NCBI GenBank assembly: GCA_022376465.1
Contig: JACDTU010000009.1
Coordinates: 620,001-684,000 of the forward strand
Length of the DNA stretch: 64,000 bases
Direction: 5' to 3'
DNA from: Cubamyces lactineus
Lineage: Eukaryota > Basidiomycota > Agaricomycetes > Polyporales > Polyporaceae
Shown here: piece by piece, positions 1-64,000 of the stretch
How the letters are laid out: each line of letters starts with the position of its first letter
Numbering within the stretch: the first letter of the stretch is position 1
Made by a program: the position numbers and the translations under genes
Notes under the pieces: model-generated
The model's database searches: none
Told to the model about the DNA's origin: nothing
The model's input: only the letters and a program-made list of their open reading frames with translations

Positions 1-2032
<2,032 letters not shown>

Positions 2033-2478
2033 GCATAGAGAGGGACCGCAGCTCATCAATGCCAAGTAGCAGGCTGTATCGATTTGTCGATATGCGATTA
2101 ATTGTCGTCTTCTATGACCGCCGCTGTCTGGGGCATGCTTGGCTTTGCGCTCGTCCACAATTGCTGATCACGCTTTGGGTTAGCGATGTTGTGGTCCAGT
2201 GAAGCACTGGCTGAAGGAGATCCAATGCGATCATCTGACCTTCACTATCCACATTAAATCTTGACCTCTTGACCGACGTGCTCGAGTAATACCGCTGGCA
2301 CCCGGATTCCCAGTGCGCCCGTGCGGGAAGCACCGACGTAGAACGCCCGCTCCTGGTATACATATGAACAGAACTGCAGCGTGAAGATAATGTCGAAGCC
2401 TCATAGCCCAACCGCTTAGCATGTTGAATTCTCCTGCTACCACTCTAGTGAGCGAACAATCCCTCTCCCCGTCACCCT
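2033..2478. other. Intergenic, no gene recognised
   Basis: This is the spacer between the monooxygenase stop and the epimerase start. Short ORFs occur on the minus strand but none resembles a known family or has convincing codon structure. It presumably holds the monooxygenase 3' end and the epimerase promoter; no specific motif was identified. Confidence 0.5.
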
Positions 2479-2776
2479 ATGAGTACACAAGCTGATACAT
2501 TCCTTTCAACAGGTTATAGTACTGGAGCATCTGGTTTCGTCGGATCCCATGTCTGCCTCCACTTGTTGGAAGCAGGTTACCGGGTCAGAGGGTAAAGGTT
2601 GCTTCGCGTATGAAGGAAGGTGCCCGTGGCTCAGATCTAGGCTCAGATTTCGTCTCATCGCAGAACTGCTCGTGGCTATGCGCAAGAGGTTCGAACCTTA
2701 CTCAAACTTGTCGAGATCAGAGACATGGTTACGATGGTTACGATCGACTTCTACAGGCGATGAAAGGTTCGAGGTA
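2479..2776 (+). pseudogene. NAD(P)-dependent epimerase / DFR-like gene, 5' portion, split by insertion
   Basis: The glycine-rich Rossmann motif GASGFVGSHVCLHLLEAGYR (2524-2583) is the amino-terminal nucleotide-binding signature of extended short-chain dehydrogenases (epimerase / dihydroflavonol-4-reductase type). The downstream half of the same fold, DAIIHVASP and the C-terminal domain, is at 56303-57408, so the two pieces are one gene separated by the giant element. The copy looks decayed. The strand before GASGF is one base out of frame (VIV then TGASG expected). The usual TVRS segment after YRVRG is lost, with a frame change at about 2590. The last readable words before the insertion are GDERFEV. 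An ATG in frame with the Rossmann motif is at 2479. Confidence 0.75.
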
Positions 2777-2804
2777 CAGTCAACACCCTCTTAACCCATA
2801 CCTC
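2774..2804 (+). repeat. Left terminal inverted repeat of the giant element
   Basis: A 31-bp sequence that is identical to the reverse complement of 56271-56301. It starts with the palindromic GTAC shared with the target, then AGTCAACACCC, and includes the AACCCATA motif that recurs many times at the other end. Downstream of 2804 the two ends diverge, although further GGGTTA-type motifs follow at about 2820-2850. Confidence 0.95.
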
Positions 2805-3195
2805 CCGGGAAATCGGGCAAGGTATGGGTTATCACTGGGGTTATGGGCTACGAGGAAAGACGCCCAACAAGCGCCCGGACATGTTGTATTAAGCGCCCAC
2901 GTACTGTACATGAGCGAAACGTGTTCCTGAGACCAACAGTCCATAAGCGTAATCTCAACAAGGTTTCTCTGCAATTCATAGCGTGTCTGGCATACAAATT
3001 GGCGCAGAACCTCTTCCACCTTGTGCGCAAGGCCGTCATCCTGTGCGCTGGTGAACCGTGTGAGGACGGCCGCGGCTTGGAGTGCTTCCAATGCGAGCTC
3101 GACGTGGTGCAATCTGACGCTGAGGAAGCTGGAATGCTTCTTTCAACTGATTTAGGGGGACCGGGGATGCCGAGGACGTCAGGATCAGAGTGCAG
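2805..3195. other. Left subterminal region, non-coding
   Basis: Several short ORFs overlap here on both strands but none is recognisable. The first 50 bases contain inverted copies of the TATGGGTTA motif. The rest is GC-richer than the zone that follows at 3235, and I see nothing gene-like. Confidence 0.5.
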
Positions 3196-3196
3196 A

Positions 3197-3267
3197 CGCG
3201 CATCACCGGGGGCTTCGTCGTGTGAAACATGTTGTCACATTGTGATCACATTGTAGTCTCTGGCAAA
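3197..3267 (+). repeat. Subterminal inverted repeat, left copy (~70 bp)
   Basis: This stretch (CACCGGGGGCTTCGTCGTGT at its left, TCTCTGGCAAAATG at its right) matches the reverse complement of 56031-56101 with only a handful of differences. It therefore forms a second pair of inverted repeats about 400 bp inside the left TIR and about 200 bp inside the right one. Such paired blocks are expected for transposase-binding or end-synapsis sites. Confidence 0.85.
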
Positions 3268-3299
3268 ATGGCCTTTATGTTTTAGTGTACGTTTCACAG

Positions 3300-4080
3300 T
3301 AATGTTATTGAAAATATGTCTGCAATGTAGCAATGCTGGCAATCTACATAAGGCAGTCAATGAATGTGTATGTTTCATTCTAACCATTACTTGGGTGCAA
3401 CCAGGTGTGCCATTATGGTCCAAGGTGAGTCCACATAATACATTTGGTCAGGGTGAAACTGTAAAATTTATGGAGCATAACAAAGAGAATGGTGGTGACC
3501 ATAAAGAAAGTGTATATTATGGGTATGACTGAATGATGCATCATGATTGCATGTTAGTCTAAAACTGATCAACAGGTTAAATTGTAAAAACGTGTAACAA
3601 ATCATCGCATCAAACTCACATTATGGATGGCACTCAAATAGCTTTCCTTGTTACATTTGAAATGACACATAATAGCTCACTGTAGAATTATGTATGGTGC
3701 AATCACAAAAATGCCTTCATGTATATGTTATGTGATAAAATGTAGCATTTCAGATCAGAAAAAGATGCCATCAGGGTAGGACAATACAAATGGGAAAAAT
3801 GTGAAAAGAATGTGAGTATAGTTTTTTCAAAATGAGGGAATACAATAATAATGTCAATCACTGTAATCATTACAACTACTACTAACCACTAGGGTCTGCA
3901 AACACTGTCACAACAGGCATAGCTATGCGGGTGGTAAAATTACAAAAAGAATTACCACTACTACAACCACTACAATAATATCGCCAAGAAAATAATCTCC
4001 ACAATCAAGCCAAAAAAGCTGGTCTTGTAGGTGGTCGTTAACAAATAGTGACAACTACGTGCGTGATTATAAAAATGGGG
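3300..4080. repeat. Left AT-rich zone with imperfect palindrome
   Basis: This is AT-rich, low-complexity DNA, unlike the GC-richer flanks. Within it 3365-3680 is an imperfect inverted repeat: GTGTGCCATTATGG at 3405 faces a diverged complement (TTATGGATGGCACTC) at 3621. The outer arms (TATGTTTCATTC at 3369, ACATTTGAAATGACACAT at 3652) also pair loosely. A related palindrome lies at the other end (about 55640-55960). From 3840 the sequence is rich in ACT/CTA-type simple repeats. A diverged coding relic (words such as FMEHNKENGG) can be read at about 3470, but it cannot be assigned to a family. Confidence 0.65.
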
Positions 4081-4081
4081 G

Positions 4082-7000
4082 CGTAAACATAGCGATCTGA
4101 TCAACATTAACAGAGGCACACAGGGTTAGTCTTGTTATCGCAGCGGGCAGGGTCTTAGCGTGGCAGCGACTGCCTCCGCGTGCAAATGCACAATCGCACA
4201 GGGTTAGCGATCTGATCAACGTTAACAGAGGCGCACAGGGTTAGTCTTGTTATCGCAAGCAATCTGATCAACGTTAATGGAGGCGCACAGGGTTAGCGAG
4301 CTGATCAACGTTAACAGAGGCGCACAGGGTTAGTCTTGTTATCGCAGCGGGCAGGGTCTTAGCGTGGCAGCGACTGCCTCCGCGTGCAAACGCACAATCG
4401 CACAGGGTTAGCGATCTGATCAACGTTAACAGAGGCGCACAGGGTTAGTCTTGTTATCGCAGCGGGCAGGGTCTTAGCGTGGCAGCGACTGCCTCCGCGT
4501 GCAAACGCACAATCGCACAGGGTTAGCGATCTGATCAACGTTAACAGAGGCGCACAGGGTTAGTCTTGTTATCGCAAGCAATCTGATCAACGTTAATGGA
4601 GGCGCACAGGGTTAGCGATCTGATCAACGTTAACAGAGGCGCACAGGGTTAGTCTTGTTATTGCAGCGGGCAGGGTCTTAGCGTGGCAGCGACTGCCTCC
4701 GCGTGCAAACGCACAATCGCACAGGGTTAGCGATCTGATCAACGTTAACAGAGGCGCACAGGGTTAGTCTTGTTATCGCAGCGGGCAGGGTCTTAGCGTG
4801 GCAGCGACTGCCTCCGTGTGCAAACGCACAATCGCACAGGGTTAGCGATCTGATCAACGTTAACAGAGGCGCACAGGGTTAGTCTTGTTATCGCAGCGGG
4901 CAGGGTCTTAGCGTGGCAGCGACTGCCTCCGTGTGCAAACGCACAATCGCACAGGGTTAGCGATCTGATCAACGTTAACAGAGGCGCACAGGGTTAGTCT
5001 TGTTATCGCAGCGGGCAGGGTCTTAGCGTGGCAGCGACTGCCTCCGCGTGCAAACGCACAATCGCACAGGGTTAGCGATCTGATCAACGTTAACAGAGGC
5101 GCACAGGGTTAGTCTTGTTATCGCAGCGGGCAGGGTCTTAGCGTGGCAGCGACTGCCTCCGCGTGCAAACGCACAATCGCACAGGGTTAGCGATCTGATC
5201 AACGTTAACAGAGGCGCACAGGGTTAGTCTTGTTATCGCAAGCAATCTGATCAACGTTAATGGAGGCGCACAGGGTTAGCGATCTGATCAACGTTAACAG
5301 AGGCGCACAGGGTTAGTCTTGTTATCGCAGCGGGCAGGGTCTTAGCGTGGCAGCGACTGCCTCCGCGTGCAAACGCACAATCGCACAGGGTTAGCGATCT
5401 GATCAACGTTAACAGAGGCGCACAGGGTTAGTCTTGTTATCGCAGCGGGCAGGGTCTTAGCGTGGCAGCGACTGCCTCCGTGTGCAAACGCACAATCGCA
5501 CAGGGTTAGCGATCTGATCAACGTTAACAGAGGCGCACAGGGTTAGTCTTGTTATCGCAAGCAATCTGATCAACGTTAATGGAGGCGCACAGGGTTAGCG
5601 ATCTGATCAACGTTAACAGAGGCGCACAGGGTTAGTCTTGTTATCGCAGCGGGCAGGGTCTTAGCGTGGCAGCGACTGCCTCCGTGTGCAAACGCACAAT
5701 CGCACAGGGTTAGCGATCTGATCAACGTTAACAGAGGCGCACAGGGTTAGTCTTGTTATCGCAGCGGGCAGGGTCTTAGCGTGGCAGCGACTGCCTCCGC
5801 GTGCAAACGCACAATCGCACAGGGTTAGCGATCTGATCAACGTTAACAGAGGCGCACAGGGTTAGTCTTGTTATCGCAAGCAATCTGATCAACGTTAATG
5901 GAGGCGCACAGGGTTAGCGATCTGATCAACGTTAACAGAGGCGCACAGGGTTAGTCTTGTTATCGCAGCGGGCAGGGTCTTAGCGTGGCAGCGACTGCCT
6001 CCGCGTGCAAACGCACAATCGCACAGGGTTAGCGATCTGATCAACGTTAACAGAGGCGCACAGGGTTAGTCTTGTTATCGCAGCGGGCAGGGTCTTAGCG
6101 TGGCAGCGACTGCCTCCGTGTGCAAACGCACAATCGCACAGGGTTAGCGATCTGATCAACGTTAACAGAGGCGCACAGGGTTAGTCTTGTTATCGCAGCG
6201 GGCAGGGTCTTAGCGTGGCAGCGACTGCCTCCGTGTGCAAACGCACAATCGCACAGGGTTAGCGATCTGATCAACGTTAACAGAGGCGCACAGGGTTAGT
6301 CTTGTTATCGCAGCGGGCAGGGTCTTAGCGTGGCAGCGACTGCCTCCGTGTGCAAACGCACAATCGCACAGGGTTAGCGATCTGATCAACGTTAACAGAG
6401 GCGCACAGGGTTAGTCTTGTTATCGCAGCGGGCAGGGTCTTAGCGTGGCAGCGACTGCCTCCGCGTGCAAACGCACAATCGCACAGGGTTAGCGATCTGA
6501 TCAACGTTAACAGAGGCGCACAGGGTTAGTCTTGTTATCGCAAGCAATCTGATCAACGTTAATGGAGGCGCACAGGGTTAGCGATCTGATCAACGTTAAC
6601 AGAGGCGCACAGGGTTAGTCTTGTTATTGCAGCGGGCAGGGTCTTAGCGTGGCAGCGACTGCCTCCGCGTGCAAACGCACAATCGCACAGGGTTAGCGAT
6701 CTGATCAACGTTAACAGAGGCGCACAGGGTTAGTCTTGTTATCGCAGCGGGCAGGGTCTTAGCGTGGCAGCGACTGCCTCCGTGTGCAAACGCACAATCG
6801 CACAGGGTTAGCGATCTGATCAACGTTAACAGAGGCGCACAGGGTTAGTCTTGTTATCGCAGCGGGCAGGGTCTTAGCGTGGCAGCGACTGCCTCCGTGT
6901 GCAAACGCACAATCGCACAGGGTTAGCGATCTGATCAACGTTAACAGAGGCGCACAGGGTTAGTCTTGTTATCGCAGCGGGCAGGGTCTTAGCGTGGCAG

Positions 7001-9855
7001 CGACTGCCTCCGTGTGCAAACGCACAATCGCACAGGGTTAGCGATCTGATCAACGTTAACAGAGGCGCACAGGGTTAGTCTTGTTATCGCAGCGGGCAGG
7101 GTCTTAGCGTGGCAGCGACTGCCTCCGCGTGCAAACGCACAATCGCACAGGGTTAGCGATCTGATCAACGTTAACAGAGGCGCACAGGGTTAGTCTTGTT
7201 ATCGCAAGCAATCTGATCAACGTTAATGGAGGCGCACAGGGTTAGCGATCTGATCAACGTTAACAGAGGCGCACAGGGTTAGTCTTGTTATTGCAGCGGG
7301 CAGGGTCTTAGCGTGGCAGCGACTGCCTCCGCGTGCAAACGCACAATCGCACAGGGTTAGCGATCTGATCAACGTTAACAGAGGCGCACAGGGTTAGTCT
7401 TGTTATCGCAGCGGGCAGGGTCTTAGCGTGGCAGCGACTGCCTCCGTGTGCAAACGCACAATCGCACAGGGTTAGCGATCTGATCAACGTTAACAGAGGC
7501 GCACAGGGTTAGTCTTGTTATCGCAGCGGGCAGGGTCTTAGCGTGGCAGCGACTGCCTCCGTGTGCAAACGCACAATCGCACAGGGTTAGCGATCTGATC
7601 AACGTTAACAGAGGCGCACAGGGTTAGTCTTGTTATCGCAGCGGGCAGGGTCTTAGCGTGGCAGCGACTGCCTCCGCGTGCAAACGCACAATCGCACAGG
7701 GTTAGCGATCTGATCAACGTTAACAGAGGCGCACAGGGTTAGTCTTGTTATCGCAAGCAATCTGATCAACGTTAATGGAGGCGCACAGGGTTAGCGATCT
7801 GATCAACGTTAACAGAGGCGCACAGGGTTAGTCTTGTTATTGCAGCGGGCAGGGTCTTAGCGTGGCAGCGACTGCCTCCGCGTGCAAACGCACAATCGCA
7901 CAGGGTTAGCGATCTGATCAACGTTAACAGAGGCGCACAGGGTTAGTCTTGTTATCGCAGCGGGCAGGGTCTTAGCGTGGCAGCGACTGCCTCCGCGTGC
8001 AAACGCACAATCGCACAGGGTTAGCGATCTGATCAACGTTAACAGAGGCGCACAGGGTTAGTCTTGTTATCGCAAGCAATCTGATCAACGTTAATGGAGG
8101 CGCACAGGGTTAGCGATCTGATCAACGTTAACAGAGGCGCACAGGGTTAGTCTTGTTATTGCAGCGGGCAGGGTCTTAGCGTGGCAGCGACTGCCTCCGC
8201 GTGCAAACGCACAATCGCACAGGGTTAGCGATCTGATCAACGTTAACAGAGGCGCACAGGGTTAGTCTTGTTATCGCAGCGGGCAGGGTCTTAGCGTGGC
8301 AGCGACTGCCTCCGTGTGCAAACGCACAATCGCACAGGGTTAGCGATCTGATCAACGTTAACAGAGGCGCACAGGGTTAGTCTTGTTATCGCAGCGGGCA
8401 GGGTCTTAGCGTGGCAGCGACTGCCTCCGTGTGCAAACGCACAATCGCACAGGGTTAGCGATCTGATCAACGTTAACAGAGGCGCACAGGGTTAGTCTTG
8501 TTATCGCAGCGGGCAGGGTCTTAGCGTGGCAGCGACTGCCTCCGCGTGCAAACGCACAATCGCACAGGGTTAGCGATCTGATCAACGTTAACAGAGGCGC
8601 ACAGGGTTAGTCTTGTTATCGCAAGCAATCTGATCAACGTTAATGGAGGCGCACAGGGTTAGCGATCTGATCAACGTTAACAGAGGCGCACAGGGTTAGT
8701 CTTGTTATCGCAGTGGGCAGGGTCTTAGCGTGGCAGCGACTGCCTCCGCGTGCAAACGCACAATCGCACAGGGTTAGCGATCTGATCAACGTTAACAGAG
8801 GCGCACAGGGTTAGTCTTGTTATCGCAAGCAATCTGATCAACGTTAATGGAGGCGCACAGGGTTAGCGATCTGATCAACGTTAACAGAGGCGCACAGGGT
8901 TAGTCTTGTTATTGCAGCGGGCAGGGTCTTAGCGTGGCAGCGACTGCCTCCGCGTGCAAACGCACAATTGCACAGGGTTAGCGATCTGATCAACGTTAAC
9001 AGAGGCGCACAGGGTTAGTCTTGTTATCGCAGCGGGCAGGGTCTTAGCGTGGCAGCGACTGCCTCCGCGTGCAAACGCACAATCGCACAGGGTTAGCGAT
9101 CTGATCAACGTTAACAGAGGCGCACAGGGTTAGTCTTGTTATCGCAAGCAATCTGATCAACGTTAATGGAGGCGCACAGGGTTAGCGATCTGATCAACGT
9201 TAACAGAGGCGCACAGGGTTAGTCTTGTTATCGCAGCGGGCAGGGTCTTAGCGTGGCAGCGACTGCCTCCGTGTGCAAACGCACAATCGCACAGGGTTAG
9301 CGATCTGATCAACGTTAACAGAGGCGCACAGGGTTAGTCTTGTTATCGCAGCGGGCAGGGTCTTAGCGTGGCAGCGACTGCCTCCGTGTGCAAACGCACA
9401 ATCGCACAGGGTTAGCGATCTGATCAACGTTAACAGAGGCGCACAGGGTTAGTCTTGTTATCGCAGCGGGCAGGGTCTTAGCGTGGCAGCGACTGCCTCC
9501 GCGTGCAAACGCACAATCGCACAGGGTTAGCGATCTGATCAACGTTAACAGAGGCGCACAGGGTTAGTCTTGTTATCGCAAGCAATCTGATCAACGTTAA
9601 TGGAGGCGCACAGGGTTAGCGATCTGATCAACGTTAACAGAGGCGCACAGGGTTAGTCTTGTTATCGCAGTGGGCAGGGTCTTAGCGTGGCAGCGACTGC
9701 CTCCGCGTGCAAACGCACAATCGCACAGGGTTAGCGATCTGATCAACGTTAACAGAGGCGCACAGGGTTAGTCTTGTTATCGCAAGCAATCTGATCAACG
9801 TTAATGGAGGCGCACAGGGTTAGCGATCTGATCAACGTTAACAGAGGCGCACAGG
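4082..9855 (+). repeat. Left tandem array (115-bp and 89-bp units)
   Basis: About 5.8 kb of near-identical head-to-tail repeats. Every unit starts with the A segment (GCGATCTGATCAACGTTAAC, then GGCGCACAGGGTTAGTCTTG). It is followed either by a longer B segment with GGGCAGGGTCTTAGCG, giving 115 bp, or by a shorter C segment that is a diverged A copy with GTTAATGGAGG, giving 89 bp. The CACAGGGTTA word closes each subunit and contains the basidiomycete telomere hexamer in permuted form. Variation is limited to a few recurrent single-base changes, for example CGCGTG/CGTGTG in B and TATCGCA/TATTGCA in A. No long ORF exists in any frame. The array ends abruptly in the copia gag fragment at about 9855. 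Confidence 0.97.
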
Positions 9856-10555
9856 GGCGACGCAGACAATTGGCCTGGTAATGCCCCTTCTGGGCACAAC
9901 GGTAGCATGTGATCATGGACAGCAGGACGCATGGGCGAGCAGCGGCAGCGACAAGTGCAGGTTCATTTCCAGCAAGCGTAGGCAACATGATCGGATTCTG
10001 GCGAGATTCTTCGTTCAGGAGGTGGTTGACAACATAGTCAAATGTGAGGGATTCATTGGGGGTGGAGCCCAGGGTTATGACACATTGTTCATACGACAAC
10101 GGCAGACTGCCTGTCAGTACAACAATGCAGTCTTCGTCAGTGAGGTTGACACTAATTTTGGTGAGTTGGACGGCGGCACAACGGACGTCTCCGACCCATG
10201 TCGACATCGACTGGTCAGGGTTCATCGCCATCTGGAAGAACGCACGGCGATGGGAGAGGTGTGTACCAAAGCCACGAGCTTGGTGCAACATTTTGAGATC
10301 CTCCCAGACGTTAGGGGCGTCCATGCTCTTGATGTGCGGCAGCTGCGACAGCTCGACATTGAGGATTATCTCCGCGCAGGCTTCATTGGACTTCCGTTTC
10401 CATGATTTGACGATCTTCGTGTTTGGTGAGCCAAGTGGCTTAGTGTCCACGCTGGAGGCAACATCCCAGAGGCCCTTCCTTACCAGGATGGCCTCCATGA
10501 GCATCGACCATTCAGCATAGTTTGTTTTGTTCAGCTTCAAGATTGAGGGCGACAT
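9855..10555 (-). pseudogene. gag: Ty1/copia retrotransposon Gag fragment
   Basis: On the minus strand the ATG at 10555 opens with SPSILKLNKTNYAEWSMLM, the classic copia Gag start (L-x-G/K-x-NY-x-W). A helical Gag body follows, and then a CCHC zinc knuckle CYRCAQKGHYQANC at about 9890. Immediately after the knuckle the reading frame enters the tandem array at about 9855 and ends in array sequence at 9749. Protease, integrase and reverse transcriptase are absent. It is therefore a truncated retrotransposon copy whose pol side was lost or replaced where the array begins. The Gag frame itself is unbroken. Confidence 0.88.
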
Positions 10556-11339
10556 CTTTGACAAGATTCGATTGAGTGGGCGTCAATGGGTCAATGGGGT
10601 AGGGTTTGACAGCAAGCCAGCGAGGTCAATCGGCATGTTGCGGCAAGGGTAGGGGGGGTTCAATTGAGTCGGCGTGGCCAGACGAGGTCAATCAACATGT
10701 CGTCGAGGTGGGTGCTCCGAATGCCCTCAGAGTGGGGTTATGCGTTTGTGTGAGATTCGAGGGTGAGACAGGCGAGTGCATGGGAAAGAAGTGAATAATG
10801 GCGCGTTTGCGCGTGTATTAAAGAGCAACAGGAAGTGGGGGGGAGGTGGTGGTGCAAACACGTAAGGCGTCAAGGTATGTCAAGGCAAGGTATATACGGG
10901 GCACATGTGCCACTATCAAGCATCTGGTTGGGATGCGCCGCGATAGCGCATGTGTCAGTCGCGCGAGCTCAACTGACGAGCGTCAAATACAACATTAGCA
11001 ACCGTGCGGTAGCTATGAGGAAATGTTCTATTGTATAGTTATAAGTGCCCTGTACTAGACGGCGGTGCGAGCTGCCAAGGAATTGTAGAATTTATGACAA
11101 AGATATGCTCTAAATTAACAAGAACATAGTTAATATATTGTCCATGAAGATGTGATGGGTTTTGGCTGTGCCCGCGTGAGGGTGCTCGACGTGCGAGCTC
11201 GCGCTCCCTTAGGGCAAAAGCCACCCTGGGTGCCATATATGGGCCGCTGCGCGGCCCGTCCTGTCCCGAGACGACCCTTGGAATGACCAATTTGCCTGTT
11301 ATCTTTGCTCTTTGGGCGCTTATGATCAATCAGGTTGGG
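10556..11339. other. Region upstream of gag, possible copia leader/LTR remnant
   Basis: No gene is recognised. Read on the minus strand it lies 5' of gag, where the retrotransposon leader and 5' LTR would be. A TATATACCTTGCC word (about 10890, minus strand) and a TGTTGTATTTGACGC word (about 11000, minus strand) could be LTR promoter and LTR start, but with no second LTR the borders cannot be proved. Confidence 0.3.
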
Positions 11340-11348
11340 CTCCTGCAA

Positions 11349-11566
11349 ACTTGAGGTTAATTACCCAGCAGATTTGCTCGGGTTTTCGAAGTCAGTTCAA
11401 CCTCCGCAGTGGCGCATCAGTGCTTACCTCGTCCTTCTGCCACCGACCGGCGCTTACACCGCGCCCCGCCCGCGCGACATTGGGCTCGTCGCGCACGCCT
11501 CTCGCGCGTCCTCGTTCCTCGCGCGCGCACGCTTTTGTAGAATACCTGATCAGTAATATATGTCTT
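11349..11566 (+). repeat. MULE left terminal inverted repeat
   Basis: About 218 bp matching the reverse complement of 15134-15352 with few differences. It includes a GC-rich stretch with many CGCG words and ends near TACCTGATCAG...ATATATGTCTT. Confidence 0.93.
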
Positions 11567-11681
11567 CGTCCATGTGCATCACGTGGCTTGTAGATCGTAT
11601 GTCAGTGAAGGAGATGTCGCGCACATGAAAAAAAGACCTGTACTAGTACCTCCGCAGCCTGGTACATTGTGCCTATTGGCC

Positions 11682-14600
11682 ATGGACTCTCAGAGGTGCG
11701 ACGAGTGCGGCGTCACAAAGCCGCTCACAGCATTCAAGCCCAGGACCAAAGACTCGAGCAAAGGGAAGAAGGGTGAGCCAAATTCGAAGTGCCAGAGGTG
11801 TGTCGAAACGCGCAATGCTTCTCGGCGCACCCGGGTCGCAAAACGGAAAGCAGAGAAGATGGCAGCAGACCCTGATGATCTAGACAAGCTGCCGCTTGTG
11901 GATCTCGGAGCGATGTCAGCTGCCGAGTTCCTGAAAGCTGTTGAGGTTGCAAAGGACTTACCAATCAATGTCCGGGCGAGGGTGGATGTCTCCAAGCTCG
12001 TGCAGCCTGACACAGCTCAAAGAGAGCGCGGAGATATCCTTGCAAAAGCCATTGGGAAGGCGCAGGACTTGAAATGGACGTAAGTAATCAGCCACTACAC
12101 AGAGAAACCCGGGCTTACCATAACGGTAGCTATGAGGCACGCTCTAGCTGCATCAAATCGGGGAACGAGATCTTCTCGTACAGCTGTGCACAGTCAAGTC
12201 AGCGTGGAAAGAAAGAAAAGGCCTTGCGCGAGGATGGCAAGGCCCGCGACACTAACCGGTCTCCGCGCTTTCCGTGTTGAGGCTGGCTGCACCTGAACTT
12301 TGGAGCTGTTGAGCATGAAGTCCTTGCGACGCTCCGGCACGAGGAGGAGCATCTTGCGTATCTGGATATCAACCTGCCGGAGAAATGGAAGAAGTATATT
12401 GATGAAAATGCAAAACCACAGACGCCTGGTCAGGTTAGTCAAGCGTCAAGCAAGATCTGAGATGAACACGAGAACTGACCAAATTGGAGCAGATCTGGCA
12501 GTATATCCAGGCCGAGGAGGATAAGGAGCGCAGCGCAGATGCTCCGCCGCTACCTTTTATGGCGAAGTCTGTATACTACTACTGGCATACGGTCACCAGA
12601 AAGGAGTGGCGGCTTGATGATTCGCCGCTTGTGTCTGCTCGCAAGTTCATAGAGGAGAAGGGGCATGAGTACGATCTACAGCTCCTAGATCTTGAGGCCG
12701 AGCAAGGAACAGAATCACTCGTGTTCTACATCAAAGACTTTGTGAACGGATGGGCGGGTCATGCCCAAGAGCTGGCCATGGACTCTACGTGTGCGTTGGG
12801 TCTCTCCGCCTATGACATAATGTAAAGCTTAACCTTATCGTTAATCAGGGAATACAAATGGCGGTGATTTCGAGCTCTTCGCTGCCATCGCGGATGCAGA
12901 TGGCTCCGGAATCCCTTTGGCATTTGTCTTTCTCCGCACTCTCAAGGACGCCCCGAGCGGAGCGAAGCAGAGAGCACTCGAGTGTTTCCTCGGCAGCCTC
13001 ATGGACCTTGGTGTCGATCCAGAGTTCACACTCTCAGACAAGGACTGGTCAGAAATCAATGCCATGGGTAACACCTGGCCGACGTCGAAGCATCAACTGT
13101 GCTTTTGGCATGCTCTCCGTGCTCTGAAACAGCACCTCTGCAAGAACAGGGACATGCCGGGGCCATATGACGCCGCCGCCGCTCACCAAGAGTTCTCGTT
13201 CATTGATCTCGATTTCATTCCTGCTGCTCAGCACGTTGCAGCAGGAACTGATCGAGTACGTGATATATACCATACTGAGCATTCCTTCTAGATTCTGATA
13301 GGCATGCCTGCAGGTTCCCCCTCCTCCGGCGTGTCCAGTCCACCGTGTGCGTCTACTCCTGGATGGCCGGCCACCGGTCATCACGGAGTCGCTGCCAACC
13401 ATCAAGCTTCCTGCAGCGGCTATCGCGCGTGCGCTCCGTCGCGGTCCAAATACTGTGGCCGAGCACTTTGATGTCCAGGGTGCTAGTTTGGCCGGAGCAC
13501 GTCCATGAGTGGGCTCAGACCGAAGGACCCGGTGAGGAGCTAGAGGACACAGGCGTTGACGAGGATGAGGATGGGTGGGAAACTGAGTTAGAAGCTGATC
13601 AAGACGATATTCGGCAGGAAGTCCATCTGATTGACAAAGACAAGGGCAACACAAGCCCACCGCTACTCGAGGAAGGCACGTCGGCGGAGACAGGCACACG
13701 TGCACAAAGCCCTGATTACCAGTTCTGTCCACCGGCACACCGGCTCCCCATCCTGCGCCTCTTTGCGAAACACGCGTCGCAGCATTCCCTCCTTCCCGAA
13801 CGTCATGGAAAGCAGCGTAGCACCGAAGATATCTACCGAGATGCGGTCGAGGAGATGTACCGCCATTGCAAGCTGAATAACCTCTGCGAGGTCTGGGCGT
13901 ATCTCTGGAACTCCTGGTATTCGCGTCCTCGCTGGAAGCTATGGGCCCGAAGTGCATACGCTGCTAGCATCCCGCGCAAGCAGACGACCATGGTCGTCGA
14001 AGCGCTGTGGCGGGGGATCAAGTGTCTAGTCCTCCACATGTACAATCGACCTCGGATCGATCTCGCTCTCTATGCTATCGTCACGCGTGCATTACCGCCG
14101 TATCGGAACACCTTCAAAGGGATCCATCACAGGAACCACCATGCAGCGCGCGGAGGCAAACTCTCCCACTATCAGAAGGCGCTGAAGCGTGCCTGGACGT
14201 GTCTACGCAAGGTCCCCATCCGTGGATCTTATGTCACGGATGTCAAGACATGGACATGCGATTGTGGTGCTCAAAAGTACCATGCGTACTTGTTGTGTAA
14301 GCACCTCGTCAAAGCGGCCGGCCTTATTCTGAGTGCATGGTGGCAGAAGGCCACCAGGTATCATATCCCGCCATTCTACACCATCCCCATCAAGGGCGTC
14401 ATGGCAGCACCTCCCGAGACCATGCGCAACCATTCTTGGAAGACGCGGAGAGACAAGCGGTCGGCTATCATACCCCGGGCACAAGTCGTCGAGCGCCCCA
14501 TGAGCTGCCCCGAAGACTCGGATTCTAGTGTCAATATCCCAGAGGCTGACGGCTTCAGAGCGTCTTTGCCTATCTCCTCCTCCCCAGACAAGGCACCCCC

Positions 14601-15093
14601 GACTGGACGTGACGGCCTCCTGCGTACACGAGCAGGTGGTGGAACGGGTTTCGAGCTCGATGATGAGGAGGAGCTGGAGATCGAAGATCTTGAGCGCTGC
14701 CTGAGGGATGCCATCAAGATCATTCAACAGCAGGCAGAGAACCCAGAGGAGCGCTTCATGCATACGGCAGTGAAGCAATTCCGCGGAACAATCGCGTGGG
14801 TCTGCGGACTTGACAGCCGCGAGATGCCTTCTGACCTTGAAAGGCTTAGTGCAACAGAAGCCACGGTATTCCTCACCCGTGCGCTGACGCTCGTTAAGGA
14901 GCATCGGCGTTCTGATGGCAGCCTCAGTGTTCTATCTGGAGCGATGAAACACACACAGAATCTGGTAACTTGGGTTCGCGCCATCGCACTCTCCAAGACG
15001 AGGCGGACAATGGTGAAAACAAACGGGGATGGGCGTGGGGAAAGGAATTCTGCACTTATGTATGGTTATCATAATACTAATGAGAGCGACTGA
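11682..15093 (+). CDS. MULE transposase with SWIM zinc finger
   Basis: Multi-exon gene filling the nested MULE. The ATG at 11682 starts a short Cys-rich module (CDEC then CQRC) in exon 1, which runs to about 12079. Middle exons carry GWLHLNF-like and KSVYYYWH words and DSTCALG/NTNGGDFELFAAI, followed by GIPLAFVFLRTLKDAPSGAK and HQLCFWHALRALK, the usual MULE DDE-core surroundings. The last long exon (13345-15093 or part of it) has VEALWRGIKCLVLHMYNRPR and the SWIM finger WTCDCGAQKYHAYLLCKHLV (C-x-C-xn-C-x-H). The enzyme cuts and inserts the element by recognising its TIRs. Introns are short and their exact borders in 12.1-13.4 kb are uncertain. No clear inactivating change was seen. Confidence 0.88.
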
Positions 15094-15133
15094 AACAGTG
15101 AGCGCATCAACATGGACCGTCTGTTTGGGTGGC

Positions 15134-15352
15134 AAGACATATATTCCTGATCAGGTATTCTACAAAAGCGTGCGCGCGCGAGGAACGAGGACGCGCGAGA
15201 GGCGTGCGCGACGAGCCCAATGTCGCGCGGGCGGGGGCGCGGTGTAAGCGCCGGTCGGTGGCGGGAGGACGAGGTAAGCACTGATGCGCCACTGCGGAGG
15301 TTGAACTGACTTCGAAAACCCGAGCAAATCCGCTGGGTAATTAACCTCAAGT
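15134..15352 (-). repeat. MULE right terminal inverted repeat
   Basis: Reverse complement of 11349-11566, ending TTAACCTCAAGT and followed by the second CTCCTGCAA target copy at 15353-15361. Confidence 0.93.
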
Positions 15353-15472
15353 CTCCTGCAAACGTCGAGGAACCGCCGGGCCCAACTTCTAACATTCCCA
15401 TTTGAAATGGTATCCACCTCCGGAAATGCCGTAACATAGTGGGTGCTCAGCGTAATTTTCTTAGTACTACTA

Positions 15473-16797
15473 CTAGGTTGAGTCATCCTCCTGCCACCTC
15501 TTCGCATCCCCCAACAATTGACGAATTTGAAGCAATTGCTCTGCCAAAATGTTTAGATGATGGTTTGCAATATGCGACAATGGAAAGAATGGGAAAAGCC
15601 TTCTAGCACTGCTTGGTGTGGTGAGCTCCTCGATCCCGCTGGTGAGTACGTCTTCCATGGTCTGTAAAGCATGTAGAACCTCAGAGACAGTGCGCATCGG
15701 GCCTTGGAAGTATCCCGAGGAACTGGCATCCCGAAGTGATGACGACGGCACTTTGGAGGTGAGAACGTCGTTGCCCCCTTGCAGGGCATATAGCAGAGCT
15801 GGCCGAAGGTCGGACGCTTGTGCAACTGCTCGCCGAACGACTGTGAGAGTGTGGGAGGCGGAATCCACAGTTGCAAATGCACAGAGACGAACGACGGGAG
15901 ACAGCCTAGTCATCAGCTCAGGACCATATTGTTCCGAGCTTGTATGGCTAATCCAGAACAGGAGATCCGCGATTGTCAGGGCAATGGTGTTTGTATGGTG
16001 CATTACCGTCGCTCTAATGTAACTCGTTAGCTACTTGGTATTCAGCAGGCTAACGGCGACTCACCGCAGAAAGCTTAGCTCAACATGCTCCAGGATAGTA
16101 GAGAGCGTAGTTGACAGCGCGGTGGCTTTCGCAGCCACAGTCATCAGAACACGTATCTCTTCTTCTTCCCTCCCCATCCGAGTCTTACGGAGATTTGAAG
16201 CGACAACAGAGCGTGCAGCGTAACCGATGCTACGAAGTTCCTGCGTATCGTTCAGACGGAGTGTCGACAATGCCAGCTGATCGAAGAAAACGCGCTGCTT
16301 GATTACAAGGTCCTGGAAGGAGAGTATTTCATCGTAGAGCGGCTGTGGCGGTGGGAGACATTGGCGAACGGGGAGGGGGCTGAATATGCATAGGATTGCG
16401 AATGTGTTGGCCTGGATGGACACGACAATATCATCGACGTGATGATGGATAGAGAGAAGATCGGTGGAATGCCTTCGGCTGGAGATCGTAAACAGCAAGT
16501 ATGGGACGAAGACGGATACCACAGAACTGATGATTACGCCCATCAAGGCGTAGTTGACGACTTTGGATATCGATGCCAGCATCGCGCAATAGTCTGGACC
16601 AAATCCATGCCGTGCACTGCGTTAGTATGCCAAGATTGACAAGGAGAACTACTGAACATACCCTAGCAGAGTAGGCAACAAGTGAGAGTCGGAAACAAAA
16701 GCTGATGTCGCGCAGTTGTGGTCTGGAGCCAGAGCAGACCACACGCTCCAGGCACGGGCATGATGGTTTATGGTGTATTTGCTAACCTGTACCTAGA
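15473..16797 (-). CDS. Helical membrane-associated cargo protein, unknown function
   Basis: Minus-strand multi-exon gene. An upstream exon (about 16797-16675, words ARAWSVWSALAPDHNCATSA) joins across a short intron to DYCAMLASISKVVNYALMG. A hydrophobic helix VIISSVVSVFVPYLLFTI comes next, then a long helical stretch with heptad-like spacing (LYDEILSFQDLVIKQRVFF, VLMTVAAKATALSTTLSTIL). After a short intron near 16050 the last exon runs from TIALTIADLLFWISH to WQEDDST and a stop at 15473. The family is not recognised. The layout of one or two membrane segments followed by an alpha-helical, possibly cytosolic, tail resembles other single-pass cargo products of the element. The true start upstream of 16797 is not settled. 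Confidence 0.55.
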
Positions 16798-17120
16798 ATA
16801 CAGTGTCAACTTATATCTAGTAGGGTCATTTCACTCGCACCCGAATGATCACTGCATTAATAGAAGCTAGCAGATTACAAAGAGCACGGCAGCACTGCTA
16901 TGACGTATTCTCAGCAAGAGCGTGTGGCTACAGGCTGAGAACGTGAGGGCCCTCACGTCTCCCCAAGGCAGCCTGGGCGATCTGAACACCCCTCACCCTA
17001 TCCACCGAAGAGCTCGACCGCCCTCATTCCTGACCCACCACCGGTATGCGTACAATTACAACAAGATGCTCGCAGAGTTCACACCGAAAGTAGATACGAG
17101 GTAGGAAAGTCGCTCGGAAC
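16798..17120. other. Spacer between membrane-protein gene and TRA1 relic
   Basis: No coding signal beyond short chance ORFs. It may hold the promoter of the minus-strand gene to its left. Confidence 0.4.
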
Positions 17121-17124
17121 CAAG

Positions 17125-20100
17125 GACTCAATGCCTCAGTCATCCTCACATCGTTCAAAGGGTTGGTCGCGGTAGGGATTAGGCCCGCCACCGTCTGTAC
17201 GATCGGGGTGGTGGTCGTGTCGAGACTCCTCAGTTACAAAGCCTGTAGAAATGGAAGTCGGAAACGCTTAGTAGGCATTGCCACGATCACACATACTTGC
17301 TCCCGTTCGATCTTGTAAGCTGTCGTCTCAGCCTGTTTGAAGACGCTCTCGATGTTTGTAGCGACATTGAGCCGGAAGCTGATGTCGATCCGTGGCACCT
17401 TGCCGCCATGGTGCTGGTGCAACCAGGTCATCACCTCGTCAGGTGCAAACAGGTAGAGCTGGTGCTCGAGTTCGTTCTGTAAGTCGTTGAGATACGTCGG
17501 TTAGCCAGAGTGCAGCGGTCGACGTGGAGTAGAAGTATACCTCTGGCTCTGTGAGACAACGCCCGATGGACGATGGACATGATCCCGCATGCCAAGATGC
17601 CCTCCGTGAGGATGGGTCCAAGGAAGTGCTGCAGATTCGGGGTGAATCGGAAAGGCACCGCGTCCGCCGACGTGAAATACTGAGCTTGTAGCGTGAGACC
17701 TATCGACAGCTAGAGTCAGCGAAATAGCCCTTGCTATGAGGGAACTAAAGTATATCGTTACCTGGTAGGATTTCGCTCACCACAATCTGTCCGATGGTCC
17801 TCGACCAATGGAATCTTGACGGCATACGACTCCGTTGCCGCTAGCGTGCCTTCTGTATTGAGTAGGACGTATAGGAACGCTACATCGGCCAACCGATCCT
17901 GCAGTCGTCATAGGGGTAGGTGTAGGGCGATCACTGCGTTGAGGAGCGCCTCCCGGGTTCTTCGAAGCGTCGGGGCAGGGCACCGCGTGAGCATGTGTGC
18001 TTCATCTTCGATAGCGTCCGCATTCGTACAAAATCGGCACACGCGGCGTTCCCTCGGAATAGGGTGTGTGGCCGGCGCGATCTGCATCGGGAACGCCAGG
18101 TGTCGCATGAAGTAGTCCATAGCATCCGAGGGGTAGATATGTTGGTTGCTCAGGGACGTAGGTGGACGATGTTCGTCAGGCGAACTAGCTTCTTGATCCC
18201 ATTGTTCTCATGACAGGTAGTCGTGATGACGCCTGTAGCATCTGCGGGTCTGCGACGATGCGGAAATGGTTAAGCAGCTTGTGGCCAATCTCAACCTTGA
18301 AGTAGTTCGTGAGCAGCTCCAAGGGTCGCGCCAGCCCCTCCAGACCAGGAATAGGAAGATGCTTTGGATCGGCGAGATTCATGAGGATCGGCCGGAGACC
18401 CGTCTGAAGCAACTCCTTCGGAAGTCTCGATTGATGGGCCAACACCATCCGAAGCCCCTCATGGGCAACCTCCTTGATCTCGGGATTGGGTGAATACAAC
18501 GATTTGAAGTAGACAGTCGTGACCCTGAATCATATATGAGCAACACATCGAGGCTTATATACTACTACTGGGGGACTGACCTCTGCCTGATCTGGTGCTG
18601 TTTCGCAAGAAAATCCGTCATGGGGATCGATGCGGTTGGGAACTTGATGCAAGGGTCTCTGTGTTTGATGATATCGAGGCTGCTCTGCCGTTCATTCAAT
18701 CTCCCTACCAACGCCATGTCGTCGGCATCAGCTAACGCGAGTGTCTCGTGCAGACGGAGAAGCTCGTCATTGAGCTCGGGGGAGGGGGGGGGGCTGTAGG
18801 CTGACGCAGTACTGAATGCCCCCCACTATGCCAACCTGAAGGGGAAGGGGGAGGGCTCGGAGGGCTTCGTATAGAACGAGACGAGTATCATGTCGCGATG
18901 AGGCGTAAGCAAGTCGTATATTGGCTGAGCTACCCAAGCAACGCGATGCAATCCTCCGCACGATCGGATTTGGACCAGACAGCTCTGCGAAGGAGAGTGC
19001 GACGGCGTGCAAGATCTAGTTGTCCCGTACCTGTTCGCCGTCTTTTGCAAGCGAATCCATAGCACTTAGTGAGGAACGTCCACAACAGTCGTGAGGCATG
19101 TCCTTCAGGACGTGGAGTAACATGCGGACGAGGACCACTTCTCGCTCGTTGACCCACCGGACGCCGAGGTCAGGGATATTGGTCATCAACCGGATATCGC
19201 CACAACCTGCGCTCCATCGCGCCCAAGTCTTCTCCAAGCACAATGAGAGGAAGCGACTGGCAATTTGGTGCAGGGTGATTACGACGTCGTTCACTGGAAC
19301 CTCGGAGGTGGTAGCCATTGCCACAAGTTCGCGAATGGACGTATCGACGAGTTCGAGTGCCTTCTTCGCCTTGTATGTTTCAATGCGTCAATATAGCAAG
19401 AGAAGACCGGGCTAGGATAATGGCGCGTCGGAGCGTCCTTCACCGCATTCTGTCGTACCTCAGAGGTAGAGGTGAAGAGGGATCGGAAAAGCTCGGCCGA
19501 AGTCTTCTCCGCTTCCTCATGGACGTCCAATACGTGGATTGCGTCGTACAGATACCTGACAAAGAGGTCCTCTCGCTCGCGGCCTTTGACGTCCTAAGAA
19601 ATCGCGAGATTGAGCTCATATCTTCGGCCGGAGCCCATATGGATGACTTACCTCGGGAAGGGCAAGGCTCAAACATTGTTCAAGATAGTTATACGCAAGC
19701 GGGCGATACTGGGGGCCAATCTTCGATATGGACGAGAAGGTCTTGACGGACCACACCGACATCGGAGTCTCCGGTCCAAACGAAAAACGGGCCCTCAGCG
19801 GTTCGGGATTCGCGCGATACTTCAGCAGAGACTCTCTCTCCAGCATCTTGCGATTCCGTCCGCCGAGCTTCCCGAGAGTCAGGGGATAATAGTGTGCGAT
19901 GATAGTGATTCACGGGAAGTGACTTGAAGTAGCGTTGTAGTCCTTCCATCAATGTCGCAGTACGGCAGTCAAGGTAGGGCCCAGGAAGTTTGGAGTGAGG
20001 TTGTCGATGCAGAGCTCGAGCATTCGTAGTCCGTGGGATACAAGGTCGGCATTACCCCGCAAAGCTAACGCTGACGGCTTCATGGCATAGGACAAGTAGG

Positions 20101-20338
20101 GAATCAGATGCGTCAAACGAAGAGGTACGGTGAGGAAGCGCACGATGAACATGTCCCGAGTTGGTCCTTCTGCCGACCGGGCTTTGCGATTGAGACGCTC
20201 CAACATGTCTGGAAGTGAGAGGACATCCTCGTTCAACAACTCGAACCGGCCGTCGCCGCCATGAGACGAGTGGAAGAGGTCGTAGAGGAGATGAAAGTAG
20301 TTCATGGGCTTGGCCGTCTTCGCTGCCAAGTAGAACAA
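17125..20338 (-). pseudogene. tra1: TRA1/TRRAP pseudogene (two separated fragments)
   Basis: Minus-strand pieces of the giant SAGA/NuA4 scaffold Tra1, a catalytically dead PI3K-like kinase. The upstream piece (20338-about 18125) has LSYAMKPSALALRGNADLV, GLRMLELCIDNLTPNFLGP, TNIPDLGVRWVNEREVVLV, ALRALPLPLQVGI and LARPLELLTNYFKVEIGH in the order of the HEAT-repeat region of Tra1. The downstream piece (about 17660-17125) has PFRFTPNLQHFLGPILTEG, the end of the kinase-like domain, and then an FATC-like PIVQTVAGLIPTATNPL ending at PWF, which reads on. Thousands of bases of Tra1 coding sequence between them (FAT and most of the kinase) are missing, and the joint region carries a reverse-transcriptase-tail fragment. 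Multiple frame changes show it cannot make Tra1. It is a captured, decaying copy of a host essential gene. Confidence 0.85.
17760..18120 (-). pseudogene. Non-LTR reverse-transcriptase tail (zf-RVT-like) fragment
   Basis: At 18120-17908 on the minus strand the words PIPRERRVCRFCTNADAIED and EAHMLTRCPAPTLRRTREAL match the C-terminal zinc-binding motif (C-x2-C ... H-x4-C) that follows the reverse-transcriptase domain in basidiomycete LINE-like elements. A further segment, DRLADVAFLYVLLNTEGTLA, can be read just downstream in another frame. It sits exactly in the gap between the two TRA1 pieces. No RT catalytic motif is present. Confidence 0.6.
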
Positions 20339-21361
20339 TCCATGATCAATCTTCCGAGATGGGAGGCGAGGGTAGACTCGTTAAGCTGAGGGAACGTTGC
20401 GACAGTCTTAGGAAGGCTGTCTAAGAGAGGTCATAGGACATTTGCTAGCAGCGAGCGGAAGGTCGAGAAGAAGGGAGATTATTGGAATCTACGAAGTCCT
20501 GGTCAGCTTGGCCGCCCGACTAAAGGGCAGAAGGATGAGTCAATCGTAACCCCAGAAGCTTGGGTGGGATCAGAAGGATCGAGGGAGAACACTGAAGTGC
20601 TGCAGGGCTCACGCACAGGAGTCCATCAATCCCCAGCATGTTCCGTGCCCGGTCGTGGGGAGAGCTCTAGATCGCATCGACGCAGTCAAGCAGTCGAGCA
20701 GGCGGAGATCATGCCCTGAGATAGGATTAGATACGTACGCCTGGTGGCCTAAGGTGGTAAAGCCCGGATGCTCGGGCTAATGCTGCACGACAAATTGAGG
20801 TGGATTGCGCTAGAAAACAGATTTCAGACCGAGACCGCACATAGACGTCCAAACAAATGTACCCTTCGAGTTGTCATCAATGTGCACTCGCAAGTTGGTT
20901 GTTGGACCACTTCTTGTTGCTCTTGAGGTCATGATTATCGAAGCCGAACGAGGAGTCGGTAGCAAGGAATGCGTTCACATCAAAAGATGGACCGTCCTCG
21001 AAGACGGCCTCAGGCTGTTCAAACCTTTGAAGGCATGCCAGAGCGTATCGCTATTATTGACGCGTTGACCTTCCAGCCTGCAAAGAAGTTCGGCGTCGGG
21101 GGCTCATCCTTAACAGACATCATCAGCTGCTCACCTTCTCCCTGGAGATGGTTTGGCTTGCAGCACGTTGCGGGCCATCCTCTGGCTGGGGTCGAGGGGC
21201 CGGGCGACCGGTGCATTGACGATATCTTGCTCACTTCACCTTTAAAACGTTGCAATCAGGATTAGCCACAAAGAACAGTAGCAAGTGAAGTGTATGGACC
21301 ATTGTACCAAGAAGTTCGGACTACAGGTCGTATCGTGCGCGTGACCATATCACTTCATGTT
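20339..21361. other. No gene recognised
   Basis: Short overlapping ORFs on both strands. A plus-strand stretch at 20871-21265 (VVGPLLVALEVMIIEAERG, KRWTVLEDGLRLFKPLKA) could be a degraded exon pair, but it matches no family I know. Confidence 0.35.
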
Positions 21362-21880
21362 CTAAGCTAAGTCCGGGATCGCGAAGCCAACGCCCGCCAT
21401 GTCGACGTCCTCCGGAATCTCAATGAAATCGGTTGCAGTGATCCCGTAGTTGCCGCGCAGGATTTCGGCGACCCTAGAATGTGAGATTCAGGCATGAGTT
21501 TAAGGGGATCAACGAATCCAGCTTACATGTTGTACTCATGATCCCACCAACTGTTCGCACAGGCCGGCAAGGTCACGAACAAATCCTCGTCGGTTCCATA
21601 CATCCCCGGCTCGGGCCGTAATGTCACACCCACACTGCTCGCTTCACCGATTTTCACAAAACCGATTTCTTCCAGGGCCTGTAAAAAGTCAGCGCACCTC
21701 TAATGTGGTAGCGTTGCGAGCAGACCTCTATGAAATTGCCGAAGTGGACGCCGCCTACGCTCCGTTTATCGTGTCCAAGAACGCCTTGAATCGCCTGAGA
21801 TTGCGACAGAGGGTCTTGCGCGTATGAGAGACATCACTCACAACATAGAGATACGTTTTGAGCGCGTATTTGGGTGACAT
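21362..21880 (-). CDS. Small unknown cargo protein (~100 aa, three exons)
   Basis: Minus strand, ATG at 21880. Exon 1 encodes MSPKYALKTYLYV. A GT-AG intron (GTGAGTGATG ... TTTTTACAG) leads to exon 2 (ALEEIGFVKIGEASSVGVTL through ANSWWDHEYNM). A second intron (GTAAGCTGG ... CATTCTAG) leads to exon 3 (VAEILRGNYGITATDFIEIP through AIPDLA), with a stop at 21362. Both introns keep the frame and have good borders, which supports a real gene. It is acidic and mixed alpha/beta by composition, with no signal peptide or membrane segment. The family is unknown. Confidence 0.55.
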
Positions 21881-22734
21881 TGGGAACTCTTAAATGGTCT
21901 AGGTGGTGGTTGTGGTGAGAGTGCGCGTGCCGCGATACGCGCGCTAGCGTCACTGGGATTAACGCCTACTTGTATGACCTCTGCAGCGACGTCAAGCTTC
22001 CTTGGAGGACACGTCCTTATTCTCCGGTCGTGCGCATAGATGCTACGAAAACACCGCGTGAGCACCGTCGCTACATTGTGAGTGGTTGACCACACCTGCA
22101 ACGCCGTGCTTGCTGCGCCTGAGACGGCTACGTCCATCCTCAATCTTCACTAATGAATCCTTTAGCTCCTCACCGCGCCCCTTGCTTCTTACGCTGTATA
22201 CACGCCGCACAACCTGAACACCCCACAGCCGACCTTGTGGGATCGATCATCGATGAAGATTGATTCCCGCTCAACAAACCCGCGACGGCCTGACGACGAG
22301 AACTCACCTCGCATTCTCAGTTGGGCACTTGGCTGCTCTGCCGTCCATCAGCCTGCAAATCAACTGCCTACACATCGACGATGCCAAGTACAGCGGTAGA
22401 ACACTGGGCTGCAGTTGGCAAGCTTTGCGCCACGAGCGTTGACCAGAGAACTACGCCTTTCGTGTTGTGCTTCCACGCCGTAGATGCTGAAGGAACCAGA
22501 TCAGTATATCCAACTATTCGCTAACCCACACCTAGTACTCACCTTCCTATGTCAGAAGCTCGTGGTTAGCTTTGAGTTTCGCCGTCACGCGCGCTAGCGT
22601 ACGTATATCATCTATGCAAGGACTATACCGGCCTACAAAGTACACAAACAATCATGCACATGCAGCTCGTCGTGCGCACCGGGCCAACGAGCATACCCAA
22701 GAGCAAATTGTTCGCGGTATCAGCAAAAGCCAAA
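21881..22734. other. No gene recognised
   Basis: This region lies upstream of the small minus-strand gene and downstream of the WD40 gene. It has short ORFs on both strands with no recognisable content. Confidence 0.35.
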
Positions 22735-24259
22735 TCAATACGGACCACGCAAGGTATATGCAGCTAGTATGACAAGACCAGCCAAAATCCAGTACTTCAG
22801 GTTCGCCATGAGGTTTCCTAGAGTCATTCCCTGGCAACAATCAGCATGCGAACGAGTGTCAGACATGACGCGTAGCAGGACATACAGCAGTTTGTACACC
22901 ATGAACGATGTATGCCTCCGCCCCAGGCTCGCCTATTAGAATATAGTAAGACCATTTGCTTTAAAGGCGTAGGGCGACAATTGAGAGGATACCTAATATT
23001 CGTTTCGACCAAATCCGTATGGTGTAATCCACTCCATCATACGGACCAGCAGCGATCAGGAAACGTCCGTGCACCCGATCATCTAAAGTCTATGAGACAA
23101 TAAGCCTACATACAGTGTTCGTGAACGTGAATGAGCTGACATCGAGTGCCAATACGACTCTGTGATCTTAGCTACCATGTCACAGGTAAGAATTAACCCA
23201 CGTAGAAAAGACGTGCTTACTTTCCCAGGTCAATGTTTGGATACGACGGCCACTACTCGTATCCCACAAGACCATCTCACCCACGGTAGTTCCTCCGACA
23301 ATGATATCACTGCGTTCGACAAACTTGACAGGTGTCGCCCGTCGACTCCCAAAATCGTGCCCAAAGGCCCGCGAATGGTCCCCTGAGGTGACCGTGTAGA
23401 GATCGAACCCTGTCGAGAGATTTGATACAATAATCCTGGTATTATCATGGGATAGGTCCGCGAAAGCTCTAAAAGGCTGTCGGATTATGCTCGCTCGTAC
23501 GTGTATAGTGATAACCTACGCTTGACCATCGATTCGTATTATCTGTGAGCATGTCCATGTCGCAGTATCATATACTCTACTGAAAGTATGTCAGATCGAT
23601 CTAGACGGATAAATACATGAGTACCTTATGCCATGATGCAGATAAGTCGCAAACAGACGAGCACCGCACGACGACCAGACAACGCTTGTCACGACCACAT
23701 CGAGATGTCCTTCTTGAGGTAGGGAGTATGGCTCACGTAGCTCGACGCGCAGTTTCCAGGACTCTGAGAGTGAGTTATCATCTAGATATGCCCATGAAAC
23801 GCATAGACTCTACCTTGCCGGAGCCACTCCCAGATGCGGACTTGATTTTGAGCGCCAGAAGCCACCAACGAGCCATTAACATCCAGGCAATCCACTGGAT
23901 ATGAGTGTCCACGGAAACCATAGACGCTAATGGTGCCCTTGAGAGTACCGTGAGCGGAAGATGGAGCCGACAAAGCAAATGGTGGGACGTACAGAATGGA
24001 TCGACAGTGACGTGAGATACCCACAAGCCATCCCGCAAAGTATCAAGTCCTGACTGCCGGGAGCCCAACGAAGGACGAGTATAGCTACTCCTCCATGATA
24101 CGAGTATATGACCTTCTGGCTGTAAAGCTCCCATATACAGACGTCTCCACCGACTGAGCCTGTGGCGATATGAGTTCCATCATAGGATATCGCCAGAGCC
24201 GTGATAGAGTCAGTGTGACCATCTCTCAGCAACGCGAGGTCGGTATACTCCCAAGACAT
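22735..24259 (-). CDS. WD40-repeat protein with C-terminal membrane anchor (copy 1)
   Basis: Minus strand, ATG at 24259. The first exon gives two typical WD40 blades (DSITALAISYDGTHIATGSV, GGDVCIWELYSQKVI), then after introns HSYPVDCLDVNGSLVASGAQ with NQVRIWEW. A segment SVVWSSCGARLFATYLHHGI follows, then GFDLYTVTSGDHSRAFGHDF and DIIVGGTTVGEMVLWDTSSG. The last exon encodes a hydrophobic helix NLMANLKYWILAGLVILAAY just before the stop at 22735. A beta-propeller carried on a tail anchor is unusual and would place the propeller on the cytosolic face of a membrane. A paralogue of the same architecture lies on the opposite strand at 33526-35002. About six introns; borders between 23.0 and 23.5 kb are uncertain. 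Confidence 0.75.
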
Positions 24260-24505
24260 GAAGAGAGCAGAGGGGTGTCAAAAAGTGAGTGCAACAGATA
24301 TGTATACACAGGTCAGAGTCGGCCAAGCTCAAGGCTAGCATGAGGGTTCCGTGCGCATTGGCGCATCGGCGCTTACTCCCACGAGGCTACTCAACGACGG
24401 CGACTCTGATCCGAACCGGCGCTTCAGGTTATTATCCCGGTCAAGGCCTATATTGAGATATTCGTAGAATTGTAATATTACACAGAGACAATTCAATAAC
24501 CTAGA

Positions 24506-26620
24506 TCACGAAACTCGGCGATATGAGTAACATAGAGCGGAATCACGGCTACGGATGGGTTCTGTGGGCAAGAAGGGGCACAAAATCGTGGCTAGATCAG
24601 AAACAAACCGCCAAAGGAACGGGTCTGGCTCAAGTATACCATGCGCCTGCTTGTAGGCCGCGATACTACAAACGCAAGGATCGCCACTTAAAGCAACGAA
24701 GAACGTCGCCAAGATGGTCCACAACCAGAACGCTAAGCCTATCGCAACCCAAGAGAGGAGTAGGTTTGACATAGTGCCTAGGATATCGGGAGATAGAACG
24801 AGGGCTCTGCCGCTCTTGAGCAATGTCAGGCAGCAAAACCAAACATGCCTGACCAGCGACAGGATCCGGCACCGACTAGACTTCACCGACGACAAGAGGG
24901 AACGCCAGCTCGCCTTGACCAAGAACCAGAGGCGACGCCCGCTATTCCACTGCGGCGATGAAAATCGGAGCTGGGTTCGCTTGAGGAACGAAGGGAGTTT
25001 AGGGGTATACTGGTCAGTCTTGAACAACAAGGATCTCCACTAGGGGGCAGTGCTTGCTCAGCGCTCGCCCCGTCGATGAGAACAGAGACGACGTACAGAA
25101 TAAACTTCACGAGTCAAGCGGAAGGATTCTAGGACGCGCCAGTAGCCCAATAGGTGAACGTGCCTCGTACAGATGCGGATATACCGGTCGGCGAAGGATT
25201 GGACTGATAACGGTGATACCGAGATCGTATGGATGAAGCGAAGTAGCCGAGATTCTCTGCGATGAATGAGCGAAAATGTACGCGCTACTCGTGATGAATA
25301 CTTACCGGCCTTCATTTGGCATCTCGTGAGATACTGGTGCGCGCACCGCGCCAGTCGCAGAGGGCATGGCCAGAAAGACTTGTCTCATCATCAAGATCGC
25401 AACCGGCACGACGCCTGAAACGTATCGGCAAGTAGACCCTCCTGTCGACCGAACGGCCAGGGCGACGAGGGAGAGAATGACGAGGTTTTCTATGATCGCC
25501 ATGACCTGCGGGACGAGATACACCGCTGGAGCAGATTGAATCCCCTCGCGAAGCGCCTCGAAATCAGCTAAGGGACAAATCAGCCGCAGGAATGAGGAAA
25601 ATACAGGGGGACGCTTGCCTTCCCAATCGTTTCGTTCAGATATAAGGCGTCGTGTCTCCTCGTCCAGACGCCATTCCAGATTGAGGCAATTAGTCCTAGC
25701 AACTTCATACGACGCATTCATCTGTGCTAGATGATCATCAAGCGAGCCACATCGCTCCCGCAACGTCGTGACCTCTGTGAGAAGCTCGACCTATGGATAG
25801 GGATCAGCATTCGAGGCTTCGAATGTCCATCAGTAGACCCACGTTTTCAGCTTGAAGATATCGTATTTCACTATCAAGGGCTGAGGTATGCGATTTATGC
25901 TGATCATTCTGCATTTCGTACTTGGTACGCCAATGCTGCGTGTCTACTTCGGCGTCGCCAAGAAGTTGCTGAGCTGTATCCTTCAAAAGGGTCAGTTCAG
26001 GAGGGGGAGGACTTGACAACCAGACGACGTACGAGTTCGGAACGCAAGGTCGCATGGCGCGACTCTAAGGACCGGGCATGCAGAGAACGTGATCGTGCCA
26101 TCTCAGCCTGAGACAACAGGAGCTCCGCCAGCTTCTCCTCATTCTCGAGGACTGTTTGTTCGAGGACTGCCTGCTAGATGTTAGTACAAAATAGCCGCAC
26201 GAAGGAACTGGAGACGGACCACACGATCAGTGGCCCGGCTGAGCTTGCTCATGGCGGTATGTGCGATGCTTCTCTGCACTTCTAGATCGCCTTCAGCTTT
26301 GTGAAGTGCCTCGGCCGTGGTTTCTAGTTCGCGTCTGAGTCTGTCTTTATCTTCTTCCAACTTGTTCAAGGTGCATAGTACGCAGATATCGCCCTGCGTA
26401 GTGGTCACAGTAAGTCCGTGACCACACGGGCCATCAGTGAAGACTTGAAGACGAGCACATCAGCTGACAAGAAACAGGGGAATAGTGCCGAGCACGTACG
26501 GCCGTCCACCGTGTCTGCATTCGTGCTTCCTTCGTGCGTCTTGATATCACCGGAAACTCCATGGCAACTAGTGATACTGACGGCACTGTTTTGTTCTTGC
26601 AGCGTGAGCGTGCCGCTCAT
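24506..26620 (-). CDS. Coiled-coil cargo protein with C-terminal membrane helices
   Basis: Minus strand, ATG at 26620 (MSGTLTLQEQNSAV). After short introns the exons form one long coiled coil: KLEEDKDRLRRELETTAEAL, VLENEEKLAELLLSQAEMAR, DTAQQLLGDAEVDTQHW, SALDSEIRYLQAEN, VELLTEVTTLRERCGSLDDH and RLDEETRRLISERND. Hydrophobic helices follow (AIIENLVILSLVALAV, VVPVAILMMRQVFLAM). A GTAAGT donor at about 25304 lets the frame continue to 25058, and a further exon or a separate small gene (24506-25030) has LLLSWVAIGLAFWLWTILAT. The product looks like a membrane-tethered rod. No enzymatic motif and no family recognised. Whether 24506-25030 belongs to the same gene is open. Confidence 0.55.
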
Positions 26621-26884
26621 AACGAAACTTAGGTTCTGTGCAGAAAGGAGGAGCGCAGCTGAGGCGACAGACGCAGTGCTCTCTAGGTCGGGAGGCCTGA
26701 ACTAAGTGGTTCTCGACAAAGGCCAACATCGTGAGTCCCGTCTTGCAGCCACATGGCGATTCGCTATCAACACGCGGCTACAACGTAAAGGGATCGTGCA
26801 GGTCAATGTCTCTGCGTTCCGACTAAGCGCATCAGGCGAAGGGGGACTCCAAGTATGAGATCGAAGAACAATTGATTAACTTGA

Positions 26885-27654
26885 CTATATTGCTAATCTT
26901 ATCAACTTGAACCCTAACCTTGTGGACATAGCTGTCGGGGGTGCGATCAACGCGTTAGACTCGACCACGGCACTATCGCAAAACAACATGCATTCGGTAG
27001 AGGCGCATTCGCGTACAGGTTCGATGATACACACATCTCTAATCACAAGGAGATATCGAAGGAAGTTACATATAGGTGGGTATGTTAATGGGCTCATGGT
27101 TCTGGAGCGCGGCCGCGACTAGCGGGATTGCTTCGAGCAGAAACCTGTAACAGGATCAGAGGTTGTTGCGTCAAGGGAACGAAGGACTTACGTGCGCACT
27201 GCACGCGCTGCCATGACACGGTACTCCGAGTCGCCCATGTTTACGACAAAGACAGCTGTGCCGCCTCGCATCACGATCAAATCGCCCCTCCAAGTGGTGT
27301 TTGGGACAATCGTTCTGAGAGCGGTATTGATCTCTCGGGCGGGGTCGTAATGGGCGGCAATGAGGAAGCGGTAAAGTGAACCAAGGCCGTCCTCGTAGGT
27401 GACCCAAGTCTCGTAGATTTCGAGGCCGGCGCCGAGGATAGTCTCGAAACACGGGAAGCGCGGAACAGCGAGACAGTCCCTCGTCGGATGAATCACAGTC
27501 GGTACATCGACCGTGAAGGCTCTGTATGCACGAGAGAACAGAAGTCCTTTCACGTTCTTGAGCAGAGGCTAGATACGAAAGGTGAGGACGGGATCCCGGA
27601 AACTGATGTGATACCTACCTTGGCGCACTCCAGCTTAGTTCGCACGGACGGCAT
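26885..27654 (-). CDS. Unknown cargo protein
   Basis: Minus strand, ATG at 27654 (MPSVRTKLECAK). A short intron leads to NVKGLLFSRAYRAFTVDVPT, then FETILGAGLEIYETWVTYED and NTTWRGDLIVMRGGTAVFVV. A GTAAGT donor after AARAVR (about 27190) leads to a last exon reading LRYLLVIRDVCIIEPVREC and ending at 26885. The W-x-G-x-x-(I/L)-x-x-R-x-G-T word resembles the plus-strand gene at about 42.8 kb. No known domain. The intron assignments keep an open frame but are by eye. Confidence 0.45.
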
Positions 27655-28616
27655 TGCGATGCGGGGGTAGTCAGGGATACGGTTGTATGAGTGGGCTCGG
27701 ACGAGTTGGAAGGATGGTGGCCGAGTGGGAGAGAGGAGAGGTCCCGACTTTAGTGGCACCCCTCGCGAGATATAGGATCTCTAGCCTTTGTACTGAACGC
27801 ACCAGATGGCCCACACGTGGAGACTCGCCTTGAGGATTGATCAGTCAGTTGACTGCGTGAAATTACTGGCGTTTCGAGTAAGACCATACCAGAAGAAATG
27901 GGCTTTCCTTGCCGAGGGTCCTTCATACGTGCTTCAACATTGACTACTGACGGAATGGTGCGCTCTAGACGACGAACACTGCAAGCGACAGAGCCTCCAT
28001 AATTAGCAGGTAAAGCGGTACTCCAGATGAGAGCGAACATGTTACCACAATTTAACATGAATTAGCACAATCACAGCGGACACAGCGTGCGGGAGGTGTG
28101 TTTTGCTTGACGATTGAACCCGACAGCTGGAGTTCGTCGTGAAGGCTTGATGCACGCTTGAAGCCCAAGTACATAGCGCCGGTGCGGGCCTGAGGCTTGA
28201 GCGCTCAGACTCTTGTGCCGCGTCGATCATCCACGAGCCACGCGATACTTGGCTGCTTCCCTCTTCCTTCCACTTACTGTCCATGCGCTGCATCATACAC
28301 AAGTCCCGTGCTATATGCAGACCGTGTCACTCTCATTAATCAGAGATAGACAACGCCGACGTTATGGAACGGTTCGTGCATGTCACGGGCATGCTGCTTA
28401 CGCCAGAACAACGTTCCGCAACTTCACGACTTTGCAATACGTCCTCATGGCTTGAATCCTCGTGGATGGCCTCCTCACGGAAATAGGACCGTAGACCCCG
28501 AGCGGCTTACGGCAATCATTAAAGGCCTTTGTATTCCCTGGTGCCCTTGAACTGAGCGGTCACCCTCGGTAAGCCCCAACTTACTGTGCCGCCTTCGTGG
28601 ACACCTTGTCCGCACC
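27655..28616. promoter_or_regulatory. Divergent intergenic region at the centre of the cargo
   Basis: Genes to the left (15.4-27.7 kb) are on the minus strand and genes to the right (28.6-50.2 kb) on the plus strand, so this ~1 kb must contain start signals for both directions. Short minus-strand ORFs (27750-28302) are present but not convincing. No specific promoter element was recognised. Confidence 0.4.
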
Positions 28617-29371
28617 ATGTATCCCCACTGTCCCATCTGCTACGATGAGCTGCGTCGCGAACTTGAGATCACTCCGATATCACTATTATGCGGTATGCTT
28701 CTCATTCCAGCTACTACTTCACAATTCACCACTGAACACGTATCACAGGTCATGCATTATGCTCAGATTGCTTCGCGAGTGTCTTTGACCTGCCAATGAT
28801 ATGCCCTTTGAAGTGCCCGGTAACTTCCCGCACAGGCATCGAGCTCAACTTCACTTCGCGCGAGGTCAGCAGTACATGCGCGGACATACTCGATGCCGCC
28901 ATCCTCAGGTATGTAGGCAATCACAGCTCACTTTTTCCTCCTCGTAATGACAGGCACGTACAGACGAGACGCGAGCTTGAAGTCGTCGATCACGTTGTCT
29001 GACGAACGCTGCACGAAACTAGTCGAAGACTGTCACAAGTTGGGCCAGAAGATGTGCGTACAGCAGAGGCGTATTGAAGCACATCGCGCAAGTCTCGAGA
29101 AGGTTCACATGCAGGCCAAACATGCTGAAGAGGAAAGACTAGAGCTTCTTTCCCGTTACCAAGCGCATATGCTGCGCAAGGATGATGAGCAGCGCGCAGA
29201 GCTACTGAAGAGTAGCGTGAGTCGCTTTCTTCGTTGTTACTTTTGGCCGGTATTGAAGTATGACATCCGCCTGGATCTAGGTGTTCAAGCGAAGTCGGTC
29301 TCAACAAGATGGCGAACCCGATGGTTCCGCGCCGGCGCATCGTGTGAGTCGATCGACGACATGTCGTCGGC
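28617..29371 (+). CDS. RING-finger / coiled-coil protein (cargo copy A)
   Basis: ATG at 28617. Exon 1 (to 28692) begins MYPHCPICYDELRRELEI. Exon 2 (28749-28908) continues CGHALCSDCFASVFDL then ICPLKCPV. Together they give the cross-brace pattern C-x2-C ... C-x-H-x2-C-x2-C ... C-x3-C of a RING domain, the substrate-ubiquitin-transfer module of E3 ligases. Exon 3 (from about 28964) is a charged coiled coil: CTKLVEDCHKLGQKMCVQQR, KHAEEERLELLSRYQAHM. A GTGAGT donor follows at about 29217 and the protein then ends within 29.37-29.42 kb. RING plus coiled coil suggests a small TRIM/RNF-like ligase. Activity is inferred from the motif only. Confidence 0.7.
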
Positions 29372-29641
29372 ACTTCTGATATATTATCAGCCAAAACGCT
29401 CCCGCAGCGATGCAGAGTCCTAGTTACGAGGGAAGTGTGACGGGGTGGTTGGCTTGCATAACGCTTAGACAGTGCGCTTGACGGACGTTCGAGTAGTGAA
29501 CTTGCGGACCGTTCGGATTGAAAAGTGGCATATCCAACGGAGCATTATGTCATCACATCAGCTGTAACCACGCGATCTATACGACCTTTGCCACCGGCGT
29601 CGTCCACCTGTGTGGCTCTCTTCTCGTCTACCTCTCACTCC

Positions 29642-30381
29642 ATGGCTTCCGAGCCATCCAATCCCGCCGCATCACACTCGATCGTGTGTGGAGCATGTTC
29701 ACTACCTTTCCCCGCAGACCCTCCGCCACTTGAAGGACCCTTTCTGCTTAGAGATTGCGGTATGGGATCCGCATACCATCTTTTCTCTACTGACTGAGTC
29801 TACAGGACATCTCATATGTGGTGCCTGTCTGGAATGGCTGAAAGAAGCTGACCACTCAGCAAACGGTGAACCGGAAGGTATCGATTGCCCTGTGTGCGAG
29901 CGTCAAGTGGACTGTGAAAATATCATTCGCATGTTCCTATCTGGACTCGAGAACGATTGTACACGGCAGTTGTGGGTTTCCGTTGGAAGGTGAGAACATA
30001 TTTTTACCCTATGCGCTCTATCCGTGACACTCCTCGGCTCGTAGCTCGAATAAGCTCGTGCCTACTCAAGACATTCTCCGTAAATACTCAGATCGCGAGG
30101 TGCGCTTGAACAACCTTGTTCAAACGCTTCGAGGGAAGCAAGAAGAGAACGCGAAGGTCATAGGTGCCCTTATTGGGCAACTTGGAGACGCGAAGAAGGA
30201 CCGAGACGAGGCAATACAGCGGCTAGCTACAGTCCGTACTCTCGTAGACGGTCTCGCGCTGGGATCAGGCTCTGCACCTACGTGCGCTAGCGCGACGGAG
30301 TCATCAGCCACTAGGAAGGCTCCTGAGTTAAGCGTTCTCTCTTTCATGATCGTGGCAAGACTAACAAGCATATATAGATGA
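29642..30381 (+). CDS. RING-finger / coiled-coil protein (cargo copy B)
   Basis: ATG at 29642. The first exon (to 29759) has IVCGACSLPFPADPPPLEG and ends in DC. The second exon (from 29806) continues GHLICGACLEWLKEADHS and IDCPVCERQVDCENII. This is a RING pattern interrupted by an intron inside the C-G-H word, as in copy A at 28617. A third exon after a GTGAGA intron (about 29991-30045) carries the coiled coil ILRKYSDREVRLNNLVQTLR and GALIGQLGDAKKDRDEAIQR, and ends near 30381. The shared intron position and layout make the two neighbours diverged tandem duplicates. Probable ubiquitin-ligase type; substrate unknown. Confidence 0.7.
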
Positions 30382-30842
30382 ATCTGGGCCGCGATGTGAA
30401 TGACACCGATGTACACACCCGAGTCGCCGCCGCCAGTAGTATCTGGGAAAGCAATACTAGCCCGTGAAATTTGTACAGCCTATGTTACATTGGTTTTCGT
30501 GCTCGGAAACAGCAATCCGATATGCTACTTGCTCACCTGTAGCACGGACATTGCAACTTGCAAGTAGTAGGGATAGCTAGTAACAAGCGTCGCCCTCTAC
30601 GATCCCGTTAGCAACGAGAACGGGCGCTTAATGACTGAACGTGCTCTAGGTGCATTGCAGGCGTCAGGCCTTCGAGACTCAGGCGTCAAGGCCTCACCTC
30701 TTCCCATCGATGTCCAAGGCTCTGGCCGATGCCCTGAGTACTACATCGTCCTTCAACCTCTCCACTATTGTTCCATCACTCATACTTTGATCTTGCCCCA
30801 ACGCATAAAGTACTTGCTCATCTTTTCCCCGAATCGACGCAC

Positions 30843-31434
30843 TATGACCTCGCTCGATCAAAGCAACAGCGCTACGCATACCGCATCTATCGATTACACG
30901 GCAATGGATCCCCCCACTGTCCAATTCCCTTGCGGACAGTGCGTCGATGTGTCATGCTACGGTATCGAGCGATGTTCCCTGATATTTGAGCTCAACCAGC
31001 GTTCATGATATTACGCTGCTTCTGGGAGCATCAACGGGTAACACTGGGCGCGAGAGGGCGGATGCACGAGCCCTTTACGCGGACTGCATGGAATACAAGC
31101 GGTGGGCCGATGGTAAGTGTTGAGTCAAAACCATCGGAGAGTAGTCTGCTCAAGCGTCATAGCATTAGTGCCGCTGCTAACGGCGCACACTGCGACCTTG
31201 AGCGACGAGATTCGGATACAGCGCGCGCGCAACGTAAGGCGGGAGCAGATGCTCAAAACAACGACAATCCTACTGCGAGAGATGAGCGATCTCTACCACT
31301 ACGCTAAAGCGAAGGCCGCTTCAGCGGAAGCCGATGTCAATACCTTCAAAACAACTTGCTACTGCTGGGGCCGTCATCCTCTAGGCGCGACCCGATTTCG
31401 CAGGTCGAGGGTACCGGTAGCCAAGAGTGGATAG
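30843..31434 (+). pseudogene. Coiled-coil gene relic, related in layout to the RING genes
   Basis: A frame with LLLGASTGNT and ADARALYADCMEYKRWAD joins, across a GTAAGT...CATAG intron at about 31110-31160, to ALVPLLTAHTATLSDEIRIQ and LLREMSDLYHYAKAKAASAE, a coiled coil. Upstream (30843-31008) a Cys-containing segment (FPCGQCVDVSCYGIERC) sits where a RING would be, but the pattern is not complete and the frame is broken near 30980. It may be a third, decayed member of the RING/coiled-coil set. Confidence 0.4.
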
Positions 31435-31918
31435 AGCTGCTACGCCATTTTCTCGTTTTTCGTCGCTTTCGTCGCTCTTCTCTCTCCTCTCCTTCTTGTT
31501 CGTCGTCTCATCCGTATTTCCAGACATTGTATGCGCTTGTCCGTTGCTCCATCCGTTATGTGCGCTATGGCAGATCTCATATGAACGTTACGTCCCACTA
31601 GTATGTTTCTCACGTATCGAGTTACCGACCCTTTATTATGTCGGGTAGATATCCATATGAACCTCGATGTCAGTTCCCTTCGACTACTTGTATGCCAAGA
31701 TATTGCGCCGCCCAGGATCTTCGCAAGTAGGTAGCTCAAGCGCCGAAGCGGCTTGCGGCCCGTGCGGGCGATGCATGTGCCATTTGGCCGGTGCCTAGGA
31801 TGCACGCAGACGAAGACCTTTGTCTCAACCGTAACGCCCTCGAATTCAACTTCTTGCTAACACTCTCAGACATGCTTGCGAGCCACCCAACATCGACTGT
31901 TGTCTTGACCTCTCCGCC
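31435..31918. other. Intergenic, no gene recognised
   Basis: Short ORFs only. Pyrimidine-rich stretches (about 31440-31510) could be promoter-proximal for the next plus-strand gene. Confidence 0.4.
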
Positions 31919-32683
31919 ATGTCTTCGAGCCCGACACTGGTGTACCAACTCTTGCAGTGGGTGGAAAGAATCTGCTTGGCTATCTTGTCGCCGTCGCCAC
32001 CGTATTGCTTGGAACGGCTCAAGCACATCTCCTATGTCTCGCTGTTAACAGCTCCCCCCTTTCTCCTACTAGGATGTACCCTCGTTGTGCTCATGCTGCT
32101 ATGGTTGTGCGCCGTCAAATCTACGGTTCTGGGCAAACGCATAGTCATGGCGTCTGGTCCTGCGCCTAGCGAATCTTTCCATTACATGTTTTCCGCAAGT
32201 GCCCCGATACTCGCTCTCGAGACAACGCACCTGGACTACATGCCTCCCAGGCCTTTGGGCGGTGGTTTAGACCCGCAACCGCTCATCCTGCAACAGTTTG
32301 ACCGCCTCCACGAGTGCATATCCTATCGGTGAGGCGTGATTGATGCATCTCCTGGCCAAATGTTCATATTCCTCAGGCGCATCGGCTCTGATGTTCAAAC
32401 GGACTTGAGTCCGACGCGATTGGGCCCGCCAGGATCTCGTCACCCGACGCCGGGCTCACCAGGCTCACCACACACTACAGGCAATCACGAGCAAGTCAAT
32501 CCCGCTGTAGCTTCCCCGGCGCACAGCTTTCGCACCATTCGATTCGTGACACCGATACCTAGCATGCACACGCTCCCCGCGAGTGCGACGGTCAGCAGAG
32601 AAGCCGCCGTAGACGCCAATATGTCAGGGTCTCCCATACCCGAGGTGGGGAATGACGTACTTCACAGTAAACAGGCGCACTGA
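31919..32683 (+). CDS. Small single-pass membrane protein with Pro/Ser-rich tail
   Basis: ATG at 31919 (MSSSPTLVYQLLQWVERI). A strong hydrophobic helix LLTAPPFLLLGCTLVVLMLL falls at about residues 40-65. A GTGAGG...CCTCAG intron at about 32330-32378 joins to RRIGSDVQTDLSPTRLG and a Pro/Ser/Thr-rich tail (PGSRHPTPGSPGSPHTT), ending at 32683. No domain is recognised. The arrangement of one TM segment and a disordered tail fits the membrane theme of the other cargo products. Confidence 0.5.
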
Positions 32684-32702
32684 ATCTGCACCAATTCTGT
32701 AG

Positions 32703-33237
32703 CCAACGGAGACCATCGTCACCCGTCATTTCAGAGCTTTTAAGAGCAGCGGCAGCGTGAAGCTCGAGAGCAAAGAGCGTGGCACGACGTGGTTTGAGAC
32801 TGAGTCCTCGTCTCGGATCACGCATCCTCCGCACTTTGCGAACTCTACCAGCGTTCAACACGGCGACGTTTATTGCCATCGGACCCCAGACCACTGTCAG
32901 CTTTGGCTCTGGGTTTCCGGCGGCGGAGACAGGCCTACCGGTTGGATACCCGTGGCCGCTGGGTACAGACGCCAGGATGGGCGACGCTTGGTTGTAACGG
33001 ATTCATACAGGATCCCTTCTTGGGTTAGCGAGGCCACCTACAACGCTAAATTCAAGCATCGCCGTGAGTTATCTGGGGCTACCCCGTTCACAGAAGCACT
33101 CATTGTCTTAAAATCCAGTCCGAGCCTGAGCGCTCTTGATCCTCATATAATTCGCGATGTTCATGTTACAGGGAGCTGCAGCCGCCTCTGCGACGACTTA
33201 CGATGCAGGGACTACTTATCCTCGATCAGAGTAGCAT
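32703..33237 (+). CDS. PSWV-module protein (cargo copy 1, possibly partial)
   Basis: An open frame from 32703 carries RGTTWFETESSSRITHPPHF, then LWLWVSGGGDRPTGW and RIPSWVSEATYNAKFKHRR, and reaches a GTGAGT donor at about 33064. The ordered words GTTWFE, HPPHF, (Q)LWLWV and IPSWVSEATY align with GETVWYK, HPPSS, HVWVSV and DPSWVTKETW in the plus-strand gene at 43318-44809, so the two share a domain. Here no ATG is found in frame and the tail after the donor is short, so it may be a 5'-truncated copy. Function unknown. Confidence 0.5.
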
Positions 33238-33525
33238 GACATTACATGTATATTTGTCGACCTCAATCGTGCTCTTCACCCCCAGACACGCATGAGCCGC
33301 TAGCTGACGGACATGGACAAGTTGAAGCTTGCCAGCTTCCGTCTTTTGCGTTAATCGAGGCCCATACTTACTAGAGGCGTTGCGTAGTATGGATCTTGAC
33401 CATTCCGTTCTGAAGAGGACATCTTCAGCCTCATGGCATGCATGTTCCGCTGATCTGCCACAACTCATGGCGTTCTATACCTCGTACGCCACGCCACTGC
33501 CCGCTTCCCCTTTCTCCCATCGACG

Positions 33526-35002
33526 ATGTCTTTTCGGCGTTCATTCCGCTACGCAGCTCATACTGACTCTGTGAACACACTGGCTTTCTCGCCATCGGGT
33601 AAATATCTCGCCACCGGAGGAGACGACCGCGCTTTGTTTATATGCCAGGTGGAACCACCTCACAAAGCCGACAAGATTCAGTTGCCAAGTCCCGTAACGG
33701 CGCTGCTGTGGTCCTCGGACACAGGGCGTCCACTGTACGTAGGACTGGCAGATGGTCAGGTTGTTGTTGTACGGTTCGGCTCGGTATGTGGCCACGCTAT
33801 GGCTCATGGTCACGTATCTTGCTCACGCTGCGACAGGCGGTCTGGGACGTTCATGCATACAGCCTTCGGGATGCCAAAGACGGCCCGATTGACGACTTTT
33901 CCTATGATAACAGCGAGGGACGTCTTGCGATTTCCACCCGGGCGGCAGTCGAAATATGGACGGGCGTAGATGATAGTGAGTATCTCTCCTACTCATCACG
34001 CGTGATTTTGGTCTTATACTCCTGTCTAGATATTATCACCAGGGCCGTACTCCCCCGGCCCTACATGGGAGTTCACCAAGATGAAGGCAACGCGTTCTTG
34101 CCCGTGTGCGCCCGGTCTGTGGACTTCGCAGAGAATGGAGAAGCTCTACTGGTGACTTATTTGACTCACGGTATACGGTGTGTGCGGCGCCCTTCTGACA
34201 AGTACTGGATCTAATGAGTCTTGGTAGTCGATGGGACCTCAGTTCACGCAAGTTTACCTGGTTCATCCCACCGAGAACGGGGCGCATGTGAGACGACGTT
34301 CCTCATTTGTTATCATCCGCTGACGTTCTACGGCAGTGGTCGCTCCGCCCTCTCACCAGATGGACGCTTCATCGCGGCGTCCAACTTGTTCGACGGCGTT
34401 GATCTGTATAGTACCCATGACCAGACGCTCTTGAAGACCTATAGAATCGACATCGCGATCAACGTACCCATGCCTGTCTCGTTCATAACGAACCATGCGC
34501 TTATCGTGGGCACTTCATCTGCCAAGGTTTGTATCTTCGATATGGCGATAACGGAACCTATTCAAGTCGTTCCAAGTGAGGGTGAGTTCTCCTGCGTTTT
34601 AGATATCCGCATTGAGCGACGTCTGATGGGCGATATATAGGTAGACTAATTCAGGCAATTGTGAGTACGATCGGTACCACGTCAGAACTTTCTCTTGACC
34701 AGCAGCAGTCCTATTGCCACCCGAACCCTGACATCACCCTCATTGCATTTGGGCCATCGGAGATGGGCCTGCAGACCGCAGTGGAGATCTGGAAGGCCAG
34801 CCTTTCTGTGCCGAAGGTTGACCCTGCTCATTCAACCAGAGATGACTCGACCGGCAGCCAACTCTCCCGCGGAAAGCGCGGCCATGCGCGTCGCTGGGAC
34901 CCAGCCTCACCGTGTTTTAGGTTCTTCGTTTGCGCATTTCTAGTTCTCCTCAGCGCCATTTCTTACAGACTACTCGAAGGGGTAAATCCGCCACACACTT
35001 AG
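33526..35002 (+). CDS. WD40-repeat protein with C-terminal membrane anchor (copy 2)
   Basis: ATG at 33526 (MSFRRSFRYAAHTDSVNTLA). Blades are recognisable as TLAFSPSGKYLATGGDDRAL, TALLWSSDTGRPLYVGLADG, DFSYDNSEGRLAISTRAAV with EIWTG, SVDFAENGEALLVTYLTHGI, ALSPDGRFIAASNLFDGVDL, and FITNHALIVGTSSAKVCIFD. Five or more short introns separate them. The last exon ends with a basic stretch and the helix FFVCAFLVLLSAISYRLLEG before the stop at 35002. The YLTHGIR / YLHHGIR word, the DLY/T word and the tail anchor are shared with the minus-strand copy at 22735-24259. A propeller held on a membrane points to a scaffold role; no partner can be named. Confidence 0.78.
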
Positions 35003-35876
35003 ACGTTCGTGAATGTTGCTCATATGGTATCGGCATCTACAGGCGTCCGTTGAACACATAGTCAACTTCCTAGCACATCCGCTCACCACAACACGCCTAG
35101 GCGTTGTTGCACGGCGCGTGCGTGGGGTGGGGGTCCGGTTAGTAAGATCGCTTATATGCTGTGTCAATATCGTGTCTGATTATTCTCAGCATTGCCGCCT
35201 TCATTCACCCCTTATACGATGTATACTTTTACTAAGAGGACAACTGCAGTTGTTCCATCTCGAGTTTCGTGCCGTGTTATGATTTGAAGAATGGGAGGTC
35301 GGGTCAAGCGCTGAATCGTCGGTTGACGCCGGCCTGCCGGGGGACCCGAGCGCATCCTCTGCTACTTCCGTCCACGTCTACTCTAATGCATTCATGCGTG
35401 CTTTACTCCGTTTGTCTCTGCTACGGACTGTGCCCATAAATTCAATGTATGCTGTCTAGAAAACTTGGCAGTCAAGTTGACCGAATGCGTCAAACTCCGC
35501 GCTCCAGACCTTTCCGAACCTAACGGTGTCTACTTGGGATTGCTGAGCGTTGAGAGATGAATCGGAGCGTCTGCAGAATGGCACAGGATGTATGCTCGCC
35601 GGTGAGCATACCATATTCTCCGTCATACGTATGTCATCGATACAAGACCCGGCTTTCCGCACCGTACGCAAGTACCAGTGGACAAAAGGACACGCTGAGG
35701 TGAGCACACGAGGCCTTGCCTCTGCCATACCGCGAGTGGCACTGATATAAGTTCCTTCAATGGGCGTACTGGCTACTCACGGCCTTTCTTAATTTTCTCC
35801 GTCTGTCGTGCCCCGCGGTGGCCGTGTCGTCTCATCGCAACGCTTCCGAATTGTCCTAGTTCAAGAGTTCGCCGTC
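35003..35876 (+). other. Possible small multi-exon gene, unresolved
   Basis: Plus-strand stretches with coding character are visible: WEVGSSAESSVDAGLPGDPS (about 35290-35350), RALLRLSLLRTVPINSM and, after a short intron, ENLAVKLTECVKLRAPDLSE ending at about 35558. Upstream (35013-35282) another frame is open. I cannot fix a start, and no family is recognised. Confidence 0.3.
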
Positions 35877-37161
35877 ATGGAGCGACTCCCTGCACTCCCC
35901 ACATCTGAGGCAGTTACGTCTCTGAAGCAAGTCCAAGACGAGATCAATAGTCTGGTGCTCCGACTTGATGATAGCGTTCGCAGGTGAGTTGTCGTGCCAT
36001 CATGCTGCCTACATCCTTTACACTGACGTCGACGAAGAGCTCTGAATCCTCTAGGATTCGGATTCAGGCCTACGGAGTGGACCCGAGAGGTTCGCAAAGT
36101 GTTCAGGGAATTGAACAGGGAGTACCGCTACGAGGCTCGACAGGACATTATCCGGAATGCGCGCAAGATTTCCCGGCGTGGTGTGAAGTTCCTCCTGGAA
36201 CGTATAGTCGAAGGCAAGCATATGGTCGATACGGTCACAACACTCCTTGCAGAGGTAGGCATGGATCGAGTCTTGGATATCCTCAAGCTAATTTGCGTAG
36301 TTCCAAGACCTACGCCGTGCATACAGCGTGCAAAGCTACAACTGTGACAAAGCCTCCCTCGTAGACTATGTTGACAAGTTCGAGCGCGCGTTTGAACTCA
36401 TCAACGAAGGTGTCAGCAAGTCGGCTAATCGATTTCTCGAATGGAAGGATTACTTCTTTGCGCTGGACAAGCCTCTAGTAAGCTCGTACCAAGAGGTTTT
36501 AGACGTGATCTGACTGCATCGTCAAGGTGGAGGTCAAAACAATGATTGATGCATTGTACCAGACAGCCCCCCAGAGGGATAATGCCACGGCTGCGAAGGC
36601 TCCATTGGCTTACTTAGCGGAACTCCACGAACAGCGCTTGGAGCTATCGGCGAAGGCAACGTCGGCCGCTACCAGGACTTACCACATCTTCCAGTCGCAC
36701 GGCGACTCTCTGCCTCAAGCAGTCGTGGACTCTCACATGAGCGACCTACGTTCAATCTATGATGACCTTCTCGCACATCAGCGCCCGCTGTCTGATACTC
36801 TTCAAGCATTTGAGGTCCGTAACCGCTCTCGTCTAAAGCCGTCCGTGATTGACCCACCGGCTCTCATCAGACTTATTCGAACGTGGCTTCGTCAAGTCCT
36901 CGGGTCGTGTACGGCTGGCAGGCGATGGACGCCTTAGTGATGGACGAGCTGTCTATCGAGCGCCTTCGCCGATGCGAAGTAGAATATACGGGTATACTTG
37001 AGGAGCTCAAGAATGTTCACGAGGTGAGTCATTCAATCAGGACCTTGGCCCTCACAATTGACAATAGGTATAAGGTCTACGAGCCTCTGGACACCGCGCT
37101 GCGTGAAGTCTCGACTATCATGCGCAACAAGCTCGGAGATTCGGCGTTACCTCTTGTGTAG
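35877..37161 (+). CDS. Alpha-helical cargo protein, unknown function
   Basis: ATG at 35877 (MERLPALPTSEAVTSLKQVQ). After a GTGAGT intron the frame continues FGFRPTEWTREVRKVFREL, RNARKISRRGVKFLLERIVE and GMDRVLDILKLIC. Further exons read DYVDKFERAFELINEGVSKS, VKTMIDALYQTAPQRDNATA, LAELHEQRLELSAKATSAAT and ALVMDELSIERLRRCEVEYT, ending at 37161 (GDSALPLV). It is almost entirely amphipathic helix with no Walker or catalytic motif and no membrane helix. It could be a helical-bundle adaptor. Exon borders near 36300 and 36850-36910 are uncertain. Confidence 0.5.
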
Positions 37162-37900
37162 TGTGACCTTGAATAGGCGGCAGTGCCGATTGTAGTGTAG
37201 GAGTAAGGTGTGCATGTGAGCAATGTAGGGACTTCGAATATCATGTCTAACACGCAGGTCCGACGCAAGACAGGGCTTCATGCAGATGCTCTAGCGCTTA
37301 CCGGCAAATGCATTAATACGATTAATATGCTTGATTTACTTGATGGTATAATCCTCGATTGACATTGATCAGGCAGGCGCTCCTCTTCCTGCGATCACTC
37401 GGGGCCCGTGCACTTGTACTCCCGTCTTTCCTCTCTGACGATCTCTCCCTCCGGTTCCAACAACATGCTCTCGAGGTTCATCAATGTCAGACAACGGTAT
37501 CATAGAAAATGGTGCCGTTGGAAGCATACGCAAGGACGTCAACGTTATCGGCAATTACTATACCTAGGCCGGCTCCTTCTCTGCCTGCTCGCGCTCGTCC
37601 TTCTCGGACACGGGGCTTCGACATCTCTCATGGCAGAGGATCATCTAGAAATCTCGTTGATGTGCTCTACCTTCATAGTCGACCTCATGTTGCTTTCAGC
37701 AGTTGTCCTATGTGAGTTTTCTTGTAGTCTCTACACGTCGAGTAACGATTGATGAGAGCGTGAGCAGTGGACCCTACTGTCAGAGCAAGCCGTCATGCGG
37801 ACGGACGAATTACTCGTCACCGCCGTGGCTTAGGCGCAAAGATGACCATTTTCATAATCGGCACATCCGCTCGGTCGATACCACTTGGTGTGCATAGCCG
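37162..37900. other. Region with uncertain coding content
   Basis: A plus-strand frame at 37408-37752 has hydrophobic stretches (LLYLGRLLLCLLALVLLGHG, FIVDLMLLSAVVLCEF). A competing frame begins at an ATG near 37482 (MSDNGIIENGAVGSIRKD). I cannot decide which, if any, is used, or whether it is the 5' part of the following gene. Confidence 0.3.
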
Positions 37901-37934
37901 TTTGCTTTTGATTGACTACTGCTGACTGGCTGAT

Positions 37935-39082
37935 CTAGTCGTGAGCGGCGCATGGAAGGTGTCAGACGTGATTAAGGAGATGAGAAGACGACATCTAGTT
38001 CCGTCTTCTTCATCTATACGCGCGCAAGTATATTTCGACCCGTACCAACATGGTCCGCTCGGATCCCATCTGGGTCTCGATGCTATTGGAGTGAAGGATC
38101 TTTCTACATTGAGTATACGGTTTGCGCTTGTTGGGGGCTCATCACGTCGTACGTATCCAAGTACGGCAAGCTTTCGTCTTCGCCAGTAACACCGACTGAT
38201 AGCCCATCTCTTCACCGCTTCGCTAGATCGCTCTCGGACTGCTCTCCGTCACCAAGCTGACGATGAATTAACCGCTCTTCTCGCTGCGAAAGGCCTTGAT
38301 GAGAATGGGGAACCTATCAGAGCCGGAGCTGAGACGTCGAACGTCCAAAGAAATGTGCCTGAGGTGTCACGAGTTCACGGTACGTCGATGTGCTTGATGA
38401 CAAGAGTCAATCTACCTAACTCGCTGAATATGCTTTTGATGTTATTCCAACTGTGCCCCGTACGATAGGTACATCGTCAACAGCAGTGTCCGCTGGGACC
38501 ACACCCGGGCCTTCTACACCGGTCGCCACGCCAAAACCCCCGGTCGCCACCCAGAAAACAGAGGAGCATCCTTCACCTTCAACACCCCAACCGCACACAC
38601 CACCTCCAGACAGTGACGAAAGCCTTCACAAACAGGTCGCCGATGATATCGATTTCCTTGAGATGTTCATCAACAACCGTCTTCGGACGTATACTTTTGG
38701 CGACTCGCTAGCGTTTGTACAGGATCCTCGAGGACAGGCTGCCTTCACATCAGTTGATATCGACGACACTACTGCGGACGATCCTTATCGCCATGCCTTG
38801 AATCCTAGAGAACGCTGCAACGACAAATTTCTAGAGCAAGAGCGATGGCTACTCACGGTGTATCAAGAGGTGGACGCTATCTCTCGGATGGCTGTGGCCC
38901 CTGTGCAGAACAAGGTGGCTCAAGTGCGCGTTCTCCTTCGCCAAGAATGGGCGCGCATGCAGTTGCAGAAGGAGCGAGAATGGGATCGCCAGAGACGTTC
39001 GATGAGAACGGCTGAACGACTTGGAGCTACCTTCCTCAACAGTGGTACGGAATTCGTCTACAGATCGCGGGAAAGGTTGTAA
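37935..39082 (+). CDS. Unknown cargo protein just upstream of the transposase
   Basis: A first visible exon reads AWKVSDVIKEMRRRHLVPSS and LGLDAIGVKDLSTLSIRFAL, which looks like a compact alpha/beta domain. A GTACGT intron (about 38155-38215) leads to LRHQADDELTALLAAKGLDE. A second intron leads to a Thr/Pro-rich linker (PSTPVATPKPPVATQKTEEH) and a long helical C-terminus (DDIDFLEMFINNRLRTYTFG, ERWLLTVYQEVDAISRMAVA, RVLLRQEWARMQLQKEREWD), with a stop at 39082. No family recognised. It ends 95 bp before the transposase ATG on the same strand and might be a co-mobilised partner, but that is inference. Confidence 0.5.
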
Positions 39083-39177
39083 TTACTGAGCTATCCGGCT
39101 GTACAGACCGCTACTTCTTTCGTCCGCGACACCTGTCGAACCCCATCCAGATCGTCCACCACGTCACCGCGCTCCTG

Positions 39178-42100
39178 ATGCACGTCGTATTCCGAGTACC
39201 TCGTCGTGCCACGAGAATCCTACTTTTCGGACTGCGCGCCCTCGTGCGTGCTAGCCTTGGGGTATCTCCGACGTCCGAGGATGAAGACGTGATCCGTTCA
39301 CTCCCTGTCGATATCCGTACAATTCTTTCCCATCTGGATCTTGACCCCGTTGTGCGCTCATACATCTGCTGTCCTCTCTGTTTCGCACTATACAACGAAC
39401 GACCAGTCCAAGCCACATGTACCAACAAGGCGGCGGAGAGGAGTGACGCATGCGGAGCCAATCTATGGAGGACTCGTACAATTCGTGGGAAGACGTTCAC
39501 CTTTCCTATCCGGACGTACCTTCATCAAGACATGAAAGAGTGGCTCGCACGCCTGCTATCCAGGCCAGGGATGGAAGATATAATGGACGACATGCTTCGG
39601 CGAGCTCAAGGCCGTAGTCCCCTCGTGATGTCGGATATATGGGATGCTCCTATATTTCGCACTCTGAAGAAGGAGGGCTCACGCTTTGTCGATGCACCCC
39701 ATGGCGAGGGACGATACTTCTTCGGCCTGTCTATCGACGGATTTAACCCATTTCAGTCGAAACAAGCGAAGCAGCAAGTCACCGTAACAGCGATATACAT
39801 GTATTGTCTGAACCTGCCGCCTGATCTCCGCTACCTTCCCGAGAACATGTACCTTGTCGGTGTCATCCCTGGACCACAGAAGCCTTCTCTAGAGCAGCTC
39901 AACCACTTTCTACGTCCACTCGTTGACGAGCTGCTCGAGTTCTGGAATTCTGGCGTGTACTACTCTCGTACCGCGAAGCACGCCCTCGGCCGTCTCGTTC
40001 GCTGCGTGCTGGTGCCGCTCGTATGTGATTTACCAGCAGCCCGACAAACCGCAGGATTTGGCCAATACAACGCCAAATTCTTTTGTAGCATGTGCCGCCT
40101 TCCCAAGAACGATATCGACAATCTCGACCCGTCGTCGTGGCCGTCTCACGATAGCGAGGCACACAGAATGGCCGCGCAGGCCTGGAAAAGCAAGCTTACG
40201 ACGTCGGCACGGCAGACGGCGTTTGAGGAGCACAGCGTCAGGTGGTCTGTTCTTCTCGATCTGCCCTACTGGGATCCAGTCCGCTTCACCGTGATCGACT
40301 CCATGCACAATCATTATCTGGGATTACTCAAGCACCACTGCCGCAAAATCTGGGGGATGAGTGCGGCCGTGGACGACGCTGATGACGATTCACAGACAAT
40401 ACCTGAGCCCTCTCCGGAAGACATCGCCTTGGCATTTGATCGTCTATACGCAGGAACGTCCAAAGATTTGTTGGCATGTAAAAGATCAGTCCTACTCTAT
40501 CTGTGTTCAGTCATAGGGATTTTGCGTGGGAAGACGACGAAGACACATCTTGTCCGTCTTCTTCTCGAATGGGTGAGTCACTCAACGACTACTCACTCGT
40601 TGACATCCTGATCCCTGCGATTTATAGCGTCACAAAGAAGGAATCTCGATCATGCGCCCCGAGTCTGAAGAGGGGCACTCATCAAATCGCGCCTCCACGA
40701 GTACGAGCGAGCAGCCCACCCACACGCCATCCCCCCCTGTTGTCCTATCCACCTCGCCTTCAAACCCACCGCGTACGGAGGCTGGCCCGACTCCGGGCCC
40801 TCGGCGGGACACAATCGCTGCTGAGCGGTCACTTTTGGCCGGTAACTCCGCGAACACCTTGAAGACGAAGTTCAATAAAGATGTCTTCGTGGAGCTTTGC
40901 ACTGCGAGAGCGCTACTGGTCACGGGCACCAAAGACGACCTGATCAAGCGCTTGATTGCATGGGTGAGTAATGTCGCGTTGAGGGCTGCTGACTAGTCTT
41001 AACTTCGGTGCTGTAGCGCAACTCGCGTGACGTACCTCCTGTGACAGCAAATCCTCCTGCGCCAGGACGTGTGAACGAGCCCTCTGAGGTAAGGAGCCCG
41101 TATCGATTCGATGTGTCTCTTATGTCTCGAATCTTACAACGGCGACGTCTATAGCAGACTGGTCGATCACGGGGGCCGCGTGCGCAACGGGGACCTGAGG
41201 ACACCGGGGCAGTATTGGGGCGGCAGATGCTCAAACGAATCCATGAACAGCTTCCACGCACAGAATTACCCTCTTGGGTCGATCGTGTCCCTTCCAACGT
41301 CGGTACCAAAGCGCGGGGGAAGCTCAGCGCGGATCAATGGCACATATTCTGCGTCGTCAACCTCCCCATCATCTTGATTCCACTATGGGGCCTCGGGGAG
41401 GGGAGGCCAAGGCAGATGCTCGACAATTTCATGGATTTGGTCACCGAAGTAGTCATTGGGGGCCTTCTAGAGATGACGGAGGAAGCCATTCAGGTCTACG
41501 AGACAGTCGCCCTACGATATCTTCGTGGCCTGAAGGAGCTTTACTCCACGACGATTACTCCCAACCAACACAACTCCATCCACATCGCTTCCCTTCTCCG
41601 GCTGTTTGGACCGCTACATGCGATACGGACGTTTTTCTCGGAGCGCATGAATTATCTATTGCAACAGACAAACACGAACATGCACATCGGTAAGACGATC
41701 CGCTGCCATCACGATACCTTCAATGCTGACCACGATCACCACTCCGCACTGGCAGGCGAGCTGGAGTCAACTTACATGAAACATGCTTGTCGCACAGCTA
41801 ATCTTCGTGTGCTACTGCAAGATGAAAATGTGCGTCGCGAAGCTCAAGACTTGATACATGCATTCGAAGATACGCAGGCCGAGGATCGGAGAGGAACGAG
41901 ACACCGAGAGTCAACCTTCCTTGGCGTTAGTGGAAGCGAAGAAGCAGGGCCCCGAAAGGAAGTGGAGCTGTCTAGCGAGTGTTTCAAAGCTCTCGTTACA
42001 TACCTGAACGAACAGGCCGGGCAGGAACGGTATGTCGACATCCGTCAACTGCGAAGGACCCCTGGGCTCCAGCAATTGTCAAGCCATGCGATCTCTTGCC

Positions 42101-42561
42101 GTAGCGTCTTCTTGGGAGGCGTATCGTTCCTTGGCCACTCCGAGTCTCCGAAGGATAGCAACATCATCTTTCGCTCTCCATGTGCCCCTGACACTGAGCT
42201 TGCGGGCCGTATTCTGCAAATCTTCGAGTACCAGACTCGTGACGACCACGGCGACCCCGTAAACCAGACATATCTCTTCGTTGCACCTCTCGAGGAGCTA
42301 TCGGCAAACGAGGCATCACGCGACCCATACCGGCGTTATGCGTATGTAGGAGGTCGTCTATGCTACGACAGCTACCTTCCCGGGATCATCATCGCCAAGG
42401 ACGACGTTATAGCTCATTTTGCTCGCACACCGGTGGATATGAAGCCCGCCATTATTCGCCCATGCATCCACGTGTTATCCCTAGACAAGGTGCGCTCTAT
42501 TGGTCTTCGTCAATACCTCACACTCATGAGTGTAGACCGCCCGCTTGTTCTCTCGTGCTAA
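39178..42561 (+). CDS. Tnp2/CACTA-like transposase with SAP-like insert
   Basis: Likely mover of the giant element. Exon 1 (39178-40572) has YICCPLCFALYN, a paired-Cys module, and MKEWLARLLSRPGMEDIMDD. It then has FGLSIDGFNPFQ (first catalytic Asp region), MYLVGVIPGPQKPSLEQL, NAKFFCSMCRLP and VIDSMHNHYLGLLKHHCR (second Asp region). Exon 2 (40628-40963) contains FVELCTARALLVTGTKDDLI-KRLIAW, a SAP-like DNA-binding helix pair. Exon 3 is 41017-41091. Exon 4 (from 41155) has LPRTELPSWVDRVPSNVG and SIHIASLLRLFGPLHAIRTF, the DUF4218-like region of Tnp2 proteins, and ends near 42561. All joins keep the frame and no inactivating change was seen. The order zinc module, DDE core and DUF4218-like tail is that of Tnp2 transposases in plants and basidiomycetes. 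TIR cutting by this protein is inferred. Confidence 0.88.
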
Positions 42562-42588
42562 CCTTGGCGCGTCAACCGACGCCTATGA

Positions 42589-43290
42589 TATGTCGATGAA
42601 TTTTGATCTGTCTAACGGCCTCGGAGTGGACGAGTTGGTGCTCTATGATGATCTAGGGTCATTGTGAACCTGTACTGTTAGGTAGATCAACTTGCATAAC
42701 CTATCTCCAATCGTTGGATTTGATGTTTGGACTCTTCCGCTAGAAGAGGTCAACTGGCGTACGTCTCCTGGTCACGTGCTTAGACAAGGCACCTTTGACG
42801 CTGCTGAAGCTATATGTGAACGCTCTTTTGCCTCCTATGCGTCATTCACCCCTTGCGGTTCTGCACTTCGGTCCTTGGGAAGGCAGTATGCTTCGCCGTC
42901 GTGGAACGCTAGTGCTGCTCGCCGAAGTATATCCAAGAGGCGTGGATGCTACTTGTGTCGCTTCGGTATGGCTTCCTCGTGATCTACTTACGTTAGGCGC
43001 CACTGGCGTCTTGACATTGACGACTTTTGCACTTAACAGTATTCCAATCCAAACAGCCAACGATACTCGCTTTCGTATAATCATAGTCGAGTGGACGCTC
43101 TGGCGCATAACATCGAGACACTGTCCGCCACGGCCACCCAGCACGCGGTTGGCACAACCTATGAGGGGAGTATTGGAAGCGGCGAATCTTGTGTTTCGGA
43201 GGGCCTGACGAGTATGTACGCGAAGTACCTCTATGCGATGACTGACAAACGTACATGTAGCAGGATCAGACTCCTCCAATGTGGATCACG
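42589..43290 (+). CDS. Unknown cargo protein downstream of the transposase
   Basis: Coding-like stretches are TLLKLYVNALLPPMRHSPLA and VLHFGPWEGSMLRRRGTLVL, continuing LLAEVYPRGVDATCVAS. A GTATGG...AACAG intron (about 42967-43040) then leads to YSNPNSQRYSLSYNHSRVDA and LAHNIETLSATATQH. The PWEGSMLRRRGTLVLLAE word can be set against TWRGDLIVMRGGTAVFVV of the minus-strand gene at 26885-27654. The start (an ATG at 42589 opens MSMNFDLSNGLG) and the end are uncertain. No domain recognised. Confidence 0.4.
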
Positions 43291-43317
43291 AGATTGCCTG
43301 TAGATCACCCTCCAGCA

Positions 43318-44809
43318 TGGCGTCGCCGGCTTCATCCCCTTCTCCCTCACCACAGCATGCGAGGCTAGGAAGCCTCCATGCCCATGCTAGCTGGATTGTA
43401 TGCGATGGTCAGTCTCTGATCGGCCAGGGGTGGTTAATGTACTCACTCCTTGTTTGTCTTTTTACTCCTTTCAGGCCCTGTTGTGCCAGACGCATCACTT
43501 GCTCTCCTGCCGTGTTCTACTACACGCATCTTCAACCCGAGTACTACAGAGGACGTGAACACAGAAGACGGCCAGACCTGTAAGTGCTGAATTCTTCCGC
43601 CCTTGACGACAGCTTGAGAATACGGATCACAGCTGTCCCCTTAGGCTGCCCATCCCTCAGCCCGAAAGATGCGCCCCCGTCCGAAACCGCTCCTTCTCCT
43701 GCTCCGGCCGGCGACGGCGACATATCTAGTGCCCCGATGGTACCATACATCGATTTCGCACATCGGCGGCCACGCGGCGCGGCTCAAGAGAAGGCCGTTT
43801 TGCCCCGGCCGACCAGGAGCGCTGCTTTGGCAGTTGCGCCCATCGCTGCGCTTCGCCCTAACCAGTCTAGTGCCCCCTCTGATATGCAGTCAGGCTCAGC
43901 CTTCGATCAGCAGGCAGCTCGCGCCCCGCCATCTGACGATCCTCCCTCGACTCTACAGTCAACCGACTGGGAACAGTATCGGAATGCCAAGGACATCAGA
44001 GGGGGTAAGGGCGAGACCGTTTGGTACAAGACCTCCGGACGTTATGAGATGTGCCATCCACCAAGTTCTCTACGAGCTGAAGTTGACGCGATCTTCATTC
44101 ACCATGACCAACGCACGGCGCGCTCCAAGCTGTGGGTACTCAACACAAGTCATGTTTGGGTGTCAGTTCGGGCAGGCGACAAGCAACCCTCCGATCCTTC
44201 GCGACGACTGAACATCCAGCGCAACGGCGATCCAAGCTGGGTGACGAAGGAGACCTGGAGCGTCTATCGTAGTAGACGCAGGCAGGTAGCTGCCCCATGG
44301 GCTTCGCTGGTATGTGGACGTCTCTGTACAAGGATGATGGACTGCATGCTCACTTGGTATTTCAGAGGCCAGTGTCGTGAATTTTCCAGGACGCTGCCCT
44401 CGTCTTGGCGTCGGTGGTCTGTTGCCTTCTGTTTCCTTTCATTGTCATCCTTCTACGCACCTGTAACTGTAACATGTATTGCCGAAATGCGCGCGGATCG
44501 CTCAGCAATGATACTGTCCGAGTCCTTCTATGTAACCGTGACCGAGTGGGCGTCTCTCAACGAGCGCTGGTAGACGTATTGGCTTGTGCAGGAGCGCTGT
44601 TGAACCGATGGAACCTCGGGCTTGACTTCATTCCTCAGCAACCTCCAACTCGCTCGGCTCTGTCATGTACTCTACTCGATATCTTAGCGTCTGTGCATAG
44701 ACACGGACGTGCAGAATCAGCTGTCCAGAGAGGAGAAGATGACGCACATCAAGGAGGGTGCGTTACAGATGCGCATGGCAATTGGATCTCGTCTCGGATC
44801 GTCTCTTAG
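43318..44809 (+). CDS. PSWV-module protein with membrane helix (cargo copy 2)
   Basis: ATG at 43318 (MASPASSPSPSPQHARLGSL). Short introns at about 43405-43474 and 43581-43644 lead into a Pro/Ala-rich linker (PPSETAPSPAPAGDGD). The folded part is DWEQYRNAKDIRGGKGETVW, YEMCHPPSSLRAEVDAIFIH, LWVLNTSHVWVSVRAGDK and NGDPSWVTKETWSVYRSRR. An intron (GTATGTGG...TTTTCCAG) then precedes the helix AALVLASVVCCLLFPFIVIL and a tail ending at 44809. The folded module is shared with 32703-33237. A soluble module fused to a C-terminal membrane helix repeats the theme of the WD40-TM genes. Family not known to me. Confidence 0.6.
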
Positions 44810-44960
44810 CAAGACAAAGGACGAGTCGTCCTCGAGGCCTTAGCACCGGGTGGCTCACGATGTAGCTGAGGGGCGGAAGGGCTCATGACTGCACAACCAC
44901 GGTCGAATCCCCACTTCCGCCGTGCTCTCCCGTATCACAACCTCCCGCCGCTCATGCACA

Positions 44961-47900
44961 ATGGACCCCCCAGTCGGTAAGTCAAAATATCAGATTTGCA
45001 GTATCACAAAGACCAGCAATGGCGGTACCGCGTAACGATAGTAATAATCACTGCTCTCTATTGAAGAACACAATGATGCTGCTCCGGCCGACCCTCCTTC
45101 CATGGACGCTGGCCCGCCCTCGGTTCCCAGCTCTACCGGAGCTGTTAACACCGGGTCATCAATCGGAGGTTCCGAGAACGTTGAAGCTCATGCACTGATC
45201 GTAGGCGACATGCAGACTCGTGGTACGTTGTCTTGTACGTCTCTTGGGATGCGTTAGTACCAATATTCTGCAAGATGCGCCGGACAGCTCGAGGAAGCGT
45301 GCAGCGGATGAAAGCGCTGACGATACTGGCCCAAGTCGACATGCTGGGTCTAGCTCAGCAACCCTTCAAGCTCGCCGAATGCGTTCTCTGCCAGGTACCA
45401 TTCCCTGATTATGAGGTTTACTGTGGCTAATAGATTCTGATCAGCGAGGGGCCATGCGAGTGCTATCCGCGCTCCCCCTCAAGCGCTAGCTCAAGAGGAC
45501 GGTGTAGATGGAGTAGCCTCGGTTGCAGAGTTACCGCATGATCCATTTGCGGCACCGCATAAGAAGCGTCGCCTCCAAGGGCCGTCCGTCAATGTGTTCT
45601 TGAGGGATCTGTTGAGCATCGTGAGTAACGCAAGCCCCGAAGGTTCCGAGAGCTCCTCAGGCTCCTCAACACTTCCCGCTATTCGGCGGCTTCTCCGCGA
45701 GAACGGAATAACCCTCGGTGAAGACGTGGATGAGACCGATGTTGACGAAGACATGAGTGAGGACGGCCACGGTGGCGGTAGTGAGTTTCCTCCTGGCATA
45801 GCTACGCCATCTGGAGTAAGCTTGTTTTGTTTTCCTATATGCGATGTGTCCTCACACGACTCTAGATGACGCTAATTGACCAGTGCAACTCCCTGCAAAC
45901 AAGCCGCGCTCCTCTACCCATCCCTCCCAATGTGTCAGGTGATCAGGATTGGTCCATGAACGATTCCTCATCTGCGCCTGTGAGTATACCGGCCTAATTT
46001 TTGTTCCAACAATCTGACGAATTGGCCTTCGCAAACGCACTTGCGACCACACTTCAGGCCCTTCAGGATCCCTTGTTGGACGCTTCGACGCCGGGTTCCT
46101 CGGCTCGCTTAGGGCAACCAACCACCCCCACGCGCCCTACCGTGACAGATATGACAACCACTCCATCATACAGTCCTCCCGCCCCAAGTATGTTTCGTGG
46201 TATCGGCGCCTTCATCAGTAACGTGGCGAACGTTGCACAAAGGACAGCGAACTTGGCCACAGAGTACGCATCCTACAGGAACATGGGGTCGCTTGCCGGG
46301 TCTTCTACCTTCGGCATGTCTGGAGCAAACCAAGAAGCAGCTTCTTCTACCGTGGATACTACTCTGTCAGAGACTATGCACGGTTCTATGCCCTTGTTGA
46401 GCAGCGCCTCTACGCTGTTCGCATCCAGTAGTCCATGGCAGCCTACGAACATGCGGTCAAGCAAGGAAGAGGGAAGTGCATCACGTCCAGGCGACTACCT
46501 GAGCCTCAGCGAGATGTCGTCGTCTGTTCTCGCCCCAGAAACATCAGCTCCCTCACCCAGCGACGGTGTTGCATCGGCAGCGTATCTTCCCGCTCCCTCT
46601 GCACCTTCTCCAGAGCTTATTGCGTTGCGCACGATGCCCCCCTTGCCGACCGCCTCAGCTATGGATATCGAAGGTGAATGTGATTGCATCCCCGCTTATT
46701 GATGAATCTAACGAGCGCGATACCAGGCCGTACTACCACTGTCTTGTCAATGGCTGGGGATCAAGGCACTAATGCAGTCATGACTGGCACGATGTGTAAC
46801 ACCGAAGGTATCATGCAGGACCACGATGGTGAGTTGCCGTCCTCCTAAGTGTCGATCATCGTCAAGATCTTACTACTTATAGGGCATGCGGGCCGTGTAG
46901 GAGCAACAGCCGTAGGGTATTGTGACACCGCCGGCAGCGTGGAAGAACCGGGCGTCGCGGCCATACGTCAGCAATCGCATGGCCAAGTGGCTATTGAAGC
47001 GGACTTCAACTCGCCTGCTCAGACATCTGCAGAGCTCACGCCGGTCGAGCGTGTTGTTTCTCCCATCATGCCTTCTGAACGTCGTGCCTCAGAACCATCC
47101 GATATGTTTGCTACAATTACCAATGCTCAGTATGACGTTCTCAACCCGCGTCTGCCGACCACCACTCCCGGTCAGCCTGGAGCTGAAATCAGCGTGAACG
47201 CACTTCCGGCAATACCTGTACAGAACGAGGACAACGCCCATCCTATATCGGATCCAGATGAATCTCCGTCCTCACCCGTGACCTTCATACATGATGGTCC
47301 CCAGCAAGCAGTCGTCGGCTATCCCCCTACTTCCTTGAGGCCCCTTCATCCTCGCGAGGCTCCCTCCTCAACTCGAACGGATAACGTGGAACATGTTACA
47401 CTTGACAATGCCTCAGATAACGGCGAGTCTTCAGGGGCGGCATCGACACGCAAGATACCTCCGTGGGCCGTCCATCGCCCTCGCGGGTCGACGCAGTGGA
47501 GCGTGAGTGAAGGTTCTCTACCGAGAAGTCCTGATCGCGATGGTCGTGCATCTACGCGCTCGGGAGGCGCTGAGACCGATCCTAGTCAGGCTTATGGACA
47601 AAATCAGTCTGGTCTTCGTAGCGCTAGACGAAGTTCAAACCTCCCCTCACCATCGACGACGCCGGTGTCTGTGGCACACGACCAAGGGCATGGGATTGCC
47701 GTGCTCGATTCTCTGGCACCCCACCGACATGGTTCACCGTCCTCACCTTCCTCCTTGGTCCCCGAGTCAACGATACCCCAATACGTGGGAGGCACCACAG
47801 ACCAAGCAATGAGCCGGACGAGCACCCATTTTAATGCGAATGCGGACCCTAGCGCCGACATACAAAACAATTCGTCGAGCGTTCAAAACTCCGCGCATGT

Positions 47901-50190
47901 AATCCATTCGGCTAGTCGCTTGGCTCTACAAGATCTCGATGAATCAACCTCGTCGCTTTCACTCAACCTGGAGGGTATCCGTGCACATCTGGCTCCACGA
48001 TCACAAACTAGCTTCGGTTCGCGGTATTCACCCTTTCCGCCGCTACCGGCATCTCTTCCTGTGACATACTCGTCGCGGCACCGCCGCTTTTCGAATCTTC
48101 GTCCGCTCAGTATGTGTCCTCGAGCCGTATCTCTCGTTCAGAGTGCCCACGCTGAAACTGCGTCGCTTATAGCCTCTCGTCGTAACCTGTCGTCGACGCC
48201 CCCGGGGTGGAGCACTGGTGATACCTCCACGAACGCGCCGTTGTCTAGGGCCACCTCTCAGCGGAACCGCTCGCCGCATAGCGCGCACTCAAGACAGCAG
48301 CCGCGTGCATCTGCCCCTCTACCCATAGACGAAGCCGTAGACGAGTCGCTTCTCGTGCAATTGCGTTCAACCTCAAGTGGTAGGGCCTTATCGCCATCTG
48401 CTCAGCTTCCGACATTTTCAGCTGGGGGCGACACTGAGGATGGCTCCAGACCCCATCCATCTGACGTTGTACCTCCGCCGCACCCTGCGCTTATACCGGT
48501 GGCCCCCGTGTCGACGCTGAGGATGTCGACACCTTCAGGACCTTCATTGGCGCCTCAGATACCCTCCTCCGCGCCTTTGGGATCCTCCTCCGCGCCTTTG
48601 GGACCCTCCTCCGCGCCTTTGAGACCCTCCTCCGCGCCTTTGGGACCCTCCTCCGCGCCTTTGGGACCCTCCTCCGCGCCTTTGGGACCCTCCTCCGCGC
48701 CTTTGGGACCCTCACTACCGGAGATGCCACCGTCTTCGGCTCCAGGACAATCATCCTCAGCCTCTGACCCGGGGCACGGGAACGAAAACGGAAACGGAGA
48801 CGGAGACGGAGACGGAGACGGAGACGGAGACGGAGACGACGCATCGGTACGCAATTTGTCAGCTATGTGTAACATCATGCTCATGTTCTCACAGACGGAC
48901 GCCCCTGCGACCCGAGGAGATATCACACGACTGGTTGCTGCTGTGGATGGGTTGTCGACCGAAATTCGCGGTATGTCAGGGCGGTCAAGTAGCAATCCGC
49001 GGGGTCCGGCGCGCCATGGTCAGAGGAGTTCGGGGAATAATGGGCCGCCAGCGCCATCGCCTGATCATGCCAATGACGCCGACACCGAGTCGGATCATCC
49101 CCCGAGGAGGCTTACGCGCAGACCCAAACGCCGGGGTGCAGAACAAACGCGTCTTGCGGTGAGTAGAAGCAAAGCAGACATCGTCGACCGTACTAACGCA
49201 CCCCTCTCGTCAGACGGATGTGCAGACACATGCGCTTGTTCTCATGCGCCGCGAGAACAAGAAGTCTAGATTCGATGCGTCAACAGTTGCAACCACACGT
49301 CAGGTCCGCGGCTTCCTGCCAGAAGAGGACCGTTGTTGCACCCCAGAGCAATTTTGTCTCGATCTCAGCAGCACCCCTGGATCACCATGGAACGAATCTG
49401 CGACCAAAGTATTCGTCGACGATTTCCTCAGCGTCGATATCTACGCTTGTAGGAACCGTCAGAAGATTACTGGCATGTTCCGCAAACATTTCCGTACGCT
49501 CCAACGACAGTACAAGAAATACGGTATAATCGACGCAAACGCACCGACCACATCGAACGGCTCCTCTTCTTCTAATCCACATGCTACGGCGGCGTCTTCG
49601 TCGACTGGCCCATCTGCGAATCCCGGAGCTACCTCATCCAATGCTGCTGCCGCCGTCAATAGCCCCACCGACGCTGACAAGGAGCATAGTAGGCAGCAGA
49701 GGCGTTACACTGTGAGTCCGTAAGCGTACACCATCTACTTCTACTGATCTCGACGGCCTTCTAGCTTTTTCACCGCCGATATAGAATTGCTCTGCGCTAT
49801 GACTATCTCCTCCGTCATACCAGGATCCTTCAGCGCCTCGGCGTGGATGGGATGAGCTCCGACGAGGAGGATTCTGGCTCAGCATACCGTCGGTACCGTG
49901 TTGCGCGCAAGCCTTGGCGTCATCCTCAGGTGACCGCATTTCTACGGGTGCTTGACGCCATGCATCGACGTTGGCGTAGCCGTGCCGGGCAGGGATCACT
50001 TCGGGGGGCATCGCCTCGGCTTCGCTTCGAGTCCACGAATGTCTCCATCGAATCTCGACCCGTTCCCGGTCTTCCTCGCAACGCCTATGATCCGGATTGG
50101 CTCAATTCTTTGACTACCGTTCAGCGGGAGGACCTGCACATCGACGAACAGCTTTACGATTTCAGCCATCACGTTGAAGTCCTGGCGTGA
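44961..50190 (+). CDS. Very long Ser/Pro-rich protein with conserved C-terminal domain
   Basis: ATG at 44961 (MDPPV). At least ten exons join in frame: DPPSMDAGPPSVPSSTGAVN, DDTGPSRHAGSSSATLQARR, DPFAAPHKKRRLQGPSVNVF (possible nuclear signal) and MFRGIGAFISNVANVAQRTA. The long exon (about 46883-49158) carries about ten copies of an APLGPSS-type repeat (48550-48720) and a GDGDGD tract (48790-48840). The C-terminal exons carry VRGFLPEEDRCCTPEQFCLD, a basic helical stretch RKHFRTLQRQYKKYGI, and a block LFHRRYRIALRYDYLLRHTR, LGVDGMSSDEEDSG, LRVLDAMHRRW and YDPDWLNSLT, with a stop at 50190. The C-terminal block resembles a common uncharacterised basidiomycete protein. Position next to the right array suggests a TnpA-like end-binding partner of the transposase (inference). 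Confidence 0.65.
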
Positions 50191-50699
50191 GTCAAATGAT
50201 ATTCCCCTCCGTTCATAGGCTGACACGTCCGCCTTGCAGAGAATGCGCTCAGTACAGGAATACGGTGCAAGACGGGGTCACATTTGTATGAGTGCGTGTG
50301 ATGGAGTTGTTCTTGTAGTATTTAGGTGTAATATGGCAGACCTCGGCCTCCAGTCTCCTAGTGTTGTGAATGGGCTGGACTTGTTGGCTGGTTGTAGACG
50401 CGGTTGTATTGATCCTATCGGCCCGCCGGAATGAAGCCGTATATTTTCTCCCGAGGCTCTCCCGTTTTATCCTGATTCCCCCGAGACGAGACCCGGTATG
50501 CGTGACATAACTGCCGGGAGCTGTCGGGCGTTTCTTCGCCGAGTCCTCCCGCCAAGAACTTCTGGCCCCCTGGGGTGCGCCGGAGACCGGCGGACTCAAA
50601 AGGAACGGATAAGATTAGATAACGACGTCAAATCTACCTTGTTACATCAGCTCGGATACCAGTTACAATCCTCATCACACAAGTAGGCTTAGCTCGCTT
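50191..50699. other. Spacer between long gene and right array
   Basis: No gene recognised. It probably includes the 3' untranslated region of the preceding gene. Confidence 0.4.
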
Positions 50700-53600
50700 A
50701 GTGCAGAGCGGACATAACGCACAGGCTTATCTTGTTTGTTGCACAGCGCGCACAGGCTTAGCTCGCTTAGCATGGAGTGTACGTATCACACAGGCTTAGC
50801 TTGTTTGTCGCACAGCCCGCACAGGCAGCATATGTACAGGCTTAGCTCGCTTAGTGCAGAGTGTACGTACCGCACAGGCTTATTTTGTTTATCGCACAGC
50901 CCGCACAGGCAGCATATGTACAGGCTTAGCTTGCTTAGCGCAGAGCGGACGTACCGCACAGGCTTGTCTTGTTTGTCGCACAGTGCGCACAGGCTTATCT
51001 TGTTTATTGCACAGCGCGCACAGGCTTAGCTCGCTTAGCGCAGAGCGGACGTACTGCACAGGCTTATTTTGTTTATCGCACAGCGCGCACAGGCTTAGCT
51101 CGCTTAGCGCAGAGTGCACGTACCGCACAGGCTTATCTTGTTTGTCGCACAGCACGCACAGGCTTAGCTCGCTTAGCACAGAGCGGACGTACCGCACAGG
51201 CTTATTTTGTTTATCGCACAGTGCGCACAGGCAGCATATGTACAGGCTTAGCTCGCTTAGCGCAGAGTGCACGTACCGCACAGGCTTATCTTGTTTGTCG
51301 CACAGTGCGCACAGGCTTAGCTCGCTTAGCATGGAGTGTACGTACCGCACAGGCTTAGCTTGTTTATCGCACAGCCCGCACAGGCAGCATATGTACAGGC
51401 TTAGCTCGCTTAGCGCAGAGTGCACGTACCGCACAGGCTTATCTTGTTTGTCGCACAGCGCGCACAGGCTTAGCTCGCTTAGCGCAGAGTGCACGTACCG
51501 CACAGGCTTATCTTGTTTGTCGCACAGCGCGCACAGGCTTATCTTGTTTATTGCACAGCGCGCACAGGCTTAGCTCGCTTAGCATGGAGTGTACGTACCG
51601 CACAGGCTTAGCTTGTTTATCGCACAGTGCGCACAGGCAGCATATGTACAGGCTTAGCTCGCTTAGCGCAGAGTGCACGTACCGCACAGGCTTATCTTGT
51701 TTGTCGCACAGCACGCACAGGCTTAGCTCGCTTAGCACAGAGCGGACGTACCGCACAGGCTTATTTTGTTTATCGCACAGTGCGCACAGGCAGCATATGT
51801 ACAGGCTTAGCTCGCTTAGCGCAGAGTGCACGTACCGCACAGGCTTATCTTGTTTGTCGCACAGCGCGCACAGGCTTATCTTGTTTATCGCACAGCGCGC
51901 ACAGGCTTAGCTCGCTTAGCATGGAGTGTACGTACCGCACAGGCTTAGCTTGTTTATCGCACAGTGCGCACAGGCAGCATATGTACAGGCTTAGCTCGCT
52001 TAGCGCAGAGTGCACGTACCGCACAGGCTTATCTTGTTTGTCGCACAGCGCGCACAGGCTTATCTTGTTTATCGCACAGCGCGCACAGGCTTAGCTCGCT
52101 TAGCATGGAGTGTACGTACCGCACAGGCTTAGCTTGTTTATCGCACAGCCCGCACAGGCAGCATATGTACAGGCTTAGCTCGCTTAGCGCAGAGTGCACG
52201 TACCGCACAGGCTTATCTTGTTTGTCGCACAGCGCGCACAGGCTTAGCTCGCTTAGCATGGAGTGTACGTACCGCACAGGCTTAGCCCGCTTAGCGCAGA
52301 GCAGACGTACCGCACAGGCTTATTTTGTTTATCGCACAGCGCGCACAGGCAGCATATGTACAGGCTTAGCTCGCTTAGCGCAGAGTGCACGTACCGCACA
52401 GGCTTATCTTGTTTGTCGCACAGTGCGCACAGGCTTAGCTCGCTTAGCATGGAGTGTACGTACCGCACAGGCTTAGCTTGTTTATCGCACAGCGCGCACA
52501 GGCAGCATATGTACAGGCTTAGCTCGCTTAGCGCAGAGTGCACGTACCGCACAGGCTTATCTTGTTTGTCGCACAGTGCGCACAGGCTTAGCTCGCTTAG
52601 CATGGAGTGTACGTACCGCACAGGCTTAGCTTGTTTATCGCACAGCCCGCACAGGCAGCATATGTACAGGCTTAGCTCGCTTAGCGCAGAGTGCACGTAC
52701 CGCACAGGCTTATCTTGTTTATCGCACAGCGCGCACAGGCTTAGCTCGCTTAGCATGGAGTGTACGTACCGCACAGGCTTAGCTTGTTTATCGCACAGCC
52801 CGCACAGGCAGCATATGTACAGGCTTAGCTCGCTTAGCGCAGAGTGCACGTACCGCACAGGCTTATCTTGTTTATCGCACAGCGCGCACAGGCTTAGCTC
52901 GCTTAGCATGGAGTGTACGTACCGCACAGGCTTAGCCCGCTTAGCGCAGAGCAGACGTACCGCACAGGCTTATTTTGTTTATCGCACAGCGCGCACAGGC
53001 AGCATATGTACAGGCTTAGCTCGCTTAGCGCAGAGTGCACGTACCGCACAGGCTTATCTTGTTTGTCGCACAGTGCGCACAGGCTTAGCTCGCTTAGCAT
53101 GGAGTGTACGTACCGCACAGGCTTAGCTTGTTTATCGCACAGCCCGCACAGGCAGCATATGTACAGGCTTAGCTCGCTTAGCGCAGAGTGCACATACCGC
53201 ACAGGCTTATCTTGTTTGTCGCACAGCACGCACAGGCTTAGCTCGCTTAGCACAGAGCGGACGTACCGCACAGGCTTAGCTTGTTTATCGCACAGCCCGC
53301 ACAGGCAGCATATGTACAGGCTTAGCTCGCTTAGCGCAGAGTGCACGTACCGCACAGGCTTATCTTGTTTGTCGCACAGCGCGCACAGGCTTAGCTCGCT
53401 TAGCGCAGAGTGCACGTACCGCACAGGCTTATCTTGTTTGTCGCACAGCGCGCACAGGCTTATCTTGTTTATTGCACAGCGCGCACAGGCTTAGCTCGCT
53501 TAGCATGGAGTGTACGTACCGCACAGGCTTAGCTTGTTTATCGCACAGCCCGCACAGGCAGCATATGTACAGGCTTAGCTCGCTTAGCGCAGAGTGCACG

Positions 53601-55150
53601 TACCGCACAGGCTTATCTTGTTTATCGCACAGCGCGCACAGGCTTAGCTCGCTTAGCATGGAGTGTACGTACCGCACAGGCTTAGCTTGTTTATCGCACA
53701 GCCCGCACAGGCAGCATATGTACAGGCTTAGCTCGCTTAGCGCAGAGTGCACGTACCGCACAGGCTTATCTTGTTTATCGCACAGCGCGCACAGGCTTAG
53801 CTCGCTTAGCATGGAGTGTACGTACCGCACAGGCTTAGCCCGCTTAGCGCAGAGCAGACGTACCGCACAGGCTTATTTTGTTTATCGCACAGCGCGCACA
53901 GGCAGCATATGTACAGGCTTAGCTCGCTTAGCGCAGAGCGGACGTACCGCACAGGCTTGTCTTGTTTGTCGCACAGTGCGCACAGGCTTAGCTCGCTTAG
54001 CACAGAGCGGACGTACCGCACAGGCTTATCTTGTTTATCGCACAGCGCGCACAGGCTTAGCTCGCTTAGCGCAGAGTGCACGTACCGCACAGGCTTATCT
54101 TGTTTGTCGCACAGCGCGCACAGGCTTATCTTGTTTATCGCACAGCGCGCACAGGCTTAGCTCGCTTAGCATGGAGTGTACGTACCGCACAGGCTTAGCT
54201 TGTTTATCGCACAGCCCGCACAGGCAGCATATGTACAGGCTTAGCTCGCTTAGCGCAGAGTGCACGTACCGCACAGGCTTATCTTGTTTGTCGCACAGCG
54301 CGCACAGGCTTATCTTGTTTATCGCACAGCGCGCACAGGCTTAGCTCGCTTAGCATGGAGTGTACGTACCGCACAGGCTTAGCCCGCTTAGCGCAGAGCA
54401 GACGTACCGCACAGGCTTATTTTGTTTATCGCACAGCGCGCACAGGCAGCATATGTACAGGCTTAGCTCGCTTAGCGCAGAGTGCACGTACCGCACAGGC
54501 TTATCTTGTTTGTCGCACAGTGCGCACAGGCTTAGCTCGCTTAGCATGGAGTGTACGTACCGCACAGGCTTAGCTTGTTTATCGCACAGCCCGCACAGGC
54601 AGCATATGTACAGGCTTAGCTCGCTTAGCGCAGAGTGCACGTACCGCACAGGCTTATCTTGTTTGTCGCACAGCGCGCACAGGCTTAGCTCGCTTAGCGC
54701 AGAGCGGACATACCGCACAGGCTTATTTTGTTTATCGCACAGCGCGCACAGGCTTAGCTCGCTTAGCGCAGAGTGTACGTACCGTACAGGCTTATTTTGT
54801 TTATCGCACAGCGCGCACAGGCTTAGCTCGCTTAGCATGGAGTGTACGTACCGCACAGGCTTAGCTTGTTTATCGCACAGCCCGCACAGGCAGCATATGT
54901 ACAGGCTTAGCTCGCTTAGCGCAGAGCGGACGTACCGCACAGGCTTATCTTGTTTGTCGCACAGCGCGCACAGGCTTAGCTCGCTTAGCATGGAGTGTAT
55001 GTACCGCACAGGCTTAGCTTGTTTATCGCACAGCCCGCACAGGCAGCATATGTACAGGCTTAGCTCGCTTAGCGCAGAGCAGACGTACCGCGCAGGCTTA
55101 TCTTGTTTATCGCACAGCGCGCACAGGCTTAGCTTATGTAGCACAGAGTA
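50700..55150 (+). repeat. Right tandem array (CACAGGCTTA-based, 153-bp higher-order unit)
   Basis: About 4.4 kb built of short blocks that begin CACAGGCTTA and alternate between CTCGCTTAGCGCAGAG, TCTTGTTTGTCGCACAG and a CAGCATATGTACAGGCTTA block. The commonest higher-order period is 153 bp (for example from about 52587 to 52740). Because 153 is a multiple of three, several frames on both strands stay open for hundreds of codons, with products repeating TYRTGLSCLSHSAHRLSSLS; these are not genes. The CACAGGCTTATCTTGTTTATCGCA block is the same orientation and nearly the same sequence as CACAGGGTTAGTCTTGTTATCGCA in the left array. Confidence 0.97.
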
Positions 55151-56030
55151 ACATTGTATGCACCACCAGCATAATTTGCACTGTGTCGTCATTTTGCACA
55201 CACAGTAGCTGGTTAGCACAGTGCACACATGTTCCAGGATTAATTTAGTGTCCCACACCCACAACGATTGTGGTTGAAGTAGTAATGACAGTGGTGGTGG
55301 TGGCAGTGTTGGTGATAGTACAGGTGGTGACACTGTTGGATGTGATTGGCATAGTTGCAGTAGCTTGTATAGTAATAGGCCTTACAGAACGTTTGTGTTT
55401 GTTCAGAATGTGGTAATAGTTTTTGACATTATAGTGCATTCACATATTTACCACATTGATTTCACATTATGCATTCATTCTTTGTTTTTACAGGGTGTTA
55501 CATTGTATATCCATGCAGCTCCCACATTACTGTCATTTAGATTATGACTTGCTAATTCTCCATTTCCAACACGTTAACCTGACTTTACATTACTTCATAG
55601 TTTTTTCAGAATGTAACACCACAGAAGTTTTGTTAAGGCTATGAATGAACGTGGGTGTCTCATTTCAAATGTTACTTGAAATGCAATGGAGCTTGCCATT
55701 ACAACCTAATGTGTTTTTGCACAATATATTTGATCAGAATTACCTTGTGAGATTCATGGAGTATGGCACAAAGAACGGTGGGAAGCATGGAAAACAAGTG
55801 TGACCTTACTATCATTGAACAATGCATCATTGTCCCACGTTAGTCAAGAAAATATTAACAACGTAAATCTAAACATGGTGCAACAGATCGTTACATTGAA
55901 ATCACATTTGGAATGGCACTCCAACATCTCCACCTGTTTCATCTTCAATGTTGCATAGTATTTCTGTATTGATTCATCTGATATGCAACTACAATGTCTC
56001 TGGCCGTACAAATGTTCTCTCATTTTGCCA
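55151..56030. repeat. Right AT-rich zone with imperfect palindrome
   Basis: AT-rich, with a (GTG)n/(GTA)-type simple repeat at about 55260-55340 that mirrors the ACT-type repeat at 3840-3990. An imperfect inverted repeat spans about 55640-55960 (GAGCTTGCCATTACAA facing TTTGGAATGGCACTCC). Because the unit is palindromic it matches the left palindrome (3365-3680) in either orientation. No gene. Confidence 0.65.
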
Positions 56031-56101
56031 GAGACTACAATGTGGTCACAATGTGACGACGTGTTTCACACAACGAGGCCCCCGGTGCATGTGGTACACG
56101 C
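56031..56101 (-). repeat. Subterminal inverted repeat, right copy (~70 bp)
   Basis: Reverse complement of the block at 3197-3267 with a few mismatches (CATTTTGCCAGAGACTACAA at its left, GAGGCCCCCGGTG at its right). Confidence 0.85.
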
Positions 56102-56131
56102 CAACACATAAACCGCAGTGTCTTACATAAT

Positions 56132-56270
56132 CCAAGTATGGGTTATGGTACCGTCTGAAAAAGTATGGGTTATGGGTTATGAGAGGATTATGGGTTATGG
56201 GGTTGATTTCCCCCTATCCCGACTCGGGAAAGTCGAAATTGTATGGGTTATCACGGTTTATGGGTTAATA
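56132..56270. repeat. Right subterminal cluster of GGGTTA-type motifs
   Basis: Between the inner inverted repeat and the TIR, the word TATGGGTTA or a close variant occurs about eight times in 140 bp, mostly in one orientation. The hexamer GGGTTA is the permuted telomere repeat of most filamentous fungi, but spacing is irregular, so this looks like a protein-binding cluster, not a telomere tract. Fewer copies occur at the left end (2791-2850). Confidence 0.75.
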
Positions 56271-56301
56271 GAGGTATGGGTTAAGAGGGTGTTGACTGTA
56301 C
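56271..56301 (-). repeat. Right terminal inverted repeat of the giant element
   Basis: Perfect 31-bp reverse complement of 2774-2804, ending GGGTGTTGACTGTAC. The epimerase coding sequence resumes directly after it. Confidence 0.95.
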
Positions 56302-56302
56302 T

Positions 56303-57408
56303 GGTCTCGTAGAGGTATCTGAGGATTATCTCTGTGCAGATATGGATGCCATCATTCACGTTGCTTCCCCGATTGCGCCGGGACGCGATGTTCCCGAGGC
56401 TACAGTACTAGTCAAGGTGTGTACAACCACCACCTCCAACTAGTCTGATACTGACTCAGTCTAATCTCGGTCTAATCTCGCAACAGGGCACGATTGAAGG
56501 CACACTGAACGTCCTGCGTCGCGCCGTCAAGGCCGGTGATTTCAAGGTGGTTCTCACCAGCAGCTGGGTAACCACAATCGATCGTGAGCTTGCCATTTGA
56601 CATCCCCCCTGTGCCCCGACGGCATTGAGTGTCACTCGTTGTATGGCAGCCTCCTTTCGAACGGAATTCACGGATGTTACCTTGACGGAGAAAAGTGAGC
56701 CCGGTCGATATCGTCACACAAGAGCAAGGTTCACTTACTGTGATGTGTTAGGTTGGGGGAATACTTCTCGCGAGGACCTCCTCGCGGATGGACGAAAGCC
56801 ACTCTATGTTTACATAGGAAGCAAGATCCTCGCGGTGCGCGCACAGGGACCTTGACCTCGCTACAAGTGAGTACTGGCACTGCCGCTTCGCTCAGTCATG
56901 TACACATTGTTCACAAATCCGCACCTGCAGTCAACCTACAGTCCGTTTACGGAACCCTTATCAAAGGCTCAGCCCGTCCCTGAGCAGCAACATCCAGATC
57001 TCCCAACCGATCGCTGGGAACGCTGGACGACCGCTTCCACCTCAGCTTCCGCCGTACTACTGCAACGTGTACGATGTCGCCCGCGCGCACGTCCTCGCGC
57101 TGAAGTTACCCAAGCTACGTGCGGACTCGGACGTGCAGGACAAACGCTTCATCATCGCAGGTCCCGGCGTGCTCCTTTGGGAGAATGCAGTCAAGGTGCT
57201 CATGGAAGCACGCCCCGAGCTCAAGGACAGACTGCTGTCTGTTGACAACGTCGCTCCCCTTCCTGGGCCCTCGTGCAAGGTGGACACAACGCGAGCCCAG
57301 GAAGTACTGGGGATCACGGAGTACAGAGGACGGGAGGAAACCATGCTCGAAACCGTCGATGCGATCATCGATCTGGAGAATACTAGCACGACGAAGCCGC
57401 GTTACTAG
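56303..57408 (+). pseudogene. NAD(P)-dependent epimerase / DFR-like gene, 3' portion
   Basis: This resumes the gene interrupted at 2776. Words in family order are GLVEVSEDYLCADMDAIIH then VASPIAPGRDVPEA, an intron (about 56417-56485), GTIEGTLNVLRRAVKAG and VVLTSSWV. Next come PLYVYIGSK (the Y-x3-K catalytic pair), VARAHVLALKLPKLRADSD, RFIIAGPGVLLWENAVKVL and VDTTRAQEVLGITEYRGREE, with a stop at 57408. It appears to be a pseudogene. Several residues are missing before DAIIHVASP. The frame changes around 56950-57060, between SVYGTLIKGS and YYCNVYDVARAH, and parts of 56590-56750 do not read well. The family reduces ketones or aldehydes next to an activated carbon using NADPH; the substrate of this copy is unknown. 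Confidence 0.82.
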
Positions 57409-57820
57409 ATAATGTAGGACCGAAAGATTGGGATTGATTACGTTTGAACGTAGGTTTCTGGATGTTGAGGCCATGAGCCCGAATGTAAGAAGACTTGTTG
57501 TGGATGTTAACAATTATTACTTACTACTCAGTTCCGTTTGAGCTGGTCGCGGGGCTCTGAGAGGTCTTGCATTGCAAACGAACCTCGGCAAACTTCTCGG
57601 TGTGCAGCGCAGCTCTGTCCATCCTCACGCAACGCGCGTGTGCGAAGCGGCTGCTTACGTGTCCCCTATCCACCGAAACAGTATTGATATACCCAGGGAA
57701 TGCTATACACTACCAGCCAGACAATATATCATACATGAACGCGACAGAGATATCACGCGGACGATGCTTCATAACCATGGCTAGGCTAGCCACACTGTCC
57801 AACGTCTATCAGCGCTGTCG

Positions 57821-60800
57821 TCACGACGCGCCGAGTCCTATGATGACGGGGTAGGTCTTCCGCGTTTCGGCGTGGCATTTGTGGCAGAGCCACGACTTGG
57901 CCTCGCCCTGTGCCGTGTTCGTCACCTCGTGAAAGAAGGGCGAGTACTCTGTCTGACAGCGATAGCAGTGTGGATCCGCGCTGGACTGCATACTGTCACC
58001 ATCGACTGAGGCGGTGGACGAGCCATCACCGAGGCTTGCGTGCAGTATCTTGTCGAGCCGCCGTGCCTTGCGCAGCAGGCCGTGTGTCTGAGCGACCGGA
58101 GCTTGTTTGTAGTTCCTGCAGTACACCTGCAGAGACGACTGGAGGGGCATGCGTAGATGTAGGTGTGAGCATGAGTGCAACGCGTGGTCAGCGCGAGGCC
58201 AAAAGCTTAGACTAAATATAGCGACTACACACCTCGCCGAGATCGTTTGTGTCGCAGATGTCGAACAACTGCCGCTTGTGACCGATGTGTCCCTTGCAGA
58301 TGACAGAAGGTACCATCTGCCCGGTGTGTCCCTTCCAATCCACCGTGGTCGCTGTCTCTCGTCGGCTGTGCTTGACCTGTAGAGGATGCGGTGAGCACAC
58401 CCATACATATCTGGCACCCACAAGGGTAGGACATGTGTCTCACCGGCTGGACCTCGAAGCCGAATTTGTGGCCATGCTTCCATGCACAGGACACATGGTA
58501 TTCGGCTGGGCACTCGCTGCACTGGATGACAGCGCCGTCTTCACGGTCACATAGGGTGCAGTTCTGCAAAGAGCGGCGCCGGCGGCGATGTCAACAATCG
58601 TCAGGGCAATCTGCGGCGCAGTCCCTCTGGGAACCGACTTACGTTCTGCCACCGATACTGTGGGATCGCACTGACACCCTCGACGAGCCGGAGGCGTGTC
58701 GCGTCGGAGTACGTGATCTCGGGAATGAATACGGAGCATAGAACATGGACCCAGGCTTGGCCTTCTGTAGGCTTGCACGCGCGCAGGTATGAGTCGGGAG
58801 GTGGGTATATGAGCTTCTTCTTGGGATCTCGGCGCAGTCGTGGACAAAGTAGACAGTCAGGTATCTAGAGCACGATCGTCAGCAAATCATTGTCAGAGAC
58901 GAGTTGTATTGACTGACCAAGGAGGCTTCCAGCGTCTTCTCGTTCTGGCAAAGATCGCAAACCCAGGAGTCCGTGGTCGCGGGGTCGGGGATGACACCAC
59001 ATGCAGCGGAGTGAACGCGGAACTGGCATTGCTTACAGCGAAGCACCTTGCCAACGGGTCCGTTGCGTTGACACGCGACACAGCGGAGCTGAGGGGCAAC
59101 AGGCGGTGGGGTAGACTGTGACGAGGAAGTCTGTTCATCGCGTCAGAAATCAAACTCGATACTCATGGAACATTCGCTGTACCTTAGCTCGTTTGGATTG
59201 AGGCCCATTGAGTGGGGTACCCTCACGCTTGTCACCGGGCTTCGCTTTAGATATGACCTCTTCCCGGACGGGGCGCACGTTGAGGTCAGCGTACTTGCGC
59301 CAGCTCAGGCCACAGTTGTCGCAGAGAACACTGGTAGCCAGGCCCTTGGGCGCCTTCCACCAGGCCTCGGACTCGCGCGTTCTGCAGGCACCGCAGCTTA
59401 CGTTGCGCGGAGGTTCCATGACGATAGAACCTTCTTCCTCGTCCGGTGTCGCTTCCCGCGTTGTTGAGCTAGCCTTCTCGTCGAGCCCATTTTCTCGGGC
59501 CGCTCTGATCCGCTTGTTCTCCTCTCCGAGCTTCGAGCTGTTGACAAGTTGTGAGAAAGGGACACAAGGACGTGGGAGCTCAATTGAGACACGTACTTCT
59601 TCCAGTGACCGTAAAAGCGGACGACCTCGGGCATGGGCCGAGTGCCGACCTCCTCCCGGACCGCACGGAGCTCTGCGCCGTGCATCTGTATAGCATCCTC
59701 GAAGGCAGCGACCTCTTCGGCGCTCCAGTCCTTGTCGGTATAGCGCGTTTCCGCCTTCTTCCACTGCAAACAGATATCAATGCACATGCAGAAGCAAATT
59801 TGCAGCTACCCACCTTCTGTAGCCGCATGGGCGACCGCATGCTGACCGTGGAGAAATCTCGCTTGTTGAGCCATGCATCCGTGAGTCGGAAGGTGACCTC
59901 GGTGAGCCAGTCGACGCTGCATTTCAACTTGTCGTTTCGCGTTAGGAGCTGCTTCTGCTTCTCCACTGAGCGGCGTACACAACCTAGAGTTAGCAACAGC
60001 TCATTCCGCGAATCCAGGAACAAGGGGGTACTCACGTGCCTCGGCTGAAGCACAAACAAGAGTCAACAATGGTTGCCAATTTGGGAGCTAATCTCACGCA
60101 CCTTCCGCTGGCGACATCGCGTTGACAAGACTGAGTACCTCGATGGTCGCATCTCCACCTCTTTCCTCGACATCTGCATCGCAGAGTGAGCGCGCCTCCT
60201 CGTGTTTTCTCGTGCGCATGGACCTACCTGTGGGCCTGTCTGCAGTGCCTGGGGATGGCGGGACGTTGGCCTGGTACTTGGGTCCGACGCGAGTGGCCGC
60301 GCGTGGGAAGATCAGGTCGTCTGGGTCTGTGTCCAAAGTTAGCAAGTGCAGTGCCAGAGCTGTCCCTCTCCGCAACCACACGCACCGAGCGTATCTTCCG
60401 CAAACGTGTACAACCTGCATTCCCTCGTGTTTCAGCGCCCCCCTCATCTCCGCCGGCAGCAGCGTGCGCAGCGACTCACCCAAAGTACCGGAAGGGCCAC
60501 ATCTTGAAGTGCTTGATCTCCACGTTCTCCTCTTTCTCAGCGAGTACCCGGTCTTTCCTCGGCCGCCCGCGCCCTCGCGCGGGAGGCGCGTTCGTCTTTG
60601 GCTTCGGCGCTACCGGCGTCAGATGCCGCACTTCGTGCCCTTCCACTTCTTCCTCGTGTGCGCGCGAACACGGCGCACACGTCCACCCATACCCTCTGCT
60701 CGGCTTCGAGAGCATCGGCGGATTGACGCACTCCATGTGGAAGAACTTCTTGCACCGGTCGCATTGCAACGACTCCGCGCTGGAGATGGAGATGGGATCA

Positions 60801-61543
60801 GTCGAGGGCAACAAGATGACAGGTGCCTCCTACGTACGGTGGGCACCACTTCTCACACGTATCACAGAGCCGTAGATCGTCGGTGTAGTCCGGAACGACC
60901 TCTCTCTCGGCAACTATGTATTCGTACCGTGAAATGAGCACTTCCCTGATATGTTCGGGCACTGTGTGATGAGATGAGCGTCATGCCAGATGAGAACATA
61001 TGAATGCCACGCAAAAAGAACGAAAGCCTACCATTCCGCACGGTCGTTGCGGGTATGACCTCGAACTCTTTCCTGAGCCACGGGTCGAACAAGCGAGTAA
61101 AGTAGAACCTGTCCGGCCGTTTCTTCCAACCGGCCAGGTCAGATATCCTGTCTCTATGGAGGACGTAACACTTTGAGCGAAGCTGACTAAGCTCGCAAAC
61201 CTCTGAATAGATGGCTGCGAGGAGGAGACGGCAGTCCGCCACTGTGCGGTCCGAGACGTCGCTGGGGCGGTAATACCAGGCCAAACGAGCCCGAGTAATC
61301 GGTTCGTTGCGATTCCCGTTCTTGTCGAACGTAGGGGTGCCCTGGGCGGGCAAGAATTCCATTATACGGGCGATAGAGTAAGGGGTGCCATCACGCACAC
61401 CCCAACTTGGGGAGCAGTAAACGTGGTCTCGGTAAAAATCAGCTCGAGGTGGAAATGGACAAGTCGGTGTGGCTAAAATTACCGTTGACTTTCACCTCCT
61501 CGCCATTCTTAAGGGTGATCTTGAAAGGCTCAGCGATGGACAT
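57821..61543 (-). CDS. snt2: Snt2-like chromatin reader (BAH, PHD, ELM2, SANT, GATA)
   Basis: Minus strand, ATG at 61543 (MSIAEPFKITLKNGEEVKVN); stop at 57821. Domains in order: a BAH domain (ITRARLAWYYRPSDVS, CYVLHRDRISDL, FYFTRLFDPWLRKEFEVIPA); PHD 1 (CDTCEKWCPP joined across an intron to CDRCKKFFHMECVNPPM and WTCAPC); an ELM2-like stretch (RVGPKYQANVPP); a SANT domain (WSAEEVAAFEDAIQMHG, RFYGHWKK); a GATA-type finger (CGACRTRESEAWWKAPKG, CDNCGLSWRKY); PHD 2 (CVACQRNGPVGKVLRCKQCQ); and an extended PHD (CTLCDREDGAVIQCSECPAE, YHVSCAWKHG) with a last Cys pair (CYRCQTEY, CHKCHAETRK). This matches yeast/fission-yeast Snt2, which works with histone deacetylase or Lid2-type complexes. About ten introns; looks intact. 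Confidence 0.9.
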
Positions 61544-62706
61544 GGTGTGGGTCTAGCGCCCGTTCTGGGGCAGGGAACGGGGGGAAGGGGCAGATGGGGG
61601 AATGACGGCGAGTGAAAAAGGTGGGAAGGGTTCCCCGAGAGTCCTGGAGTGGACTGGAGGAGTCCAGGAATATTCGGAGGTGGATTGAGGGATGGTGGAG
61701 GTGAGGGACAAGAGGTGAGATGGGCCACCAACGGGGACGAGATCTGCTCGCTGAATGGTAAGATTCAACTCCGACACTCCCTGCGCGGAACCACCTGGCC
61801 ACTGCCCCCAGGCGCCCCTCCTTCCCCGCCCTCCTTTTCCTCCTTGTCCTCTCCTCGTCCAACCGCCCTCTTACACCCGTCCAACAATTCCATGTCCTCT
61901 TCACGTCCACAGAGTCCACATTCTCGCATGTTTCTCGCTCTTTCTGCACGAATTTTTACTCCGAGGCAGACCTCCCTGGCCATGCTGTCCGTCAACCTCC
62001 AGCGGTGGATTGACGCCCGTCGAGACGGAACCTGTTGTTTAGGCCTGCAACGAGCCGCTGGTAGTCGAACCGGCGACGGCCAATTACCGTGTATATCTTG
62101 TTTTACACTCGCCGTAACGATGCACAAAAATACGACCAATACCCACACACGTCTCCCTCCCAGGGTGCGAGACTATGTCTACCTATTCCACGGCCTTGCG
62201 CAGTGGCACCTCACGAAAGACGGTTTGGTTGGAATCCGCTGCGGAGACGCCGAACAATCGTTCGGTCAAGTAGCGGAAGCCGCCGAGGCGCATCGCGGTG
62301 CCGGGCCTTGCCGAGATGCCGCAAGCGGTAAGTTGGATCACTTCTCGCGCTCACCTCGATGCTACGTAGCGCCTCGAGTGCATTGACCTTGTCTCCCCTA
62401 GGCAGACGATGAATGTGTACCACATACACGTCTGCTTTCAAACGCGCTCACCTTACTGGAGGGTCCCACATCAGAGATGCCGAGTGATCCGATGCTACCA
62501 TAAACAGCGACTGCCCGATTGAGAGGTACCCTATATGGCAACCTCTAAATAGGGTTTAGCGTAGTCTTTATTTCTCCGCGCACTTTACCCCCCCCTTGGC
62601 ACTTCGGTAGATGCCGCTTCACGTGCTGATCTCAATGCGTCAACATGGCATAACAACGCGTCTCGATGGCGCTCGTATTGTGTGAGTCTTGCAGAGGCCG
62701 ATCGTC
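61544..62706. promoter_or_regulatory. Divergent intergenic region between snt2 and the helicase
   Basis: The two genes are transcribed away from each other. Pyrimidine-rich tracts near 61800-61890 and a C-rich run near 62585 are visible. Long chance ORFs exist (for example plus-strand 61649-62386), but they are low in recognisable content. No specific site was identified. Confidence 0.45.
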
Positions 62707-64000
62707 ATGGCCTCATCTGTCAATGCCACCCCGCGAGCACGCCCACCGTTCGTGTTCAGCACAGCGGAAGGAAGAATTCTAGTGCGACGTGTTCTACAAA
62801 AGAAACTCCCGTATACTCCGCATGACTATCAACTCGAGGGCGTCTGCAAACTCCTCGACGGCATGGACCTTGTCGCCGTCTTACCCACAGGAGCAGGCAA
62901 AACAGGCTTTTATATGATGTATATGCTCCTCTTGCTCGAGCTTTCGCAAAACCCAACTCTCTGTGATCCCCCATACGTTCCATTGACCAGAGACCCGTGT
63001 CTTATCATGGTATATCCTACCAATGGGTTAGAAGAGGAACAGGTGAGTAATAGTGCGGCCTTTGTGACGAGCCGTCCAACTGACAACCCCTACGTAGGCG
63101 AAAACCTTCGAGAGCGCTGGGATCAAGTCCCTCGTTATCAATCGCGAGACGCTCGCGACCGCGCGGGGCAAGAAGACCAGTCTATGGGTCATTGCGCGCA
63201 CAGACATATCAATACTGCTGCTCTCGCCTGAGCAGCTTGCTTCTCCCAGGTTTGAGTCTCTCCTGCGACACCCTGCCTTCTACTCTAGGATATGCGGCCT
63301 GGGCCTCGACGAGCTACATCTACTAGACTCTTGGGGCCTTGGCTTTCGTCAGTCATACCGGCAAATGGGATATGTGCATGCGCGTCTGCCTGCCTGGGCG
63401 CGTTTTCTTGGTGGCACTGCGACCATGCTCGTTGGGGACCCCCAGGACAGAGTCTTCAACATGCTTGGTCTACGGCAGGGTAGCTTCTACCTTTTGCGGC
63501 ACTCGAACATCCGGTGGAACGTGAGGACGATATTCCGCACGTTGACACGTGGGTTAGGTGGTTGGACATTTCCCGACCTCGCATGGATCATACAGAGTAA
63601 TCGCAAGACAATCATCCACTGTCGCACAATTACTCTGAGCTTCCGTGTTACGGTCTATCTACGACAACTCCTCGGCGCTTCCACCGGTATTGCTCAGTCC
63701 CAAAAGCGCGTCCGGATGTATAATGCACTCAACTGGCCTTCATACAATGCAGAGACACGGCGGCTCATTCAGCACGATCCCGACGCCCAGATTGTTGTTG
63801 CGACGGCAGCCCTGATGGTCGGGATTGACCTCCCCAACATTGCAGATGTCATCATCCTCGGCGCACTCCAGACTGCGGATGAGCACATCCAATGGGAAGG
63901 TCGGGCGGGACGAGATCCGCGCCATATTCAAGACGCCCGATGCATCACGTATACATCAAAGAAGACTCAGCTGGCCGCACGCGCACTCTGCGAGGGCGCT
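62707..64000 (+). CDS. RecQ-like DNA helicase (3' partial)
   Basis: ATG at 62707 (MASSVNATPRARPPFVFST). Exon 1 ends at 63042, with a 55-bp intron to 63097; exon 2 runs off the window. The superfamily 2 helicase core is clear: YTPHDYQLEGVCKLLDGMDL, Walker A VAVLPTGAGKTGF, ILLLSPEQLAS (motif Ib), LDELHLL (motif II, DELH), FLGGTATM (motif III), IVVATAALMVGIDLPNI (motif V) and WEGRAGRD (motif VI). The DELH box and the motif V-VI words place it near the RecQ-like group that is multicopy in Agaricomycetes. It is ATP-dependent and unwinds DNA. The C-terminal half lies outside the window, so intactness cannot be judged. Confidence 0.85.

Follow-up and report, generated by a model that had tools for sequence, protein, structure and literature searches.

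A 52.9-kb CACTA/EnSpm element nested in a small MITE-like element within an epimerase intron of Cubamyces lactineus

An epimerase gene of Cubamyces lactineus has very probably been interrupted by two nested insertions, namely a small TA-target element in the epimerase intron and, inside it, a giant CACTA/EnSpm element (Table 1). The analysis covered a window of 64,000 nucleotides from one assembly; coordinates are window positions and C-numbers denote contigs of the same genome. The sequence itself shows the junctions of both nested insertions, the target duplication of each, and a Tnp2 gene within the insert. Furthermore, the uninterrupted state was found for both sites: for the outer one by joining the flanks together with the logic of the intron, and for the inner one in a sister element. 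A preliminary description had treated 2774–56301 as one insertion; a DNA transposon does split the gene, but the interval resolved into two nested insertions, with the giant proper confined to 3204–56087.

Table 1 Features of the interrupted epimerase locus in window coordinates.
Feature	Positions	Strand	Evidence or remark
Epimerase/reductase gene (NAD(P)-binding), 5' part, decayed	2521–2766	+	tblastn of P0127
Epimerase intron, first 10 bp of 49, TA target (2775–2776) at end	2767–2776	+	scripted flank join
Outer MITE-like element, left half, TIR CAGTCAACACCC...	2777–3203	.	83% over 292 columns to C39 sister
CAT, 3-bp target duplication of giant, left copy	3201–3203	.	
Giant CACTA/EnSpm element, 52,884 bp	3204–56087	.	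67-bp TIRs, 3-bp duplication, paralogous empty site C39, Tnp2
Giant, left terminal inverted repeat	3204–3270	+	92.5% over 67 bp to right repeat
AT-rich subterminal segment, left	3349–3708	+	64.6% over 364 columns to right segment
Left satellite array, units 37/115/204 bp, 106 copies CACAGG[GC]TTAG	4090–9856	+	TRF; motif count
Copia-type gag fragment	9752–10582	-	Pfam Retrotran_gag_2 1.7e-30
Nested MULE-like element	11349–15352	.	219-bp TIRs, 9-bp duplication CTCCTGCAA
Tra1 fragment, host gene, captured, decayed	17044–20403	-	Pfam Tra1_ring 8.1e-48, Tra1_central 1.4e-36
Accessory ORF, no assigned function, relative in C24	27191–27568	-	38% over 89 aa, E 5e-14
Accessory ORF, relatives in C11 and C24	32703–33236	+	E 2e-13 (C11), 8e-4 (C24)
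WD40-type gene, two ORFs, relative in C24	33454–34637	+	Pfam WD40 1.3e-9
Tnp2 transposase gene with SAP exon	38420–42558	+	Pfam Transposase_21 2.2e-15; SAP 5.9e-5
Accessory ORF, sole genome relative at C24	43584–44570	+	
Long Ser/Pro-rich ORF, without family	46849–49266	+	Pfam
Accessory gene for DGMSSDE-motif protein, its two ORFs interpreted as exons	49163–50187	+	
Right satellite array, units 69/84/153 bp, 51 copies CACAGG[GC]TTAG	50685–55134	+	TRF; motif count
AT-rich subterminal segment, right	55634–55994	+	same orientation as left, E 1e-37
Giant, right terminal inverted repeat	56021–56087	-	partner of left repeat
CAT, 3-bp target duplication of giant, right copy	56088–56090	.	
Outer MITE-like element, right half	56091–56298	.	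94% over 213 bp to C39 sister
TA (56299–56300) and other 39 bp of epimerase intron (56301–56339)	56299–56339	+	scripted flank join
Epimerase gene, 3' part	56340–57405	+	tblastn: P0127 residues 73–173, 202–347

The earlier reading that a single epimerase gene is split, with its halves at the two ends of a stretch of ~53 kb, was confirmed by tblastn of the intact orthologue P0127 (347 aa, Cubamyces sp. BRFM 1775). The left flank matched residues 11–34 clearly, with 96% identity, and more weakly up to about residue 53, the reading frames being disrupted beyond the clear match; the 3' part is annotated as P0126 (236 aa). Joining the flanks by script restored a 49-bp GT..AG intron and the reading AMK followed by DMDAIIHVASPI, compared with AMEDVDAVVHVASPI in P0127. 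Judged by eye, the sequence of the paralogue P0136 of the same genome shows an intron at the equivalent position and a 5' splice site resembling this one; an automatic splice search for the P0136 intron found nothing.

The perfect 31-bp inverted pair previously noticed at both junctions was recovered by self-blastn of the window (2774–2804 versus 56301–56271, 31/31 identity). However, this repeat does not form the terminus of the giant but belongs to a MITE-like element of ~0.64 kb which the giant interrupts, and the duplicated target is TA instead of the proposed GTAC, as TA stands at both ends in 12 of 12 pairs while the next base outside varies. The family yielded 29 pattern matches in the genome and 0 for the reversed pattern. 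Further giants bordered by the repeat did not turn up: apart from the pair in the window, all of the 12 inverted pairs in the genome (11) span less than 1 kb. Short, with a common TIR and a TA duplication, the family is MITE-like, and the outer element is a small non-autonomous member of this TA-target family with ends CAGTCRACACCC, located in the 49-bp epimerase intron. It is improbable that the giant was already part of the small element when the latter entered the intron, so that both jumped as one 53.5-kb unit via the outer 31-bp repeats and TA. The perfect identity of these repeats and the recent mobility of the family, whose 464-bp copies on C1, C4 and C7 are 99.8–100% identical, would agree with such a jump, but the small size of the other 11 paired copies speaks against it, and the junctions are explained if two elements, each mobile by itself, inserted one after the other, with no need for a MITE system to move 53 kb.

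Inside the small element, an inner pair of ends with its own 3-bp duplication, which the preliminary description had missed, marks where the giant starts and stops. These inverted ends comprise 67 bp, 62/67 of them identical (CACCGGGGGC...GCCCCCGGTG). A filter for CAC-anchored end pairs which span the core, with 11 or more matches among their first 14 bases and the same 3 bases on the flanks, returned four pairs in the window; the real pair is equal in 36/40 bases and the others in at most 20. Nesting of this kind makes element ends easy to misread: the best-matching repeat (31/31) is not that of the giant. The sister element at C39:161404–162319 (916 bp) carries the uninterrupted GCGCATGTGG with a single CAT, and its two ends align with the pieces flanking the giant, with 83% identity on the left and 94% on the right. 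That assembly joined unrelated stretches via repeat arrays is highly improbable: two multi-kb satellite arrays do border the core, but the small element and the epimerase gene are each represented independently on either side, the target duplications on the two sides agree, and the window is free of N. Only one copy of the giant was delimited, and in the one genome search with a query containing the 67-bp end its own partner was the sole match among those returned, such counts being lower bounds.

The view that the insert is a DNA transposon was borne out: it encodes a Tnp2 (DDE-type) transposase, and further genes, satellite arrays and a fragment captured from a host gene (Tra1) accompany it. 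The Transposase_21 match reached 56.9 bits against a Pfam cut-off of 28.6 (E 2.2e-15), the SAP match lies slightly below its Pfam cut-off, and the main transposase ORF also matches Pfam Plavaka below the cut-off (2.2e-5). Reading the protein against the motif D, D, E / C(2)C / H(3–4)H revealed CSMC and the conserved D241 and D338, with no clear fit for the H spacing; a candidate for the catalytic E, in FFSER, was assigned by eye. No tyrosine recombinase was found among the subset of the element's ORFs run against Pfam. Since CAC..GTG ends, the 3-bp duplication and Tnp2 match CACTA/EnSpm, the new class of giant element suggested earlier is not supported; such ends with 3-bp duplications have been termed consistent with EnSpm (PMC12730594, in the part considered here). 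The giant is a member of a known superfamily, and what is unusual is its size, its two satellite arrays with a common 11-bp core and its accessory genes.

Several passengers were identified within the giant. The MULE-like element measures 4.0 kb and leaves a giant of ~49 kb when subtracted as a later nested insertion; its duplication is 9 bp with the chosen ends and 8–11 bp under other end settings, and it contains a weak SWIM-like ORF (13279–15090, E 0.016). The Tra1 fragment shares 77–78% DNA identity with the C23 copy in two long stretches and differs at 29.0% of third positions and 11.6% of first and second positions. We discarded the fragment as proof of between-species transfer, because these position-wise differences would be roughly as expected if the capture had taken place within the lineage.

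Relatives of the accessory genes were observed at other Tnp2 loci. The frame at 49765–50187 has seven genome matches, of which five sit 9–20 kb from the five long Tnp2 matches, two of these five gene matches being weak (C11, 9.8e-5; C40:1561561, 2.7e-4). The C24 locus has five genes in common with the window across 35 kb. Among these, the WD40-type ORFs (30–36% identity, E 7e-6 and 2e-14) are the least specific, because WD40 repeats are common; ORF 43584–44570 matched only itself and C24:98715–99023 (E 2.7e-10) in the genome, and that same C24 frame is also matched by 32703–33236. The C11 locus holds relatives of the DGMSSDE gene and of the 32703 frame, and both C40 loci hold a relative of the DGMSSDE gene. 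As the relatives are only ~29–45% identical at the protein level, the association between cargo and Tnp2 would be old, and these comparisons suggest that the accessory genes are old cargo. This bears on the proposal, compatible with nesting, that the CACTA element was of ordinary size on arrival and became large afterwards, as nested insertions, captures and expanding arrays added to it. The MULE, the copia gag fragment, the Tra1 fragment and arrays of ~10 kb in sum would fit such growth; against it, accessory-gene relatives recur at other Tnp2 loci (five genes at C24, two at C11, one at both C40 loci), and ~34 kb remains by coordinate arithmetic after removal of the MULE, the copia ORF, Tra1 and both arrays. 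We regard growth in place as rather unlikely, though it is the most credible of the alternatives.

CAC..GTG ends were found neither at C24 within 80,001–147,000 nor at C11 within 90,001–120,000. Two candidates for the borders of a second giant at C24 were rejected: a 4.19-kb inverted repeat (92915–97098/133815–137965), whose near-identity halts inside a weaker match and at which no duplication was seen, and CACCGGGGG at C24:84909, without a partner up to 147,000. Pfam returned nothing for most accessory ORFs. For the DGMSSDE family, PF26792 was present on 5/8 protein-database matches, while Pfam searches of the window's protein and of P0246 of Trametes sanguinea gave no family. The family fold, modelled on P0246 and not on the window's protein, had a mean pLDDT of 70.1 and a best PDB match of E 2.8; searches of viral contigs and of the PDB by sequence returned nothing informative.

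The 11-bp core of the satellite arrays occurs in 157 copies, all in one orientation and 0.9–6.7 kb from the giant's ends. The arrays have the same orientation at the two ends, as do the subterminal segments (364 columns), a pattern not predicted by a plain inverted-end model. Together with the recurrent small accessory protein, the arrays may constitute a putative TNPA-like subterminal binding system.

In the nested history which we favour, a small non-autonomous element would have entered the 49-bp epimerase intron at TA, presumably first and alone. A giant of about 49–53 kb, probably of giant size already upon insertion, would then have entered the small element at CAT with duplication of 3 bp. 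Its own Tnp2 (DDE-type) transposase would cut and paste it via the 67-bp ends, with which we infer it to pair; the giant carries accessory genes, several of them with relatives at other Tnp2 loci, as well as later or captured passengers (the MULE, the copia fragment and the dead Tra1 fragment).

The locus connects, in a basidiomycete, a transposase system of the CACTA type with a unit of ~50 kb that bears several additional genes. Tentatively, giant CACTA/EnSpm elements of 35–50 kb may form a lineage in polypore genomes, a Tnp2-powered counterpart of Starships, in which a conserved cargo (DGMSSDE-motif protein, WD40 protein, a small W-rich family and others) travels with Tnp2 and the arrays serve as subterminal binding sites; this is a possibility we consider somewhat short of even. 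If real, such a lineage would give mushrooms a way of moving blocks of genes that requires no tyrosine recombinase and is open to testing.

In the accounts of CACTA/EnSpm elements compared here, those of soybean and Chenopodium share with the giant a Tnp2 transposase, inverted ends starting with CAC and a 3-bp target duplication, although the giant's ends read CACCG and not CACTA. Soybean Tgmt* (20.5 kb, PMC2613891) likewise resides within an intron, which the giant occupies via the small element; the giant is ~2.5 times longer, and ~2.5 times the largest EnSpm size in the literature compared. For Chenopodium, where Jozin and a C. quinoa element are described, capture of genes is reported, as is a 16.5-kb element containing a satellite array of 5.55 kb (PMC8978399). 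From these descriptions the giant differs by arrays at both ends in one orientation and by accessory genes related to other Tnp2 loci. The core copies here may be a counterpart of the subterminal repeats of CACTA/EnSpm, which are closely spaced, direct and inverted, within several hundred bases, but they stand in a single orientation and at a larger distance. Enlarged EnSpm elements of red and brown algae also have accessory genes (Chondrus, 16–20 kb with 4–5 ORFs, PMC6431247; Ectocarpus, maximum 15.2 kb, with giants containing nested TEs, PMC12477816), compared with 52.9 kb and a basidiomycete host here. KDZ elements, according to the portions of the reports compared, are likewise large DNA transposons, reaching 30.3 kb in Ectocarpus and 31.7 kb in Chlamydomonas (PMC12477816), and those of fungi have accessory genes, but they belong to another transposase group, and Zisupton of this group generates 8-bp duplications (PMC12730594). 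The Plavaka transposase is related, but its ends TGT..ACA or CATCA..TGATG, as given in the part of PMC12730594 considered, do not agree with the CAC..GTG of the giant. Starships, eight of which are described in the basidiomycete Tremella fuciformis (PMC13066641), are likewise giant, gene-carrying and fungal; in the account compared they are built around a tyrosine recombinase (PMC12134995), whereas the element described here carries Tnp2.

Alignment of an intact epimerase orthologue from Cubamyces sp. BRFM 1775 (P0127) to the two flanks showed that, as the preliminary description had proposed, one epimerase gene is divided between them, with residues 11–34 (weakly on to 53) on the left and residues 73–173 and 202–347 on the right. 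The joined flanks read GCGATGAAAG, gttcgaggTActggtctcgtagaggtatctgaggattatctctgtgcag and ATATGGATGCC in succession, revealing a 49-bp GT..AG intron, and translate to AMKDMDAIIHVASPI. In a paralogue of the same genome (P0136, C43:709 kb) an intron was read by eye at the equivalent position; its boundary is TCAG/GTTCGCAG, and an automatic splice search for it gave no result. The 3' half of the divided gene is annotated separately as a 236-aa protein, and its left part runs in shifting frames, so the epimerase is probably a pseudogene at present.

All match counts reported here were obtained from one genome, that of C. lactineus (36.3 Mb, 43 contigs; the window is C43:620001-684000), and are lower bounds. 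Alignment of the window to itself unveiled a perfect 31-bp inverted repeat at 2774–2804 and 56271–56301. Its 21-bp core has 29 matches in the genome at ≤3 mismatches, the reversed pattern none. Twelve inverted pairs, the window's included, account for 24 of these matches, and five are without a partner. Each of the 12 pairs carries CAGTCRACACCC or a one-base variant of it and has TA next to both ends, but the base beyond TA varies; consequently TA, and not the previously suggested GTAC, is the duplicated target of this family. The remaining 11 pairs enclose cores of 178–910 bp. Three MITE copies (C1:2087363, C4:1048752, C7:172751) are 99.8–100% identical over 464 bp, so the family was recently mobile.

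The 31-bp repeat had been taken as the border of the whole insertion. The self-alignment gave a second inverted pair of 67 bp (3204–3270 and 56021–56087, 92.5% identical), and it is these inner ends, together with a CAT duplication, that mark the giant element. A sister copy of the small outer element (C39:161404-162319, 916 bp) matches the window's left end at 83% over 292 columns and its right end at 94% over 213 bp, the latter match starting at 56087. Removal of 3204–56087 and one CAT yields the contiguous sequence CAGACGCGCATGTGGTACACGCC, which is uninterrupted in the sister, and the giant was delimited on this basis. Otherwise the sister, between its positions 290 and ~700, aligns poorly to the window's small element, the latter being shorter (637 versus 918 bases compared). 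The window thus holds two nested insertions, each with its own target duplication, for which one insertion after another is the simpler order. A screen of the window for CAC-anchored end pairs spanning the core (at least 11 of 14 bases matching, three flanking bases shared) returned four pairs; the true pair matches at 36 of 40 bases, compared with 20 for the runner-up.

Features of the giant element (window positions)
Feature	Position	Details
Giant element	3204–56087	52,884 bp; ends CACCGGGGGC..GCCCCCGGTG; duplication CAT
Left array	4090–9856	106 copies CACAGG[GC]TTAG
MULE-like element	11349–15352	219-bp ends; 9-bp duplication CTCCTGCAA with these ends
Tra1 fragment	17044–20403	minus strand; Tra1_ring 8.1e-48 and 3e-17, Tra1_central 1.4e-36
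Tnp2 gene	38420–42558	core of giant; Transposase_21 2.2e-15 (Pfam)
Right array	50685–55134	51 copies CACAGG[GC]TTAG

The stretches adjoining the giant's ends are AT-rich (GC 0.37–0.38), and the arrays follow inward. Positions 3349–3708 and 55634–55994 are 64.6% identical (E 1e-37) in the same orientation, which is unexpected since the ends are inverted. The arrays are two different satellites with one common 11-bp core, 157 of 157 copies lying on one strand; outside the arrays the window contains no copy, and the reversed core is absent. Genome-wide, a longer degenerate form gives at least 172 forward matches and at least 1 reverse match, and among the matches listed all lie in the two arrays except one (C3, 3 mismatches). 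The frames of the predicted Tnp2 exons look open; the gene carries CSMC and conserved D residues, a candidate E at 41641 (in FFSER), and a SAP exon scoring just below the cut-off. A transposase of the Tnp2 type excises En/Spm at its ends and reinserts it with a 3-bp stagger, and the giant's Tnp2 would act likewise at the 67-bp ends. Plant systems add a second protein, TNPA or TNP1, which binds to subterminal repeats (PMC2613891). By analogy, the recurrent DGMSSDE-motif protein of the accessory gene (49163–50187) and the arrays are a candidate TNPA-like protein/binding-site pair.

The MULE-like element and a copia gag fragment are foreign pieces in the giant, the MULE having arrived once the giant's body existed. 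Tra1 is a large SAGA/NuA4 subunit; the fragment found here carries stops and frameshifts and lacks ~6.3 kb relative to the C23 copy, to which its two long stretches are 77–78% identical in DNA; it looks like a captured, dead piece of the gene. Over the three stretches with settable frame (a fourth being excluded), 181 of 624 third codon positions differ, compared with 146 of 1255 first and second positions.

The transposase frame has 14 genome matches, of which five are long (>450 aa), namely the window, C24, C11 and two on C40; the four relatives are 39–47% identical to the window's transposase. Of the seven matches to the accessory frame 49765–50187, five lie 9–20 kb from these long matches; none of the transposase matches falls within 300 kb of the remaining two, C7:194977 and C42:587082. 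Weak values (E 1e-4 to 3e-4) were obtained for three of the seven (C11, C42, C40:1561561). Eight database proteins belong to the accessory family at E ≤1e-3, five from Trametes and Lenzites. At the DNA level 42600–50680 has no other match in the genome. Five genes of the window recur at C24 between 98.7 and 133.6 kb, where a block of three of them is inverted relative to the window: the transposase, the accessory gene, a WD40-type gene, the 27191 frame and the 43584 family. At C11, where 30 kb were examined, the 32703 frame recurs together with the transposase and the accessory gene. The presence of shared cargo at diverged Tnp2 loci speaks for several genes having been carried from early on. 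A search for ends at C24 and C11 delimited neither locus, which leaves a lineage of giants as a plausible reading. The shared C24 genes are enclosed by a 4.19-kb inverted repeat (92915–97098 and 133815–137965, 98.3% identical, the outermost ~180 bp far less alike); downstream of the C11 Tnp2 locus lies a 5-kb AT-rich structure with inverted satellite arrays (111840–116901).

Judged by its termini, the giant is placed with CACTA/EnSpm, since CAC..GTG ends and 3-bp duplications are consistent with EnSpm, whereas Plavaka ends differ (PMC12730594). No fungal CACTA/EnSpm element of ~53 kb was found in the literature searched, although one may be recorded in Repbase or another source. Reported sizes are 20.5 kb for a soybean element (PMC2613891), 16–20 kb for Chondrus elements (PMC6431247), up to 15.2 kb for EnSpm in Ectocarpus and 30–32 kb for KDZ (PMC12477816), and a maximum of ~42 kb, element kind not stated, in a Marasmius oreades TE library (PMC9674265).
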